From assembly GCA_017617395.1 (NCBI GenBank), contig JAFZWG010000024.1, positions 1-54,231 on the forward strand: DNA of 54,231 nt. The letters are read 5' to 3'. Position numbers and translations under genes: made by a program. Shown in pieces: positions 1 through 54,231 of the stretch. Source of the stretch: Lachnospiraceae bacterium (lineage in GTDB: Bacteria > Bacillota > Clostridia > Lachnospirales > Lachnospiraceae). Positions within the stretch are counted from its first letter, which is position 1. Every line of letters begins with the position of its first letter. The notes under the pieces were generated by a model. That model saw nothing but the letters and a program-made list of their open reading frames with translations. It ran no database searches and was not told the origin of the DNA.

Positions 1-1
1 C

Positions 2-1069
2 GATGAGATCGACGCCGTTGCAAGACGTCGCGGCGCCGGCCTTGGCGGCGGTCATGACGAGCGCGAGCAAACCCTCAACCAGCTCCTCGTGGAGATGGAC
101 GGTTTCGGCGTCAACGAAGGCATCATCGTCCTCGCGGCAACCAACCGCGTGGATATCCTTGACCCCGCGATCCTGCGTCCGGGCCGTTTCGACCGCAAGG
201 TTCTTGTCGGCCGTCCGGATGTCCGCGGAAGACTTGAGATTTTGAAGGTTCACGTCCGCAACAAGCCGCTCGGCGAGGATGTGAATCTCGAGCATATCGC
301 GCGTTCGACGGCTGGATTTTCCGGAGCCGATCTGGAGAACCTCATGAACGAGGCCGCCATCAACGCCGCGAAGGAAAATCGTGCATTTATCAACTACGAG
401 GATGTCAAGAAGGCTCTGATCCGCGTCGGCATCGGCACGGAGAAGAAGAGCCGCATCATCTCCGACAAGGAGAAGCGCATCACGGCCTTCCACGAGGCTG
501 GCCACGCCATCCTCTTCCACGTCCTGCCGGATGTCGGACCGGTCTACACCGTCTCCATCATCCCGACCGGCAACGGCGCCGCGGGCTACACCATGCCTCT
601 GCCGGGTGAGGACGAGATGTTCCGCACGCGCGGCGAGATGATGCAGGAGATCGTTGTTACCTTAGGCGGCCGCGTCGCCGAGGAGCAGGTCTTCGAGGAC
701 ATCACAACCGGCGCAAGCCAGGATATCAAGCAGGCCACGCGCCTTGCGCACGCCATGGTCACCAAATACGGTTTCTCCGACGCGCTCGGTCCGGTCAACT
801 ACGACGTTGACGAGGACGAGGTCTTCATCGGCCGCGACTACGGCCACACGAAGAGCTACAGCGAGAACGTTGCCAACAAGATCGACGAGGAAGTCCGCCG
901 CATCATCGACGTCTGCTACGCCGACGCGCAGCGCATCATCGCCGAGAACCGCGACGTGCTCAACCGCTGCGCCGAGCTCCTTCTCGAGAAGGAGCGCATC
1001 ACCCGCGAGGAGTTCGAAGCCCTCTTCGGCATCGAGCCCGAGCCGACCGTCACCGAAATCACCCTGTGA
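2..1069 (+). CDS. ftsH: ATP-dependent zinc metalloprotease FtsH, 3' part (5' end outside window)
   Basis: FtsH is a membrane-anchored AAA+ protease that unfolds and degrades membrane and short-lived cytosolic proteins. The frame is open from base 2 with no start, so the gene begins upstream; 355 codons are visible. The first residues (DEID) are the AAA Walker B end. The second region of homology contains RPGRFDRKV, and the zinc site HEAGH lies at 491-505. A downstream SQDI segment carries the usual third zinc ligand. The C-terminal helical part ends in a typical short acidic tail. The N-terminal membrane anchors and Walker A lie outside the window. An intrinsic terminator follows at 1131-1162, so it ends its transcription unit. 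Confidence 0.97.
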
Positions 1070-1082
1070 CAGTTGTCGCACA

Positions 1083-1113
1083 GATGACAGGGGGACAGTC
1101 CCCAATTGTCATC
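1083..1113. repeat. Palindromic GGGGACAGTCCCC element, copy 1
   Basis: Imperfect dyad with outer arms GATGACA/TGTCATC and inner arms GGGGAC/GTCCCC. It lies just after ftsH. The same element recurs in inverted orientation at 1832-1862 and in shorter form at 4906-4930. No T-run follows it directly, so it is a REP-like repeat rather than the terminator. Confidence 0.75.
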
Positions 1114-1130
1114 TTGTCAGAATAATACGA

Positions 1131-1162
1131 AGAGCCACGGCAGTTCGCCATGGCTCTTTTTT
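1131..1162 (+). terminator. Intrinsic terminator of ftsH
   Basis: Stem AGAGCCACGGC / GCCATGGCTCT with a short loop, followed directly by TTTTTT. It lies between the convergent ftsH and dtxR-family genes. Confidence 0.9.
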
Positions 1163-1226
1163 GTTTTCTGATATTTGGTTTTTGCGGGCGCGGGGTCATT
1201 TTCCGGCTGGTCCGCGCTGCGGCCTC

Positions 1227-1607
1227 TCAGCCCTTGCCCATCTTCGTAAAATGCTCCTTGATCTTCTCAAACGTTTCGTCGCTCAAGTCGTGCTCGATCT
1301 TGCACGCGTCCTCGGCAGCGGCGGCCTCGTTCACGCCCAGGGAGACCAGCATCTTCGTGAGCACCTGATGGCGCTCGTAAATCTTTTCGGCAATGCTGCG
1401 GCCTTTTTCCGTGAAGGCGATCCGACCTGACGCGTCGATGATGAGGCAGTTCTCGTCCTTGAGACGCCCGAGAGCCCGGCTCACGGAGGGCTTGGAGATG
1501 CCCATCTCCGCCGAGATGTCGACGGCGTGGACTTCGCTCAGGGTTTTCGAGAGGATCAGAATGGTCTCGAGATACATTTCGCCGGATTCGTAAATCATAT
1601 GCTTCAC
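1227..1607 (-). CDS. DtxR/MntR-family metal-dependent transcriptional regulator
   Basis: Predicted metal-sensing repressor of about 126 residues. The N-terminal winged helix (ISAEMGISKPSVSRALGRLK) is followed by the dimer and metal-binding helices, with the RHQVL...E/H-rich segment and IEHDLS characteristic of the MntR/DtxR family. No C-terminal SH3-like domain is present, as in short MntR types. A GTG start at 1607 is preferred because GGGAG sits six bases upstream; an ATG at 1598 is the alternative. The reading frame stays open to 1766 but lacks a ribosome site there and would cross the promoter. It is divergent from the feo operon, so it is the obvious candidate regulator of ferrous iron uptake. 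Metal specificity (Fe or Mn) cannot be read from the sequence. Confidence 0.88.
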   Translation of the reverse strand: MKHMIYESGEMYLETILILSKTLSEVHAVDISAEMGISKPSVSRALGRLKDENCLIIDASGRIAFTEKGRSIAEKIYERHQVLTKMLVSLGVNEAAAAEDACKIEHDLSDETFEKIKEHFTKMGKG

Positions 1608-1665
1608 CGACCGCTCCCGCGCACGGGGCGGTATCCTTTCTCCGTGATCACCGGTTCCGCCAAGG

Positions 1666-1675
1666 TAACCGGTTA
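1666..1675. promoter_or_regulatory. Candidate autoregulatory operator of the dtxR-family gene
   Basis: Perfect 10-base palindrome TAACCGGTTA placed just downstream of the minus-strand -10 box, at the expected transcription start. Position suggests repression; there is no direct evidence. Confidence 0.35.
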
Positions 1676-1679
1676 GTTC

Positions 1680-1708
1680 ATTATACCCTTCAAAAGAAGA
1701 GACGTCAA
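1680..1708 (-). promoter_or_regulatory. Promoter of the dtxR-family gene
   Basis: On the minus strand, -35 TTGACG (1703-1708), 17-base spacer and -10 TATAAT (1680-1685). Near-consensus sigma-A promoter, about 73 bases before the GTG start. Confidence 0.8.
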
Positions 1709-1773
1709 GCGAACGTTTTTTGTAAAATGTGCAAGAAACTTGCGGGATTTGCCGAAAAATGCGCAAAGAAGCC

Positions 1774-1802
1774 TTGACAAGTTACTGCAAGCTAACTATA
1801 AT
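1774..1802 (+). promoter_or_regulatory. Promoter of the feo operon
   Basis: Perfect consensus -35 TTGACA (1774-1779), 17-base spacer and -10 TATAAT (1797-1802). The spacer carries AGTTA-N8-TAACT (1780-1797), a dyad that could be an operator. Such a strong promoter is expected to need repression. Confidence 0.88.
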
Positions 1803-1812
1803 GGCGTCGAAC

Positions 1813-1830
1813 GGTTGCCCGAGGGCAACC
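1813..1830. promoter_or_regulatory. GTTGCCC/GGGCAAC dyad at the feo transcription start
   Basis: Perfect 8+8 inverted repeat GGTTGCCC-GA-GGGCAACC, beginning about ten bases after the -10 box. A near-identical 18-mer lies before feoB at 2391-2408. The half-site TTGCC resembles published MntR boxes (TTTGCCTTAAGGAAAC in Bacillus subtilis), so a metalloregulator operator is plausible. It could also act as a 5' mRNA hairpin. Confidence 0.55.
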
Positions 1831-1831
1831 A

Positions 1832-1862
1832 GGTGGCAATTGGGGACTGTCCCCTTGTCATC
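1832..1862. repeat. Palindromic GGGGACAGTCCCC element, copy 2 (inverted)
   Basis: Reverse-complement version of the element at 1083-1113, with GGGGAC/GTCCCC core and TGTCATC arm. It lies in the feoA leader between the operator-like dyad and the ribosome site, so it is transcribed into the feo mRNA. Confidence 0.72.
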
Positions 1863-1877
1863 ACGGGAGGTGAGACG

Positions 1878-2090
1878 ATGATTCCTTTGAGTGTGGCGGA
1901 CGAGAATGTTGACCTGACGGTGCGCAGGATCAGCGGAAACGCGGAAGTGCGGCAGCATCTGGAGACGCTCGGGTTTGTTCCGGGGTCGACGGTTCGCGTG
2001 GTGACCGCGCTCGGCGGCAACGTGATCGTCAACGTGAAGGAGTCGCGGGTCGCGATCAGCAACGAAGCGGCAATGCACATTTTCGTGTGA
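1878..2090 (+). CDS. feoA: FeoA-like SH3 domain protein (first copy)
   Basis: Small cytosolic SH3-like protein (70 residues) of the FeoA family, thought to modulate the FeoB ferrous iron transporter. The LETLGFVPGSTVRVV segment and VNVKESRVAIS strand match the FeoA fold. The ATG at 1878 has GGGAGGTGA immediately upstream; the frame is open further 5' but that part overlaps promoter and repeat sequence. It is the first gene of feoA-feoA-feoB. Two separate feoA genes before feoB are common in Clostridia. Confidence 0.92.
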   Translation: MIPLSVADENVDLTVRRISGNAEVRQHLETLGFVPGSTVRVVTALGGNVIVNVKESRVAISNEAAMHIFV

Positions 2091-2142
2091 TCGAAGTGTG
2101 CGTAAGCGATAGAACAAAAGCAGCGGAAAGGAAGGAAGCAGC

Positions 2143-2364
2143 ATGAAGACATTGCGCGAGACGGGCATCGGCGAGACGGTTCGGGTGGTACGCCTAAGCG
2201 GCCAGGGAGCGATCCGCCGGAGAATCATGGACATGGGCATCACCCGCGGCGTCGAGGTGTATGTCCGCAAGGTGGCGCCGCTCGGCGATCCGATCGAGGT
2301 GACGGTCCGTGGCTACGAGCTGAGCCTGCGGAAGGAAGACGCATCGATGATCGAGGTCGAGTGA
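2143..2364 (+). CDS. feoA: FeoA family protein (second copy)
   Basis: A 73-residue FeoA-type SH3 protein. The motif RRRIMDMGITRGVEVYV and the tail VRGYELSLRKEDASMIEVE are the classic FeoA pattern, closer to the family consensus than the first copy. The ribosome site is GGAAGGAAG before the ATG. It lies 52 bases after the first feoA and 75 before feoB. Divergence between the two FeoA copies suggests different roles, for example one binding the FeoB G domain, but this is inference. Confidence 0.93.
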   Translation: MKTLRETGIGETVRVVRLSGQGAIRRRIMDMGITRGVEVYVRKVAPLGDPIEVTVRGYELSLRKEDASMIEVE

Positions 2365-2390
2365 TTTGCAAAAGATTTTTTTTGGCCGTC

Positions 2391-2408
2391 AGTTGCCCTT
2401 AGGCAACC
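2391..2408. promoter_or_regulatory. GTTGCCC/GGCAACC dyad upstream of feoB
   Basis: AGTTGCCC-TT-AGGCAACC, matching the dyad at 1813-1830 at 14 of 18 bases. It lies 31 bases before the feoB ATG, after a T-rich stretch (about 2374-2383). It is either a second operator for the same regulator or an intra-operon hairpin. Confidence 0.5.
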
Positions 2409-2439
2409 GAAAATCTCCAATAAACGAAAGGAACATACC

Positions 2440-4908
2440 ATGGGCATCAAGATTGCGCTGGCGGGAAATCCCAACAGCGGTAAGACAACATTGTTCAATG
2501 CGCTGACCGGTTCGAACCAGTTCGTCGGAAACTGGCCGGGCGTAACGGTCGAGAAGAAGGAGGGCAAGCTCAAAAAGCACGAGGATGTCACGGTCATCGA
2601 CCTCCCCGGCATTTACTCGCTCTCCCCGTACACCCTCGAGGAGGTCGTCGCGAGAAATTATCTTCTGAAGGAGCGGCCGGATGTGATCCTCAACATCATC
2701 GACGGCACGAACCTCGAGCGAAACCTCTACCTCACAACGCAGCTTCTCGAGATCGGCATCCCGGTCGTGGCGGCCGTCAACATGATGGACGTCGTGGAGA
2801 AGCAGGGCGACAAGATCGACACGAAGCGCCTCGCGAAGGAGCTCGGCTGTGACGTGGTCGAGATCTCGGCGCTCAAGGGCACCGGCATTTCCGCGGCGGC
2901 GGAGGCGGCGGTGAAGGCGGCAGCGAAAAATGCGCCCGTCCCGCAGCATGCATTTTCCGGCCCGGTCGAACACGCGATCGCACACATCGAGGAGGCGATC
3001 GTGCACGACATGCCCGAGGAGCAGCAGCGCTTCTACGCCGTGAAGATCTTTGAGCGCGACGAGAAGATTCTCGAGGAACTGAACATTCCGAAGGACACGC
3101 TCGCGCATGTGGAAAAGGACATTCAGGCGGCCGAGAAGGAGCTTGACGACGATGCCGAGAGCATCATCACCAACGACCGCTACGTATATATCGCGGACGT
3201 CATCAAGGGCTGCAGCAAAAAGAGCAGCGCCGGCAAACTCACGACGTCCGACAAGATCGACAAGGTTGTGACCAACCGCTGGCTCGGCCTTCCAATCTTC
3301 GCGCTGATCATGTTCGTCATCTATTGGGTAGCGATGGTCGGCGTCGGTGCGCCCGCGACGGACTGGGCGAACGACGGCCTCTTCGGCGACGGCTGGCACC
3401 TTTTGGGCATCGGCTCCGGCGACACGGCGGATGCCGAGGAAGAGTACGGCGACACCGATGCCATTCTTGACGGCCTGCTTGCAAAGGCCGCGGATGAGGG
3501 CATCGACACCGAGGCGGCGGAAGCAGCGCTCGATCAGGAAGCGGAGGACTATGACGCGGCAGCGGCCGTGGCCGCACTTCGCGACCTCGTCGGCAAATGC
3601 TCCGCAACCGATTTCCCGTACACCCTCGTCGACGAGGAAACCCTTGAAGAGACGGAGGAGACCGCGACGCGCGCCGATGTGACCGACGCCATCTCCATTT
3701 ACGAAAAATACGAGGGCGGCGTGGACCCCGCGAGCTACGGCGTCTGGGTGCCCGGCATCCCGTCCCTCGTCGAATCGCTTCTTGACAAGATCGGCTGCGC
3801 CGACTGGCTCAAGGGCCTGATCCTCGACGGTATCGTCGCCGGCCTCGGCGCGGTGCTCGGCTTCGTGCCGCAGATGCTCGTTCTGTTCTTCATGCTCGCG
3901 GCGCTCGAAGCGTGCGGCTACATGGCGAGAATCGCGTTTGTGCTGGACCGCATTTTCCGCAGATTCGGCCTCTCCGGCAAATCCTTCATCCCGATGCTCA
4001 TCGGCGTCGGCTGCGGCGTGCCCGGCATCATGGCCTCGCGAACGATTGAAAACGAGCGCGACCGCCGCATGACTATCATGACCACGACCTTCATCCCGTG
4101 CAGCGCGAAGGTGCCGTTCATCGGCATGATCGCGGGCGCCATCTTCGGCGGCAGCGCGTGGATCGCAACCTCGTCTTACTTCATCGGTATGGCCGCGATC
4201 ATCATCTCCGGCATCATCTTAAAGAAGACGAAGATGTTCGCCGGCAACCCGGCTCCGTTCGTCATGGAGCTTCCGGCGTACCGCATGCCGACGTTGCGCA
4301 ACGTGCTTCGCTCCATGTGGGAGCGCGGCTGGTCCTTCATCAAGAAGGCCGGCACGATCATTCTGCTCTCGACGATCTTCGTTTGGTTCACCTCATTTTT
4401 CGGCTGGGTCGACGGCAAATTCCGCATGCTCTCCGAGGATGAGATCGACCAGTCGATCCTCGCTTCCATCGGCGGCGTGATCGCCTGGATCTTTAAGCCG
4501 CTCGGCTGGGGCAACTGGCAGGCTTCCGTGGCCTCCATCACCGGTCTCGTCGCGAAGGAAAATATCGTCGGCACGATGGGCATCCTCTACGGCGACATCG
4601 CCTCCGTCGGCGCTGCGTTCACGAAGATCACGGGATTCTCGTTCCTGGTGTTCAACCTTCTGTGTGCGCCTTGCTTCGCCGCGATCGGTGCCATCCGCCG
4701 CGAGATGAACAACCCGAAGTGGACCTGGTTCGCCATCCTGTACCAGTGCGGCTTCGCCTACGTCATCGCCCTGATGATCACCAACTTCGGTTGGCTCTTC
4801 ACCGGCAGCGTGAGCGTCGTCGGCCTGATCTGTTCCATCGCAATCCTCTGCGGCATGGTTTACATGCTGTTCATTAAGAAGTATAATGAGGCAACGACAC
4901 TGAAGTGA
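2440..4908 (+). CDS. feoB: Ferrous iron transport protein B
   Basis: FeoB is the inner-membrane Fe(II) transporter with an N-terminal G-protein domain. G1 is GNPNSGKT (residues 9-16), G3 DLPG (54-57), G4 NMMD (114-117) and G5 SALKG (143-147). The Gate-type membrane core follows from about residue 281, including the RTIENERDRR and FIPCSAKVPF segments. At 822 residues it is longer than a typical ~700-770 FeoB. The extra length is a roughly 130-residue acidic, Ala/Glu/Asp-rich loop (about residues 307-434) between the first and second membrane segments, probably exposed on one membrane face. The stop codon lies within the palindromic repeat at 4906-4930. Confidence 0.96.
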   Translation: MGIKIALAGNPNSGKTTLFNALTGSNQFVGNWPGVTVEKKEGKLKKHEDVTVIDLPGIYSLSPYTLEEVVARNYLLKERPDVILNIIDGTNLERNLYLTTQLLEIGIPVVAAVNMMDVVEKQGDKIDTKRLAKELGCDVVEISALKGTGISAAAEAAVKAAAKNAPVPQHAFSGPVEHAIAHIEEAIVHDMPEEQQRFYAVKIFERDEKILEELNIPKDTLAHVEKDIQAAEKELDDDAESIITNDRYVYIADVIKGCSKKSSAGKLTTSDKIDKVVTNRWLGLPIFALIMFVIYWVAMVGVGAPATDWANDGLFGDGWHLLGIGSGDTADAEEEYGDTDAILDGLLAKAADEGIDTEAAEAALDQEAEDYDAAAAVAALRDLVGKCSATDFPYTLVDEETLEETEETATRADVTDAISIYEKYEGGVDPASYGVWVPGIPSLVESLLDKIGCADWLKGLILDGIVAGLGAVLGFVPQMLVLFFMLAALEACGYMARIAFVLDRIFRRFGLSGKSFIPMLIGVGCGVPGIMASRTIENERDRRMTIMTTTFIPCSAKVPFIGMIAGAIFGGSAWIATSSYFIGMAAIIISGIILKKTKMFAGNPAPFVMELPAYRMPTLRNVLRSMWERGWSFIKKAGTIILLSTIFVWFTSFFGWVDGKFRMLSEDEIDQSILASIGGVIAWIFKPLGWGNWQASVASITGLVAKENIVGTMGILYGDIASVGAAFTKITGFSFLVFNLLCAPCFAAIGAIRREMNNPKWTWFAILYQCGFAYVIALMITNFGWLFTGSVSVVGLICSIAILCGMVYMLFIKKYNEATTLK

Positions 4909-4930
4909 CAAAGGGACAGTCCCTCTGTCA
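4906..4930. repeat. Palindromic GGGACAGTCCC element, copy 3
   Basis: Shortened version of the repeat, with TGACA...TGTCA arms and GGGACAGTCCC core. It supplies the TGA stop of feoB and separates feoB from the Cys-rich small gene. Confidence 0.7.
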
Positions 4931-4945
4931 GCGGGAGGAAAAACT

Positions 4946-5125
4946 ATGATTACATGGCTTGCGGAAAATGCATCCACCCTTGCGGTATCCCTGGTGCTGT
5001 TGATCGTTGTGGCGCTGGTCATCCGGAAACTCGTCCGCGATCGCCGCGCCGGACGCACGAGCTGCGGCTGCGGGTGCGCGAACTGTCCGAGTCAGGGGAT
5101 CTGCCACAAACCGGCGGCGAAGTAG
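4946..5125 (+). CDS. FeoB-associated Cys-rich membrane protein
   Basis: A 59-residue protein with one N-terminal transmembrane helix (about residues 12-27), a basic stretch (RKLVRDRRAGR) and a cysteine cluster SCGCGCANCPSQGIC. This is the pattern of the FeoB-associated Cys-rich family found downstream of feoB in Firmicutes. The ribosome site is GGGAGG at 4932-4937. It is the last gene of the feo operon. It is thought to act with FeoB at the membrane, possibly in iron handling; its biochemical role is not established. Confidence 0.9.
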   Translation: MITWLAENASTLAVSLVLLIVVALVIRKLVRDRRAGRTSCGCGCANCPSQGICHKPAAK

Positions 5126-5421
5126 AACGCCGGCGAAGCGTACGCCGCGGACCGCTGTCTGGAAAAAGACGGGTTCAAAAGGCCCTGAAAACCCCCGATT
5201 GTGCGAAATGACGGGAAACCGCCCAAAAACACCACATCATTTTGATGTGACATGGGCACATTCACGAAAGGCCTTCGTCAAACTGCACAAAAAGAAATTA
5301 TGCTTTTTGTAATGTTTGTGCACACATCCGCACTGACCCGTGGTATTATAATGGACGTAAACCCCAATACATTATAGTTTTTGCTACACCCCATAAGTAA
5401 CAAAAATACCTTCTCCGGAAG

Positions 5422-5450
5422 ACGCCCCTGTAGAGATGCAGGGGCGTTTT
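5422..5450 (+). terminator. Intrinsic terminator upstream of the glycan locus
   Basis: Nine-base-pair stem ACGCCCCTG / CAGGGGCGT with loop TAGAGATG, followed by TTTTCTATTT. Confidence 0.85.
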
Positions 5451-5537
5451 CTATTTCAAGGGAGGCAGCATTTGCGAATCCGTGAAAACGAACCGGTCCC
5501 ATAGGGGGGCGCTTACGCGCCCGGCGGGCCCCAAGAC

Positions 5538-5566
5538 TTGATTTTTTCACGAATATGCGGTATACT
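5538..5566 (+). promoter_or_regulatory. Promoter of the surface-glycan operon
   Basis: -35 TTGATT (5538-5543), 17-base spacer and -10 TATACT (5561-5566). The leader to the ATG at 5694 would be about 120 bases. Confidence 0.75.
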
Positions 5567-5693
5567 CACTCTGTATGACTGCGCCATAATATAGGTGAAC
5601 TGCGCCCAAAAAGCGACAACACGAGAATTGATCGGAGGATATTACCCCAAAAGGAACGCCCGACCGCCCGGAGGGGAATGTATACGGACCGAA

Positions 5694-7808
5694 ATGAAAG
5701 ACAACGAAAGAAAAGTGAAACCGATGCGCCGGTTCTTCGGCAAGGAGCATTGGATCGGTATTTCCCTGTTCTTGGCAATCTACGATATCGTAGCGGTATC
5801 GATGAGCTACTTCCTTGCGCTGTGGCTCCGCTTCGATTGCCGTTATTCCATCATTCCTGCGGAATACCTGCGGGCGTGGAAGCTGTTCACGCCGGCCTAT
5901 GTTGTTGTATCTATTTTAATCTTTTATATCTTAAGACTTTATAAGAGTATCTGGCGTTTCGCAAGTTACAGCGAGCTTCTTCGCACCATCATCGCATCGA
6001 TGATCACTGCGGTCGTGCATACCGCGGGCATCACCGCCATGATGCGCTACATGAAGGAGACCTTTGTCCAGAGTCACCGCATGCCCCTCTCGTACTATAT
6101 CATCGGAGCCATCATCCAGTTCTGTCTCGTGCTGGGGATTCGCTTTGCGTACCGTTTTATCCTGTTGATCCGCACGGAAGCCCGCATCGGCAAGCCGAAG
6201 GGTGCAGGCTCAAACGTTATGATCATCGGTGCCGGATCCGCCGGACAGATGATCCTTCGCGACATCAATTCCGCACAGGAAGTCGGCGATCGCGTCGTTT
6301 GTATCATCGATGACAACAAGAACAAGCAGGGGCGCTACATCGACGGCGTGCCTGTTGTCGGCGGCCGCGAGAATATCATGGAGGCGGTCGAGAATTACCA
6401 TGTCCAGAAGATTTTCCTCGCGATTCCTTCGGCAGACATGTCGACGCGCAGGGATATTCTTGCCATCTGTCAGGAGACCGGATGCGAGCTTAAGAACCTG
6501 CCCGGCATGTATCAGCTCGTCAACGGCGATGTCTCCGTCTCGAATCTTAAGAATGTATCCATCGAAGATCTCCTCGGTCGCGATCCGATTCGGGTCGATA
6601 TGGGGGAGGTCTTTTCGTTCCTTCACGGCAAGACCGTGCTCGTCACGGGCGGCGGCGGATCGATCGGCAGCGAGCTATGCCGGCAGGTCGCGGACCATCA
6701 TCCGAAGCGCCTCATCATTTTCGACATCTACGAGAACAATGCATATAACATTCAGCTCGAACTCAGAGAGAAGCATCCCGAGCTCGACCTCGTGACCCTG
6801 ATCGGTTCCGTGCGCGACTCTCGGAAAATGTTCCAGGTCTTCGAGCAGTACAAGCCCGACGTCGTCTATCACGCAGCGGCCCACAAACATGTGCCGCTCA
6901 TGGAGGACAGCCCGTGCGAGGCGATCAAGAACAACGCCATCGGTACCTACAAGACCGCGTATGCGGCCATGGTTCACGGCTGCCAGCGCTTCGTGCTGAT
7001 CTCCACGGACAAGGCGGTTAACCCGACCAACATCATGGGCGCCTCGAAGCGTCTGTGCGAGATGATCATCCAGAGTTTCGACGCGAAGATCAAGGAGGGC
7101 AAGGCCGCGGAGATCCCGCAGCTCTTCACGCACTACACCAAGACGCGCGGCGGCAAGGAGAAGCTTGACCTCACGGCCAACGCCGAATTCTTCCGCAACA
7201 TCAAGACCGAGTTCGTGGCGGTTCGCTTCGGCAACGTCCTCGGCTCGAACGGAAGCGTCATTCCGATCTTCAAAAAGCAGATTGAGAAGGGCGGCCCCGT
7301 CACGGTTACGCATCCGGACATCATCCGCTACTTCATGACGATTCCCGAGGCCGTCAGCCTCGTCCTGCTCGCAGGCACCAACGCCCGCGGCGGTGAGATC
7401 TTCGTCCTCGACATGGGCAGCCCCGTCAAGATCGACACGCTCGCCCGCAACCTGATCCGCCTCTCCGGTCTCAAACCGGATGTGGACATCAAGATCGAAT
7501 ACACGGGCCTTCGCCCCGGCGAGAAGCTATATGAAGAGAAACTCATGGCCGAGGAGGGCATCCGCAAGACGGAAAATGAAAAGATCCACATCGGCTGTCC
7601 GCTCAAGTTCGACATCAACCGCTTCCTCGACGATCTCGACGATCTCATGGATGCGGCGTATGCAAACAGCCGCGACATCAAGCGCCTCGTTGCCGGCATG
7701 GTCAACACCTACCACCAGGAAGGCGTGGATGCGATCCGAAGCGAGACGTACCGGTTGTTGATGAAAGAAATCGGAGAGGCCAACTACGGGGAGGAAAAAG
7801 ACGACTGA
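5694..7808 (+). CDS. Membrane-bound nucleoside-diphosphate-sugar 4,6-dehydratase (PglF/CapD/FlaA1 type)
   Basis: About 704 residues. Four N-terminal membrane helices are followed by a first Rossmann domain (VMIIGAGSAGQM near residue 175) and a second SDR domain with TGGGGSIGSELC near residue 317. The STDKAVNPTNIMGASKR segment is the family signature, where Met replaces the SDR catalytic Tyr. The family converts UDP-GlcNAc to a UDP-4-keto-6-deoxy sugar, the first step to bacillosamine- or FucNAc-type sugars. The start is uncertain: the frame opens with GTG at 5595, but the ATG at 5694, with GGAGGGG 17 bases upstream, matches family length better. It is the first gene of the glycan operon. Confidence 0.92.
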   Translation: MKDNERKVKPMRRFFGKEHWIGISLFLAIYDIVAVSMSYFLALWLRFDCRYSIIPAEYLRAWKLFTPAYVVVSILIFYILRLYKSIWRFASYSELLRTIIASMITAVVHTAGITAMMRYMKETFVQSHRMPLSYYIIGAIIQFCLVLGIRFAYRFILLIRTEARIGKPKGAGSNVMIIGAGSAGQMILRDINSAQEVGDRVVCIIDDNKNKQGRYIDGVPVVGGRENIMEAVENYHVQKIFLAIPSADMSTRRDILAICQETGCELKNLPGMYQLVNGDVSVSNLKNVSIEDLLGRDPIRVDMGEVFSFLHGKTVLVTGGGGSIGSELCRQVADHHPKRLIIFDIYENNAYNIQLELREKHPELDLVTLIGSVRDSRKMFQVFEQYKPDVVYHAAAHKHVPLMEDSPCEAIKNNAIGTYKTAYAAMVHGCQRFVLISTDKAVNPTNIMGASKRLCEMIIQSFDAKIKEGKAAEIPQLFTHYTKTRGGKEKLDLTANAEFFRNIKTEFVAVRFGNVLGSNGSVIPIFKKQIEKGGPVTVTHPDIIRYFMTIPEAVSLVLLAGTNARGGEIFVLDMGSPVKIDTLARNLIRLSGLKPDVDIKIEYTGLRPGEKLYEEKLMAEEGIRKTENEKIHIGCPLKFDINRFLDDLDDLMDAAYANSRDIKRLVAGMVNTYHQEGVDAIRSETYRLLMKEIGEANYGEEKDD

Positions 7809-7851
7809 GAGCGATTCTCTGACGTTGGTCAAGGCAGGAGTGATAAGGACA

Positions 7852-8508
7852 ATGAAAAAAGCATACGACGGAATTTATAACAGGTTTCTTAAGCGCGTGG
7901 TCGGACTTGTGATTGCACTTCCGTTTTTCGTCATCGCGATTCCGATCTACATCATCATCGGAGCTGCGATCCTGATCGAGGACGGATTGCCGGTTTTCTA
8001 CCGGCCGCTGCGCGGAGGTTACAAGAACAAGCCGTTTCGAATTTTCAAGTTCCGTACGATGGTGAAAAATGCAGATAAGATCGGCGGCGGAACAACCGCG
8101 ATGCATGACCCCAGAATCACGAAGGTCGGAGCGGTATTGCGGAAGACAAAGCTGGACGAGACAGCGAACCTGATCAATATTCTGCTCGGAACGATGTCGT
8201 TCATCGGACCTCGCCCGGAACTGTTGAAGTACACAGAGCAGTACGAGGGAGACGAAAAGGAGATTCTGGAGGTTCGTCCCGGCGTGACGGACTTCAGCTC
8301 GATTGAGTTTATTAACCTCGATGAGATCGTCGGCGAGGGAAACGCCGACGAAATGTACGAAAAATACGTCCTTAAGAGAAAGAATGAGCTTCGCATCAAA
8401 TATGCGGAGAGCGTCGGGTTCGGAACCGACTGCAAGATCTTCTTTAAGACAATCGGAAAAGTGTTCCGGAAGGCGTTCGGTTTTGTTTTTAAGAAAGAGC
8501 ATCGTTAA
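7852..8508 (+). CDS. Initiating sugar-phosphate transferase (PglC/WbaP-type polyprenol-phosphate transferase)
   Basis: A 218-residue bacterial sugar transferase. One N-terminal hydrophobic segment (about residues 15-40, probably re-entrant) is followed by PVFYRPLRGG, FRIFKFRTMV and LINILLGTMSFIGPRPEL, the core motifs of the monotopic PglC-type domain. It transfers a sugar-1-phosphate from a UDP-sugar to undecaprenyl phosphate, so it likely starts the repeat unit using the product of the dehydratase pathway. The ATG at 7852 is favoured over an upstream TTG because AAGGA precedes it. It lies 43 bases after the dehydratase. Confidence 0.92.
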   Translation: MKKAYDGIYNRFLKRVVGLVIALPFFVIAIPIYIIIGAAILIEDGLPVFYRPLRGGYKNKPFRIFKFRTMVKNADKIGGGTTAMHDPRITKVGAVLRKTKLDETANLINILLGTMSFIGPRPELLKYTEQYEGDEKEILEVRPGVTDFSSIEFINLDEIVGEGNADEMYEKYVLKRKNELRIKYAESVGFGTDCKIFFKTIGKVFRKAFGFVFKKEHR

Positions 8509-8540
8509 CGGCAACGGGCATGAGACAGGAAGGATGGACA

Positions 8541-9479
8541 ATGGAATATATCACTTTGAAAAACTCGGACATCGTTGTCTCGAGGCTTTGCATGGGTGGT
8601 TGTCCCATGGGCGGCTATGGCTGGGGCGATGTCCAGGAACAGGAGCTTGTGGACGCGGTGCATGCGGCCCTGGACAGCGGTGTGACGTTCTTTGATACGG
8701 CAGATACATACGGGCTCGGCCAAAGCGAGAGAGTTCTCGGAAAGGCCCTCGGCGAGAGGCGAAAGGACGTGATCATCGCCGACAAATTCGGCGTTCGGGC
8801 GGGCAACGGTCCGACCTATTATGACAACAGTCCCGAGTATATCCGGCAGGCAATTGATCTGTCGCTTCGCAATCTCGGCACAGACTATATCGATTTGTAT
8901 CAGGTGCACTACCGCGACGGCAAGACGCCGCTTGCGGACGTGATCGGAGCGCTGGAGGATTTGCAAAAGGCCGGCAAGATTCGCTGCTACGGCCTCTCCA
9001 ACATACACAGCGAGGATTTTGCGGAGATTAAGCCGTTCACAGGAAAGATTGTGAGCGTACAGGATGAGTACAGCCTTGCGTGCCGCAAGAACGAAAAGGA
9101 TCTGGAAACGCTGTACAGCGAGTACCGGATGACGCCGCTGACCTGGGGAAGCCTCGGTCAGGGAATTCTGACCGGCAAATACGACCGCTCGGTGGCATTT
9201 GCCGCGAACGACCGCAGAAGCCGTGACATCTATGTGAATTTTCACGGAGAGAAACTCCTTAAGAACCTCGAGATCGTTGAGGCGATGCGCCCGATTGCGG
9301 AGAGACACGGCAAATCGGTGAGCGCGGTAGCAATCCGGTTCATTCTGGACCGGCTGGAGGGCTCCGTTGTACTGGTCGGCGCAAAGCGGCCGGCACAGAT
9401 TCTCGGCAATGTCGAGGGTCTCTCGTGGAAGCTCGACGAGGAAGAGCTTGCATTGCTTGATCAAGTTTCGAAAGATTGA
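8541..9479 (+). CDS. Aldo/keto reductase
   Basis: A 312-residue NADPH-dependent TIM-barrel reductase. FFDTADTYG carries the catalytic Asp and Tyr, DKFG the Lys and QVHYRD the His of the tetrad. The C-terminal SVVLVGAKRPAQILGNVE region is the usual cofactor-binding loop. GGAAGGA precedes the ATG at 8541. It sits between the initiating transferase and the split transketolase, so it may reduce a sugar or sugar phosphate made for the glycan. The substrate cannot be read from the sequence. Confidence 0.9.
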   Translation: MEYITLKNSDIVVSRLCMGGCPMGGYGWGDVQEQELVDAVHAALDSGVTFFDTADTYGLGQSERVLGKALGERRKDVIIADKFGVRAGNGPTYYDNSPEYIRQAIDLSLRNLGTDYIDLYQVHYRDGKTPLADVIGALEDLQKAGKIRCYGLSNIHSEDFAEIKPFTGKIVSVQDEYSLACRKNEKDLETLYSEYRMTPLTWGSLGQGILTGKYDRSVAFAANDRRSRDIYVNFHGEKLLKNLEIVEAMRPIAERHGKSVSAVAIRFILDRLEGSVVLVGAKRPAQILGNVEGLSWKLDEEELALLDQVSKD

Positions 9480-9488
9480 GGATGATAC

Positions 9489-10511
9489 ATGAATCGCAAC
9501 AGTGAACAATTGGCCTGGCTGATTCGCCGGCACGGCATCGAGATGACACATCTCTCCGGCGGAAGCCACATCGGCGCTATCATGTCCGTCGCGGATGTCG
9601 TGGCGGTTCTTTATGCGGATGTTATGAAGTATGATCCGAAGAATCCGCAGTGGGAGGGCAGAGACCGTTTCATCCTGTCAAAGGGTCATGCGGGCGCGAG
9701 CATTTACGCTGCTCTCGCAGAGGAGGGATTCTTCCCTGTGGAGGAGCTCAAGACGCATTATGCCAACGGAAGCCGCCTGTCCGGCCATGTGTCACACCAT
9801 GTTCCCGGCGTTGATTTTTCGACGGGATCGCTCGGACACGGACTATCGGCAGCCTGCGGAATGGCGTATGCGGCCAGAAAGGATCGCAGGGACGACCACC
9901 GTGTGTTCGTTGTCCTCGGCGACGGCGAGTGCAACGAGGGGTCTGTCTGGGAGGCGGCGCTCTTTGCAAACCATTTCCGGTTGAACAATCTCATTGCGAT
10001 CGTGGATCACAATCATATGCAGAGCCTTGACTTCAACGAAAACACGATTGAGATCGAGGATTTCGGCGGAAAATGGAAGGCCTTCGGATGGAATGTGATC
10101 GAGATTAACGGAAACAGCCATGTCGAGCTGAAGGCAGCTTTCGCGAAGGCGGAGGAGCTGCGAAACGAAGAGTCGCACAAGCCTACGGTAATCATTGCGA
10201 ATACGATCAAAGGCTGCGGCGTAACCTACATGCAGAATGACATTCTGTGGCATTATCGTTTCCCGCACGACGGCTGGGAATACGATGAGGCGGTGACGGA
10301 GATGCACGAAAACATCCCGGCGGGCGTGACCGACCCGTATACGCCGGACGGCATCCTTCATCCGAAGAAGCATACGGACGGGGACGATATCAATAACGAC
10401 CACACGTTTACGAAGACCTGGAACACAACGTATCCGGAGACGATGCGCAGAGTGGAAGCCGCGCCCGGCAGCGGCGAATCGGTCCGGGAGATCGGAGGGG
10501 CAGCAAAATGA
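9489..10511 (+). CDS. Transketolase, N-terminal (thiamine diphosphate-binding) subunit
   Basis: A 340-residue transketolase alpha half. It has HLSGGSHIG near the N-terminus, DRFILSKGHAG, STGSLGHGLS and the thiamine diphosphate/Mg motif GDGECNEGSVWEAALFAN near residue 144. The GAGGA ribosome site and ATG are well spaced. The stop overlaps the next start by four bases (ATGA), so the two halves are translationally coupled. The last 60 or so residues are an extra tail. A dedicated transketolase in a glycan locus suggests synthesis of an unusual ketose, pentulose or branched sugar rather than the general pentose phosphate pathway. Confidence 0.92.
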   Translation: MNRNSEQLAWLIRRHGIEMTHLSGGSHIGAIMSVADVVAVLYADVMKYDPKNPQWEGRDRFILSKGHAGASIYAALAEEGFFPVEELKTHYANGSRLSGHVSHHVPGVDFSTGSLGHGLSAACGMAYAARKDRRDDHRVFVVLGDGECNEGSVWEAALFANHFRLNNLIAIVDHNHMQSLDFNENTIEIEDFGGKWKAFGWNVIEINGNSHVELKAAFAKAEELRNEESHKPTVIIANTIKGCGVTYMQNDILWHYRFPHDGWEYDEAVTEMHENIPAGVTDPYTPDGILHPKKHTDGDDINNDHTFTKTWNTTYPETMRRVEAAPGSGESVREIGGAAK

Positions 10512-11434
10512 GAGATACATTTGTGCGCACCCTGGTAGAACTGGCGAAAGAGGATCCGAAGATTGAGCTTGTGACCGGCGACCTGGGATTCGGAGTGCTC
10601 AAACCGTTCTGGGAAAAATGCCCGGACCAGTTTACAAACGCCGGTATTGCAGAGCAGAATATGACGACGGTCGCGGCCGGAATGGCACTTGAGGGCAAGA
10701 CCGTGTTTACTTACAGCATCGGGAATTTTCCGACGCTTCGCTGCCTTGAGCAGATTCGTAACGACTGCGCCTATCATGAGGCCAATGTCAAGGTTGTCTG
10801 TGTCGGCGGCGGATTTGTGTACGGCTCGCTCGGAATGAGCCATCAGGCGACCGAGGACATCGCGATCCTCCGCGCGCTCCCCAATGTGATTGTGATGGCG
10901 CCGGCGGATCTCGTTGAGGCGGAGGAGTGCACCAAGGCGCTCGCCCGCACGAAGGGAACGGCCTACCTGCGCCTGGGGCGCGGCGGCGAGAAGCGAATCC
11001 ACGATAAAATCGACAATTTCGAGATCGGCAAGGCGATTCGCGTGTACGAGGGAGAGAGGATTGCCATCTTCTCCACCGGCGCGATCTTTGAGGAAGTCAC
11101 GGCGGCGTACGAGCAGTTGAAAGAGCTGGGGTACAACCCCTGCGTATACACCTTCCCGACCGTGAAGCCGATCGACCGCGAGGTGATCGAGAAGATCGCC
11201 GGGGAGTTCGAATTGATCGTGACCTGCGAGGAGCACAATATTGTCGGCGGCTTCGGCGGTGCGGTTGCCGAGGTTATGGCGGAGATGGGAAGCCGCAAGG
11301 CACGGCTTCTGCGGATCGGCCTGAATGATGAATACAGTGTGCGCGTCGGCAACCAGAAGTACTTAAGACAGCAGTACGGAATGGATGCGACCGCGATTAC
11401 CGATAGAATTGTCCGCGAGGTTTCAGAGAAATGA
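10508..11434 (+). CDS. Transketolase, C-terminal subunit
   Basis: A 308-residue beta half with the pyrimidine-binding domain (NAGIAEQNMTTVAAGMALEG, where the Glu activates thiamine diphosphate) and the C-terminal domain (VTCEEHNIVGGFGGAVAEVM). GGAGGGG precedes the ATG by seven bases. It overlaps the N-terminal subunit by four bases and the next licD-like gene by four bases. Both halves together make one active enzyme of about 650 residues. Confidence 0.92.
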   Translation: MRDTFVRTLVELAKEDPKIELVTGDLGFGVLKPFWEKCPDQFTNAGIAEQNMTTVAAGMALEGKTVFTYSIGNFPTLRCLEQIRNDCAYHEANVKVVCVGGGFVYGSLGMSHQATEDIAILRALPNVIVMAPADLVEAEECTKALARTKGTAYLRLGRGGEKRIHDKIDNFEIGKAIRVYEGERIAIFSTGAIFEEVTAAYEQLKELGYNPCVYTFPTVKPIDREVIEKIAGEFELIVTCEEHNIVGGFGGAVAEVMAEMGSRKARLLRIGLNDEYSVRVGNQKYLRQQYGMDATAITDRIVREVSEK

Positions 11435-12177
11435 GTAACGAAAACGTCACTGTGAAGAGCGTTCAGAAAGAGCTCTATGAGTTGATGATTGTTTTGCATG
11501 AGTATTGCGAGAAGCATGCCATTGACTACAGCCTGACCGGAGGGTCTCTTCTCGGTGCGATCCGGCATCAGGGCTTTATCCCCTGGGATGACGATCTGGA
11601 CATCATGCTCTCGAGAGAGAATTTTGAGAAGTTTGCGGAGTGCTTTGCGAAGGATCCTTCGGACCAGTTCGTTTTCGAGCGTGACCAGTGGGTATACCGC
11701 GCGAGAAAGACGCACAAAACGGAAGGCTTCATCCCGTCCATTGACTTTTTTATCATCGACAAGGCACCGACGGGCAAATTCAAGGGGAAGCTCCAGATGC
11801 TTCGCCTCAAGATGCTGCAGGGAATGCTTCGGAACAACGAGAAAGACGGAAACTATTCTTTTCTGTACCGGGTACTGATCGGCGTGTCGAGCTTCCTCGG
11901 CAAGCTGAGAAACAAAGATAAGATGTTCCGGACCTACGATAAGATTTCTCAGTGGGGACGCAAGGGCAACGGAACCGAGTACGGTATCTTCAACGATCGA
12001 TTCCGCCTGCTCGGTCTGCGGTACGGCGACTGGATCATCAAGGGATACACGAAGCACGCCTTCGAAGAGACGGAATTTGAGATCATCGAGGGGTACGACA
12101 AGTATCTTACGGAACAGTTCGGGGACTACATGCAGCTGCCGCCGGAGCAGGATCGTGTTCCGCAGCATATGTTTTGA
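11431..12177 (+). CDS. LicD family phosphotransferase, copy 1
   Basis: A 248-residue LicD-family protein. The signature YSLTGGSLLGAIRHQGF followed by IPWDDDLDIM lies at about residues 33-58. LicD proteins transfer phosphocholine or similar head groups from CDP/CMP-activated donors to glycans. No signal peptide or clear membrane span is seen, so it acts on the cytosolic face. The start overlaps the transketolase stop (ATGA). Given the AEP genes downstream, AEP or another phospho-substituent is a plausible cargo; the acceptor sugar is unknown. Confidence 0.9.
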   Translation: MSNENVTVKSVQKELYELMIVLHEYCEKHAIDYSLTGGSLLGAIRHQGFIPWDDDLDIMLSRENFEKFAECFAKDPSDQFVFERDQWVYRARKTHKTEGFIPSIDFFIIDKAPTGKFKGKLQMLRLKMLQGMLRNNEKDGNYSFLYRVLIGVSSFLGKLRNKDKMFRTYDKISQWGRKGNGTEYGIFNDRFRLLGLRYGDWIIKGYTKHAFEETEFEIIEGYDKYLTEQFGDYMQLPPEQDRVPQHMF

Positions 12178-12191
12178 TTTCGGAGGAAGAG

Positions 12192-13001
12192 ATGGCGACG
12201 GATATTTCCGCGATACAGGAAGAACTGCGGGTGCTGCTGGAGTATTTTCATAAGCTCTGCACGGAAAATGGCATTTCGTATTCGCTCCACGGAGGGACAT
12301 TGCTCGGAGCAATCCGCGAAAAAGGATTTATCGCATGGGACGACGACGCCGATGTCACGATGGACCGGGCGAACTACGAGCGTTTCTGCGAGCTGATGAA
12401 GACGGCGGAGCTCCCGGCGGAGCTCGGATTTGTCAACGAGAGTCGCTTTCCGCAGTTTGCGATGAAGAGGGTGGGAAAACCTCCGGTGTGGACGGACGTC
12501 TTCGTGTACGATTACATCTCCGAGAAGCCGTTTGCGCGCAAGCTTAAGATTGCGGGGACGAATTTTTTCATCCTTGTAACGCGCCGCATTTCGGACCAGA
12601 AGATGTCCAACAAAAACGGTCTGTACAAAGGCGTTAAGAAGTTCTTGATGAACGCGCTTGTCTACTCGGCACAGATCGTTCCGTACAAATGGCGGCTCGG
12701 GCAGGCGAGATGGTTTATGAAGCGCTTCCCGGGAAAGAAGCAGTTTGTTCATCGCTCGAATGACACGCGGGTGGGCGCAAAGAAGATCCTGCCGGCGGAG
12801 GTGATCCGGGAATACGAGACCATCGATTTTCTCGGTTGTGATGTGATGATCGTGAAGCGCTGGCATGAGGTTTTGGTCAACTCCTACGGCGCGGATTATA
12901 TGACGCCCCGGAAGGACAAGCCGGATGCGATGCATGAGATTACGCTTGCAAAGGAACAAGAGGAAATAGAAGCTTTTTTGTCAAAGCGGAAAAGGGTTTA
13001 G
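12192..13001 (+). CDS. LicD family phosphotransferase, copy 2
   Basis: A 269-residue paralogue with YSLHGGTLLGAIREKGF then IAWDDDADVTM, keeping the metal-binding Asp cluster. The C-terminus (YGADYMTPRKDKPDAMHE) resembles the family end motif. The ATG at 12192 has GGAGG five bases upstream; an in-frame TTG at 12174 overlaps the previous stop but has no ribosome site. It differs strongly from copy 1 in its middle section, suggesting a different acceptor or donor. Confidence 0.9.
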   Translation: MATDISAIQEELRVLLEYFHKLCTENGISYSLHGGTLLGAIREKGFIAWDDDADVTMDRANYERFCELMKTAELPAELGFVNESRFPQFAMKRVGKPPVWTDVFVYDYISEKPFARKLKIAGTNFFILVTRRISDQKMSNKNGLYKGVKKFLMNALVYSAQIVPYKWRLGQARWFMKRFPGKKQFVHRSNDTRVGAKKILPAEVIREYETIDFLGCDVMIVKRWHEVLVNSYGADYMTPRKDKPDAMHEITLAKEQEEIEAFLSKRKRV

Positions 13002-14291
13002 ATGATGTTGACGGAAAATGTCGGAAAAAGTAACGGGTTGTTGACATTGCTCACCCTCTTTCTGATGACCTTCAGCGTATACGCAGATTTCGGTATACGG
13101 CGATCTTACGGTTATTTGGCGATTCTGGCGGTAGCGATGGGGCTGATGGTGTATCACAGATACGTCAGCCCGATTTCCCGTTTTAAGGTATGGTATTGGA
13201 TGATGGCGATTCCGGGGGTGTTCTTCTCGCTTCTTCCGTCCTCCTACAAGTCCGATAACACCATCGCCATCAGCATCTACATGATCATTGCCGGAATTTT
13301 CGTCGTTCTCGCCCGGGTGGATCTTCGGGAAGGAAAGCGCGTGCTGAAGATCATTGAGATATCTTCCGTCGTGTTTTCCGTGTACATCATTGCCGTAAAA
13401 ATCTTTCCGGCATTATACTGGAACGGCATTGCCCGGTTTATCAGCAGTTACTCGAGAGAATCGGCGGCCGAGCTGGCAAAGCAGGGCTACGGCATTCCGA
13501 TCGGAGACTCGATCACGTTTGCGGATTACGTTATCGCAATGGCCGTTCTCGGCCGGATATCGCGGGTGCTGTTTTCGAAGATGAAGATGACGGCTTCCTT
13601 TTTCGTGCAGATGGGATTAAACCTTGTCGCAATGTTCTTTGAAAACCGTCGATCGGAGATTCTTTGCCTGGCGCTCACTGTGTTTGTGGTGTTTTTGCTT
13701 TCGCTCGACGCAAAGCATCTGCTGGAGTTTTTGCGTCGCGTCCTCTGGTTTGTCGCGATTGCGGCGGTGATCGTTCTCGTTGTCGTTATTCTGTACCGGA
13801 ACGGTCAGTTGGGACGTTATGAAGGATTGATCAGGAAAGTTTTTCTGAAAGATACGAGCGGGGCGGATGTGTCCGGCGGACGTCTGGAGCTGTGGGCGAT
13901 AGCATGGGGATTGTTTTTAAAGAATCCTTTCCTGGGAATCGGCTGGGAGCGGTTCATGGCGTACAATACGTATCACCATGATGTACATAATACGTATCTG
14001 CAGTGGCTCTGCGAGACGGGAATTATCGGATTTACCCTGATTTTTGTTCCGACACTTGTGTTGCTTTTGATGTCCCTGCGCCGCGCAAAGAAGTTGATCG
14101 CGGATCGTTCCGCCAATGCGACGGTGGTCGCGATGGCTGTCGTCGGTTTCGGAATACAGTTCTTTTTCTTCGCTGTCAATGTTATCGACCCGGCGTATTA
14201 CCACCTGAATTATTTCTGCTTTTTCGGAATTGCGATAATCCTTTCGGAGTACTCGTATCGTTTGTACGCCGAATTGTTGCCGGGGGAGTGA
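13002..14291 (+). CDS. O-antigen polymerase/ligase-like membrane protein (Wzy/WaaL type)
   Basis: A 429-residue polytopic protein with about ten to twelve hydrophobic segments. The segment GRLELWAIAWGLFLKNPFLG followed by GIGWERF and HNTYLQWLCETGIIGF is the O-antigen ligase/polymerase signature (large extracytoplasmic loop with Arg and His). In Gram-positive loci such proteins polymerise repeat units outside the membrane. The ATG directly follows the licD stop. It pairs with the flippase next door as Wzy/Wzx. Confidence 0.88.
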   Translation: MMLTENVGKSNGLLTLLTLFLMTFSVYADFGIRRSYGYLAILAVAMGLMVYHRYVSPISRFKVWYWMMAIPGVFFSLLPSSYKSDNTIAISIYMIIAGIFVVLARVDLREGKRVLKIIEISSVVFSVYIIAVKIFPALYWNGIARFISSYSRESAAELAKQGYGIPIGDSITFADYVIAMAVLGRISRVLFSKMKMTASFFVQMGLNLVAMFFENRRSEILCLALTVFVVFLLSLDAKHLLEFLRRVLWFVAIAAVIVLVVVILYRNGQLGRYEGLIRKVFLKDTSGADVSGGRLELWAIAWGLFLKNPFLGIGWERFMAYNTYHHDVHNTYLQWLCETGIIGFTLIFVPTLVLLLMSLRRAKKLIADRSANATVVAMAVVGFGIQFFFFAVNVIDPAYYHLNYFCFFGIAIILSEYSYRLYAELLPGE

Positions 14292-14303
14292 GAGAGTTGA
14301 CGA

Positions 14304-15758
14304 ATGGCTAAAAACAGATTAAGAACAAACTTCATACTGAATACGATTGCTCAGGTGCTACGGATCATCACCCCGTTTGTTACGACTCCGTACATTTCCC
14401 GGGTGCTGGGCGTTGACAATGTCGGTATTTTCAGTTATTCGTATTCCATTCAGTCCTACTTCTGTCTGTTTGCGGTTCTCGGTACCGCGGCGTACGGAAC
14501 GCGGGAGATCGCGCGAAAACGTGATAACCGTGCCCAGGTAAGTACGGCCTTCTGGGAGATTGAGGCGCTGCGAGCGGTTACGGCAATGATCGCGCTGGCA
14601 GGATGGATGGTTGTTGTCGGCGTTTCGGACAACCGGATTATTTTTATCATATTGTCGACCTACCTGATTGCCTCGATGCTGGACATCTCATGGCTTTATA
14701 TGGGACTCGAGATGTTCCCGTTCATCGTGGCGCGCACGATTCTGGTAAGACTTCTGGAAGTCGTATCCGTCTTCGTGTTCGTGAAAGGGGAAGCGGATCT
14801 GCCGATCTACTGTGCCATCATGGGCGGCGGCACGTTGATCGGAAATGTCACGCTCTGGATCAGTCTTCACAAGTGTGTTGATCGCGTCAAGCTGCGCAAC
14901 ATTCATCCGTGGAGACACCTGAAAGACACGCTTGTGTACTTTTTGCCCTCGGTGGCAACCACCATCTATACCGTTCTGGATAAGACGCTGATCGGCGTTA
15001 TCACTTCGAGCGATTATGAGAACGGTATATACGAACAGGCGACAAAAGTGGTTGAAATTGCAAAGGCAATCGCGTTTGTATCGCTAAATTCCGTCATGAG
15101 TCCACGGTGTTCGTATCTGTACCGGACCGGACAGTTCGATAAAATAAAGGCAAATCTGAAGTTGTCCACGGATATCATGCTGGCGATCGGATTTGGATTT
15201 GTATTCGGTATTGCCGTTGTGTCCGACCGGTTTGTTCCGACATTTTTCGGAGCCGGTTATGACGGGGTAATTCTGCTCCTGAAACTGTTGACGCCCATCA
15301 TAATCATAATTACGATCAGCGGCGCGCTCGGAGATCAATACTACAATCCGGCGGGATTGCGGGCGAAAACATCGCGGTATCTGATCGTGGGGGCGGGAGT
15401 AAACCTTGTTTTAAACCTGCTGTTGATTCCTGCGTTCCGAAGTGCAGGGGCGGTGATTGCTTCGGTGATTGCCGAAACAGTAATTACAGCATTATACCTC
15501 ATTAATTGCGACGGATACCTCAAACTTAGGACGATCTTGAAGTTATCCGCGAAAAAGCTGATCGCCGGAGCCGTAATGGTTGTTGCGGTATTGGCGACGG
15601 ACGGCCTCTTTGCGGCGAACGTGCTGGGATTGTTTATTGTTGTTGCAATCGGGGGAAGCGTTTATCTGGCGGCCCTTCTGCTTTTGCGGGACAGCGCGAT
15701 GATGTACGCGGTGAACGAATTAACGAAACGAATCCTGCGAAAAAGAAACGCGGGTTAG
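14304..15758 (+). CDS. Polysaccharide flippase (Wzx/RfbX family)
   Basis: A 484-residue protein with about fourteen predicted membrane helices. The start (ILNTIAQVLRIITPFVTTPY, then ISRVLG) and GIFSYSYSIQSYF are typical of the MOP-superfamily polysaccharide exporters. It moves undecaprenyl-linked repeat units to the outer face for polymerisation. It begins 12 bases after the polymerase gene. Among Wzx-like proteins it is nearer the teichoic acid/O-antigen flippases than MurJ. Confidence 0.93.
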   Translation: MAKNRLRTNFILNTIAQVLRIITPFVTTPYISRVLGVDNVGIFSYSYSIQSYFCLFAVLGTAAYGTREIARKRDNRAQVSTAFWEIEALRAVTAMIALAGWMVVVGVSDNRIIFIILSTYLIASMLDISWLYMGLEMFPFIVARTILVRLLEVVSVFVFVKGEADLPIYCAIMGGGTLIGNVTLWISLHKCVDRVKLRNIHPWRHLKDTLVYFLPSVATTIYTVLDKTLIGVITSSDYENGIYEQATKVVEIAKAIAFVSLNSVMSPRCSYLYRTGQFDKIKANLKLSTDIMLAIGFGFVFGIAVVSDRFVPTFFGAGYDGVILLLKLLTPIIIIITISGALGDQYYNPAGLRAKTSRYLIVGAGVNLVLNLLLIPAFRSAGAVIASVIAETVITALYLINCDGYLKLRTILKLSAKKLIAGAVMVVAVLATDGLFAANVLGLFIVVAIGGSVYLAALLLLRDSAMMYAVNELTKRILRKRNAG

Positions 15759-15779
15759 ATTCTGAAAGGGGATTACAAG

Positions 15780-16679
15780 ATGGGAGAGATTGAGTTTGAA
15801 GTAACAGACAAGAGGCGGGCCCTGTGGGCTGTCGAGCTGGAAATATTCGAGGTGTTCCGGGATATTTGCCAGCGGCACGGATTGACGTATTACGCGGAGA
15901 GCGGAACGTTGATCGGAGCCGTCAGACACAAGGGCTTCATTCCGTGGGACGACGATATTGACATTACCATGATGCGTAAGGATTACGAGAAGTTTCTTGT
16001 ATACGCAAAACAGGAGCTTCCGAAGGAGTATTTCCTGCAGATTCCGGAGACGGAAGAGGATTATTTCTACGGACACGCAAAGATCAGGAAGAACGGAACA
16101 ACAGCAATCCGCACCATTCAATATCCTGAAAAATACACCCATCATCAGGGAGTTTTTATTGACATTTTCCCTATAGATAATGTACCGGACGGAAAGTTCA
16201 AGCGTAAATGGCATAAGTTTGTCGCACTGAAGCAGATGCAGTTCATTTACTACGCAAAGTACTATTACCGGTTGAACAAGCACTCCCTGAAGACGAGGAT
16301 TAAGCACCGTATCAGCTGTATTTTGCTTCCCAGCAACAAGGCGATCATGCGGGCGTACAAACGTTTCGAAAAATGGATTCGCCGCTACGAGGATAAACCG
16401 ACGGAAAAAATGGGAATGATTTCCATGTACTACAATCTTCCGGAGTACTGCCAATGGCCGAGAGAGTGGTTTGCGGAATCTGTGGAAGTGGAATTTGAGA
16501 ATACTCACATGAATGCGCCGAAAGGATACGATGCGCTTTTGACGATGGAATACGGAGACTACATGACTCCTGTGCAGTCGCCGACATACCACGGCGAGAT
16601 CCTGTTTGATCTGGAGCATGACTATAAAGAGTATTATGACGGTACCAGAACATTTGATGAAGCGGATGTCGGACTGTGA
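15780..16679 (+). CDS. LicD family phosphotransferase, copy 3
   Basis: A 299-residue protein with YYAESGTLIGAVRHKGF followed by IPWDDDIDITM. It also has the longer form's YGHAKIRKNGTTAIR and GVFIDIFPIDNVPD segments, which match canonical LicD more closely than copies 1 and 2. The AAAGGGG ribosome site is well placed. It lies directly upstream of the IspD-like cytidylyltransferase, suggesting a donor-transferase pair. Confidence 0.92.
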   Translation: MGEIEFEVTDKRRALWAVELEIFEVFRDICQRHGLTYYAESGTLIGAVRHKGFIPWDDDIDITMMRKDYEKFLVYAKQELPKEYFLQIPETEEDYFYGHAKIRKNGTTAIRTIQYPEKYTHHQGVFIDIFPIDNVPDGKFKRKWHKFVALKQMQFIYYAKYYYRLNKHSLKTRIKHRISCILLPSNKAIMRAYKRFEKWIRRYEDKPTEKMGMISMYYNLPEYCQWPREWFAESVEVEFENTHMNAPKGYDALLTMEYGDYMTPVQSPTYHGEILFDLEHDYKEYYDGTRTFDEADVGL

Positions 16680-16727
16680 GAACAGGATCCTCACTGCGTG
16701 TCTGAACATGTAACAGGTGGTGGATAT

Positions 16728-17465
16728 ATGGAAAACGTAGCTGTTTTGTTTGCCGGAGGAATCGGAAAGAGAATGAATTCGGGAGATGTTCCCAAGCAGT
16801 TCCTCGAGGTGTTCGGTAAACCGATTCTTGTCTATACGATCGAAACGTTTCAAAAGCACAAAGAGATCAGCGGTATCATTGTTGTGTGCGTAGAAACATG
16901 GCTTGATTATGCGAAGGAGCTTGTGGAGCGATATCATCTTACAAAGGTGAAGGAAGTGATCCCGGGCGGAGCGACCGGTCATGAGTCCCGGCTTTACGGG
17001 CTGCGTTGTGCCAGGAAGTATTACGATGAGGCGATCGTGCTGATTCATGACGGCGTTCGTCCGTTGATCGATGCGGATACGATCTCAAGATCCATCGCCT
17101 GTGCGCGGGAGAACGGGTCCGCAGTCGTATGTTCGCCGGCGATCGAGACCATTTATCGCGAAGAGGGCGGACAAAAAACAATCATTCCGAGAGAACAGTG
17201 CTCGTTGCTTCGGGCGCCGCAATGCTTCGGCCTCACGGAAATCCTAGGGCTGTACGAAGATTCCTGCGCAAGGGGCAACAATGACGTGATCGATTCCGTG
17301 ACGCTGATGCAGATGTACGGAAAGAGTGTTCCGAAAGTGATCGGACCTGCGGAAAACATAAAGATTACGACACCGCTTGATTTTTACATGTTCGAAGGAA
17401 TAATGAAGAGCCGAGGGATTACAAGCGATACGGAGGAGAGAGATGGTTCTGAAGGAAGATCTTGA
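16728..17465 (+). CDS. IspD/TarI-like cytidylyltransferase
   Basis: A 245-residue nucleotidyltransferase of the IspD family. The N-terminal loop LFAGGIGKRMNSGDVPKQFL binds CTP, HDGVRPLID holds the metal Asp and NIKITTPLDF is the C-terminal family motif. IspD makes CDP-methylerythritol and TarI makes CDP-ribitol. In glycan loci such genes usually make CDP-alditols or CDP-glycerol-like donors. GGTGG precedes the ATG at 16728. It overlaps the following SDR gene by 23 bases, so the two are likely partners in one activation pathway. Its role here is probably CDP-polyol supply rather than isoprenoid synthesis. Confidence 0.88.
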   Translation: MENVAVLFAGGIGKRMNSGDVPKQFLEVFGKPILVYTIETFQKHKEISGIIVVCVETWLDYAKELVERYHLTKVKEVIPGGATGHESRLYGLRCARKYYDEAIVLIHDGVRPLIDADTISRSIACARENGSAVVCSPAIETIYREEGGQKTIIPREQCSLLRAPQCFGLTEILGLYEDSCARGNNDVIDSVTLMQMYGKSVPKVIGPAENIKITTPLDFYMFEGIMKSRGITSDTEERDGSEGRS

Positions 17466-18465
17466 ACGCATTGTCCGGGACAGCAACATCGACTGGGAGA
17501 GACTGCGGGGCGCAAGAGTTCTGGTGACCGGTGCGACCGGCTTTATCGGCTCGCTGTGTATGCGGACGCTCCTTGCGACGAAGATTCCGATGCAGACAGT
17601 TGCGATGGTCCGGAACCGCGCAAAGGCGGAGCTTCTCTTCGGGGACAGCGTCGAGTATCTCGTGGGTGATGTGCGGGAGCCGTTGCCATCGGAGAAACCG
17701 TTTGATTTTATAATTCACTGTGCAAGCAACACGAACTCTAAAATGATGGTTGAAAAACCCGTGGACACGCTTGAGATTTCCGCGGCGGGAACAATGCGCA
17801 TTCTGGAGTGTGCGAAAGAATGCGGCGCAAAGAGTGTGGTTTATGTCTCCTCCATGGAGGTGTACGGAATCACGGAGGAGCGTCAGAATCCGGTCACGGA
17901 AAATGTGCTCGGATACATCGACGTGCTGAATCCCCGGTCTTCCTACTCCGAGGGCAAACGCGTTTCCGAGTGTTTGTGTGCGGCATTTTTCAACCAGTAT
18001 CAGGTTCCCGTGAAAATTGCACGCCTCGCCCTCACGATGGGTCCGGGCCTTCCGCTTACAGACAACCGCGTGTCGATGCAGTTTGCGAGAAGCGCAATTG
18101 AGGGAAGAGATATCGTACTTCATACGAAGGGACAGACCGTTTCGAATTTCTGCTACGTAACCGACTGTATCCGCGGGATCTTCACGGTGCTGCTGAACGG
18201 CGCGAGCGGAGAGGCGTACAACGTATGTAACGATGCGGAGACGAGAACCATCCGGGAGATCGCGGAGCTGGTATCCGCGGAGATCGCAGGCGGAGCAATC
18301 CGGGTTGTGTATGATATACAGCAGAACAACGAATTCGGTTATGCGCCGGATGTGGTCCTGCGACTTTGCTCGGACAAGCTGCGGAAATTGGGATGGAACC
18401 CGGAGGTGAGCATGTCAGAGGCTTACAGCCGGTTGATCAGATACATTCAGGAGAGTAATGAGTAA
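17443..18465 (+). CDS. NAD(P)-dependent epimerase/dehydratase (extended SDR)
   Basis: A 340-residue extended SDR. The cofactor motif VTGATGFIG is near residue 29, the catalytic Ser sits in VYVSSMEVYG and YSEGK carries the YxxxK pair. About 20 extra residues precede the Rossmann fold. GGAGGAGAG precedes the ATG at 17443. It is translationally linked to the IspD-like gene, a pairing seen in capsule loci that make CDP-activated alditols. It may therefore reduce or epimerise a CDP-linked or phosphorylated sugar; the exact substrate is unknown. Confidence 0.9.
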   Translation: MVLKEDLERIVRDSNIDWERLRGARVLVTGATGFIGSLCMRTLLATKIPMQTVAMVRNRAKAELLFGDSVEYLVGDVREPLPSEKPFDFIIHCASNTNSKMMVEKPVDTLEISAAGTMRILECAKECGAKSVVYVSSMEVYGITEERQNPVTENVLGYIDVLNPRSSYSEGKRVSECLCAAFFNQYQVPVKIARLALTMGPGLPLTDNRVSMQFARSAIEGRDIVLHTKGQTVSNFCYVTDCIRGIFTVLLNGASGEAYNVCNDAETRTIREIAELVSAEIAGGAIRVVYDIQQNNEFGYAPDVVLRLCSDKLRKLGWNPEVSMSEAYSRLIRYIQESNE

Positions 18466-19358
18466 TGAAAACACTTTCGAGGGAGCAGTTTGACGTGCTC
18501 GACTGTCTTTGCGAGAACCCGGAGGCATCCGTCGCGAATCTTCCCGGGTTTCTTCGCAAAATGAGTGAATCGGAAATCGAAGCGGTGCTCGCGGACCTTA
18601 CTGCGAAAGGGTTTGTTCGCGAGGGTGCGGTTACCGCGGAAGGTCTGGCGGCGCTTGAGCCGTACCGCGTTCGACGTGCGGTTTTCGTGGCTGCGGGTTT
18701 CGGAACACGTCTGGTGCCGGTGACGCTCAACACGCCGAAGCCGCTTGTGCGTGTTCACGGTAAGAGAATCATCGACGGATTGCTCGATGCGATACTGGCG
18801 GCAGGGATCGAAGAGATATACGTTGTGAGGGGATATCTGGCGGAGCAGTTCGACCAGCTTTTGTACAAGTATCCGATGATCCGGTTTATCGAGAACCCCG
18901 TGTACAATGAGACGAACAATATCTCGTCGGTGCTTTGTGCAAGGTGTCATCTGGAAAATGCATATCTTCTCGAGTCGGATCTGCTGATCCACAACCCGAA
19001 GGTGATCCGAAGATATCAGTACTGCTCCAATTTCCTGGGATTTTACAAGGAGCGGTCGGATGACTGGTGCTTTACGCTGAAGGACGGCTACATCGCAACA
19101 CAGAAGATCGGCGGCATTGACTGCTATCAGGAATTCGGAATCTCTTACTGGGACGAGGAGTCCGGCCGCAGGCTCGCCGCGGATCTGAAGGAGGTTTATG
19201 AACAGCCCGGCGGGAAGGAGTTCTTCTGGGATCAGGTTCCGCTCGGAATCCGCCGCGACAGCTACCGCGTGGAAGTGCGCGAGTGCGATGAGAGTGATAT
19301 CGTCGAAATCGACACGTTCCGCGAGCTTAAGGAGATTGACAAGGCTTACGATGTTTGA
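18465..19358 (+). CDS. Winged-helix/LicC-like nucleotidyltransferase fusion, copy 1
   Basis: 297 residues in two parts. Residues 1-65 look like a winged helix (SREQFDVLDCL...SESEIEAVLADLTAKGFV), followed by a nucleotidyltransferase with AAGFGTRLVPVTLNTPKPLV, GYLAEQFDQLL and NETNNISS, the pattern of LicC choline-phosphate cytidylyltransferase. LicC itself is about 229 residues and lacks the N-terminal domain. The start shares one base with the SDR stop. The downstream paralogue is similar over its whole length. It may activate choline phosphate, AEP or a related group with CTP. The added domain could bind nucleic acid, sense a ligand or mediate dimerisation. Confidence 0.88.
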   Translation: MKTLSREQFDVLDCLCENPEASVANLPGFLRKMSESEIEAVLADLTAKGFVREGAVTAEGLAALEPYRVRRAVFVAAGFGTRLVPVTLNTPKPLVRVHGKRIIDGLLDAILAAGIEEIYVVRGYLAEQFDQLLYKYPMIRFIENPVYNETNNISSVLCARCHLENAYLLESDLLIHNPKVIRRYQYCSNFLGFYKERSDDWCFTLKDGYIATQKIGGIDCYQEFGISYWDEESGRRLAADLKEVYEQPGGKEFFWDQVPLGIRRDSYRVEVRECDESDIVEIDTFRELKEIDKAYDV

Positions 19359-19405
19359 TTGAGGCGGCAGGCCGGATCGGCCCAGGAAAACCGGAGGGGA
19401 CGCAA

Positions 19406-20308
19406 GTGGTGGCACTGACAAGAAAACAATTTGATATTCTGGAGTCCTATCTGGATCACGGAGTTCTTACACAACGACAGTTATGTGAGTTGACAGGCCA
19501 GTCGCTGGGCAACGTGAACAAAGTCGTGAAGGAATTATCCGAGCTTGGTCTTGTGGATAAAAAAGGCGCCACGGAAGCCGGTGTCGCAGCGATGGAACGG
19601 TATCGCGTGCGAAGAGCCGTGTTTCTTGCGGCCGGCTTCAGTTCAAGGCTTCTGCCGATCACGCTGAACACCCCGAAACCGCTTGTGAGAGTGAAGGGGA
19701 AACGGATCATCGACAGTTTGATCGACGCCTGCATCGGCGCCGGAATCACTGATATCCGGATTGTGCGGGGGTATCTCCCGGAACAGTTCGACCAGCTGTT
19801 GTACAAGTATCCGACAATCCGGTTTCTTGAGAATCCGCAGTACAACGAGACGAACAACATCTCCTCTGCGGTTGCTGCTAAGGACATTCTCTCAAATGCA
19901 TATGTGTTTGAGGCGGATCTGCTGCTTGCCGAGCCCGGACTGATCAAGAAATATCAATACAGCTCGAACATTCTCGGGATCAAGACGGAGAGGACGGACG
20001 ACTGGTGCGTCGTCGTTGAGGACGGTACGATCGTTGAGGAGAAGGTAGGCGGCGAGGGCAGCAACATCTGGCGACTGTTAGGGGTTTCCTACTGGACAGA
20101 GGAGGATGGGCGCAAGCTTTCGGAGGATCTGGTGAAGACTTATCAGGCACCCGGAGGCCGGGAGCGGTACTGGGAGCAGGTTCCGCTTCACTATTGTAAG
20201 GACCGGTACTCGGTAGAGATCCGCGAGTGCACCGAGGAGGACATCAAGGAGATCGACACATTCCGTGAACTTCGGGATCTCGATCATACTTATGATGTCA
20301 ACCTGTAA
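19406..20308 (+). CDS. Winged-helix/LicC-like nucleotidyltransferase fusion, copy 2
   Basis: 300 residues from a GTG start with GGAGGGG six bases upstream. Residues 1-65 form a MarR-like winged helix (VLTQRQLCELTGQSLGNVNK is a clear helix-turn-helix), then AAGFSSRLLPITLNTPKPLV, GYLPEQFDQLL and NETNNISS as in LicC. The tail DTFRELRDLDHTYDV matches copy 1's DTFRELKEIDKAYDV, showing tandem duplication. Copy 2 has the better-preserved helix-turn-helix. It is the last gene before the phosphonate unit's promoter, and no clear terminator follows. Confidence 0.88.
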   Translation: MVALTRKQFDILESYLDHGVLTQRQLCELTGQSLGNVNKVVKELSELGLVDKKGATEAGVAAMERYRVRRAVFLAAGFSSRLLPITLNTPKPLVRVKGKRIIDSLIDACIGAGITDIRIVRGYLPEQFDQLLYKYPTIRFLENPQYNETNNISSAVAAKDILSNAYVFEADLLLAEPGLIKKYQYSSNILGIKTERTDDWCVVVEDGTIVEEKVGGEGSNIWRLLGVSYWTEEDGRKLSEDLVKTYQAPGGRERYWEQVPLHYCKDRYSVEIRECTEEDIKEIDTFRELRDLDHTYDVNL

Positions 20309-20378
20309 AATCTGTTCAAATTTGAGCCTGCCAGGAGCGAAAAATGAACATAAACGGATCGAGAATACTGTGTTTTGA

Positions 20379-20407
20379 TTGACAAAGGTTCATCGGTGTT
20401 GTATTAT
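20379..20407 (+). promoter_or_regulatory. Promoter of the ABC importer/aepX unit
   Basis: -35 TTGACA (20379-20384), 17-base spacer and -10 TATTAT (20402-20407), about 47 bases before the binding-protein ATG. It makes the phosphonate genes independently transcribed. Confidence 0.82.
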
Positions 20408-20453
20408 CATACTGTTCGTGAACCGACGAGCCAAAAAACGGAGGTATTAAGAA

Positions 20454-21452
20454 ATGAAAAAGGGAATGAGAATTTTCTTCAGCATGTTGGTCGTTGTTGT
20501 CGCAGTGCTTGCTCTGGCGGCATGCGGTAAGGATGACAAGAAAGAGGACAGCAACAAAGTGGTGATCTATTCCGGAGCGGAGGAGTACAGAAACGAGTAT
20601 TTCCTCAAGAGACTCAAGGAACAGTTCCCCGACTATGACATCACGATCGAATATATGCCGACCGGAAACCTGGCAGCAAAGCTTGCGGCCGAAGGAACCG
20701 ACACGGATATGGATATCTTCTACGACCTTGATTTCAGCTATGCCGGTCTGGTTGAGCAGTATCTTGCGGATGTATCTTCCTACGACCAGAGCATTTATGT
20801 AGAGGATTGCAAGGTTGCAAACGGACGTTATCTCGCAGCGACGAGAAACGGCGGAGCAATCATTATCAACCCCGAAGTTTTGAAGGCAAACGGCATTGCG
20901 GAGCCTACGTGCTATGAGGATCTTTTGAAGCCGGAGTTTAAGAACCTGATTTCGATGCCCAACCCGAAATCCTCGGGAACCGGATACATGTTTGTTAAGA
21001 GTCTGGTTAACGCTTGGGGCGAGGACAAGGCATTTGAATACTTCGATAAGCTCGCAGACAACATCCTTCAGTTTACGGAATCCGGTTCCGGCCCTGTGAA
21101 CGCGCTTGTTCAGGGCGAGGTCGGTGTCGGCCTCGGTATGACCGCACAGGCGGTTACCGCAATCAATGAAGGCGCCAATCTGAAGATTCTCTTCTTTGAG
21201 GAAGGGTCTCCTTATTCCCTTTACGGATATGCGATCCCGAAGGGAAAGGAAAACAGAAAGGCAGTGAAGGACGTCTTCGAGTTCTTCTATACGACGCTTG
21301 TCCGCGAGGACAAAGAGCTTTACTATCCCGAGCAGGTTTTCACAAACCAGGAGAACAAGGTTGCGAATTATCCGACCGGAATTAAATACTCGGATATGAA
21401 CGGCAACACTACCGACGAGAAGAAGCGCCTGCTTGAGAAATGGGAACACTGA
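20454..21452 (+). CDS. ABC transporter substrate-binding lipoprotein (FbpA/PhnS type)
   Basis: A 332-residue exported lipoprotein. The signal peptide ends in a lipobox LAAC with Cys24 as the lipidated residue. The mature part (VVIYSGAEEYRNEYFLKRL, MPTGNLAAKL, NPKSSGTGY) is that of periplasmic-binding-like proteins that bind Fe(III), thiamine, polyamines or 2-aminoethylphosphonate. The ribosome site is GGAGG. A hairpin at 21470-21500 separates it from the ATPase and permease. Adjacent AEP genes make AEP or a related phosphonate a reasonable ligand, but iron cannot be excluded. Confidence 0.88.
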   Translation: MKKGMRIFFSMLVVVVAVLALAACGKDDKKEDSNKVVIYSGAEEYRNEYFLKRLKEQFPDYDITIEYMPTGNLAAKLAAEGTDTDMDIFYDLDFSYAGLVEQYLADVSSYDQSIYVEDCKVANGRYLAATRNGGAIIINPEVLKANGIAEPTCYEDLLKPEFKNLISMPNPKSSGTGYMFVKSLVNAWGEDKAFEYFDKLADNILQFTESGSGPVNALVQGEVGVGLGMTAQAVTAINEGANLKILFFEEGSPYSLYGYAIPKGKENRKAVKDVFEFFYTTLVREDKELYYPEQVFTNQENKVANYPTGIKYSDMNGNTTDEKKRLLEKWEH

Positions 21453-21469
21453 GAAAGAGACAGCCGACA

Positions 21470-21500
21470 TGGGGGGAAGGAAAGACCTTCCTCCCATTTC
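21470..21500 (+). terminator. Partial terminator/attenuator after the binding-protein gene
   Basis: An 11-base-pair stem TGGGGGGAAGG / CCTTCCTCCCA (one G-T pair) with a five-base loop and a short TTTC run. Such hairpins commonly raise the ratio of binding protein to membrane components. Confidence 0.7.
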
Positions 21501-21541
21501 TACAGAATAAGAACAGCTAATTGTTTTGGAGGTTTTGGGGA

Positions 21542-22345
21542 ATGGATAAGATCAGGGTTGAGCATTTGTCGAAAGCGTTTGATAAGGCCGGCGTCCTGAA
21601 GGATGTCAGCTTTACCGTGACGGATGGGGAGTTCCTGTCGATCCTCGGGCCATCCGGGTGCGGCAAGACCACCATTTTGCGTATTTTGATCGGTCTGGAA
21701 ACCGCGGACAGCGGCACGATCCTCAAGGATGGCGTTGACATCACGGACAAGCCTTCTGCGATGCGGAAAATGGGCATTGTCTTCCAAAACTATGCGTTGT
21801 TCGAGAACATGTCGGTTCTCAAGAACGTGACATACGCGCTTCGCAACAGCGCGACTACGAAGAAAGAGTACGACAGAGCGAGCGCCGAGGCGAAGGCGAA
21901 GGAAATGCTCGAAATCGTCGGTCTCTCGGAGCATATGAACAAAAAGCCGAGGGAGTTGTCCGGCGGACAGCAGCAGCGTGTGGCGATTGCGAGAACGCTG
22001 GCGCTCAACCCGGATGTCATTTTGTTTGATGAGCCTATGTCGGCGCTGGATGTCGACACGCGACTCAGCCTGCGCGCGCAGTTAAAGGACCTTCAGAAGC
22101 AGTTCGGCACGACGATGATTTACATCACGCACGACCAGGAGGAGGCGTTCGCAATGTCCGACCGCATCATGGTTATGGATGCGGGAGTGATTCACCAGCT
22201 CGATACGCCGCAGAACATTATCGACGCGCCTGCGGACGACTATGTGAAGCGCTTTGTTATTAAAAACATAAACACGAAGATCAAGAGTCTGATTCAGTTC
22301 GCCCGGATTACCGATACGGGTGATTCTTCGGAGGTGGGCGAATGA
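21542..22345 (+). CDS. ABC transporter ATP-binding protein (PhnT/FbpC/PotA type)
   Basis: A 267-residue importer ATPase. Walker A is GPSGCGKTT, the signature LSGGQQQRVAIAR, Walker B VILFDEP and the switch His lies in YITHDQEEAF. The GGxGCGKT/SGGQQQR pattern places it with the Fe(III)/polyamine/AEP importer class. It is short, with no full C-terminal regulatory TOBE domain. GGAGG lies nine bases before the ATG. The stop overlaps the permease start by four bases. Confidence 0.93.
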   Translation: MDKIRVEHLSKAFDKAGVLKDVSFTVTDGEFLSILGPSGCGKTTILRILIGLETADSGTILKDGVDITDKPSAMRKMGIVFQNYALFENMSVLKNVTYALRNSATTKKEYDRASAEAKAKEMLEIVGLSEHMNKKPRELSGGQQQRVAIARTLALNPDVILFDEPMSALDVDTRLSLRAQLKDLQKQFGTTMIYITHDQEEAFAMSDRIMVMDAGVIHQLDTPQNIIDAPADDYVKRFVIKNINTKIKSLIQFARITDTGDSSEVGE

Positions 22346-23946
22346 AGCAGAAGTTCGACATACGAAAGTGGAAGCCTTCGCTTGCGCTGCAGGTTTTCCT
22401 TTGCGTATTCCTGATCGTGGCGGTGGTGCTGCCCCTCATCCGCATGATCTCCACGATGACAGCCGCGGATGTCACCTCGATGATGAAGAGCAAGCGGTTT
22501 CCGAAGGCGCTGCGGCAGACGTTGTATGTCGGCGCCGTAGCCACGGCGATTTCCGTGTCGCTTGCGGGAGCGCTCGCCTGGGCAGTTGCGAGAACGACAA
22601 TCCGGCACAAGACCGTGCTGAACACATTGCTCTCCGTGCCGATGCTGATCCCGTCCATCTCACACGGAATGGGCATGATCATTATCCTCGGAAAGAACGG
22701 TTGGCTCTCGCGGTTTCTGGGCCTTGAAGCCGGAGTGTACGGCTTCTGGGGAATTGTCATCGGTTCCGTGATGTACTCCTTCCCCGTCGCATATCTGATG
22801 CTTTACGACGTGATCCGCTATGAGGACGGAACGCCGTACGAGGCGGCGGAGGTCATGGGCCTCACGGCGAAGGATAAATTTTTCGCAATCACGCTTCCCT
22901 ATCTGCGCAAGCCGTTGATCTCCGTGATCTTTGCAACCTTCACGATGATCATCACGGACTACGGCGTCCCGCTGATGGTCGGCGGCAAATACCTGACGCT
23001 GCCGGTGATGATGTACCAGGATGTCATCGGAATGCTGGATTTCGGCAAGGGCGCCGTGATTGGTGTAATCCTTCTTGTTCCGGTATTTATCACCTGTATT
23101 CTCGATATGACGAACCGCGATAAGGGCAATGCGGCATTTGTCGGGAAACCGTACCGGATTCGCGACGGCAAGGTTCGAAAAATTGTCGCGTGGATTTTGT
23201 GCGGCCTCGTGATTGTGGCGGTGTTTCTGCCGATCGGTTCGTTCGCGGTTCTCGGATTTGTAAAGAAGTATCCGATTGACATGTCGTTCTCCTTAAAGAA
23301 CATCCGGCAGGCCGTCAATATGAAGGCGCTCGATTACCTGAAAAACTCCCTGCTGATCGCATTCGTCGTGTCGACCGTCGGAACGGTATTTGCCGCGCTG
23401 AACGCATATATGACCGCGCGCAACAAGACAAAACTGAGCTATGTGCTTCATCTGATGTCGATCACCTCGCTGGCGATTCCCGGCCTGGTACTCGGACTTT
23501 CGTATGTGATGTTCTTTAAGTCCTCGCCGATTTACGGAACATTCGCGATCTTGTTCCTGGTCAACATGATGCACTTCTTCTCATCGCCGTACCTGATGGC
23601 GTACAACACCTTCGGAAAGATCAACGAAAATCTGGAGGATGTCGGGTCGACAATGGGAATCGGCAAATTCAAAATCATAAAGGATGTCATTCTTCCGCTT
23701 TCCTTCGGGACCATGGCGGAGATGTTCAGCTATTTCTTCGTCAACTGTATGATGACGATTTCGGCGGTATCCTTCCTCGCCAACGTAACCACGAAGCCGG
23801 TTGCGCTTATGATTACGACGTTCGAAGGACAGATGCAGTTGGAATGTGCGGCGTTTGTCTCCGTGTTGATTTTGGGGGTCAACGTGCTGATGAAATGTGC
23901 CGTTTATATATTCAAGAGAGTAATGAATAAAAAGGAGACAGCATAA
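22342..23946 (+). CDS. ABC transporter permease, two fused transmembrane domains
   Basis: A 534-residue protein with two BPD_transp_1 domains in tandem, about twelve helices. Each half has an EAA-type coupling motif: YEAAEVMGLTAKDKFFAITLP in the first and LEDVGSTMGIGKFKIIKDVI in the second. Fused permeases of this kind occur in FbpB, ThiP and some AEP transporters. The start overlaps the ATPase stop (ATGA). Together with the two previous genes it makes a complete importer. Confidence 0.92.
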   Translation: MKQKFDIRKWKPSLALQVFLCVFLIVAVVLPLIRMISTMTAADVTSMMKSKRFPKALRQTLYVGAVATAISVSLAGALAWAVARTTIRHKTVLNTLLSVPMLIPSISHGMGMIIILGKNGWLSRFLGLEAGVYGFWGIVIGSVMYSFPVAYLMLYDVIRYEDGTPYEAAEVMGLTAKDKFFAITLPYLRKPLISVIFATFTMIITDYGVPLMVGGKYLTLPVMMYQDVIGMLDFGKGAVIGVILLVPVFITCILDMTNRDKGNAAFVGKPYRIRDGKVRKIVAWILCGLVIVAVFLPIGSFAVLGFVKKYPIDMSFSLKNIRQAVNMKALDYLKNSLLIAFVVSTVGTVFAALNAYMTARNKTKLSYVLHLMSITSLAIPGLVLGLSYVMFFKSSPIYGTFAILFLVNMMHFFSSPYLMAYNTFGKINENLEDVGSTMGIGKFKIIKDVILPLSFGTMAEMFSYFFVNCMMTISAVSFLANVTTKPVALMITTFEGQMQLECAAFVSVLILGVNVLMKCAVYIFKRVMNKKETA

Positions 23947-23947
23947 G

Positions 23948-25246
23948 ATGAAAACAGTTTATACCTGCTTCGGAACGGATGTAATCCATGACGGGCACCT
24001 GAATATTCTCAAGCATGCGGCGGAGTATGGCCGCGTGATTGTCGGATGCCTGAGTGACCGTGAGATGATTCGCTGCACGAAGTTCCCTACGACAACGGAA
24101 AGCGAGAGAATGGAGCTCTATCGCTCCCTTCCCGGTGTGAGCGAAGTTGTGATGCAGAACAACATGCTCTACAACGATGTCATTGAGGCACTGCACCCGG
24201 ACTACATTATTCACGGTGACAACTGGAAGGAAGGCGCGGAGAGCGCCGTGCGCGCGCATGTGGAGAAGCTTGTCTCCGCATACGGCGGACAGATCATCGA
24301 TGTTCCGTATACCTACAGCGAGAGCGTTTCGAAGGTTGACCGCAGACTTCGTGAGAAGCTTTCGATGCCCGAGTATAGAAGAAAGAGACTTCGCCAGCTG
24401 CTGGAGATGGTTCCCGTCGTCAAGACGATGGAGGCGCACTCCGGTCTGACCGGACTGATTGTCGAGAAGACGGTTGTCGAGGCGGAGAACGGAAGACTCG
24501 ACCAGTTTGACGCAATGTGGGTATCATCGCTTTGCGACAGTACCGACAAGGGCAAGCCCGACATCGAGCTTGTTGATATGACCTCCCGACTTCGCACAAT
24601 CGACGACATCATGGAGGTTACGACGAAGCCGATTATTCTCGACGGCGATACGGGCGGATTGACAGAGCACTTTGTGTACAATGTGCGCACCCTCGAGAGA
24701 ATGGGTGTGAGTGCCGTGATCATCGAGGACAAGACCGGCCTTAAGAAGAACAGTCTGTTCGGCACCGAGGTTGTACAGACGCAGGACAGCATCGAGAATT
24801 TCAGCGCCAAGATTGCAGCCGGCAAGAAGGCGCAGCTCTCCGACGATTTCATGATCATCGCGCGAATCGAGAGCCTGATTCTTGAGAGGGGAATGGAGGA
24901 CGCCCTCACCAGAGCATTTGCCTTCACAGCGGCCGGTGCGGACGGCATCATGATTCACAGCAGGAAGAAGGATCCCGCGGAGATTTTCGAATTTTGTGAT
25001 CGATTCCGCGAGAAGGACAAGAAGACGCCGATCGTTGTCGTTCCGACCTCGTTCAATCAGGTGACCGAGGAGGAGCTCGCTTCTCACGGCGTAAACATTG
25101 TTATCTATGCGAACCAGCTCATGAGAGCGGCGTTCCCGGTGATGCGCCAGACGGCGGAGGATATCCTGCGCGCGCACAGAGCGAAGGAAGTGGATTCCCG
25201 CTTGATGCCGTTTAAGGACATCATTCGCCTGATCGATGAACTGTAA
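23948..25246 (+). CDS. aepX: Bifunctional cytidylyltransferase-like / phosphoenolpyruvate mutase
   Basis: 432 residues. Residues 1-140 form a TagD/RfaE-type nucleotidyltransferase (CFGTDVIHDGHLNILK, with the HxGH motif). Residues 145-432 form PEP mutase, with the hallmark EDKTGLKKNS (EDK-X5-NS) that separates true mutases from isocitrate lyase-like relatives. PEP mutase makes the C-P bond by converting PEP to phosphonopyruvate. The N-terminal domain's second motif is degenerate (YTYSESVSK rather than a clear RTxGISTT), so CTP activity is uncertain. The layout matches Bacteroides fragilis AepX. It follows the importer permease by one base and is the committed step of the phosphonate pathway. 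Confidence 0.95.
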   Translation: MKTVYTCFGTDVIHDGHLNILKHAAEYGRVIVGCLSDREMIRCTKFPTTTESERMELYRSLPGVSEVVMQNNMLYNDVIEALHPDYIIHGDNWKEGAESAVRAHVEKLVSAYGGQIIDVPYTYSESVSKVDRRLREKLSMPEYRRKRLRQLLEMVPVVKTMEAHSGLTGLIVEKTVVEAENGRLDQFDAMWVSSLCDSTDKGKPDIELVDMTSRLRTIDDIMEVTTKPIILDGDTGGLTEHFVYNVRTLERMGVSAVIIEDKTGLKKNSLFGTEVVQTQDSIENFSAKIAAGKKAQLSDDFMIIARIESLILERGMEDALTRAFAFTAAGADGIMIHSRKKDPAEIFEFCDRFREKDKKTPIVVVPTSFNQVTEEELASHGVNIVIYANQLMRAAFPVMRQTAEDILRAHRAKEVDSRLMPFKDIIRLIDEL

Positions 25247-25265
25247 CAATACAGGGAGGAGAACT

Positions 25266-26012
25266 GTGGCGGAAAAGTATTTGATTCTCTCGGACATTCA
25301 CGGAAATGTCAGCGCGTTCGACGCGGTCCTTGCGGACTGCGCGGGCGAGGACTTCGCCGGGATCATTTTGCTCGGGGACGATATCGACTACGGAATGCGT
25401 TCGAACGAGATCATTCGGAAAATGATCGCGCTCAAGGAGAACGAATGGAAGGACAAGGTCCTGGTCAATATCTGGGGAAACCACGAGAAGCTCGTCGTCG
25501 ACAAGGATCTGGAGAGGCTTTCGACGGACCGCGGGCGCGTCATGGCGGCGTACACCGCGCGCCAGTTGACGCCGGAGTCGGTGGAGTATATCCGAAACGA
25601 TATGAACCGTGAGGGAATTCAGGAGTTCGAGATCGGCGGGTTTAAATGCCTTGCGGTACACGGATCCCTGGAGGATCACTACTGGAAGGCGATCATGCCG
25701 GACAATCTCCGCGGAGAGTACGCCGAATACGACTTTGTCTTCGGCGGACATTCGCATTATCCGCATGTTTTCGCAAAATTTTACCCGGTCGAGAATCCGG
25801 AACTTCGGAACAAAAAGGCGGTTACGTTTGTGAACCCCGGTTCCGTCGGACAGCCGCGGAACCAGAATCCGTATGCGCAGTACGCGGTGCTTTCGCTGCC
25901 CGCGAAGCGTGTGGAGTTGCGGGCTGTGGAGTACGATGTCGCGTACGAACAGTCGCTGTTCCCGGAGGAGATTGACCCCTTTTACAAGGAGAGGCTGACC
26001 CGCGGCGTGTAG
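25266..26012 (+). CDS. Calcineurin-like metallophosphoesterase
   Basis: A 248-residue phosphoesterase. SDIHGN, GDDIDYG, WGNHEK and GGHSHYP supply the two-metal site. The length and layout match the YfcE/MJ0936 group acting on phosphodiesters or nucleotides. The GTG start at 25266 has GGAGGA five bases upstream. It sits between aepX and a surface protein. A role in removing a phosphate or hydrolysing a nucleotide-activated phosphonate is possible, but the substrate is unknown. Confidence 0.9.
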   Translation: MAEKYLILSDIHGNVSAFDAVLADCAGEDFAGIILLGDDIDYGMRSNEIIRKMIALKENEWKDKVLVNIWGNHEKLVVDKDLERLSTDRGRVMAAYTARQLTPESVEYIRNDMNREGIQEFEIGGFKCLAVHGSLEDHYWKAIMPDNLRGEYAEYDFVFGGHSHYPHVFAKFYPVENPELRNKKAVTFVNPGSVGQPRNQNPYAQYAVLSLPAKRVELRAVEYDVAYEQSLFPEEIDPFYKERLTRGV

Positions 26013-26026
26013 GGAGGTGCAAAACC

Positions 26027-27874
26027 GTGAAAAGACACTTTTGTCGGAAAATTGTGGCGTTGACTTTGGTTGTCCTGCTGGCGGCAACCATTCTTCCTTG
26101 CGGCGAAATCCGCGCTTCCGCGGATGAGACGACGCCTGAGCAGATTGTTGTAACGCTTGATGGCGGGAACGTTTCTGTTTCGGCGCTGTCTGATGGTCGT
26201 GTGCGAGTGTATCAGAATACAGAAGGCGCTCATCCGGGATTATCGCCGGAGGACCAACCGGAGCCGCTGGTCAAGGAGGACTATTATCCGGAGTCTGCCG
26301 AGATTATCTTAACCGGTCACGCAAGTTGGCTTGGCCTGGGTGCTGCAGAGGGACGGACTCTTAAATTGACGTTCCGGAAAATGTCTGCTGTTACCTCGGA
26401 AAAACGGGCTTGCGGTATGATGGTCAGCGGTGCAGGAACCGTCATCATTGAGCTGGATGGAAATAATCAAGCCGGCGGCGGACAATATAGTGCGGGAATG
26501 GAAATGTACCACGCAGGAGAGTTGGTCTTTCAGGACAAGAATGATCAGCCTGGTACTTTCCGGGCAACAGGAGGTTCCTGGGGCGCCGGAATCGGTTGCG
26601 GACATGATTCGACCGCGTCCAATATCGTGATTGCCGGTGGTACCATCTATGCAACGGGTGGTGAGAACGGCGCCGGAATCGGCAGCGGACTCGGAGGCGG
26701 GGTCGGCAATATTACAATTACCGGCGGAACAGTTTATGCGGAAGGCGGTAAGCGGGGCGCCGGAATCGGCGGCGGTGAAGACAGTGAACTCGGGACGGTC
26801 AAAATATCCGGCGGAACGGTATATGCGCAGGGAGGCGAGGAAGCTTCCGGAATCGGCACGGGGCTTTCGGGATTCAACGATCAGTGTGTAGTGCGAATCA
26901 GCGGAGGCACCGTTTATGCTGCCGGGGGAACCGGCGGAGGAGCCGGAATCGGCGGAGTGGTGTCGTCCTCACGGATTACTGTTACAGGCAGTGCCAGGGT
27001 TTATGTCGCCGGAGGCACAGCGGGTGAGGGGAAAGACGCCGGTACCGGAATCGGAGGTTCATACCACAACCGTGAGACGGGCAAGTGGACAGCAGCTCCG
27101 GCGGTTATGCCGTATTGCCCTGATCTGAACGGAGATATCCGGTTCTTTAACGCCGGAAGCACGCCGGAGCAGATGCAGAACGGAACCGCGACCGAGATTG
27201 ATACGGCGATACTGAAGTATGTCGTAAACGACAGCAGATGCAGCTTCTTTAAGGAGTATTTTCCGAAAGGCACCGAGGGGACGATCAATCCCTACAAATC
27301 CGGTGACGGCCGGGAAACCGTGTGGAACACTGCGGAGGATGGTTCGGGAACCCGCTATGTCGGGGGAACGACTTGCGTGATGACCGAAAATCTGACGCTG
27401 TACCCGGAGGTGACACCCACACCTACGCCGGAGCCGACATCAACACCCACGCCGACACCGACGAAGGAACCTACGAAGGCGCCGACAGGAGAGCCTACGA
27501 AAGTGCCCACCAAGGCACCGACGCAAGCACCTACAACAGCGCCGACGAAAGCGCCGACGAGCGTGCCCACGAATACCCCGACAGGAGAACCTACGCCGGA
27601 ACCGACGGGAACTCCCGCGGCGGAGTTCACGGAAACCCCGACGCCGACCCCGACGGAAACGCCTGTGGAAAGCTCGACGCTGACGCCGGGCGGGGAGATA
27701 TCCCCGGAGCCGACCGTGGTTCCGACGGCAACTCCCGCGCAGGAGCCGGAGAAAAACGGGGAGGACGGTTCGACGACTTCCTGGAAAACGATCGTGCTTG
27801 TAGTCTTGCTTGCGGCAGCGGTAGTCTGGGGCGGAATTGCGACATATTTCCTGTGGAAAAGACGCGGAAAATAA
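26027..27874 (+). CDS. Surface protein with GGT-type repeats and Thr/Pro-rich stalk
   Basis: A 615-residue exported protein from a GTG start with GGGAGGTG upstream. It has a signal peptide (about residues 1-34), then a Gly-rich domain of repeated ITGGTVYAxGGxxGAGIGxG units (roughly residues 180-350), each probably a beta-helix or beta-solenoid turn. A Thr/Pro stalk (about 463-575, TPTPTPE/KAPT repeats) leads to a C-terminal membrane helix (TIVLVVLLAAAVVWGG) with a basic tail WKRRGK. No LPxTG motif is seen. It sits inside the glycan/phosphonate locus, so its stalk could be a glycosylation target. Function is unknown. Confidence 0.85.
   Translation: MKRHFCRKIVALTLVVLLAATILPCGEIRASADETTPEQIVVTLDGGNVSVSALSDGRVRVYQNTEGAHPGLSPEDQPEPLVKEDYYPESAEIILTGHASWLGLGAAEGRTLKLTFRKMSAVTSEKRACGMMVSGAGTVIIELDGNNQAGGGQYSAGMEMYHAGELVFQDKNDQPGTFRATGGSWGAGIGCGHDSTASNIVIAGGTIYATGGENGAGIGSGLGGGVGNITITGGTVYAEGGKRGAGIGGGEDSELGTVKISGGTVYAQGGEEASGIGTGLSGFNDQCVVRISGGTVYAAGGTGGGAGIGGVVSSSRITVTGSARVYVAGGTAGEGKDAGTGIGGSYHNRETGKWTAAPAVMPYCPDLNGDIRFFNAGSTPEQMQNGTATEIDTAILKYVVNDSRCSFFKEYFPKGTEGTINPYKSGDGRETVWNTAEDGSGTRYVGGTTCVMTENLTLYPEVTPTPTPEPTSTPTPTPTKEPTKAPTGEPTKVPTKAPTQAPTTAPTKAPTSVPTNTPTGEPTPEPTGTPAAEFTETPTPTPTETPVESSTLTPGGEISPEPTVVPTATPAQEPEKNGEDGSTTSWKTIVLVVLLAAAVVWGGIATYFLWKRRGK
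27411..27753 (+). repeat. Thr/Pro codon repeat tract (stalk)
   Basis: Degenerate tandem CCGAC(G/A)/CCTACG units encoding TPTP, EPT and APT. They give the protein stalk a low-complexity sequence that is prone to length variation. Confidence 0.8.
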
Positions 27875-27910
27875 GTAATAAATTATTCTGTTTTGAAAGG
27901 CGGAGAAAGA

Positions 27911-28921
27911 ATGAAGAAATTGTATGCAATCAGCGGTGTAACCGGTATGACCGGAAATGAGCTGGTTCGCCAGATCCTGATCGACGGCAGCGAGGACCGG
28001 ATTCTCGGTTTTGACAACTTTTACGCATCCTCCATCGACACGGTGGCGGATCACATCGATGATCCCAGATTTGAGTTCTTTGAGTATGACATCAACAATG
28101 CGGAGCAGATGGCGGATTTTGAGGCGCGGATTCGCGCGATTGCCGGAAACTACGATGAGGTGATCTACATCAACTGCGCGGCGGTTGTTCATACGGAGCA
28201 TTTTTACCATGTGTACGAGACCTTCGAGACGAATGTCGAGGGTATGAACAATTTCCTGCAGCAGGCGATCCGCGTGGGTGCGCAGAAGTATATCAACTGC
28301 TCGACCTCCGAGGTGTACTCCATGAATTCGTGGAACGAGAACGGCGGTGTCCGCGAGGACGATTACCTCACGATGGCCGTCGCCGAGCACAGTCAACGCA
28401 CGAGCTACGCGACCGGCAAGCTCCTCACTGAATTTTTCATGAAGGACGCCGTGGATGAGGGGAAGATCAAGGGCTGCTCGATCCGTTTTGCCAATGTCTA
28501 CAGCAAGGATGAGAGATACCCGAAACACATCATTCCGTTCATCATCAGCAGCTTCCGCGACAACGGCAAGGTTGTTCTTTTGGAGAACTCCAGAAAGAAC
28601 CGCAGAACCTTCCTCAACAACTACGACAGCTGCAGCGCCGTACTGGCTTTGGCAAACACCGACTCCGCCCTCGACGGAACGGTTTACAATGTCGCTACCG
28701 ACGAGGAGATTTCCATCATCGATCTCGCGAAAATGTGCGCGGCGAAGATGGGCATCACCGACCCCGTGATCGAGTTTAACGGTTACCGCGCATCGGATCC
28801 GGAGCGCAGACTTCTCTCGACAGAGAAGATCCGCACACGCACTTCCTGGAGACCGGCGGTAGGCCTTGAGAAGGGTCTCGGCGAGTGCATTGAAAACTAT
28901 CTGAAACAGAATCGGAAGTGA
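27911..28921 (+). CDS. NAD(P)-dependent epimerase/dehydratase (extended SDR)
   Basis: 336 residues. The cofactor loop SGVTGMTGNELVRQ is at the N-terminus, NCSTSEVYS holds the catalytic Ser and TSYATGK the YxxxK pair. The C-terminal substrate domain (YRASDPERRLLSTEKIR) is that of nucleotide-sugar epimerases/dehydratases. GGCGGAG precedes the ATG at 27911. It heads a tight group with the next nucleotidyltransferase and dehydrogenase and with aepY. The substrate is not identifiable. Confidence 0.9.
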   Translation: MKKLYAISGVTGMTGNELVRQILIDGSEDRILGFDNFYASSIDTVADHIDDPRFEFFEYDINNAEQMADFEARIRAIAGNYDEVIYINCAAVVHTEHFYHVYETFETNVEGMNNFLQQAIRVGAQKYINCSTSEVYSMNSWNENGGVREDDYLTMAVAEHSQRTSYATGKLLTEFFMKDAVDEGKIKGCSIRFANVYSKDERYPKHIIPFIISSFRDNGKVVLLENSRKNRRTFLNNYDSCSAVLALANTDSALDGTVYNVATDEEISIIDLAKMCAAKMGITDPVIEFNGYRASDPERRLLSTEKIRTRTSWRPAVGLEKGLGECIENYLKQNRK

Positions 28922-28925
28922 TGAA

Positions 28926-29684
28926 ATGAAGGCAGCAATAATTACGGTGGCCGGCATTTCCAGCCGGTTTAACGAGGGAATTCCGGAGCAGAACAAGGAA
29001 CTGAAGGCGATCTATCCGAAGGAAGACCGCGAGGCGACACTGCTTCATCATCTCCTCGAAAAATGCTCCTTCGCGGACCGCATTGCGGTCGTGGGGGGAT
29101 ACAGATTCGACGAGCTGAAGGCGTACTGCGAAGAGCTTGAGCCCGAATACAGGAACAAGATTACGCTCGTTGAGAACACGCATTACAGCGACCTTGCGTC
29201 GGGATACAGCCTGTATCTCGGCCTTGCGGAGGTTCTCCGGGAGGATGTTTCGGAGGTGCTCTTTATCGAGGGCGACCTGGATGTCGACGACGCGTCGTTT
29301 CATGCGGTTGTGAACGCGGAGAAGAGTGTTTTAACCTACACCTTCGAACCGATCTACGCAAACAAGGCCGTGGTGCTTTACCAAAATGCGGACGGCGAGT
29401 ACCGCTATGCATTCAACAGCAGCCACGGGCTTTTGTCGATCGACGAGCCGTTTTCGTGCATTTTAAACTCCGGGCAGACCTGGAAGTTCACCGACGTCGA
29501 CGCGCTTCGCAAGGCAAACGAGCGCTTCTTCGCGGAGGACAAGGGGGGAACAAACCTCATAATTGTCCGCAATTACCTGGAGCTCGCGCCGGATGTTGAG
29601 CTCGTCGGGCTTCACCGGTGGACCAACTGCAACACGAGAGAGGACTATCGAAAGATTCGTAAATACTGGGAGGATGAGAAATGA
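28926..29684 (+). CDS. Nucleotidyltransferase-like protein (LicC/MobA superfamily)
   Basis: A 252-residue GT-A-fold nucleotidyltransferase. The N-terminal VAGISSRFNEGIPEQNKEL is a variant of the LAAGxxSRF...K nucleotide loop, and FIEGDLDVDD carries the metal Asp. Middle segments (NTHYSDLASGYSLYLG) resemble the LicC NN-x-SL motif region. It begins four bases after the SDR stop, and its stop overlaps the next start (ATGA). It may activate a phosphonate or sugar phosphate; CTP or another nucleotide is not distinguishable. Confidence 0.78.
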   Translation: MKAAIITVAGISSRFNEGIPEQNKELKAIYPKEDREATLLHHLLEKCSFADRIAVVGGYRFDELKAYCEELEPEYRNKITLVENTHYSDLASGYSLYLGLAEVLREDVSEVLFIEGDLDVDDASFHAVVNAEKSVLTYTFEPIYANKAVVLYQNADGEYRYAFNSSHGLLSIDEPFSCILNSGQTWKFTDVDALRKANERFFAEDKGGTNLIIVRNYLELAPDVELVGLHRWTNCNTREDYRKIRKYWEDEK

Positions 29685-30868
29685 AATCGTTGAAGGAACG
29701 TCTCGCGATTGTCGAGAAGCATGTCAAAGAGCAAAATGTGAAGGTGATGATCATCGGCCTCGGCAGTGTCGGCGCTTATCTGCTGGATTATCTGCTCAGC
29801 ATGAACGATCCGACGCTCGGCATCGTTGTCGTGGGACGCGACAGCGCGAAGATGCAGACGAAGGTCAATATCGCCCGCGTTGCGGGACTGATCCGCGGCG
29901 TCAACAAGTCGAAGATCGAGGTCGAGGGAGACGTCAATCTGGAGGATATCGATTCCATCGAACGGGCGATCGCAAAGCACAAGCCGGATTTCATTGTGAA
30001 TTCCAGCCGCGCATACCCCGGCCTTAAGTACGGCAGCATTTCCTGGAGCAATGTGCGCGCCTACGGAATCTGGAGCCCTTTGGCCATTCGTTTTACGAAA
30101 AATGTTATGGAAGCCTGCGAGAGAGCGGCGGCCGATGCAGTGGTTATCAACACCTCGTACTCCGACGCGGTCATCCCGTGGCTTAAGAGCGCCGGCAAGG
30201 CGTATCCCGATTTCGGCTCGGGCAACCTGAACCATCTGGTTCCTCGCATGAAGTTTGCGATTGCGCAGATGCTCGGAGTCGGGGACTTCTGGAATGTCGA
30301 TGTGATGTTTGCCGCAGGGCACTTCCACGATGTATGTATCAGCAAGGAGGGCCAGACGGAGGGCATCAATCTTCCGCTTAAGATTTACTATAAGGGCGAG
30401 GAGAAGCAGCTTTCGCACGAGGCAATCTTTGCAGCCTGCAAGATCCCGATGCCCGTCGATCAGACGCGCAACATGATGAATGCCTCCTCGAATTATCAGA
30501 TCATCTCGGCGGTGATTTCGGCGATCCGCACCGGCAAGAACCAGCGGGTGTTCACGCCCGGATTTGCCGGTGAACTCGGAGGATATCCGGTCACGGTCGG
30601 CTATTTCGACGGCGCGCTCGATGCACGCATCGACGAGTCGGTATTTTCCTACGAGGTTATGAACAAAGCGAACCGCGCATCGATGGCGCTCGACGGCGTT
30701 GAGGATGTGACGGACGGCACCCTGATCTACACGGACGGCCTGATCGCGAAGGCGCAGAAGGCGTTCGGCGTGACGCTTCCGAAACACGTGCCTTTCGCGA
30801 AGATCGAGGAGACGGCAAAGTTCATCATCGAGGAGATCATTCTCCCGCAGACCGAGGGAAAAAACTGA
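29681..30868 (+). CDS. Rossmann-fold dehydrogenase, saccharopine dehydrogenase-like
   Basis: 395 residues. VMIIGLGSVGAYLLDYLL is an N-terminal GxGxxG dinucleotide-binding fold, followed by VNSSRAYPGLKYGSISWSN and a large C-terminal domain. The overall plan recalls saccharopine dehydrogenase-like oxidoreductases, but no diagnostic catalytic motif was recognised. It is coupled to the preceding nucleotidyltransferase (four-base overlap) and lies 41 bases before aepY. A role in oxidising or reducing a phosphonate or nucleotide-linked intermediate is suggested only by context. Confidence 0.72.
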   Translation: MKSLKERLAIVEKHVKEQNVKVMIIGLGSVGAYLLDYLLSMNDPTLGIVVVGRDSAKMQTKVNIARVAGLIRGVNKSKIEVEGDVNLEDIDSIERAIAKHKPDFIVNSSRAYPGLKYGSISWSNVRAYGIWSPLAIRFTKNVMEACERAAADAVVINTSYSDAVIPWLKSAGKAYPDFGSGNLNHLVPRMKFAIAQMLGVGDFWNVDVMFAAGHFHDVCISKEGQTEGINLPLKIYYKGEEKQLSHEAIFAACKIPMPVDQTRNMMNASSNYQIISAVISAIRTGKNQRVFTPGFAGELGGYPVTVGYFDGALDARIDESVFSYEVMNKANRASMALDGVEDVTDGTLIYTDGLIAKAQKAFGVTLPKHVPFAKIEETAKFIIEEIILPQTEGKN

Positions 30869-30880
30869 GAACAGGAGAGA

Positions 30881-30897
30881 TTGTCCGGTTCGGACAA
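30881..30897. other. Perfect hairpin directly before the aepY ribosome site
   Basis: TTGTCCG-GTT-CGGACAA dyad in the 41-base gap, immediately followed by the CAGGAG ribosome site. There is no T-run, so it is not a terminator. It may affect mRNA stability or translation. Confidence 0.6.
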
Positions 30898-30909
30898 CAG
30901 GAGTAAGCA

Positions 30910-32031
30910 ATGAAAGTAGACAGATTTACCGAGATACTCGGAGCTGATTTTTATACCGGTGTGCCGGACAGCAAGCTGAAGGCGCTCTGCAACTATCTGA
31001 TGGACCGCTACGGAATCGATCCGCACCATCATGTCATCGCGGCAAATGAGGGAAACTGCACCGCGCTGGCAGCGGGCTATCATCTTGCCACGGGCAAGGT
31101 TCCGGTAGTTTACATGCAAAACAGCGGCGAGGGCAACGTGATTAATCCTGTTGCGTCGCTTTTGAACGACAAGGTCTACGCCATCCCTGTCATCTTCATC
31201 GTCGGCTGGCGCGGAGAGCCCGGGGTGCATGATGAGCCGCAGCACATTTACCAGGGCGAGGTGACGATCAAGCTTCTCGAGGACATGGGAATCGAGTCGT
31301 TCGTCGTCGACAAGGAGACGACGGAGGAAGAGCTTGTCGCGGTGATGGAGAAATTCCGCGGAATTCTTGCGGAGGGCAAGGATGTCGCATTTGTCATCCG
31401 CGGAGGCGGACTTTCGGATGCGCCGAAGGTAGAGTATAAAAACGATAACACGATGGTCCGAGAGGAGATCATCAAGCATATCGTGGCTGCAAGCGGGGAG
31501 GACCCGATCGTCTCCACCACCGGCAAGGCGAGCCGCGAGCTCTTTGAGACGAGAACGGCGAACGGCCAGAGCCACAAGTACGATTTCCTGACGGTGGGGT
31601 CCATGGGACACAGTTCTTCCATCGCCCTCGGCGTTGCGATCAACAAGCCGGAGCAGAGAATCTGGTGCGTGGACGGCGACGGCGCGGTGCTCATGCATAT
31701 GGGCGCCATGGCGGTAATCGGAACGATTCGCCCGAAGAATCTGATTCATATCGTGATTAACAACGCCTCCCACGAGACTGTCGGAGGCATGCCTACCGTG
31801 GCGGGTTCCGTCAATCTGGTAGCCGTGGCGAAGGCGTGCGGATACCCCAATGTCGTGTCCGTGGACAGCTTCGAGGCGCTTGACCGCGAGCTTGCGAACG
31901 CAAAAGCGGGAGACGAGCTCTGCCTGATCGAAGTAAAATGCTCCATCGGAGCCCGTGAGGATCTGGGAAGACCTACGGTGTCGGCGATCGAAAACAAAGA
32001 AAACTTCATGAACTATCTGAAGGAGCTTTGA
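30910..32031 (+). CDS. aepY: Phosphonopyruvate decarboxylase
   Basis: A 373-residue thiamine diphosphate enzyme that decarboxylates phosphonopyruvate to phosphonoacetaldehyde, pulling the unfavourable PEP mutase step forward. The pyrimidine domain has AANEGNCTALAAGYHLATGK (Glu activates thiamine diphosphate) and GWRGEPGVHDEPQH. The pyrophosphate domain has TVGSMGHSSSIALGVA and CVDGDGAVLMHMGAMAVIG. These match Ppd/AepY closely, and the length is typical. It is the second pathway enzyme after aepX, with the transaminase on the opposite strand downstream. Confidence 0.95.
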   Translation: MKVDRFTEILGADFYTGVPDSKLKALCNYLMDRYGIDPHHHVIAANEGNCTALAAGYHLATGKVPVVYMQNSGEGNVINPVASLLNDKVYAIPVIFIVGWRGEPGVHDEPQHIYQGEVTIKLLEDMGIESFVVDKETTEEELVAVMEKFRGILAEGKDVAFVIRGGGLSDAPKVEYKNDNTMVREEIIKHIVAASGEDPIVSTTGKASRELFETRTANGQSHKYDFLTVGSMGHSSSIALGVAINKPEQRIWCVDGDGAVLMHMGAMAVIGTIRPKNLIHIVINNASHETVGGMPTVAGSVNLVAVAKACGYPNVVSVDSFEALDRELANAKAGDELCLIEVKCSIGAREDLGRPTVSAIENKENFMNYLKEL

Positions 32032-32049
32032 TTCTGCGGAGGGTTAACG

Positions 32050-32946
32050 ATGATTTCAGTAATCGTGCCTATCTACAATGTGGAACCGTATGTCCGGCAA
32101 TGCGTCGAAAGTCTGCTTGCACAAACGGGGGCGGATATTGAAATCCTTTTGATCGATGACGGATCGACGGACCAAAGCGGTGTGATAGCGGATGAATATA
32201 CGGACGCGCGGGTTCGGGTCTTCCACCTGCAAAACGGCGGCCTTTCCGCGGCGCGCAATTTCGGAATCGAACACGCGCGCGGGGAGTGGCTGATGTTTGT
32301 GGACGGCGATGACTATGTTCTGCCGGAGTTCTGCTCCGCACCTCTTGCTCTTGCGCAGGAGACGGCAGCAGACCTGGTCGCTTTCCGGTATAGCAAATAT
32401 CAGGACGGGTCCTTGAATCCGGTTCCTCTTCCGCAGTGGCGTGAAGGGGAGGCCGACTGGTGCACGGCCGTCGATGCGGCGACCGAACTGGCGTGGAACA
32501 AGCTGTACCGAAAGAGCCTGTTCGAAGGAATCCGGTATCCGGTCGGAAAAGTATATGAGGACATCGCCACGACGTACAAACTGGTCCACGCGTCCCGGAA
32601 AAGTGTATTTTCCGACAAAAATCTGTATGTGTACCGGAAACGTCCGGGCAGTATCTCGGTAAGCAAAACGAAAGAGCGCCTGTATCAGGGGCTTGAGGCC
32701 GCACGCCTTCGCAGGGAGGACTTAAAGAAGTGGGGCTACACCGGGAATCCGGACAATTTCCCTGAGTTCCGGGCCTGGGATATCATTGTTCTTGTCGACC
32801 CGTGCGATGACGAGAAGTATCGACTGGCGGTAGAGGAGTTTGCAAAGAATAAACGGGCACCCGAATGGATGAACAGGAAACAGAAGGTTGCATTTTTCCT
32901 CTGGAAACGTTGCAAGCCGCTGTTTCGTCTGGTGCGGAAAAAATAA
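32050..32946 (+). CDS. Family 2 glycosyltransferase
   Basis: A 298-residue GT-A fold transferase. ISVIVPIYNVEPYVRQCVES, IDDGSTDQSG, SAARNFGIEHARGEW and FVDGDDYV (DxD-type metal site) are classic GT2 motifs. No membrane span is seen, so it acts in the cytosol on lipid-linked sugar. GGAGG precedes the ATG. It is the only obvious elongating glycosyltransferase in the locus besides the initiating enzyme, which implies a short repeat unit or further transferases elsewhere. A shared terminator follows. Confidence 0.93.
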   Translation: MISVIVPIYNVEPYVRQCVESLLAQTGADIEILLIDDGSTDQSGVIADEYTDARVRVFHLQNGGLSAARNFGIEHARGEWLMFVDGDDYVLPEFCSAPLALAQETAADLVAFRYSKYQDGSLNPVPLPQWREGEADWCTAVDAATELAWNKLYRKSLFEGIRYPVGKVYEDIATTYKLVHASRKSVFSDKNLYVYRKRPGSISVSKTKERLYQGLEAARLRREDLKKWGYTGNPDNFPEFRAWDIIVLVDPCDDEKYRLAVEEFAKNKRAPEWMNRKQKVAFFLWKRCKPLFRLVRKK

Positions 32947-32960
32947 ACCCAAAAAACAAG

Positions 32961-32994
32961 CGGCTGCTTTCGCAAGTGAAAGCAGCCGTTTTCT
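32961..32994. terminator. Bidirectional terminator between convergent units
   Basis: Eleven-base-pair stem CGGCTGCTTTC / GAAAGCAGCCG, flanked by an A-run on the left and TTTTCT on the right. It ends both the plus-strand phosphonate unit and the minus-strand operon. Confidence 0.9.
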
Positions 32995-33008
32995 GTTCGG
33001 TATCGAAA

Positions 33009-33731
33009 TCAATTGTTATCCGTTATTTCTTTCATGTGAATTCGCTTAGCCTGAAGAAGATCATTGACGCAATCAACCTCGGTCCACTCGTAATTGGCGA
33101 TGTCGGTATAGTACAGTTTGAAGTTGTTCTTGAAAATCAGCTGCACCAGTGCGTTTTCATACCATTGATCGTAGAAACCCTCTTCGACCATGAGGTTCAT
33201 TTCGGTGCGCATCTGCGAAGCGCTCTCACGGTCAAGCATTGTCACGCCGGCATATTCGCCGTAATAGTTCTCCAGATCCTTGCTCATTACCAGAACACGG
33301 TCTCCGGAAACTTCTACGTTGTAATCGCCGTCCGTCTTAATGGAGCTGTCCAGAAGAACCAGAGGTCTGTCAACCGGTTTACACATTACCTCCTGAACCA
33401 GTTCGTCGGACATAACGATATCTCCGTCGATCAGGACCACGTTGTCGGTGTCCAGTTCCTTCTGTGCAAACCATAGCGAAGCAATGGAATTGGTTACTTC
33501 ATAGAACGGATTGTATACAAAACGAACTCCTTCGACCTGTTCTTCAATCGCTCTGTGCATGTGTCCGGTTACGATAACGATATCGGCCTCGGCGTCATGC
33601 TTTTTGATCAGTTTCACCATTCTTTGAAGAAGGGTCGTGTTCTCATCTAGCTTATACATGGATTTGGGATGCTTTAGAGTGAGAGGTTGCAAACGGGAAC
33701 CTTTCCCTGCGACCATAAAAATGTATTTCAT
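33009..33731 (-). CDS. LicC/PntC-like nucleotidyltransferase, probable AEP cytidylyltransferase
   Basis: A 240-residue nucleotidyltransferase. FMVAGKGSRLQPLTLKHPKS is the nucleotide loop, YEVTNSIASLWFAQKEL the LicC NN-x-SL region and LIDGDIVMSDEL the metal Asp. It is co-transcribed with the AEP transaminase, overlapping the middle gene by four bases. Treponema PntC joins a similar cytidylyltransferase to an AEP transaminase to make CMP-AEP, so this looks like the unfused equivalent. AAGGAGG lies seven bases before the ATG. CTP and AEP specificity are inferred, not shown. Confidence 0.85.
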   Translation of the reverse strand: MKYIFMVAGKGSRLQPLTLKHPKSMYKLDENTTLLQRMVKLIKKHDAEADIVIVTGHMHRAIEEQVEGVRFVYNPFYEVTNSIASLWFAQKELDTDNVVLIDGDIVMSDELVQEVMCKPVDRPLVLLDSSIKTDGDYNVEVSGDRVLVMSKDLENYYGEYAGVTMLDRESASQMRTEMNLMVEEGFYDQWYENALVQLIFKNNFKLYYTDIANYEWTEVDCVNDLLQAKRIHMKEITDNN

Positions 33732-34306
33732 TGTTCTGCCTCCTTTGCAGGTTCTTCAGGATCTTGCCACATAATCAAGCCCAGTCGCATGAGTGTTTCT
33801 TCGGTGGGAAATGATACATCGATGCCGAATTTCGCGGCTGTTTTTACAATGTTTACACCGGTTGCCTCCAATGGGCTTCGTGACATATATGGATTGTTGC
33901 ATCGCTCCTTGCCGCAGCCGCCTTTGCAAAGTTTACAGCTGCCCGCGCCGAACGAGATTGCGGTCGAGCGATTGTGATTATAGCACCATTTTTCGTACTG
34001 CAGTAGTGCCTTGTGCAATATTACACTCGACTCCGACCGGATGCTTTCGAATTTGGCTTTGTCCGTTACGTCAAACAGAAAGTAAACGAAAAGACCTTCG
34101 TCATATTCTGAGAACATCTTCGGGTAATCGATGTCGGGCAGATTCGGCGGACATCTCCAGTTGCGGCCGTATTTTCCGCAATAGAAACAATTCATTTTTA
34201 CGCACTCTTCAAAAACAGTTTCCTTGGGATCCATGAAAACAAAGTGTGCCTCGGGTGCGATGGTTTTACAATACTCGAGAAATGCTTCTCTCAAAGCAGT
34301 GTCCAT
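33728..34306 (-). CDS. DUF2284-like Cys-rich metal-binding protein
   Basis: 192 residues with eleven cysteines, nine of them in two clusters: NCFYCGKYGRNWRCPP and GSCKLCKGGCGKERCNNPYM. This resembles the DUF2284 predicted metal-binding family (zinc or iron-sulfur ligand patterns). No signal peptide or membrane span is seen. It is sandwiched between transaminase (28-base gap) and cytidylyltransferase (4-base overlap) genes, so it is almost certainly co-expressed with them. Its role in phosphonate metabolism is unknown; a redox or metal-chaperone function is a guess. Confidence 0.82.
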   Translation of the reverse strand: MDTALREAFLEYCKTIAPEAHFVFMDPKETVFEECVKMNCFYCGKYGRNWRCPPNLPDIDYPKMFSEYDEGLFVYFLFDVTDKAKFESIRSESSVILHKALLQYEKWCYNHNRSTAISFGAGSCKLCKGGCGKERCNNPYMSRSPLEATGVNIVKTAAKFGIDVSFPTEETLMRLGLIMWQDPEEPAKEAEQ

Positions 34307-34334
34307 GAAGGTCTCCTCTTAACAGTGTCGGAAG

Positions 34335-35411
34335 TTACATTCCGAAGTACGATTTGATTTCTGCGATCAGATTGTCATAGTCCGCAAAGCTCAGATCGCC
34401 AACATGAGCGACGCGGATACTTCTCTTACCCAGTTCTCCGCCTACAGGATTGACCATAATGTGACGTTCATCCTTGAGAAAAGCGAAGAATTCCATTGCA
34501 ATGGATTTTTCAAAACGAATTGGCGAGATGGCATTTGAGAGAGGGTAATCCGGAAGATAAATGGGAAGACCTTTAATGCTGCTTCGGAAGTACTCGCAAC
34601 GGTCTTTCACTTCCTTAAGCCGCGTTTCGACGCCTGCTTCATCAATTCTGTGCAGCATGTCGTTAAGCTCAAAACATACGCCTACGGCAGGAGTGAACGG
34701 AGTCTGACCGCGCTTCATGTTGATCAGATAGTCTTTAAACTCAAAATACAGGGACTGAACCGATGTGTTTTCCACCTTGTTAACCATGCGGGGGCTCAGC
34801 GTTACGATGGAGAGGCCGGGCGCCAGGCAGAGACCTTTCTGCGAGCTGACGATGGTAGCGTCGATATGATTCTCCTCCATCTTGTACGGGTCAGCGAGGA
34901 AGGAACTGATAGCGTCAACAACCAGAAGAAGATTGTTACGGTCACAGAAATCACGAATTATATTGATGTCATATAACTGTCCCGTATAAGTCTCATCGAT
35001 GTTTACCAGCAGACCAGTGAACGGTTTGCCGTCGAACTGTGAAAAATGGTCGGCCGTGAGAGTTTCGTCCGGGCCGAGGCGAAGAACTTCGCAGGGAATG
35101 TGATGGATATTGCAAATATTTACAAATCGCTCACCGAACGTTCCACCACAGATGATCAGAAGTTTATCGTTTTGATCAAAGCAGTTAATTACCGTTGCTT
35201 CCATCGCGCCGCTGCCGGAGGCGGTTAAGAAAACTGCTTTAGAATCTTCACTAGCAAACTGAAGCTTTTTGATCAGCCGCTCGTTGTCCAGCATGAGTTC
35301 CGAAAATTCCGGAGTCCGGAAATACGGAACCACCTTCGATCGAACGTCAAGTGTATGCCGATACATTTGCGTCGGACCGATCGTAAACAATTTGTAATCA
35401 TCAAGTCGCAT
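34335..35411 (-). CDS. aepZ: 2-aminoethylphosphonate transaminase-like class V aminotransferase
   Basis: A 358-residue fold-type I PLP enzyme. The N-terminal FTIGPTQMYRHT matches the (x)GPGP-type start of AEP and serine-pyruvate transaminases. ASGSGAMEATVIN binds the cofactor phosphate, VVDAISSF holds the PLP Asp and SSQKGL carries the Schiff-base Lys192. It would convert phosphonoacetaldehyde to 2-aminoethylphosphonate, completing the aepX-aepY pathway. GGAGGAG precedes the ATG. It is the first gene of the minus-strand operon, whose base composition looks lower in GC than the rest of the locus. Confidence 0.9.
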   Translation of the reverse strand: MRLDDYKLFTIGPTQMYRHTLDVRSKVVPYFRTPEFSELMLDNERLIKKLQFASEDSKAVFLTASGSGAMEATVINCFDQNDKLLIICGGTFGERFVNICNIHHIPCEVLRLGPDETLTADHFSQFDGKPFTGLLVNIDETYTGQLYDINIIRDFCDRNNLLLVVDAISSFLADPYKMEENHIDATIVSSQKGLCLAPGLSIVTLSPRMVNKVENTSVQSLYFEFKDYLINMKRGQTPFTPAVGVCFELNDMLHRIDEAGVETRLKEVKDRCEYFRSSIKGLPIYLPDYPLSNAISPIRFEKSIAMEFFAFLKDERHIMVNPVGGELGKRSIRVAHVGDLSFADYDNLIAEIKSYFGM

Positions 35412-35534
35412 AGAAATGTGCTCCTCCTAGATTCGAATAATGATACAGTGCGTTGAGTCGGAAAACGCTTCCCTTTTCAACCGCGGAATGCATAGGGAAC
35501 CTTCCGCAGCAACCGGGGGATTTTTCACATACAA

Positions 35535-35563
35535 ATTCTACATCATTACAGTTGTTTTAGCAA
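35535..35563 (-). promoter_or_regulatory. Promoter of the aepZ operon
   Basis: On the minus strand, -35 TTGCTA (35558-35563), 17-base spacer and -10 TAGAAT (35535-35540). Each hexamer is imperfect, so strength is probably moderate. Confidence 0.55.
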
Positions 35564-35682
35564 TACAAATTGTTGAAAGAGGAAAGGTAACGCCGCTCTG
35601 CCCGTGAGGCGGCAAAAGCCACTTCCGAACCTGCAAAAATGTAAAACAATTTGTCATAATAGCAAGGGCGGAAAGATTGCTC

Positions 35683-35712
35683 TTGAACGGGGGATTTAAT
35701 TTCCTGTATAAT
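35683..35712 (+). promoter_or_regulatory. Promoter of the giant repeat-protein gene
   Basis: -35 TTGAAC (35683-35688), 18-base spacer and -10 TATAAT (35707-35712), with TG directly before the -10 box. Confidence 0.75.
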
Positions 35713-35775
35713 TGTAATAAGAATGAATAGAGTGTCGTGCGAAAGTGATCAAAAGAGGAGATAAGGAGGAACGAT

Positions 35776-38700
35776 GTGTCTGCGGGACACATTGAAAGCG
35801 CTATGAAAAAACGAATGCTTGTTGTTTTATTGATTCTGCTTTTGATTGTTCCTGACTTGCCGATTGCAGCTGAGGCTGCCGGAAGTTCGGACGTTTTTGT
35901 CGTGTATTACCATTCGGATCTGAATGCCGCGGCATCCGGGACCACGACAGCAGTCACCTACGGAACGAGCACGAAGACCAAGACTGTCGAGGAGCTGGGC
36001 TTCACGTCCAAGGAAAAACGGTTCCTCGGATGGAGAATTTTCCGCGAGCTGGATCAGACCTGGAGAGTCAAAGATTCGAACAATATCGAAGGCTGGGCGA
36101 AGACACTGCCGAGCGGCTACTCCTATGTCACATACGGCAACGGATGTTCTGTGGCGGGTACCGTATATGGAGGTGAGAATGTTCACTTCTATGCGACCTG
36201 GGACAACGTGGTAAAGTTTACCGTTCGTTATCATGACAATGACAACGCTTCGGCGGCAAGCACGCAAAGCGAGATCTATTACGGGTACTCCACGCCGACG
36301 CTCACGTATCAGCAGCTCGGGTTCAGCGATACGGACAGAACGTTCAAGGGATGGAAGGTTTATCGCGAATCGGACAACTGCTGGGCTGTGAAGACATCGT
36401 CCGGCGACATGGTTTGGTCCTCGAACGTCAATGCAGACACGGAGTATTATCTGTACGGGAACGGAGAGACGGTGGCAAAAACGGCACCGGTCGGAACCGT
36501 CGTGCATTTCTACGGACAGTGGGTCGGGACAAAAGATTTTACCATAAAGTTCCATCCGAGCGATTCTGCGGCGGCAATCAGCACGACGCAGAATATCCGC
36601 CACGGCGTGAATACGAAGACGTACACAAGCAGTGAACTCGGGATTACAAACGGCACGCTTGCAATGCGCGGATGGAAGGTATACCGCGAGTACGACAAGA
36701 AGTGGCGTGTCCTGTATGCCAACGGAGAAGAAGGCTGGGCGACCTCGGTTCCCGAGGGCGGCAGTTATCAGTTGTACGGCGACGGCTGTACGGTTGCGGA
36801 GACCGCGCCGATCGGCACCGTGGTGCACTTTTATGCACAGTGGGCAGAGAACACATTTACCGTAAAATATCACCGGGATGAGAATTCTTCGGCACACTCG
36901 ACCGTGACGACGATCGACAAGGTGAACGGCACAAGAATCCTGTCGATCAGCGAGCTGGGATTCCAGAAGCAGGGCAGCGTGTTCCTCGGGTGGAAGGCGC
37001 AGAAGGAACGCAACGGACAGTGGCTGATCCGCTCCTCCTCGGGAAGAGTGTGGTCGAGCACTTATACGGACGAGAATATCGCATTGGTTTCCGACAAGGA
37101 GTGGCTGCGTGATACCGCAGGTGCGGGCGATACCGTTCATCTGTATGCGGTGTGGTCGGAAGGCGTGGTCGACGTGACGGCATCCGAGATCGGTGCGAAG
37201 CCGAACGACGGAAAAGACGATTATGCGGCAATCCAGAAGGCGCTGAATCTTGCGAACAGCTCCTCCGACCCGATCGTTGTATACCTGCCCGCAGGTGAGT
37301 ATCATATCAGCCGGGATCTCGGAATCTATTCCGACACGACGCTGTGGCTTGATGAAAATGCAGTGATCATTCGTACGGATGACAGTTGCCCGATGCTTCG
37401 AAACGGTACGGTGCAGGCCGGCGAGGTTGAACGGGGCGGCTACGAGAGACTTCGGAATGTCGTCATCCGCGGCGGAAAATGGGACGGCAATGTGACGAAC
37501 AAGGACAGCAGCGGATACGGTCTGTATACCAAGAGTCTGTTCTTCTTCTACCACGGAGAGAATATCACCGTCACATCGACAGAGCTGACAGAGTGCTGCG
37601 GCTATCACTTTATCGAGCTGGCAGGCGTGAAGGATGTAACGATCAGCGACGTGTATTTTCACGATTTTGTGAAGGCGTCGGACTCGGACGGTGAGATCGG
37701 CGGCGCGGCGTATATGTCGGAAACGATCCAGCTGGATTTTCCGGGGGTCGGAAATGCCGACGAGGCGGTTCCGCTCGACGGAACGCCGTGTAAGAATGTG
37801 ACGGTGACGGGTTGTACCTTCCGAAATGTCCTTTCCGGCGTCGGAAATCATCACATTGCTCCGGAACCCTGTGAGAATGTTGTGATTTCCGGAAATACAT
37901 TTTCCGGACTGGACGGATACTGCGTGGTCCTCGCCGGGATGAGCAACGGTTCGATCAACAACAACACGGCGACCGATGTCCATGCATTCCTGATGTCGGA
38001 ATCCAGCGGATCCTTCGAAGTATACGGAAACAATATCCGGCACGGAAGCCGCAACGTCGCGGTGACGATCGACCTGATCGACGCGACGGAGTCGGATCTG
38101 GAGATTCGCGACAATGTCTTTGTCGGCAGTGACCGGATGATCCTTGACAACCGGTACGGCAGTGTTGTGTTTGACAACAACACGGTCAGCTATCCGGTCG
38201 GAGCTCACATCGAAGAGAACGCATTGTATATATACAGTTCCGATGCTTCCGTCCGGGGAAATACAATCTCCAATGCCGGATGGGCGGCAATTCGGGTCGC
38301 ATCGAACAGCGATGCCGTCGTGACGGACAATGTGATCAGTGAAACCGGTACGGCGGGCATCTATATCACGGACAGTCTGGTTGAAGAATTGTCGGGCAAC
38401 AGGATTGACTGTGCCGGCAACAACGGAATGCGGATCGAGAATTCGACTGTATCCGCAACGAACAATGTGATCACCAACAGCGGAACCAACGGCATTTACA
38501 TCAAGAATGTGAGCGACAGCTCGGTGTCCGGCAATGAGATCGTAAATGCGGGAACCAACGGCATTTATATTCTCTACGGGGAGCTGGAGGTCCGCCAGAA
38601 CACGATCATTGCAAGCAAACAGTACGGCATTGTTGCATACGGAAACGAGCAGCAGCTCACCGGTGCGGTGACCGGCAATACACTCACGAACTGCGAGATC

Positions 38701-41316
38701 AAGGTGCCGTCCCACATTCAGCAGACCGGAAACACGATCCGGACGGAGGCGGTCTCCTTCACAATCAAGTATCATGAGACGGACACCGCGGCAGCATCGG
38801 CGACGACCAGCGAAGTGATCTACGGTTATACGCAAAAGTCACTCACGGCGGCCGAGCTCGGATTCATCCAGACCGGCAAGAAGTTCCGGGGCTGGAAGGT
38901 ATATCGGGAATACGACGGAAAATGGTATGTGAAGGACGCAAACGGGAAAGTATCCTGGGCGACGTCGGTGCCTTCCGGCGGAAGTTACGCTTTGTACGTG
39001 GACGGTGAGACGGTTGCAAGAACCGGCGCTGTCGGAACCACGGTTCACTTCTACGCGCAGTGGGATACGACGAGTGCTTTCACGATCAAGTACTACCAGA
39101 GCGAAGATTCCGCGGCGTCCGACAAGACCAGCTCGGTGACCTACGGTGTCAGTCAGGCGTCCCTTACGGTCGAGGAGCTCGGCTTCGGACCTTCGCAGAT
39201 GAAATTTGTCGGATGGAGGGTATTCCGCGATTACGACAATAAGTGGTACGTAAAGGATGCAAACGGCAGCGCATACTGGGCGACGTCGGTTCCTTCGGGC
39301 GGCAGTTATGCCCTGTACCGGAACGGCGAGTCCGTCGGCAAAACGACGGTGGCCGGAACAACCGCGCACTTCTATGCGCAGTGGGAGGAAATCAACACCT
39401 TCACCGTAAAATACCACCAGACAGAGATGAGCGTCGCGTCTGCGATGACCAGTGAAGTGACGTATGGCGTGAGCAAGAAGACGTACACGATCGAGCAGCT
39501 CGGATTCTCGCAGACCGGCATGAAATTCCTCGGCTGGAAGGTTCATCGCGAGTACGATAACAAGTGGTACGTGAAGGATGCAAGCGGCAGCAAGTACTGG
39601 GCGACCGAAGTGCCTTCGGGCGGCAGTTACGCGCTGTACGTCAACGGAGAGTCGGTCGGCAAGACAGCCGTGGCCGGCACCATCGTGCATTTCTACGGAC
39701 AATGGGAGGCAACCTCGGAATTTACCGTGAAGTATTACAAGTCGGATAATGCCGAGGCTTCCCCGAAGACCAGCACCGTAACGTACGGTGTGAGCCAGAA
39801 GACGCTCACGATCTCGGAACTCGGTTTCGCACAGAGCGGCAAGCGGTTTGTCGGCTGGAAGGTATACCGCGATTATGACAACAAGTGGTATGTGAAGGAC
39901 GCGAGCGGCAGCAAATACTGGGCAACCTCGGTGCCTTCTGGCGGAAGCTATGCGCTGTATGTCAACGGCGAGTCTGTCGGCAAGACGACGGTGGCCGGAA
40001 CAACGGCTCACTTCTATGCACAGTGGGAAGAAACCGATACATTTGTCGTAAAATACCACAAGACGGATACAAGCGATGCCTCGGATAAGATCAGCACGGT
40101 AACCTACGGCGTGAGCCAGAAAACGCTCACTGTGGCAGAACTCGGATTCACGCAGAACGGCAAGCGATTTGTCGGCTGGAAGGTGTACCGCGACTATGAC
40201 AACAAGTGGTATGTGAAGGACGCAAGCGGCAGCAAGTACTGGGCGACCTCGGTGCCTTCGGGCGGCAGTTACGCACTGTACGTCAACGGTGAGTCCGTCG
40301 GAAAGACAACGGTGGCCGGAACAACCGTACACTTCTATGCGCAGTGGGAAAATGCAACCACCTTCACCGTGAAGTATTACGAGACCGACAACAGCAGTGC
40401 TTCGGCGAAAACCAGTACCGTGACGTACGGTGTGAGCCAGAAGACACTCACAATCTCGGAACTCGGCTTCGTGCGGAGCGGCAAGAAATTTGTCGGCTGG
40501 AAGGTATATCGCGATTATGACAACAAGTGGTATGTGAAGGACGCAAGCGGCAGCAAGTACTGGGCGACCTCGGTGCCTTCGGGCGGAAGCTATGCACTGT
40601 ACGTCAACGGCGAGTCCGTCGGAAAGACGACTGTGGCCGGGACGACGGCGTACTTCTACGCACAGTGGGAAGACACGAATGCCTTCACCGTGAAATACCA
40701 TGAGACAGACAACAGCAGCGCCTCGGCGAAAACCAGTACCGTGACATACGGCGTGAGTCAGAAGACGCTCAAAACCTCGGAGCTCGGCTTCGCGCAGAGC
40801 GGCAAGAGATTTGTCGGGTGGAAGGTGTACCGCGATTACGACAACAAGTGGTACGTGAAAGACAAGGCCGGAAATTCGTACTGGGCAACCTCGGTGCCTT
40901 CGGGCGGAGGATATTCCCTGTACGTTGACGGCGAGTCGGTCGGAAAGACGACCGTGGCCGGCACTACGGTTCACTTCTACGCACAATGGGAAAATGCGAA
41001 CACCTTTACGATAAAATACTATCAGACGAACAATGCATCGGCATCGCCGAAGACCAGTGTCGTGACATACGGTGTGAGCCAGAAGACGCTCACGATTTCG
41101 GAACTCGGCTTCGCGCAGAGCGGCAAACAGTTTGTCGGATGGAGAGTGTACCGCGATTATGACAACAAGTGGTACGTGAAGGATAAAAACGGAAACAAGT
41201 ACTGGGCGACATCGGTGCCGGCAGGCGGAAGTTATGCATTGTACGTCAACGGGGAATCGGTCGGCAAGACGACGGTCAACGGGACGACGGCGTACTTCTA
41301 TGCACAGTGGGAATAG
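35776..41316 (+). CDS. Secreted giant repeat protein with central pectate-lyase-like beta-helix
   Basis: 1,846 residues. A signal peptide (to about residue 36) is followed by four ~105-residue repeats (to about 467), a right-handed beta-helix domain of pectate lyase superfamily type (about 468-990, starting ASEIGAKPNDGKDDYAAIQK) and eight closely related 107-residue repeats to the end. Each repeat has YHxxDxxxAS, VTYG, LGFxxxGKxFxGWKVYR, WYVKD, WATSVPSGGSYALY and HFYAQWE, resembling the InlB B/Listeria-Bacteroides repeat. No catalytic residues were identified in the helix and there is no C-terminal anchor. The GTG at 35776 has GGAGG upstream; ATG at 35803 is an alternative. It is likely an adhesin or glycan-binding exoprotein. 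Confidence 0.88.
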   Translation: MSAGHIESAMKKRMLVVLLILLLIVPDLPIAAEAAGSSDVFVVYYHSDLNAAASGTTTAVTYGTSTKTKTVEELGFTSKEKRFLGWRIFRELDQTWRVKDSNNIEGWAKTLPSGYSYVTYGNGCSVAGTVYGGENVHFYATWDNVVKFTVRYHDNDNASAASTQSEIYYGYSTPTLTYQQLGFSDTDRTFKGWKVYRESDNCWAVKTSSGDMVWSSNVNADTEYYLYGNGETVAKTAPVGTVVHFYGQWVGTKDFTIKFHPSDSAAAISTTQNIRHGVNTKTYTSSELGITNGTLAMRGWKVYREYDKKWRVLYANGEEGWATSVPEGGSYQLYGDGCTVAETAPIGTVVHFYAQWAENTFTVKYHRDENSSAHSTVTTIDKVNGTRILSISELGFQKQGSVFLGWKAQKERNGQWLIRSSSGRVWSSTYTDENIALVSDKEWLRDTAGAGDTVHLYAVWSEGVVDVTASEIGAKPNDGKDDYAAIQKALNLANSSSDPIVVYLPAGEYHISRDLGIYSDTTLWLDENAVIIRTDDSCPMLRNGTVQAGEVERGGYERLRNVVIRGGKWDGNVTNKDSSGYGLYTKSLFFFYHGENITVTSTELTECCGYHFIELAGVKDVTISDVYFHDFVKASDSDGEIGGAAYMSETIQLDFPGVGNADEAVPLDGTPCKNVTVTGCTFRNVLSGVGNHHIAPEPCENVVISGNTFSGLDGYCVVLAGMSNGSINNNTATDVHAFLMSESSGSFEVYGNNIRHGSRNVAVTIDLIDATESDLEIRDNVFVGSDRMILDNRYGSVVFDNNTVSYPVGAHIEENALYIYSSDASVRGNTISNAGWAAIRVASNSDAVVTDNVISETGTAGIYITDSLVEELSGNRIDCAGNNGMRIENSTVSATNNVITNSGTNGIYIKNVSDSSVSGNEIVNAGTNGIYILYGELEVRQNTIIASKQYGIVAYGNEQQLTGAVTGNTLTNCEIKVPSHIQQTGNTIRTEAVSFTIKYHETDTAAASATTSEVIYGYTQKSLTAAELGFIQTGKKFRGWKVYREYDGKWYVKDANGKVSWATSVPSGGSYALYVDGETVARTGAVGTTVHFYAQWDTTSAFTIKYYQSEDSAASDKTSSVTYGVSQASLTVEELGFGPSQMKFVGWRVFRDYDNKWYVKDANGSAYWATSVPSGGSYALYRNGESVGKTTVAGTTAHFYAQWEEINTFTVKYHQTEMSVASAMTSEVTYGVSKKTYTIEQLGFSQTGMKFLGWKVHREYDNKWYVKDASGSKYWATEVPSGGSYALYVNGESVGKTAVAGTIVHFYGQWEATSEFTVKYYKSDNAEASPKTSTVTYGVSQKTLTISELGFAQSGKRFVGWKVYRDYDNKWYVKDASGSKYWATSVPSGGSYALYVNGESVGKTTVAGTTAHFYAQWEETDTFVVKYHKTDTSDASDKISTVTYGVSQKTLTVAELGFTQNGKRFVGWKVYRDYDNKWYVKDASGSKYWATSVPSGGSYALYVNGESVGKTTVAGTTVHFYAQWENATTFTVKYYETDNSSASAKTSTVTYGVSQKTLTISELGFVRSGKKFVGWKVYRDYDNKWYVKDASGSKYWATSVPSGGSYALYVNGESVGKTTVAGTTAYFYAQWEDTNAFTVKYHETDNSSASAKTSTVTYGVSQKTLKTSELGFAQSGKRFVGWKVYRDYDNKWYVKDKAGNSYWATSVPSGGGYSLYVDGESVGKTTVAGTTVHFYAQWENANTFTIKYYQTNNASASPKTSVVTYGVSQKTLTISELGFAQSGKQFVGWRVYRDYDNKWYVKDKNGNKYWATSVPAGGSYALYVNGESVGKTTVNGTTAYFYAQWE
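38758..41316 (+). repeat. Eight tandem ~321-base coding repeats
   Basis: Eight in-frame copies of the 107-codon unit. The last five are nearly identical at protein level (shared FVGWKVYRDYDNKWYVKD), while the first three diverge more, suggesting recent expansion or gene conversion at the 3' side. Confidence 0.88.
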
Positions 41317-41355
41317 TGCCGAAGGCAAGTGTTGAAACAGCAATCGCAAACGATG

Positions 41356-41388
41356 AGACGGAGCGTTTTTTCGGACGCTCCGTCTTCT
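41356..41388 (+). terminator. Terminator after the repeat-protein gene
   Basis: Ten-base-pair stem AGACGGAGCG / CGCTCCGTCT with a T-rich loop, followed by TCTG. The trailing U-tract is weak. Confidence 0.65.
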
Positions 41389-41435
41389 GTTGGGACAGCG
41401 GGAGCAGGGAAGGGGAGCGGAAAAGCCCGAAAACA

Positions 41436-41464
41436 TTGACAACTTCGCCCCGATATCGTATACT
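41436..41464 (+). promoter_or_regulatory. Promoter of the Wzz-like gene pair
   Basis: -35 TTGACA (41436-41441), 17-base spacer and -10 TATACT (41459-41464), about 87 bases before the GTG start. Confidence 0.82.
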
Positions 41465-41550
41465 GCACAGAGGCGATTGTGTGAAAGGGCGCATTCCGAT
41501 GATATGCTGCCCGGCGCCGTAAAGAAGACTTGTGAAAGGAAACATTTACC

Positions 41551-43176
41551 GTGTCTGATAAAACACAGCAGGGAGTGAGCAATGCTCCCCTGTCGATAGA
41601 AAAAGACTCGCAGATTAATGTCGTTGTCAACCGGTCCGGTGATCTGGACGGCAGCGTTGATCTGATGCGAGTGTTCCACACTATGAAAGTAAAGGGGCGC
41701 GTCTATGCGTGGGTTGTGATCCTGTGCATGGTTGTCGGTGTTTGCGCACCTCTTTTGATGTATCAACTCCGAAACGACAATACACGCGTTGCGTCGGTTG
41801 TCACGTTTGATTATGATGTTCTGGATACGACCAACCCGTTGATCACGCCGACGCCGAAGCCTGTAAAGGATCTGACGGCCCCGGACGGAACGGAGTTGGA
41901 TGTGTCGCAGATCACATCCTCGTATGTACTGCAGGATGCGCTTCGGGGCGTGACACTCTCCGAGGATATTTCGATTGCTGCTTTGCGCAAGAACATCTCC
42001 ATTGAGCGTATGCTCACGGAGGACAGCCGCAGACAGCAGGAGATCGCCAAGCAGATGCTTGCGGATAAGAACAGCGCCGCATACGCACAGCTGCAGAGTA
42101 TTAAGCTTACGTATGTGAATCAGATCATTGTATCGCTTTCGAACGGATTCAGCGAGGAAGATGACAGAGAGAACAACAAAAAGATTTATCTTCCCGACGA
42201 TGAACTTCGCCTTTTGCTGGACCGTATCCTGATCTCCTATAACAACTATCTCGCCATGACCTATGCGGACCTCATGCTTCCCGGTGACGAAATCTCCGTG
42301 ATTGATGTGGACCACCTGGACATCATGGAGAGTGTGGACCTCTTAAGACAGGCCCTCACCAACCTCTACGATTATTGCGACAGCAAGTCGGATGAGATTA
42401 AGGCGTATCGGTCGTATCGCGACGGACGGTCGCTGACGGACCTGATGGAGACGCTGCAGACGGCGCGGGACGTAAATGTGGAGTATCTCTATTCCGATAT
42501 TACCGCGAGCAGCGTGGCGAAGGATCGCGAGGCGATGATCGCGAAGTACCGCTTCCAGATGCGCGAGGTGCAGACGAAGCTCGATGTGGTGAACGAGCAG
42601 ATCGCGCAGACGGCGGAGACCCTCAAGAATTACAAGCACGACCAGATTTATGTTGAGCAGCAGGACGGCGAGGGGTCGAAGACCACGAAGATTACGACGG
42701 AATACTATAACAAGCTGATTCTGGAGCAGGCTGCCAATTATGAGAATGCCACGGCTCTGGAGATCACGATCGATGATCTGAAGGCAAAGATTGAGAGCCT
42801 GCAGTCGGAAACGGCAGCGGTGGACACCGAGAAGGCAAAGGTGGAGCTCGCAGCCGCAATCCGGATCTGCCACGAGGTTTATATACAGATCTGCGACCAG
42901 ATGGAAGAGATCTACAACAGCTCCTTCTATACGACCTATGCGAACCGCTCGGCGGCGCAGGGCAAGGCCCCGAGTTTCCTCGCAGCGAACATGAAGAAAA
43001 TGATTATCTTTGCGGTGCTCGGCGCGTTTCTGGCGTGCGGACTGTGGTTCGTGAGCGCATTTGCCGCAGAGATGAAGCGCGGCGGCAAGGCTGACGCAAA
43101 CGGCAAGACCGGCGACGGAGGCGACGCTTCGGACACAAGTGTGTCGGATGAGTCGGGAAAGGAGGCGGAAGTATGA
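41551..43176 (+). CDS. Wzz-like bitopic membrane protein, copy 1
   Basis: 541 residues from a GTG start. One membrane helix near residues 54-71 (WVVILCMVVGVCAPLLM) and a second near 481-503 enclose a large extracytoplasmic domain rich in helix and predicted coiled coil (MREVQTKLDVVNEQIAQTAE; IDDLKAKIESLQSE). This two-helix layout is that of chain-length determinant/polysaccharide co-polymerase (Wzz/Wzc N-terminal) proteins. The C-terminal tail is Gly/Asp/Lys-rich and no kinase domain is attached. The stop overlaps the next start by four bases. Homology to Wzz is inferred from topology. Confidence 0.68.
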   Translation: MSDKTQQGVSNAPLSIEKDSQINVVVNRSGDLDGSVDLMRVFHTMKVKGRVYAWVVILCMVVGVCAPLLMYQLRNDNTRVASVVTFDYDVLDTTNPLITPTPKPVKDLTAPDGTELDVSQITSSYVLQDALRGVTLSEDISIAALRKNISIERMLTEDSRRQQEIAKQMLADKNSAAYAQLQSIKLTYVNQIIVSLSNGFSEEDDRENNKKIYLPDDELRLLLDRILISYNNYLAMTYADLMLPGDEISVIDVDHLDIMESVDLLRQALTNLYDYCDSKSDEIKAYRSYRDGRSLTDLMETLQTARDVNVEYLYSDITASSVAKDREAMIAKYRFQMREVQTKLDVVNEQIAQTAETLKNYKHDQIYVEQQDGEGSKTTKITTEYYNKLILEQAANYENATALEITIDDLKAKIESLQSETAAVDTEKAKVELAAAIRICHEVYIQICDQMEEIYNSSFYTTYANRSAAQGKAPSFLAANMKKMIIFAVLGAFLACGLWFVSAFAAEMKRGGKADANGKTGDGGDASDTSVSDESGKEAEV

Positions 43177-44777
43177 GTAAGCAGGTTAGTTCCGCTCCCA
43201 AGAAAAATGCAGTGAAGCGCGATGGTGCGAAGGCTCCGCTTTCGCTCTGGCGCAAGGTGATTTACATTCTGGCGGGCGCAGCCGTTTTCGGAGTTGTGCT
43301 GTCGGTGATTCTGTTCTGCCTTGACAAGAAGCCGGCAACGGCTTCGGCGAGACTGCAGCTGACATTTGACGGCGCTGCGGAAGGCATTGCGCCGGACGGA
43401 CGGCTGTTTGACATTAACGAGCTGGCTTCGGATGAGGTCATCGAGGAGGCGCTCGCGGCCGCAGGCTTTGAAAGCCGTTACTCCGTTGAGAAGATCCGCC
43501 AGAGCCTTGTGGTGGCAGGCGCATATCCCGAGGATATCGTGAACCAGACCATGAGCTATGAGTCGCTCCTTGATTTTACGACCAATCGCACCTTGACGGC
43601 GGAGAGGTTCAACCCCACGCTGTTCTCGGTGAAACTGAATAACAACTTCGACCCGAAGATTTCGAAGAAGGACCTGGAGTCCGTTTTAAAGAGTATTCTG
43701 ACGGTTTATAAGGCAAGATTTGCGGAGTCCTACACGCAGGGCGTTCCGTCCAATACGGTGACGTTCGTGCTCTCGGATTACGACTATCCGCAGCAGCTGG
43801 AGATTCTTCAGCAGCGGCTTGCCATCGTCTCCCGCTACGCGCAGGAGATGTATGTGAAGGAGCCTACGTTTAAGTATCGCGGGGCAGGATTTAACGATAT
43901 CGTCGTGCGGCTGAATGCCCTCACAGACAGCGATATCGGCCGTCTCAACGCGAATCTCACGTTAAATGCACTTACAAAGGATCCGCAGCGTCTGCTCACG
44001 CAGTACAACTTTGAGCTTCGTGACCTGGGCAACAGCTTAAGCAAGCGTCGCACGCAGCTCTCGCTTCTTGACAAGCTGATTGCTTCCTACGAGAAGAGCG
44101 AGATTCTCTACATCAGCACGAAGGATTCGCTCACAAAGATTGACGGTGATTCGACGAAGACTTATGACGCACTCGTGGATATCCGCAGAGGCGTCGCGGA
44201 CGGCAACACGAAGCTTTCCTCGCAGATCGCTACCTACGAGCTGAAGCTCTCCGACCTGACCGGCGAGCCGGTGATGAAGGAGGACAAGACCGATAAGGGC
44301 GGCTCGGATGACGGCGCTGACGGCACCGGCGAGACCGGAGAGCAGGGTGAAGGCGACGGCACGCAGAGCGGCACCGGCGAGAACGGCAACACCGGCAACG
44401 CGGGCGAAGGCGGCACCGGCGAGAACAACTCCGGTGTAAGCAACAACGGCTCGAAGACGCCGGCGGCGAAGCTTGATATGACGGCGACGGCGGCGCAACG
44501 CGAAGCGCTCGAGAAGGAGATTGCGGCGCTCGAGGAGAAGAGCAACACCGTGATCGCGGATTTCTCGGAGATGCTGAAGGCCTGGAATTCGCAGAAGGTG
44601 AACGACACGACCATGGCGATCTCGAACGATCGTTACGATGCACAGAAGCTTGTGTCCGGCGCGTTCATCAAGAAGACGATCATGACCGCAGGCCCGATCT
44701 TTGCACTGGCGATGATTCTCTGCCTGTGCATGATCATCGCAGCGAAGAGCCGTGAGCTGAAGGCTGAGGGTAAGTAA
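43173..44777 (+). CDS. Wzz-like bitopic membrane protein, copy 2
   Basis: 534 residues with the same plan as the preceding protein: an N-terminal helix (YILAGAAVFGVVLSVILFCL), a large external helical domain, and a C-terminal helix (IFALAMILCLCMIIAA) with a short cytosolic tail. A Gly/Asn/Thr/Glu-rich low-complexity insert (about residues 377-425, repeated GTGE/GNTGNAGE) interrupts the external domain before the final coiled coil. It is likely a partner of copy 1 in a hetero-oligomer controlling glycan length. No ATPase or kinase partner is encoded nearby. Confidence 0.66.
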   Translation: MSKQVSSAPKKNAVKRDGAKAPLSLWRKVIYILAGAAVFGVVLSVILFCLDKKPATASARLQLTFDGAAEGIAPDGRLFDINELASDEVIEEALAAAGFESRYSVEKIRQSLVVAGAYPEDIVNQTMSYESLLDFTTNRTLTAERFNPTLFSVKLNNNFDPKISKKDLESVLKSILTVYKARFAESYTQGVPSNTVTFVLSDYDYPQQLEILQQRLAIVSRYAQEMYVKEPTFKYRGAGFNDIVVRLNALTDSDIGRLNANLTLNALTKDPQRLLTQYNFELRDLGNSLSKRRTQLSLLDKLIASYEKSEILYISTKDSLTKIDGDSTKTYDALVDIRRGVADGNTKLSSQIATYELKLSDLTGEPVMKEDKTDKGGSDDGADGTGETGEQGEGDGTQSGTGENGNTGNAGEGGTGENNSGVSNNGSKTPAAKLDMTATAAQREALEKEIAALEEKSNTVIADFSEMLKAWNSQKVNDTTMAISNDRYDAQKLVSGAFIKKTIMTAGPIFALAMILCLCMIIAAKSRELKAEGK

Positions 44778-44797
44778 AAGTAAGATGAGAATATGTT

Positions 44798-44830
44798 CCG
44801 GCAGGGGCGGCGCAGCCGCTTCTGTCGGAT
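44798..44830 (+). terminator. Hairpin terminator after the Wzz-like pair
   Basis: Fourteen-base-pair stem CCGGCAGGGGCGGC / GCCGCTTCTGTCGG with GT pairs and a three-base loop, followed by ATTTCT. The T-tract is short. Confidence 0.6.
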
Positions 44831-44848
44831 TTCTGGTATGCGGAGGTT

Positions 44849-44864
44849 GCGCCCGGGAGGGCGC
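44849..44864. promoter_or_regulatory. Hairpin covering the amylase ribosome site
   Basis: GCGCCC-GGGA-GGGCGC dyad. The GGGAGG that would serve as ribosome site falls in its loop and right arm, so folding could restrict translation of the next gene. Confidence 0.45.
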
Positions 44865-44876
44865 GTTTGATTGGGT

Positions 44877-46967
44877 ATGGTTGTTTCCGAGAACAATCGA
44901 AGAATTGAGAATCTGAGGGCGTTTCAGCCGGAGGCGGTGCACAGCGACGGGACGGAGATGTTCCGCTCGCCCTGCGAGCCCGAGCCGTACGATACGGTGA
45001 CGCTTACGCTTCGCGTGGGTAAAGATCAGGCGGAGCGGGCGGTTGTTGTGATTTCGGAGCGCGCGAATTGCATCGAGATGACGTGCGAACGAAGCGACGA
45101 GCGGTTTGACTGGTTCACGGCGCCGGTGGAGCTCATTGACCGGCCGATGCACTATTATTTTGAGGTGGTGACGCCGGAGTGCACGTTCCGCTATGACCGG
45201 CTCGGGTTGATGCAGATGTTCCGCGACACGACGCCGTTTGTGATCACGCCGGGATTCCACACGCCGGACTGGGCGAAGGGCGCGGTGATGTATCAGATCT
45301 TCGTCGACCGCTTCTGCAACGGCGATCCGACGAACGACGTGAAGACGGGCGAGTACTACTATATCGACCGGCAGTCGAGGCGCGTGACCGACTGGAATCA
45401 TGTGCCGGACGGGTGCGATGTGCAGGAATTTTACGGGGGCGATTTGGCGGGCGTGATCAAGAAGCTTGATTACCTGCGAAAGCTCGGGGTCGAGGTGTTG
45501 TACCTCAACCCGATCTTTGTGTCGCCGTCGAGCCACAAGTATGATATTCAGGACTATGACCATGTGGACCCGCATTTCGGCGTGATCGTCAAGGACGCGC
45601 CGCTGGGCCTTGCGGAGGGTGATACGGCAAATGCTCACTCCGCCCAGTACATTGCCCGCGTGACGAGCGAGGAAAATCTCGCCGCGAGCGACGAGCTGTT
45701 CGCGCAGCTGGTGCGCGAGGCCCACAAGCGCGGGATGCGCGTCATCATCGACGGCGTGTTCAACCACTGCGGGTCGTTCAACAAATGGCTGGACCGCGAG
45801 GGGATTTATCGCGGGGCGAAGGGCTTCGAGGACGGTGCGTACGGCGCACCGGACAGCCCGTACCGGTCATTTTTCGCGTTTTCGACCGACGAGGAGACCG
45901 GGGAGGAGACGTACGACGGCTGGTGGGGCCACGAGACGCTCCCGAAGCTCAACTACGAGACCTCGCCGAAGCTTCGCAACTACATCATGCGCATCGCGCG
46001 CAAATGGCTCTCCGCGCCGTTCTCGGTGGACGGCTGGCGCCTCGATGTGGCGGCGGACCTCGGGCACAGCGAGGAGTACAACCATCATTTCTGGAAGGAA
46101 TTCCGCAAGAACGTAAAGGCGACCAATCCGGACGCTTTGATCTTAGCGGAGCACTACGGCGATGCGACCGCGTGGCTTGCGGGCGACGAGTGGGACTCCG
46201 TGATGAACTACGATGCGTTCATGGAGCCGGTCGGCTGGTTTTTGACCGGCATGGAGAAGCACAGCGATGCGTACCGCGAGGACCTTCTGTGTAACGAGAA
46301 AGCGTTTGATTTTGCGATGCGCTGCAACATGGCGCGGTTCCAGACGGCGTCACTGCTGACGGCGATGAACGAGCTCTCGAACCACGACCATTCGCGCTTC
46401 CTTACGAGAACGAACCGCCGCGTCGGGCGGACGGAGTCGGCGGGCGCTGCGGCGGCCGGCGAGGGCGTCAACCATGCGGTGATGCGCGAGGCGGTTTTGA
46501 TGCAGATGACGTGGCCGGGCGCACCTTGCGTGTACTACGGCGACGAGGCGGGCGTGTGCGGCTGGACGGACCCGGACAACCGCAGGACGTACCCGTGGGG
46601 CCGCGAGGACGAGGACATGCTTTTGTTCCACCGCGAGATCATCCGCATTCACCGGGCGTACCGTTCGCTTCGCGTGGGCTCCCTGGTATGGCTTGCGGAG
46701 GAGCACGGGTTGTTGGCGTACGCGCGCATGATTCCGGGCGAGACGGTCATCACGGTGGTCAACAACACCGACTGCCGCAGGGATGTGCACCTTCCGGTGT
46801 GGCTTGCGGGCGTGACGGACGATGCGAGACTTGTGCGTCTGCTGCGGACCGGCGAGGACGGATTCGGCGTCGAGGCCGAGATGTACGCCGTGCGCGACGG
46901 TTATGTGACGGTGGCGGTTCCGCCGACCGGCGGCATGATTTTGAAGAATCTGCCGGTGTTTTCCTGA
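44877..46967 (+). CDS. GH13 alpha-glycosidase, neopullulanase/maltogenic amylase-like
   Basis: 696 residues without a signal peptide, so cytosolic. An N-terminal beta-sandwich (about residues 1-120, CBM34-like) precedes the GH13 barrel. Conserved regions seen are DGVFNH, GWRLDVAAD (nucleophile Asp), LILAEHYGD (acid Glu) and ELSNHDHSR. Entry motif VMYQIFVDRFCNGDP is typical of neopullulanase/cyclomaltodextrinase enzymes (GH13_20-like). It would hydrolyse maltodextrins or pullulan fragments, so it may be metabolically separate from the glycan locus. ATG at 44877 is chosen; TTG at 44871 is possible. Confidence 0.93.
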   Translation: MVVSENNRRIENLRAFQPEAVHSDGTEMFRSPCEPEPYDTVTLTLRVGKDQAERAVVVISERANCIEMTCERSDERFDWFTAPVELIDRPMHYYFEVVTPECTFRYDRLGLMQMFRDTTPFVITPGFHTPDWAKGAVMYQIFVDRFCNGDPTNDVKTGEYYYIDRQSRRVTDWNHVPDGCDVQEFYGGDLAGVIKKLDYLRKLGVEVLYLNPIFVSPSSHKYDIQDYDHVDPHFGVIVKDAPLGLAEGDTANAHSAQYIARVTSEENLAASDELFAQLVREAHKRGMRVIIDGVFNHCGSFNKWLDREGIYRGAKGFEDGAYGAPDSPYRSFFAFSTDEETGEETYDGWWGHETLPKLNYETSPKLRNYIMRIARKWLSAPFSVDGWRLDVAADLGHSEEYNHHFWKEFRKNVKATNPDALILAEHYGDATAWLAGDEWDSVMNYDAFMEPVGWFLTGMEKHSDAYREDLLCNEKAFDFAMRCNMARFQTASLLTAMNELSNHDHSRFLTRTNRRVGRTESAGAAAAGEGVNHAVMREAVLMQMTWPGAPCVYYGDEAGVCGWTDPDNRRTYPWGREDEDMLLFHREIIRIHRAYRSLRVGSLVWLAEEHGLLAYARMIPGETVITVVNNTDCRRDVHLPVWLAGVTDDARLVRLLRTGEDGFGVEAEMYAVRDGYVTVAVPPTGGMILKNLPVFS

Positions 46968-47013
46968 GCATTTTCCGACGGTTCGCGGAACGGGGGCGTT
47001 CGGCGGACGGCGA

Positions 47014-47042
47014 TTGACTTTTTACGGATTTTTCGATACAAT
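47014..47042 (+). promoter_or_regulatory. Promoter of the ABC exporter unit
   Basis: -35 TTGACT (47014-47019), 17-base spacer and -10 TACAAT (47037-47042). Confidence 0.78.
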
Positions 47043-47117
47043 GAAGCATAGCGCAGCCTGCGGGGAGCAGGCGCGGAAATGCCCGCACGAAAGCGGGCGG
47101 AGAGGATGGGTATTTAT

Positions 47118-47219
47118 ATGAATTTCTTTAGCAGGAAGAACCAGAAGAGAATCGTGTGTGCGATGGCAATCCTTCTGGTGCTGGTCATGGTTGTCTGCCT
47201 TCTTTCGTATTTGACCTGA
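47118..47219 (+). CDS. Small single-span membrane peptide
   Basis: 33 residues: a basic N-terminus (MNFFSRKNQKR) then one hydrophobic helix (about residues 13-31). GAGGATGG lies about eight bases before the ATG at 47118; an in-frame ATG at 47106 would add four residues but has no spaced ribosome site. It ends four bases before the ABC ATPase start, on the same transcript. No family recognised; it may be a transporter-associated microprotein or a translated leader. Confidence 0.62.
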   Translation: MNFFSRKNQKRIVCAMAILLVLVMVVCLLSYLT

Positions 47220-47223
47220 TACC

Positions 47224-47907
47224 ATGATCACGGTAAGCGGCATTAGTAAACAATACGGCAGGAAGGTGGTGCTGCGGGAAGCGTCGTTCACCGCGAAGCA
47301 GGGCGAGTGCGTTGCGATTGCGGGCGCGAACGGCAGCGGCAAATCCACCCTCCTTAAGATTCTGGCCGGCACCCTCAAAGCGGGTGGCGGCAGTTTCACT
47401 GCGTTCGGACATGACATGCTCAAGGAGACCTCGGAGCGCGAGCGCCTGATCGGCTATGTTCCGCAGGAAAATCCTTTGATCGCGGAGCTCACGGCGCGCG
47501 ACAATCTGCGCCTGTGGTACGCGAACAGCCGCTACGACATGAACCAGGAGCTCGAGCGCGGAACGCTTGCGATGCTCGGCATTCCGGAGTTCATCAACGT
47601 GCGCGTGGATGCGATGTCGGGCGGTATGAAGAAGCGTCTCAGCATCGGCTGTGCGGTCGCGAACGACCCGCCGGTGTTGATTCTGGACGAGCCGGATGCG
47701 GCGCTGGACCTCATCTGCAAGGAGGCCATCCGCGATTATCTCGCGGAGCACAAGCGGCGCGGCGGCATCGTGATCATCACGACGCACGACGAGGAAGCAC
47801 TCTCCATCGTGGACAAATTGATGGTGATGCAAAACGGCGTGCTGCGTGAGGTGGACCGTACCCTTCGCGGCGACGGCCTTTTGGCGGAATTGAAGAAGGG
47901 ACAGTAA
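47224..47907 (+). CDS. ABC transporter ATP-binding protein (ABC-2 type exporter)
   Basis: A 227-residue ATPase. Walker A is GANGSGKST, the signature MSGGMKKRLS, Walker B VLILDEPD and the switch His lies in ITTHDEEAL. The SGGMKKRL form is typical of ABC-2 exporters. It pairs with the two ABC-2-like permeases at 49613 and 50941 and a membrane-anchored protein between. Substrate unknown; antimicrobial peptide, lipid or polymer export are options. Confidence 0.92.
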   Translation: MITVSGISKQYGRKVVLREASFTAKQGECVAIAGANGSGKSTLLKILAGTLKAGGGSFTAFGHDMLKETSERERLIGYVPQENPLIAELTARDNLRLWYANSRYDMNQELERGTLAMLGIPEFINVRVDAMSGGMKKRLSIGCAVANDPPVLILDEPDAALDLICKEAIRDYLAEHKRRGGIVIITTHDEEALSIVDKLMVMQNGVLREVDRTLRGDGLLAELKKGQ

Positions 47908-47968
47908 TCGCTGCCGGATTGCGATGTGTCCCGGGACATGTCCGCAGGCAGTGCGTGGGAGAGTTGGT

Positions 47969-49570
47969 ATGGAGGAAAATCGGAAACTGGTTCGGCCGCC
48001 CTTCGATGAAGAAGGCAACGTCATCTGGACGGACGAGGAAAAACCGACGAAGAAAAAAGCCCTGCGGTGGTGGGTATGGCTCATCCCGGTTGGGCTTATT
48101 TGCGTTATCGGGCTCGGTGTTCTGCTCTACAAGAGCGCACACCGCAAGACGCCGCAGGAGCTGTGCCGGTCGGCGTTAAAGGATGCATTTGACGACGGGC
48201 TCGGGTACCGCGAGCCGATGATGAAGGCACTGCACATGCAGGACCTCGCGGACATCTTCTCGGAGGGTCCGACGGACATCGGCGTCTCGCTTTCGCTTCG
48301 CGACACGAACCTTACGCTCGGCGATTTCGGAGCTAAGGACGCGGATCGGAAGCTCTCGGATTACGCGGGCTTCGGCTTCGGCGTAAACATAGGTCTGGAC
48401 GGGGAAAATGTGGGCGTCGACCTGCGCGGTTCGATCAGCGCGCTGAGCCTCTCGCTTTTGAAGGCATATTACGACGGCGACACGATCTACTTTACTTCGC
48501 CGAAGCTTCTCAAGGAAGTGTTGACGGCGAAGGTTTCGGACATCCCCGGTGCGTGGGAAAATGCACCCTTATGGGAGATGCTTCCCGCGGGGCAGCGGGA
48601 CAGCGTGAAGGGCACGGCGCAGAGCGGTTTTGCGTTGCTGCAGAAGGGCTACACGCTGCTTCAGAATGTGCGCAAGGCGCTGGCGGCGACGTACCCGGCG
48701 GACGAGTCGGTCGTGGACCGGATCGTGGCGTCGATCCGCTACGAGCAGATGAAGGACGCGAAGGGGAACGAGCGCACGGAGATGGTTGTCATCGGCTCGG
48801 AGAAGGTTCCCTGCTACGTGTTCCGCATCGATGTGGATGAGGATGAATTTTACAAAATAGCCGACGTCGTGGCGAACGCGGCCGGCGGGGCCGGTGCCGC
48901 ACAGACGCTGCACGGCGCGTGGAAGCTTCGCCCGGAGGGCGACGGCAACGGCGTGAATGTGTATGCGTACGTGACGAAGGGCGGTGAGCTGGCGCGCCTG
49001 ACGGCGGAGGTGACGGGATACGCGTTGGATAAGCCTGCGACGATTCAGGCGGACCTTCAGTGCACGGGTTCGGAGGACCCGCAGGACCGGATGTATCTGA
49101 CGGTGACCGCGGACATCGACGGAAAGAAATACACCTTCGATGCGAAGAAGACCGTGACGGCATCGCGCACTCGCGTGTCCTCGAAGATCGAGCTGTCGCT
49201 ACAGCTTCCCGACATGCCGCAGTACGGCGCAAACGCGTCGATCAACTACAACGTCTCGGGCGCGATCCTGGATGTGGAGGCCAACACGGTATACGAGGGA
49301 GACACGGTCGGCACGATGCGCGTGACGGCCGAGTGCAACTATAAAAACGGCTGGGAGATGAAGTTCGATTCGCTCTCGTTCGAGGACCGCTACAACGGAA
49401 AGAGCGCGTCGTTCAGCGGGCGGATCGCATTTGCCCCGACGCAGTACGCGCCGGAGAAGCCGGAGGGCGAGCAGTACAATCTTCTGACGCTCACACCCGA
49501 TCAGGCAAACGCGATGATCCAGGAGGGCATTGATCAGCTCGAGTGGTATTACAACAAGTTTTTGCGATGA
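47969..49570 (+). CDS. Membrane-anchored extracellular protein of unknown function
   Basis: 533 residues. A charged cytosolic N-terminus (about residues 1-35) is followed by one membrane helix (WWVWLIPVGLICVIGLGVLLY) and a ~480-residue external domain with beta-strand-rich patterns. There are no cysteine clusters or catalytic motifs and no C-terminal anchor. GGGAG precedes the ATG at 47969; the frame extends to 47924 without a ribosome site. Its place between an exporter ATPase and permeases suggests a lipoprotein-like accessory or sensor for the exporter. Not recognised as a named family. Confidence 0.75.
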   Translation: MEENRKLVRPPFDEEGNVIWTDEEKPTKKKALRWWVWLIPVGLICVIGLGVLLYKSAHRKTPQELCRSALKDAFDDGLGYREPMMKALHMQDLADIFSEGPTDIGVSLSLRDTNLTLGDFGAKDADRKLSDYAGFGFGVNIGLDGENVGVDLRGSISALSLSLLKAYYDGDTIYFTSPKLLKEVLTAKVSDIPGAWENAPLWEMLPAGQRDSVKGTAQSGFALLQKGYTLLQNVRKALAATYPADESVVDRIVASIRYEQMKDAKGNERTEMVVIGSEKVPCYVFRIDVDEDEFYKIADVVANAAGGAGAAQTLHGAWKLRPEGDGNGVNVYAYVTKGGELARLTAEVTGYALDKPATIQADLQCTGSEDPQDRMYLTVTADIDGKKYTFDAKKTVTASRTRVSSKIELSLQLPDMPQYGANASINYNVSGAILDVEANTVYEGDTVGTMRVTAECNYKNGWEMKFDSLSFEDRYNGKSASFSGRIAFAPTQYAPEKPEGEQYNLLTLTPDQANAMIQEGIDQLEWYYNKFLR

Positions 49571-49612
49571 GGCATCCCGGCCTTTTTGGTCGGCAAATGA
49601 GGGTTCAATCGT

Positions 49613-50866
49613 ATGGGCAGACTGTTCCGGCGCTTCCTCGGTCTCGAGGCGAAGCGCGCACTGAAAATCGTACCGCAGTATTATCTGGGCACCTTGCTTC
49701 TGGTGACCTTGTTTGCTGCGGTCACTTTGTGCGGACAGAAGGCCCTCGGCGGGGACGAGCTGCAGGGAAGCGTGAACATTGCGCTCGTCATGAACGATGA
49801 CTATATCGAGAATTTCGGTCTGGACGTGCTGCAGTCCGCAGCGAGCGCCGCGACGGTGTTCCGCTTCAGCGAGGCGACCGAGGAGGACGGCATGGCCGGC
49901 CTTCGGGAGGGGCGCTACGACGGCGTGATGATCTTCCCGGAGAATTTTGTGGACAGCGTCTTCAGCGACAACTATGCGGGCGCCGCGAAGCTGTATTCGC
50001 CGAAAATGCTCAACAGCCTCAATCAGGGCCTGATGGAGGGTATCGTTGAGGTCGGCTGCAACCTGATCAAGGTCTCGGCGTCGCAGGTGCAGGCCGGCGT
50101 TGCGGTTGCGAGAGAGCACGGCGCGGACGACACCGACGCCTGGCGGATCCAGGACGATCTCGAGAACCTGCTGGCGGACCGCGTCATCAACCGCGAGGAG
50201 AGCTTCGTCGCGGAGGATGCCTCGGGCACGTACGGGCAGACTCTTTTACAGTACTATTTCTGCGCCGGCATCGTGATGCTTCTCATGCTCGGCGGTGTTG
50301 CGTGCGGAACGCTTCTAAAAAGCGACGCCAAATCCCTCGAGGATCAGCTTGCGATGCGCGGCATCGGCTCGCCGCTTCTCGCGCTCGCGAGATACCTCTC
50401 GGTATTGATGTTGTTCTTTGCATTTTACGTCTCGTTGTTTTTGATTTTGTACGTTGTCTGGCTCGGGTGGCCGGACACGCTGGAGCGGTATCTTGGGATC
50501 ATGAAGGTCGGCGAGCTGTGGTTCTGGTTCTGCGCGGGCATCCCCGTGCTGCTGCTTGCGGCGGCCCTGGTGCTGTTCGTGTACACGTTCGCCGCGAACC
50601 AGATCGGCGGCATTTTGCTGTTGTTCCTGATCACGGCGATCATGGGCTATGCCTCGGGCTGCATCGTTCCTTCGGCCTACCTTCCGAAGGCGGTTCGCGG
50701 GCCCGGACGGTATCTTCCGACGGCGACGATGCTCCGTGTGTCGGTCGACGGACTAAAGCAGCTTTCGAACGTGCGCGGAACGCTTGTACTGCTGGCGGAG
50801 ACGGCGGTCGCGTTCGGTGCGACGGTGGCGCTGATGGCCTGGAACCGGTGGCGCGAGCAGCGATGA
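49613..50866 (+). CDS. ABC-2 type transporter permease, first
   Basis: 417 residues. One N-terminal helix (YYLGTLLLVTLFAAVTL), an extracytoplasmic domain (about residues 45-215) and five to six C-terminal helices (from QYYFCAGIVMLLMLGGVACG) form the ABC-2 export permease plan. GAGGG precedes the ATG. It is paired with the following similar permease, so the transporter is probably a heterodimer. Confidence 0.85.
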   Translation: MGRLFRRFLGLEAKRALKIVPQYYLGTLLLVTLFAAVTLCGQKALGGDELQGSVNIALVMNDDYIENFGLDVLQSAASAATVFRFSEATEEDGMAGLREGRYDGVMIFPENFVDSVFSDNYAGAAKLYSPKMLNSLNQGLMEGIVEVGCNLIKVSASQVQAGVAVAREHGADDTDAWRIQDDLENLLADRVINREESFVAEDASGTYGQTLLQYYFCAGIVMLLMLGGVACGTLLKSDAKSLEDQLAMRGIGSPLLALARYLSVLMLFFAFYVSLFLILYVVWLGWPDTLERYLGIMKVGELWFWFCAGIPVLLLAAALVLFVYTFAANQIGGILLLFLITAIMGYASGCIVPSAYLPKAVRGPGRYLPTATMLRVSVDGLKQLSNVRGTLVLLAETAVAFGATVALMAWNRWREQR

Positions 50867-50940
50867 CGCAGACGGCAGAAAATGCAGTTTAGTAAACGAG
50901 TGTAATCGGCGAAAGCCGGTTTTGATAAGGAGTGCAGACG

Positions 50941-52197
50941 GTGGAAAATCGCGGGACAGAGCAGGGTTTTGTTCGCGGCGCGTTCGCTTCGGCGGAGGAG
51001 CTTTCTTCGTTTGCGGTCGGACGCGGGGCGAAGGTCGCCGGCGCGATCCGGCGGTTCTTCACGTGGCTGTGGCTGACGGCCAAGCGGCTTTTGAAGAAGC
51101 CTTCGTTTGTGTTGATTCTGTTGATGCTTCCCGCGGTGCTTTTGTTGTACCGCGTGCTGATCACGGAGGACGACGGCAAGCTGCATGTGGCTGTATTTTT
51201 CGAGGATAAGGACGACGTCGCCGAGACGTTTCTGGCGGAGATGACGGAGCGCGTGCCGGATGCATTTCTCTTCTACGAGTGCGAGGAAGAGGAGGATCTC
51301 TACAGCGATGTGGCGGCGGGACGCGCCGAGTGCGGGTATGTATTTTCCGAGGATATGGTCGGGAAGATCGTGTCCGGCGAGTGGCGCGGCATGATCACTG
51401 CGGTCGTTTCGGAGCGGACGATCTACGGCTCGTTCGTCAACGAGATCGTCTATGACAAGTTAAATCACGTGCTCGGCTTCGAGGTCGTGCGCGATTATCT
51501 GGTTAAAAAGAGCGGCCTGGAGATCGACGCGAAGACGGCGGCAGAGCAGCTTGGGAAGAGTTATGAGGCGGCGATGAACTCGCCGGCCATCGTGGAATAT
51601 GTCTCCGTGAGCGACATCACCGGAGAGATCGAGGAGGAGTCCGTTGCAAAGGCGGAGAGCGTGCTGACCAAGCCGATCCGCGGAACGGTCGCGATCTTCG
51701 TGCTGCTTACGGGCCTCGCGGGCCTGGTGTTCTGGTACCAGGACGACGCCGAGGGGCGCTTCCGCGTGATGGCCAGAGAGCGCCGTCCGCTGATCTCGTT
51801 TGCGTCCATCCTGCTGCCGACCGTGATGGCGGGCATCGCCGGATGGGTGTGCCTCGCGGTCTCCGGACTGTGGACCCGCACGGGCCGGGAGCTTGTGACG
51901 ATGGGCGTGTACGTGCTTTTGGTGGCTGCATTTTGCAACATCCTGCGCTTCCTGATTCCGTCGGTGCACGCGGTCTGCGCGACCATCCCGATCCTCACGC
52001 TGATCAGCTACCTGTGCTGCCCGATCCTGCTGGACGTGGCGACGATCTTCCCGGCGATCCGCTTCCTGCGCGCGGTCCTGCTGCCGCAGTACTACCTGCG
52101 CATCTACGAGGGCGCCTCGATGTGGCCGCTCGCTGCTGCTGCGTGCGCGCTTTTGGGAATCTCCGTCCTTTTGTCGGTGCCGGAGCGAAACCGTTAA
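50941..52197 (+). CDS. ABC-2 type transporter permease, second
   Basis: 418 residues from a GTG with AAGGAG eight bases upstream; the GTG at 50932 is too close to that site. Topology mirrors the first permease: a helix (FVLILLMLPAVLLLY), an external domain, then five or six helices (from VAIFVLLTGLAGLVFWY). A long N-terminal cytosolic stretch of about 45 residues precedes the first helix. It is the last gene of the exporter unit, followed by a shared terminator. Confidence 0.85.
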   Translation: MENRGTEQGFVRGAFASAEELSSFAVGRGAKVAGAIRRFFTWLWLTAKRLLKKPSFVLILLMLPAVLLLYRVLITEDDGKLHVAVFFEDKDDVAETFLAEMTERVPDAFLFYECEEEEDLYSDVAAGRAECGYVFSEDMVGKIVSGEWRGMITAVVSERTIYGSFVNEIVYDKLNHVLGFEVVRDYLVKKSGLEIDAKTAAEQLGKSYEAAMNSPAIVEYVSVSDITGEIEEESVAKAESVLTKPIRGTVAIFVLLTGLAGLVFWYQDDAEGRFRVMARERRPLISFASILLPTVMAGIAGWVCLAVSGLWTRTGRELVTMGVYVLLVAAFCNILRFLIPSVHAVCATIPILTLISYLCCPILLDVATIFPAIRFLRAVLLPQYYLRIYEGASMWPLAAAACALLGISVLLSVPERNR

Positions 52198-52230
52198 CTT
52201 CGGAAAATTCACCCTGTTACAAATCAAAAT

Positions 52231-52270
52231 GCCCGCCGCAGTTTTCACGCTGCAGCGGGCTTTGTTGTTT
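52231..52270. terminator. Terminator between exporter unit and anti-sigma gene
   Basis: Stem GCCCGCCGCAG / CTGCAGCGGGC around TTTTCACG, then TTTGTTGTTT. It lies between convergent genes and may serve both. Confidence 0.85.
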
Positions 52271-52292
52271 CTTGTCCGGTTCTGCGTCGCGA

Positions 52293-53420
52293 TTACTTCG
52301 CAACCGGGATCGTCACGCCGCCGATGGTCACGGAAGCGATCTGCGAGGCCGGCACGAAGACCGCATCGCCGCCCGGCTCAAGGGCAAATCCTTCGAGAAG
52401 GCTGTAGTGACGGCGCTCCGCAAGGAGGTTTCCGTTGTCATCGTACGTGCGCTCCAGCTCGGTCGCGGGGTACAGCGGCAGCGCGGTGTTCGCAATCTCG
52501 TAGAGGCGGTTGCCGCTTGTTAAGGTGATGTAATCAAGCGCGTAGCCGGCCGTGTCGCCCGAGAGCTCGACGGTGAGGTCGCAGACGGTCAGCGAGAGCG
52601 TGTCGACGCGGTACTTTTCGATGGTATTGCCGGCAGCGATCACGCGGTCGGAGACATCGTAATCATTGGTCCAGGAGAGCGTGAGCGGATCCTGCGCGTC
52701 GGCGTCCCTGCGGATCTGCAGGCTCACGGGCAGGCGGTTGATGGTGCGTGCGGTATCGCGGTTGTCCGCGCAGCTCACCATGTACCAAAGCTTCCCGTCC
52801 CTTGCAAACGGCGCTGCGGCGCAGTCGGCGAAGGCCTCTGCACCTGCCGTGCAGGCAAAGGACAATGCGGCTTCGGCCGGCATGTAGCCGGCAAGCCAGC
52901 CGTCCGGAGCGTCAACCGAAACATCGGTCGAGACTTCGATGAACATGCGGTGCGAATCGCCGAGCATGTCGGCAGCGGTGATCGTGATGTCACCGAGCTT
53001 GCCGGACTGACCGAGCGGTTGGAAGGCTTTGCCGCGCTCCGCGGTCAGGTTTTCCGTAAGCTCCGTCACCTCGATGACGCGGGCCTTTTTGTCGTGGACG
53101 ATCTTGGCGACCGCGACGGTTGCCAGCAGCAAAACGGCGGCGCAGGCCGCGATCAAAACCGCGCGGAAGCGGCGCTTCGGTGTCCCGGCTTCGCGGGCCG
53201 GTGCAATAGCAGGGTTTTCGCTGACGACGGAAAGGCTGCCATCGGGCGCGGAAAGCCCAAGCTTTGCAAGTGTTTTGCCGGTGACGGCAGCGGCATTAAA
53301 GCCGGCTTCGGGCATTGCCGTAAGCGTCTCGTCTAAGCGGTCCGCGTCGGCGGTTGGGAGCATTTTTCGAAATGTATCGGGGCACTCGTTCGTGCCGGAA
53401 TGATTGATCGGATTACTCAT
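52293..53420 (-). CDS. Putative anti-sigma factor (DUF4179-like membrane protein)
   Basis: 375 residues. An N-terminal cytosolic part (about residues 1-85) is followed by one membrane helix (AVLIAACAAVLLLATVAVA) and a large external beta-rich domain. It overlaps the ECF sigma gene by eight bases and is co-transcribed, the usual arrangement for a membrane anti-sigma factor. The N-terminus lacks a clear zinc-binding ZAS motif (HxxxCxxC), so inhibition may use another fold. The external domain resembles DUF4179-type sensors in Firmicutes. Confidence 0.7.
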   Translation of the reverse strand: MSNPINHSGTNECPDTFRKMLPTADADRLDETLTAMPEAGFNAAAVTGKTLAKLGLSAPDGSLSVVSENPAIAPAREAGTPKRRFRAVLIAACAAVLLLATVAVAKIVHDKKARVIEVTELTENLTAERGKAFQPLGQSGKLGDITITAADMLGDSHRMFIEVSTDVSVDAPDGWLAGYMPAEAALSFACTAGAEAFADCAAAPFARDGKLWYMVSCADNRDTARTINRLPVSLQIRRDADAQDPLTLSWTNDYDVSDRVIAAGNTIEKYRVDTLSLTVCDLTVELSGDTAGYALDYITLTSGNRLYEIANTALPLYPATELERTYDDNGNLLAERRHYSLLEGFALEPGGDAVFVPASQIASVTIGGVTIPVAK

Positions 53421-53982
53421 AGGGTGTGACTCCTTTTTTCGAGAGGATGGTGCGCAGTTTGGATTTGCCGCGGTAGAGGAGATTTTCCACTTTCTTCTGC
53501 GGGAGGCCCCGGCGCTCGGCGATCGCCTTCGCGCTGCGCCCCAGATAATACCGTTCGAGGAAAATCCCGTGTTCCGGCTCGCCGAGCTCCGCTAAGGAGG
53601 TCAGCACCTCGCCCTGCAGCCACTCCCGCACGACGTTGTCGTCGGTGAGCTCCCCGGATTCCGGCTCGATGCCGTCCTCCAATGCCCGGTCGAGGGAGAG
53701 CGGCGCCGTCTTCGCGGCCCGCAGGCGGTCCCTTGCGACATTTCTTGCAACTGCGTAAAGGTAGCTCTTCAGCGAACAGCCGTTGTCCAGCCGGATGCGA
53801 TCACGATGCTGCCAGATGTTGACAAAGACATCGGACTCGGCCTCCTCGACTTCCTCCGGCGGCAGGTCCGCGAGGATCGACCGGCAGATCTTGTGCACGG
53901 CAGGCCCGTAGGTGCGGATCAGCTGCTCCACGCCCCGTTCCGGCTCGCTCGTTAAGCTTTTTAAAAGTGTGCTCTCGTCCAT
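53413..53982 (-). CDS. ECF-type RNA polymerase sigma factor
   Basis: A 189-residue sigma factor. Region 2 is seen as EAESDVFVNIWQHRDRI and SYLYAVARNVARDRLR, and region 4 as LERYYLGRSAKAIAERRG plus PQKKVENLLYRGKSKLR (helix-turn-helix). The ATG at 53982 has GGAGGAG five bases upstream; the frame is open to 54042 but the extra N-terminus lacks a ribosome site. It is coupled to the membrane anti-sigma gene. Target promoters cannot be read here. Confidence 0.93.
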   Translation of the reverse strand: MDESTLLKSLTSEPERGVEQLIRTYGPAVHKICRSILADLPPEEVEEAESDVFVNIWQHRDRIRLDNGCSLKSYLYAVARNVARDRLRAAKTAPLSLDRALEDGIEPESGELTDDNVVREWLQGEVLTSLAELGEPEHGIFLERYYLGRSAKAIAERRGLPQKKVENLLYRGKSKLRTILSKKGVTPYE

Positions 53983-54070
53983 TCGGTCTCCTCCGGTGAA
54001 AAGTTCCTTTGCCCCACTATACGGGCATTTGCCCGATTTCACTCACCCATTTTCCGACATTCCGCCGTCC

Positions 54071-54099
54071 ATCATACAAAAGATGGCGCGGCATTTCAA
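54071..54099 (-). promoter_or_regulatory. Promoter of the sigma/anti-sigma pair
   Basis: On the minus strand, -35 TTGAAA (54094-54099), 17-base spacer and -10 TATGAT (54071-54076). It looks like a sigma-A promoter rather than an ECF autoregulatory one. A CGGGCA/TGCCCG dyad (54023-54036) lies in the leader. Confidence 0.6.
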
Positions 54100-54127
54100 C
54101 AAGACCGCGGCAGTTTGGCTGTTTTCT

Positions 54128-54156
54128 TTGCATTTATGCGGGTTGTATGATATAAT
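54128..54156 (+). promoter_or_regulatory. Promoter of a gene beyond the window
   Basis: -35 TTGCAT (54128-54133), 17-base spacer and -10 TATAAT (54151-54156). A GCGCCCG/CGGGCGC dyad near 54183-54203 and a GGGAGGG ribosome-like site near 54218 follow, so a coding start is expected just past the window end. Confidence 0.75.
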
Positions 54157-54231
54157 AAAGCGATTATGGGATAGTGTTCCCTGCGCCCGGCAAGGGCGGG
54201 CGCAAACGACAAATCACGGGAGGGTATCGCA

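Follow-up and report, generated by a model that had tools for sequence, protein, structure and literature searches.

What does a surface-glycan locus attach to its polymer when it can make a phosphonate but the usual last enzyme of the route is replaced? We considered this question for a locus at about 5694..35411 of a Lachnospiraceae bacterium contig (GCA_017617395.1, JAFZWG010000024.1). The whole stretch analysed, 54,231 nt, is called the window; its own genome is 85% complete, and the family-model scan in the window covered 40 proteins. The original prediction was a complete aminoethylphosphonate (AEP) route feeding a glycan that carries AEP or a derivative. As judged from sequence, family scores, synteny and relatives give good support to a surface-glycan locus of the LicD/Wzx type in which PEP mutase (PepM) and phosphonopyruvate decarboxylase (Ppd) make a phosphonate. 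That this phosphonate is AEP, made here by a complete route, is not supported: no AEP transaminase over cut-off exists in the window's own genome. With four other enzymes in place of the usual third-step one, the decoration is unlikely to be AEP.

Family models recovered the predicted PepM, Ppd, LicD, flippase, Wzy-family and initiating-transferase genes, but not the AEP transaminase. The glycan genes lie on the forward strand, starting with a membrane-type PF02719 nucleotide-sugar dehydratase (5595..7808, 389 bits) and the initiating sugar-phosphate transferase (Bac_transf, PF02397; 7825..8508, 165 bits against a cut-off of 27). They are followed by an aldo-keto reductase (8520..9479, Pfam 221 bits) and a transketolase split into an N half (9489-10511) and a C half (10508-11434), both assigned by Pfam. 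The three LicD proteins exceed the PF04991 cut-off of 22.6 with 102 bits (11431..12177), 101 bits (12174..13001) and 176 bits (15780..16679; 76% identical in locus L031), and no other LicD gene was found in the window's genome. Since phosphocholine and polyol phosphates are further substrates of the LicD family, the triplet alone is not evidence for phosphonate transfer, and an IspD-like cytidylyltransferase (16698-17465), overlapped by an SDR (17443-18465), points to CDP-polyol as another LicD substrate. Between the second and third LicD genes stand the Wzx-like flippase (14304..15758, PF01943, 84 bits against 28) and a Wzy_C protein (13002..14291, PF04932, 63 bits against 32). The latter had been called a polymerase, and it does exceed its cut-off, but the family is described as O-Antigen ligase and the protein may be either polymerase or ligase. 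This part ends with two LicC-like nucleotidyltransferases (18465-19358 and 19355-20308), both extended at the N terminus; in the second the extension is recognised as a winged helix.

The phosphonate genes follow on the same strand. PepM (23948..25246) scores 412 bits with TIGR02320 (cut-off 320) and carries EDKTGLKKNS at residues 260-269, the EDKx5NS motif being present in all 96 PepM rows of our alignment; Ppd (30910..32031) scores 464 bits with TIGR03297 (cut-off 313). Both claims of the original prediction are thus borne out. The N-terminal domain of PepM is a PF01467 cytidylyltransferase with HxGH, which makes the protein a fusion of the Fom1 type, and the best solved relative of this domain is 5x3d (E 1.4e-25; listed as PEP phosphomutase), which we take to be the Fom1 cytidylyltransferase. 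The product of that enzyme is CMP-hydroxyethylphosphonate (PMC6697681), and by this precedent the fused domain may make CMP-2-hydroxyethylphosphonate. Only two positions in PepM and its cytidylyltransferase track the cassette described below, so the fused domain bears no sign of a changed substrate. A PntC-like nucleotidyltransferase had also been predicted, but the fused domain is not of the PF12804 type called PntC. The PF12804 cut-off is exceeded by the window proteins at 18465, 19355 and 33009; the protein at 19355-20308, the one separate nucleotidyltransferase compared with solved structures, is closer to LicC (1jyk, E 1.5e-27) than to Tde-PntC (6pd1, 8.8e-10).

Between PepM and Ppd lie four genes, which we call the cassette: a metallophosphoesterase (25236..26012, Pfam, with a start at 25266 that agrees with its relatives in a 12-row alignment), an extended SDR (27893..28921, Pfam, 13-row alignment), a DUF6564 nucleotidyltransferase (28926..29684, PF20202, 310 bits) and a saccharopine-dehydrogenase-like oxidoreductase (SacDH; 29681..30868, PF03435). 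An anchored beta-helix surface protein identified by the family scan (26027..27874) is inserted after the first of them, and the operon of the sister species G189 has no room for it. A GT2 glycosyltransferase (32050..32946, Pfam 130 bits) is the final operon gene, and a terminator-like hairpin with an 11-pair stem, an inverted repeat assigned to neither strand, separates the operon from a convergent one (32949..33000; such sites in the region do not outnumber those in shuffles). The earlier reading mentioned neither these four genes nor the importer at 20454-23946.

The cassette recurs, and it excludes the aminotransferase. Among 95 PepM loci, many of them from draft MAGs, it was found in 14, an aminotransferase in 69, neither in 12 and both in 0; for the 61 loci of at least 18 kb the counts are 10, 45, 6 and 0. 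The aminotransferase bait was the distant protein of the window (21-29% identity), so another transaminase family in these loci could be missed. The order PepM, metallophosphoesterase, SDR, DUF6564, SacDH, Ppd is kept in 10 of the 14 cassette loci. At the genome level, 13 of 14 distinct cassette genomes, including the window's own, have no AEP transaminase over cut-off (sets of 5 and 11, with G189 = L031 and G052 = L039 taken as shared, and leaving aside the genome that holds partial locus L035), while 13 of the 16 non-cassette PepM genomes tested have one; G283, G092 and G188 have neither. The exception, G800, keeps the two apart: its locus L046 consists of HTH-NTase, amino-acid permease, AEP transaminase, a second PepM and Ppd, whereas L090 is a seven-gene operon of HTH-NTase, the four cassette genes, PepM and Ppd, with four non-glycan genes upstream. 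On the PepM tree (96 rows) the cassette label needs 4 changes, of which at least 3 are forced by the starred branches; three changes may alternatively reflect a single gain with two losses. Among 397 family genomes, 5 encode full-length DUF6564, the same 5 encode full-length SacDH, and all of them also have PepM and Ppd. Of the 10 full cassette loci 9 carry LicD, as against 3 of the 45 full aminotransferase loci. The original claim that the locus is much richer than its precedents holds insofar as the cassette stands in the transaminase's place.

On balance, we favour the reading in which the operon 20454-32946 would make and activate a phosphonate other than AEP, the cassette providing a different third step and LicD transferring the product to the glycan. 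By their equivalog scores, PepM would convert PEP to phosphonopyruvate and Ppd would convert this to phosphonoacetaldehyde, on which the cassette would act in place of an AEP transaminase. The SacDH-like enzyme and the SDR may then reduce or reductively modify phosphonoacetaldehyde, the simplest product being 2-hydroxyethylphosphonate or a compound derived from it. As a LicC-like nucleotidyltransferase, DUF6564 would form the CMP conjugate from CTP, and the metallophosphoesterase could serve trimming or quality control. Following the LicC/LicD precedent, one LicD would move the phosphonate from CMP to the lipid-linked glycan, which Wzx would export, while the importer before PepM could salvage environmental phosphonate. 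In the searches made, no relative of the cassette enzymes with a known phosphonate substrate was found. Against this reading, four genes would be too many if the whole step were a simple reduction. Moreover, the known hydroxyethylphosphonate route uses the Fe-alcohol dehydrogenase PhpC (PMC9381506), a family with no member among the 40 window proteins scanned. More tentatively, and with somewhat less than half of our belief, the cassette could be an undescribed branch after phosphonoacetaldehyde that is exchangeable with the AEP transaminase and leads to a head group new to bacterial glycans, such as AEP with an N-substituent or a phosphonate altered while attached to CMP, with DUF6564 as its own cytidylyltransferase.

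The alternative that survives best, although we consider it unlikely, is that AEP is imported from the surroundings, with the LicC-like HTH-NTases activating it and LicD attaching it to the glycan; this could run beside de novo synthesis. A promoter-like site (20379..20407, forward strand, 11/12 matches in a consensus scan that gave 18 sites against 11.5 +/- 3.7 expected in shuffles) precedes an ABC importer consisting of a binding protein (20454-21452), an ATPase (21521-22345) and a permease (22342-23946), with one base between permease and PepM. The subunits match the putative AEP-importer models PhnS2/T2/U2 (TIGR03261/03265/03262) best, with 175, 314 and 372 bits, but all fall under the equivalog cut-offs of 393, 458 and 593. 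Three of the 10 full cassette loci and the partial locus L036 have the importer, but 0 of 45 full aminotransferase loci do. AEP is reportedly present in rumen protozoa, to go by the title of a 1959 paper, which would offer a source if the window is of rumen origin, as its relatives suggest. On the other hand, the importer is absent from 7 of the 10 full cassette loci, and import leaves PepM, Ppd and the cassette unexplained.

Still less probable is the earlier view that PepM, Ppd and the aminotransferase at 34335-35411 make AEP, with PntC-like activation and LicD transfer. This class-V protein is distantly related to AEP transaminases (6pd1, E 6e-21), and it shares a block on the reverse strand with a nucleotidyltransferase (33009-33731) and a DUF2284 protein (33728-34306), which recalls the PntC-AEPT fusion Tde1415 (PMC6697681). 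However, it scores only 138 bits with TIGR03301 (cut-off 361) and 91 with TIGR02326 (cut-off 401), and its nearest solved relative is 3f0h (E 2e-91), named only 'Aminotransferase'. In our tree, which took in 30 of the 69 PepM-locus aminotransferases and has flagged long branches, it groups with proteins of PepM-less genomes in a clade of 19 rows (support 99), apart from the clade of PepM-locus aminotransferases (support 100). Orthologues were found in 19 other family genomes, with PepM over cut-off in 0 of 19 (weak matches only in one, G293), and no match was found in the sister species, although the PepM operon is kept there. The protein was accordingly judged not to be the AEP transaminase of the PepM route, being below cut-off, in a separate clade and without PepM linkage. 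With low GC3 (0.52-0.56), opposite strand and absence from the sister species, the block 33009-35411 is judged a separate, probably recently inserted cassette outside the phosphonate route.

That the four-gene cassette supplies the glycan with a nucleotide sugar or polyol and merely travels with PepM, the phosphonate being finished by unlinked genes, would suit its LicD-rich loci, the nearest solved relatives of the SDR (dTDP-glucose dehydratases and UDP-glucuronate decarboxylases among them) and the LicC match of the DUF6564 profile (E 0.003), but its place between PepM and Ppd, its exclusion of the aminotransferase, the non-glycan surroundings of L090 and the constant company of PepM make it improbable. 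Within the favoured reading of a non-AEP phosphonate, a specific form has SacDH coupling phosphonoacetaldehyde to an amine to give an N-substituted AEP. Carboxynorspermidine synthase couples aspartate semialdehyde to an amine, and it is matched weakly by 6 of 13 SacDH members (best E 1.5e-4), all 13 of which match the PF03435 NADP-binding domain; but similarity to known families is confined to that part (residues 22-109 of the window protein) or very weak, and we regard this form as doubtful.

A cassette replacing the AEP transaminase in several separate PepM lineages suggests that a second type of head group exists, and DUF6564, the SacDH-like protein and the cassette SDR, which had no assigned role, gain a concrete candidate pathway. 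As the cassette is also carried by the cultured strain Eubacterium ruminantium ATCC 17233 (L040), its product can be looked for directly. When compared with known systems, the locus resembles the capsule genes aepXYZ of Bacteroides fragilis, which encode PepM, phosphonopyruvate decarboxylase and an AepZ-type transaminase, in having the first two in a polysaccharide locus, but it has no AepZ-type transaminase over cut-off. The proposed logic of import, CTP activation and LicD transfer is that of the lic loci (LicB/LicC/LicD), whereas the window operon would make its own C-P compound, and no choline kinase was found among the 40 proteins scanned. With Fom1 of fosfomycin biosynthesis the locus shares the N-terminal PF01467 cytidylyltransferase fused to PepM, but the scanned proteins include no radical-SAM methylase, epoxidase or Fe-alcohol dehydrogenase, and the context is a surface glycan instead of an antibiotic. 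The Pnt clusters of Treponema denticola, Atopobium rimae and Olsenella uli (PMC6697681) are alike in their PepM-nucleotidyltransferase fusion, further nucleotidyltransferases nearby, LicD or glycosyltransferases and cell-surface destination; they encode AEP production, whereas the window has, instead of a transaminase over cut-off, four other genes.

The window covers bases 1-54231 of contig C78 in a draft genome of 2.34 Mb (97 contigs, 85% complete), and 25 plus-strand genes lie across 5595-32946, most of them separated by fewer than 25 bases or sharing an overlap. The surface-glycan part (5595-20308, plus strand) contains a membrane dehydratase, an initiating transferase, an aldo-keto reductase, a split transketolase, two LicD genes, a Wzy_C protein, Wzx, a further LicD, an IspD-like enzyme with an SDR, and two LicC-like nucleotidyltransferases. 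The initiating transferase, three LicD proteins and Wzx-like flippase named in the original prediction are present in this part; its Wzy_C protein would be a polymerase or a ligase. The PepM part (20454-32946, plus strand) consists of an ABC importer, PEP mutase (PepM) fused to a cytidylyltransferase domain (CyTase), a metallophosphoesterase, a beta-helix surface protein, an SDR, a DUF6564 protein, a saccharopine-dehydrogenase-like protein (SacDH), phosphonopyruvate decarboxylase (Ppd) and a GT2 protein. It is preceded by a promoter-like site with 11 of 12 matches, such sites numbering 18 in the region versus 11.5 +/- 3.7 in shuffles, and is closed by a hairpin with a stem of 11 pairs, although the region holds no more terminator-like sites than shuffles do. 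On the minus strand, a block at 33009-35411 carries a nucleotidyltransferase (NTase), a DUF2284 protein and a class-V aminotransferase. Rfam and tRNA scans of the whole window gave no match.

Several further features were noted. An aldo-keto reductase and the split transketolase stand ahead of two LicD genes (8520-11434), and the IspD-like enzyme, which scores 141/166 bits with the D-ribitol-5-phosphate cytidylyltransferase model, is paired with the SDR at 16698-18465; one LicD might use a CDP-polyol made by this pair. The beta-helix surface protein inside the PepM operon (26027-27874) has a proline/threonine-rich repeat stretch, and there is no room for it at that spot in the same-genus sister species G189. 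Directly after the locus, 35776-41316 encodes a 1846-aa protein with beta-helix matches and 6.6 copies of a 321-base tandem repeat.

A complete aminoethylphosphonate (AEP) route had been proposed for this locus, and only its first two steps stood. The scores of PepM and Ppd are above the respective equivalog cut-offs, and a predicted path from PEP through phosphonopyruvate to phosphonoacetaldehyde is shown by homology. The aminotransferase at 34335-35411, which had been taken as AEP-type, scores 138 bits against a cut-off of 361 for the AEP-transaminase model. Among solved structures it is closest to 3f0h (E 2e-91), an entry that bears just the name 'Aminotransferase', with named or known AEP transaminases far behind at E 6e-21 and weaker. 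A search of 299 family genomes gave orthologues (39-71% identity) in 18 genomes other than its own, plus a fragment in a 19th; none of these 19 genomes has a PepM over the cut-off, and G293 alone gave weak matches (96 bits or less). When 51 aminotransferases were placed on a tree, which carried a long-branch warning, the window protein fell inside a 19-row clade with those orthologues (support 99), apart from the aminotransferases of PepM loci (support 100), of which 30 out of 69 were included. The AEP-transaminase reading of the third step was rejected on the score, the separate clade and the PepM-less genomes of the orthologues. Kinship with two proteins of 159 and 144 bits (G017:C20 and G188:C17) was likewise discarded, as these are outside the clade and have no adjoining NTase or DUF2284.

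Third-position GC is 0.52-0.56 in the block versus 0.71-0.75 in PepM, the four cassette genes and Ppd, and the aminotransferase has no match in G189, which retains the PepM operon. Because of the PepM-less orthologues, the separate clade, the low third-position GC and the absence from G189, the block at 33009-35411 is most likely an independent and recently inserted gene set. Within the short flanks available, an NTase like that at 33009-33731 adjoins the orthologue in 8 of the 19 genomes; by-eye counts gave another nucleotidyltransferase (starting VITYGT; the one scanned matches PF01467) in 6 and LicD nearby in 5. The recurrence of a 3f0h-type aminotransferase beside nucleotidyltransferases, and sometimes LicD, here and at the orthologue loci of PepM-less genomes (L192-L210) was recorded as a separate observation; the set may represent a second decoration cassette, for an amine free of C-P.

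Loci around PepM, 110 at first and more later, were set against 40 genes of the window. The closest PepM relative among the best 80 of 574 is that of L031 (97% identity), taken to be the sister species G189. It was found that four genes, namely the metallophosphoesterase, SDR, DUF6564 and SacDH (the cassette), recur with PepM and Ppd in the closest relatives; this comparison with related genomes was one of the checks set out at the start. The order PepM, four cassette genes, Ppd is kept in 10 of 14 cassette loci. Among 95 PepM loci, a biased sample because it was built around the PepM of the window, with some short contigs and many MAGs, the cassette is present in 14 and an aminotransferase in 69; no locus has both, and 12 have neither one. 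One isolate of the cassette type is Eubacterium ruminantium ATCC 17233 (L040), and one of the aminotransferase type is Schwartzia succinivorans DSM 10502 (L078). These loci comprise the best 80 of 574 relatives, 18 family-genome stretches and L175, minus L107, L124, L125 and L126, whose PepM is identical to another row. For the 61 of these loci that are at least 18 kb long, the counts are 10 with the cassette, 45 with an aminotransferase, 6 with neither and 0 with both. L035, at a contig end, was labelled cassette on metallophosphoesterase and SDR alone, and L175 on three genes, the fourth being mostly on another contig. Aminotransferases were detected at the locus level with the window's protein, a distant bait to which those of PepM loci have 21-29% identity. 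The short loci L001-L030 were left unclassed, and longer stretches were used for 19 of those 29 other genomes; full-length DUF6564 or SacDH is absent from the unclassed PepM genomes G046, G279, G029, G139, G087, G022, G262, G036, G089, G163 and G123. A permease shared by aminotransferase loci was considered and dropped, being present in just 2 of 45 full loci.

The same pattern is seen at the genome level. TIGR03301 was searched in 21 PepM genomes (20 of the 31 family PepM genomes, plus G328), and 13 exceed the cut-off; in all 13 a copy lies no more than about 3 kb from PepM. None of the five cassette genomes among the 21 exceeds it, two of them being 100% complete; the model is also absent over cut-off from three non-cassette PepM genomes (G283, G092 and G188). 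Eleven cassette loci among the best 80 of 574 relatives were traced to their genomes, and 10 have no AEP-transaminase match at E 1e-20 or better. The exception, G800, has its match at its second PepM locus, L046. In all, 13 of 14 distinct cassette genomes are without an AEP transaminase over cut-off (L031 and L039 were taken as already counted, and the L035 genome is outside the set). L046 and the cassette locus L090 belong to one MAG (records CANRIL010000004 and CANRIL010000015). The former reads HTH-NTase, amino-acid permease, aminotransferase, PepM, Ppd, and the latter HTH-NTase, metallophosphoesterase, SDR, DUF6564, SacDH, PepM, Ppd; the two PepM proteins pair as sisters on the PepM tree (93, not starred). 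This pair is the clearest case for exchange of aminotransferase and cassette. The four genes scanned upstream of L090 encode a choloylglycine-hydrolase-family protein, an AI-2E-family transporter, an acetyltransferase and an HTH protein, none of them glycan genes. On this 96-row tree, which was built by a quick method with SH-aLRT as its only support and has several long branches, 4 changes of the cassette label are needed, and starred branches force at least 3 of these; three changes may represent one gain and two losses. From the locus counts, the genome test, the L046/L090 pair and these label changes, we conclude that the aminotransferase behaves as an alternative to the cassette at a single pathway position.

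Counting only DUF6564 matches above 280 bits, 5 of 397 family genomes have full-length DUF6564, and these same five are the ones with full-length SacDH (647-798 bits). All five have PepM, which shares a contig with the four cassette genes in four of them and is spread with the cassette over two contig ends in G328; all have Ppd, which is on a different contig from PepM in G177 and G328. Matches of at most 36.2 bits in 28 further genomes, mostly over about 100 of 230 positions, were set aside although 22 of these genomes exceed Pfam's own DUF6564 cut-off of 25, as were partial SacDH matches (23.5 bits or less) in nine. In a phylum-wide draw of 398 genomes, strong DUF6564 was found in the window's own genome only, with matches of at most 38.5 bits in nine others, four over the Pfam cut-off. 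Carriage on mobile elements was rejected: DUF6564 had no match in the plasmids or phages searched, nor SacDH in the viral contigs searched.

The cassette would convert phosphonoacetaldehyde to a product other than AEP. Its SDR keeps the N-terminal glycine motif and the YxxxK pair, and may act on a nucleotide-bound compound, since dTDP-glucose dehydratases and UDP-glucuronate decarboxylases are among the solved structures related to it. DUF6564 keeps the AGxxxRF start and the EGDL motif, with LicC as the top solved relative of its profile (E 0.003); it is proposed as the cassette's own putative cytidylyltransferase. The saccharopine-dehydrogenase NADP domain was matched in 13 of 13 SacDH members and carboxynorspermidine synthase weakly in 6 of 13, both matches being confined to residues 22-109 in the window's protein. 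CyTase-PepM proteins of aminotransferase loci are 53-81% identical to the window's (median 78%), and a cassette-specific CyTase signature was not obtained: only PepM-protein positions 74 and 284 go with the cassette, neither exclusively. Because of this closeness across locus types and the two tracking positions, sequence does not reveal which substrate the CyTase uses.

By inference from the lic pathway, LicD would transfer the phosphonate to the glycan. A home-made profile found LicD in 9 of 10 full cassette loci, most of them mutually related and not independent, versus 3 of 45 full aminotransferase loci, and these counts fit such a transfer. A cassette-specific LicD was rejected, as there is no common orthologue and the best match from one cassette locus to another has about 28-51% identity, the sister species (76%) excepted. 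At L122:4819-18510 in G177, a locus that combines PepM, three LicD genes and the cassette is immediately preceded by two flagellin genes (PF00669/PF00700), which suggests a phosphonate-decorated flagellin there; Ppd is on another contig. AEP on flagellin is reported for Clostridioides difficile, a species for which a PepM survey was negative (PMC8861647).

Several elements of the locus have known counterparts. The best relative of the fused CyTase is 5x3d, which we take to be the Fom1 CyTase. According to PMC6697681, Fom1 makes CMP-hydroxyethylphosphonate, PepM-PF01467 fusions are 23.6% of PepM, and LicC-like enzymes beside PepM, as well as LicD or glycosyltransferases in PepM neighbourhoods, are already published. 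The searches made of the open-access literature gave no description of the four-gene cassette and no paper on 'DUF6564', though the cassette may be in print elsewhere. There is a moderate chance that the cassette constitutes a new branch of phosphonate biosynthesis.
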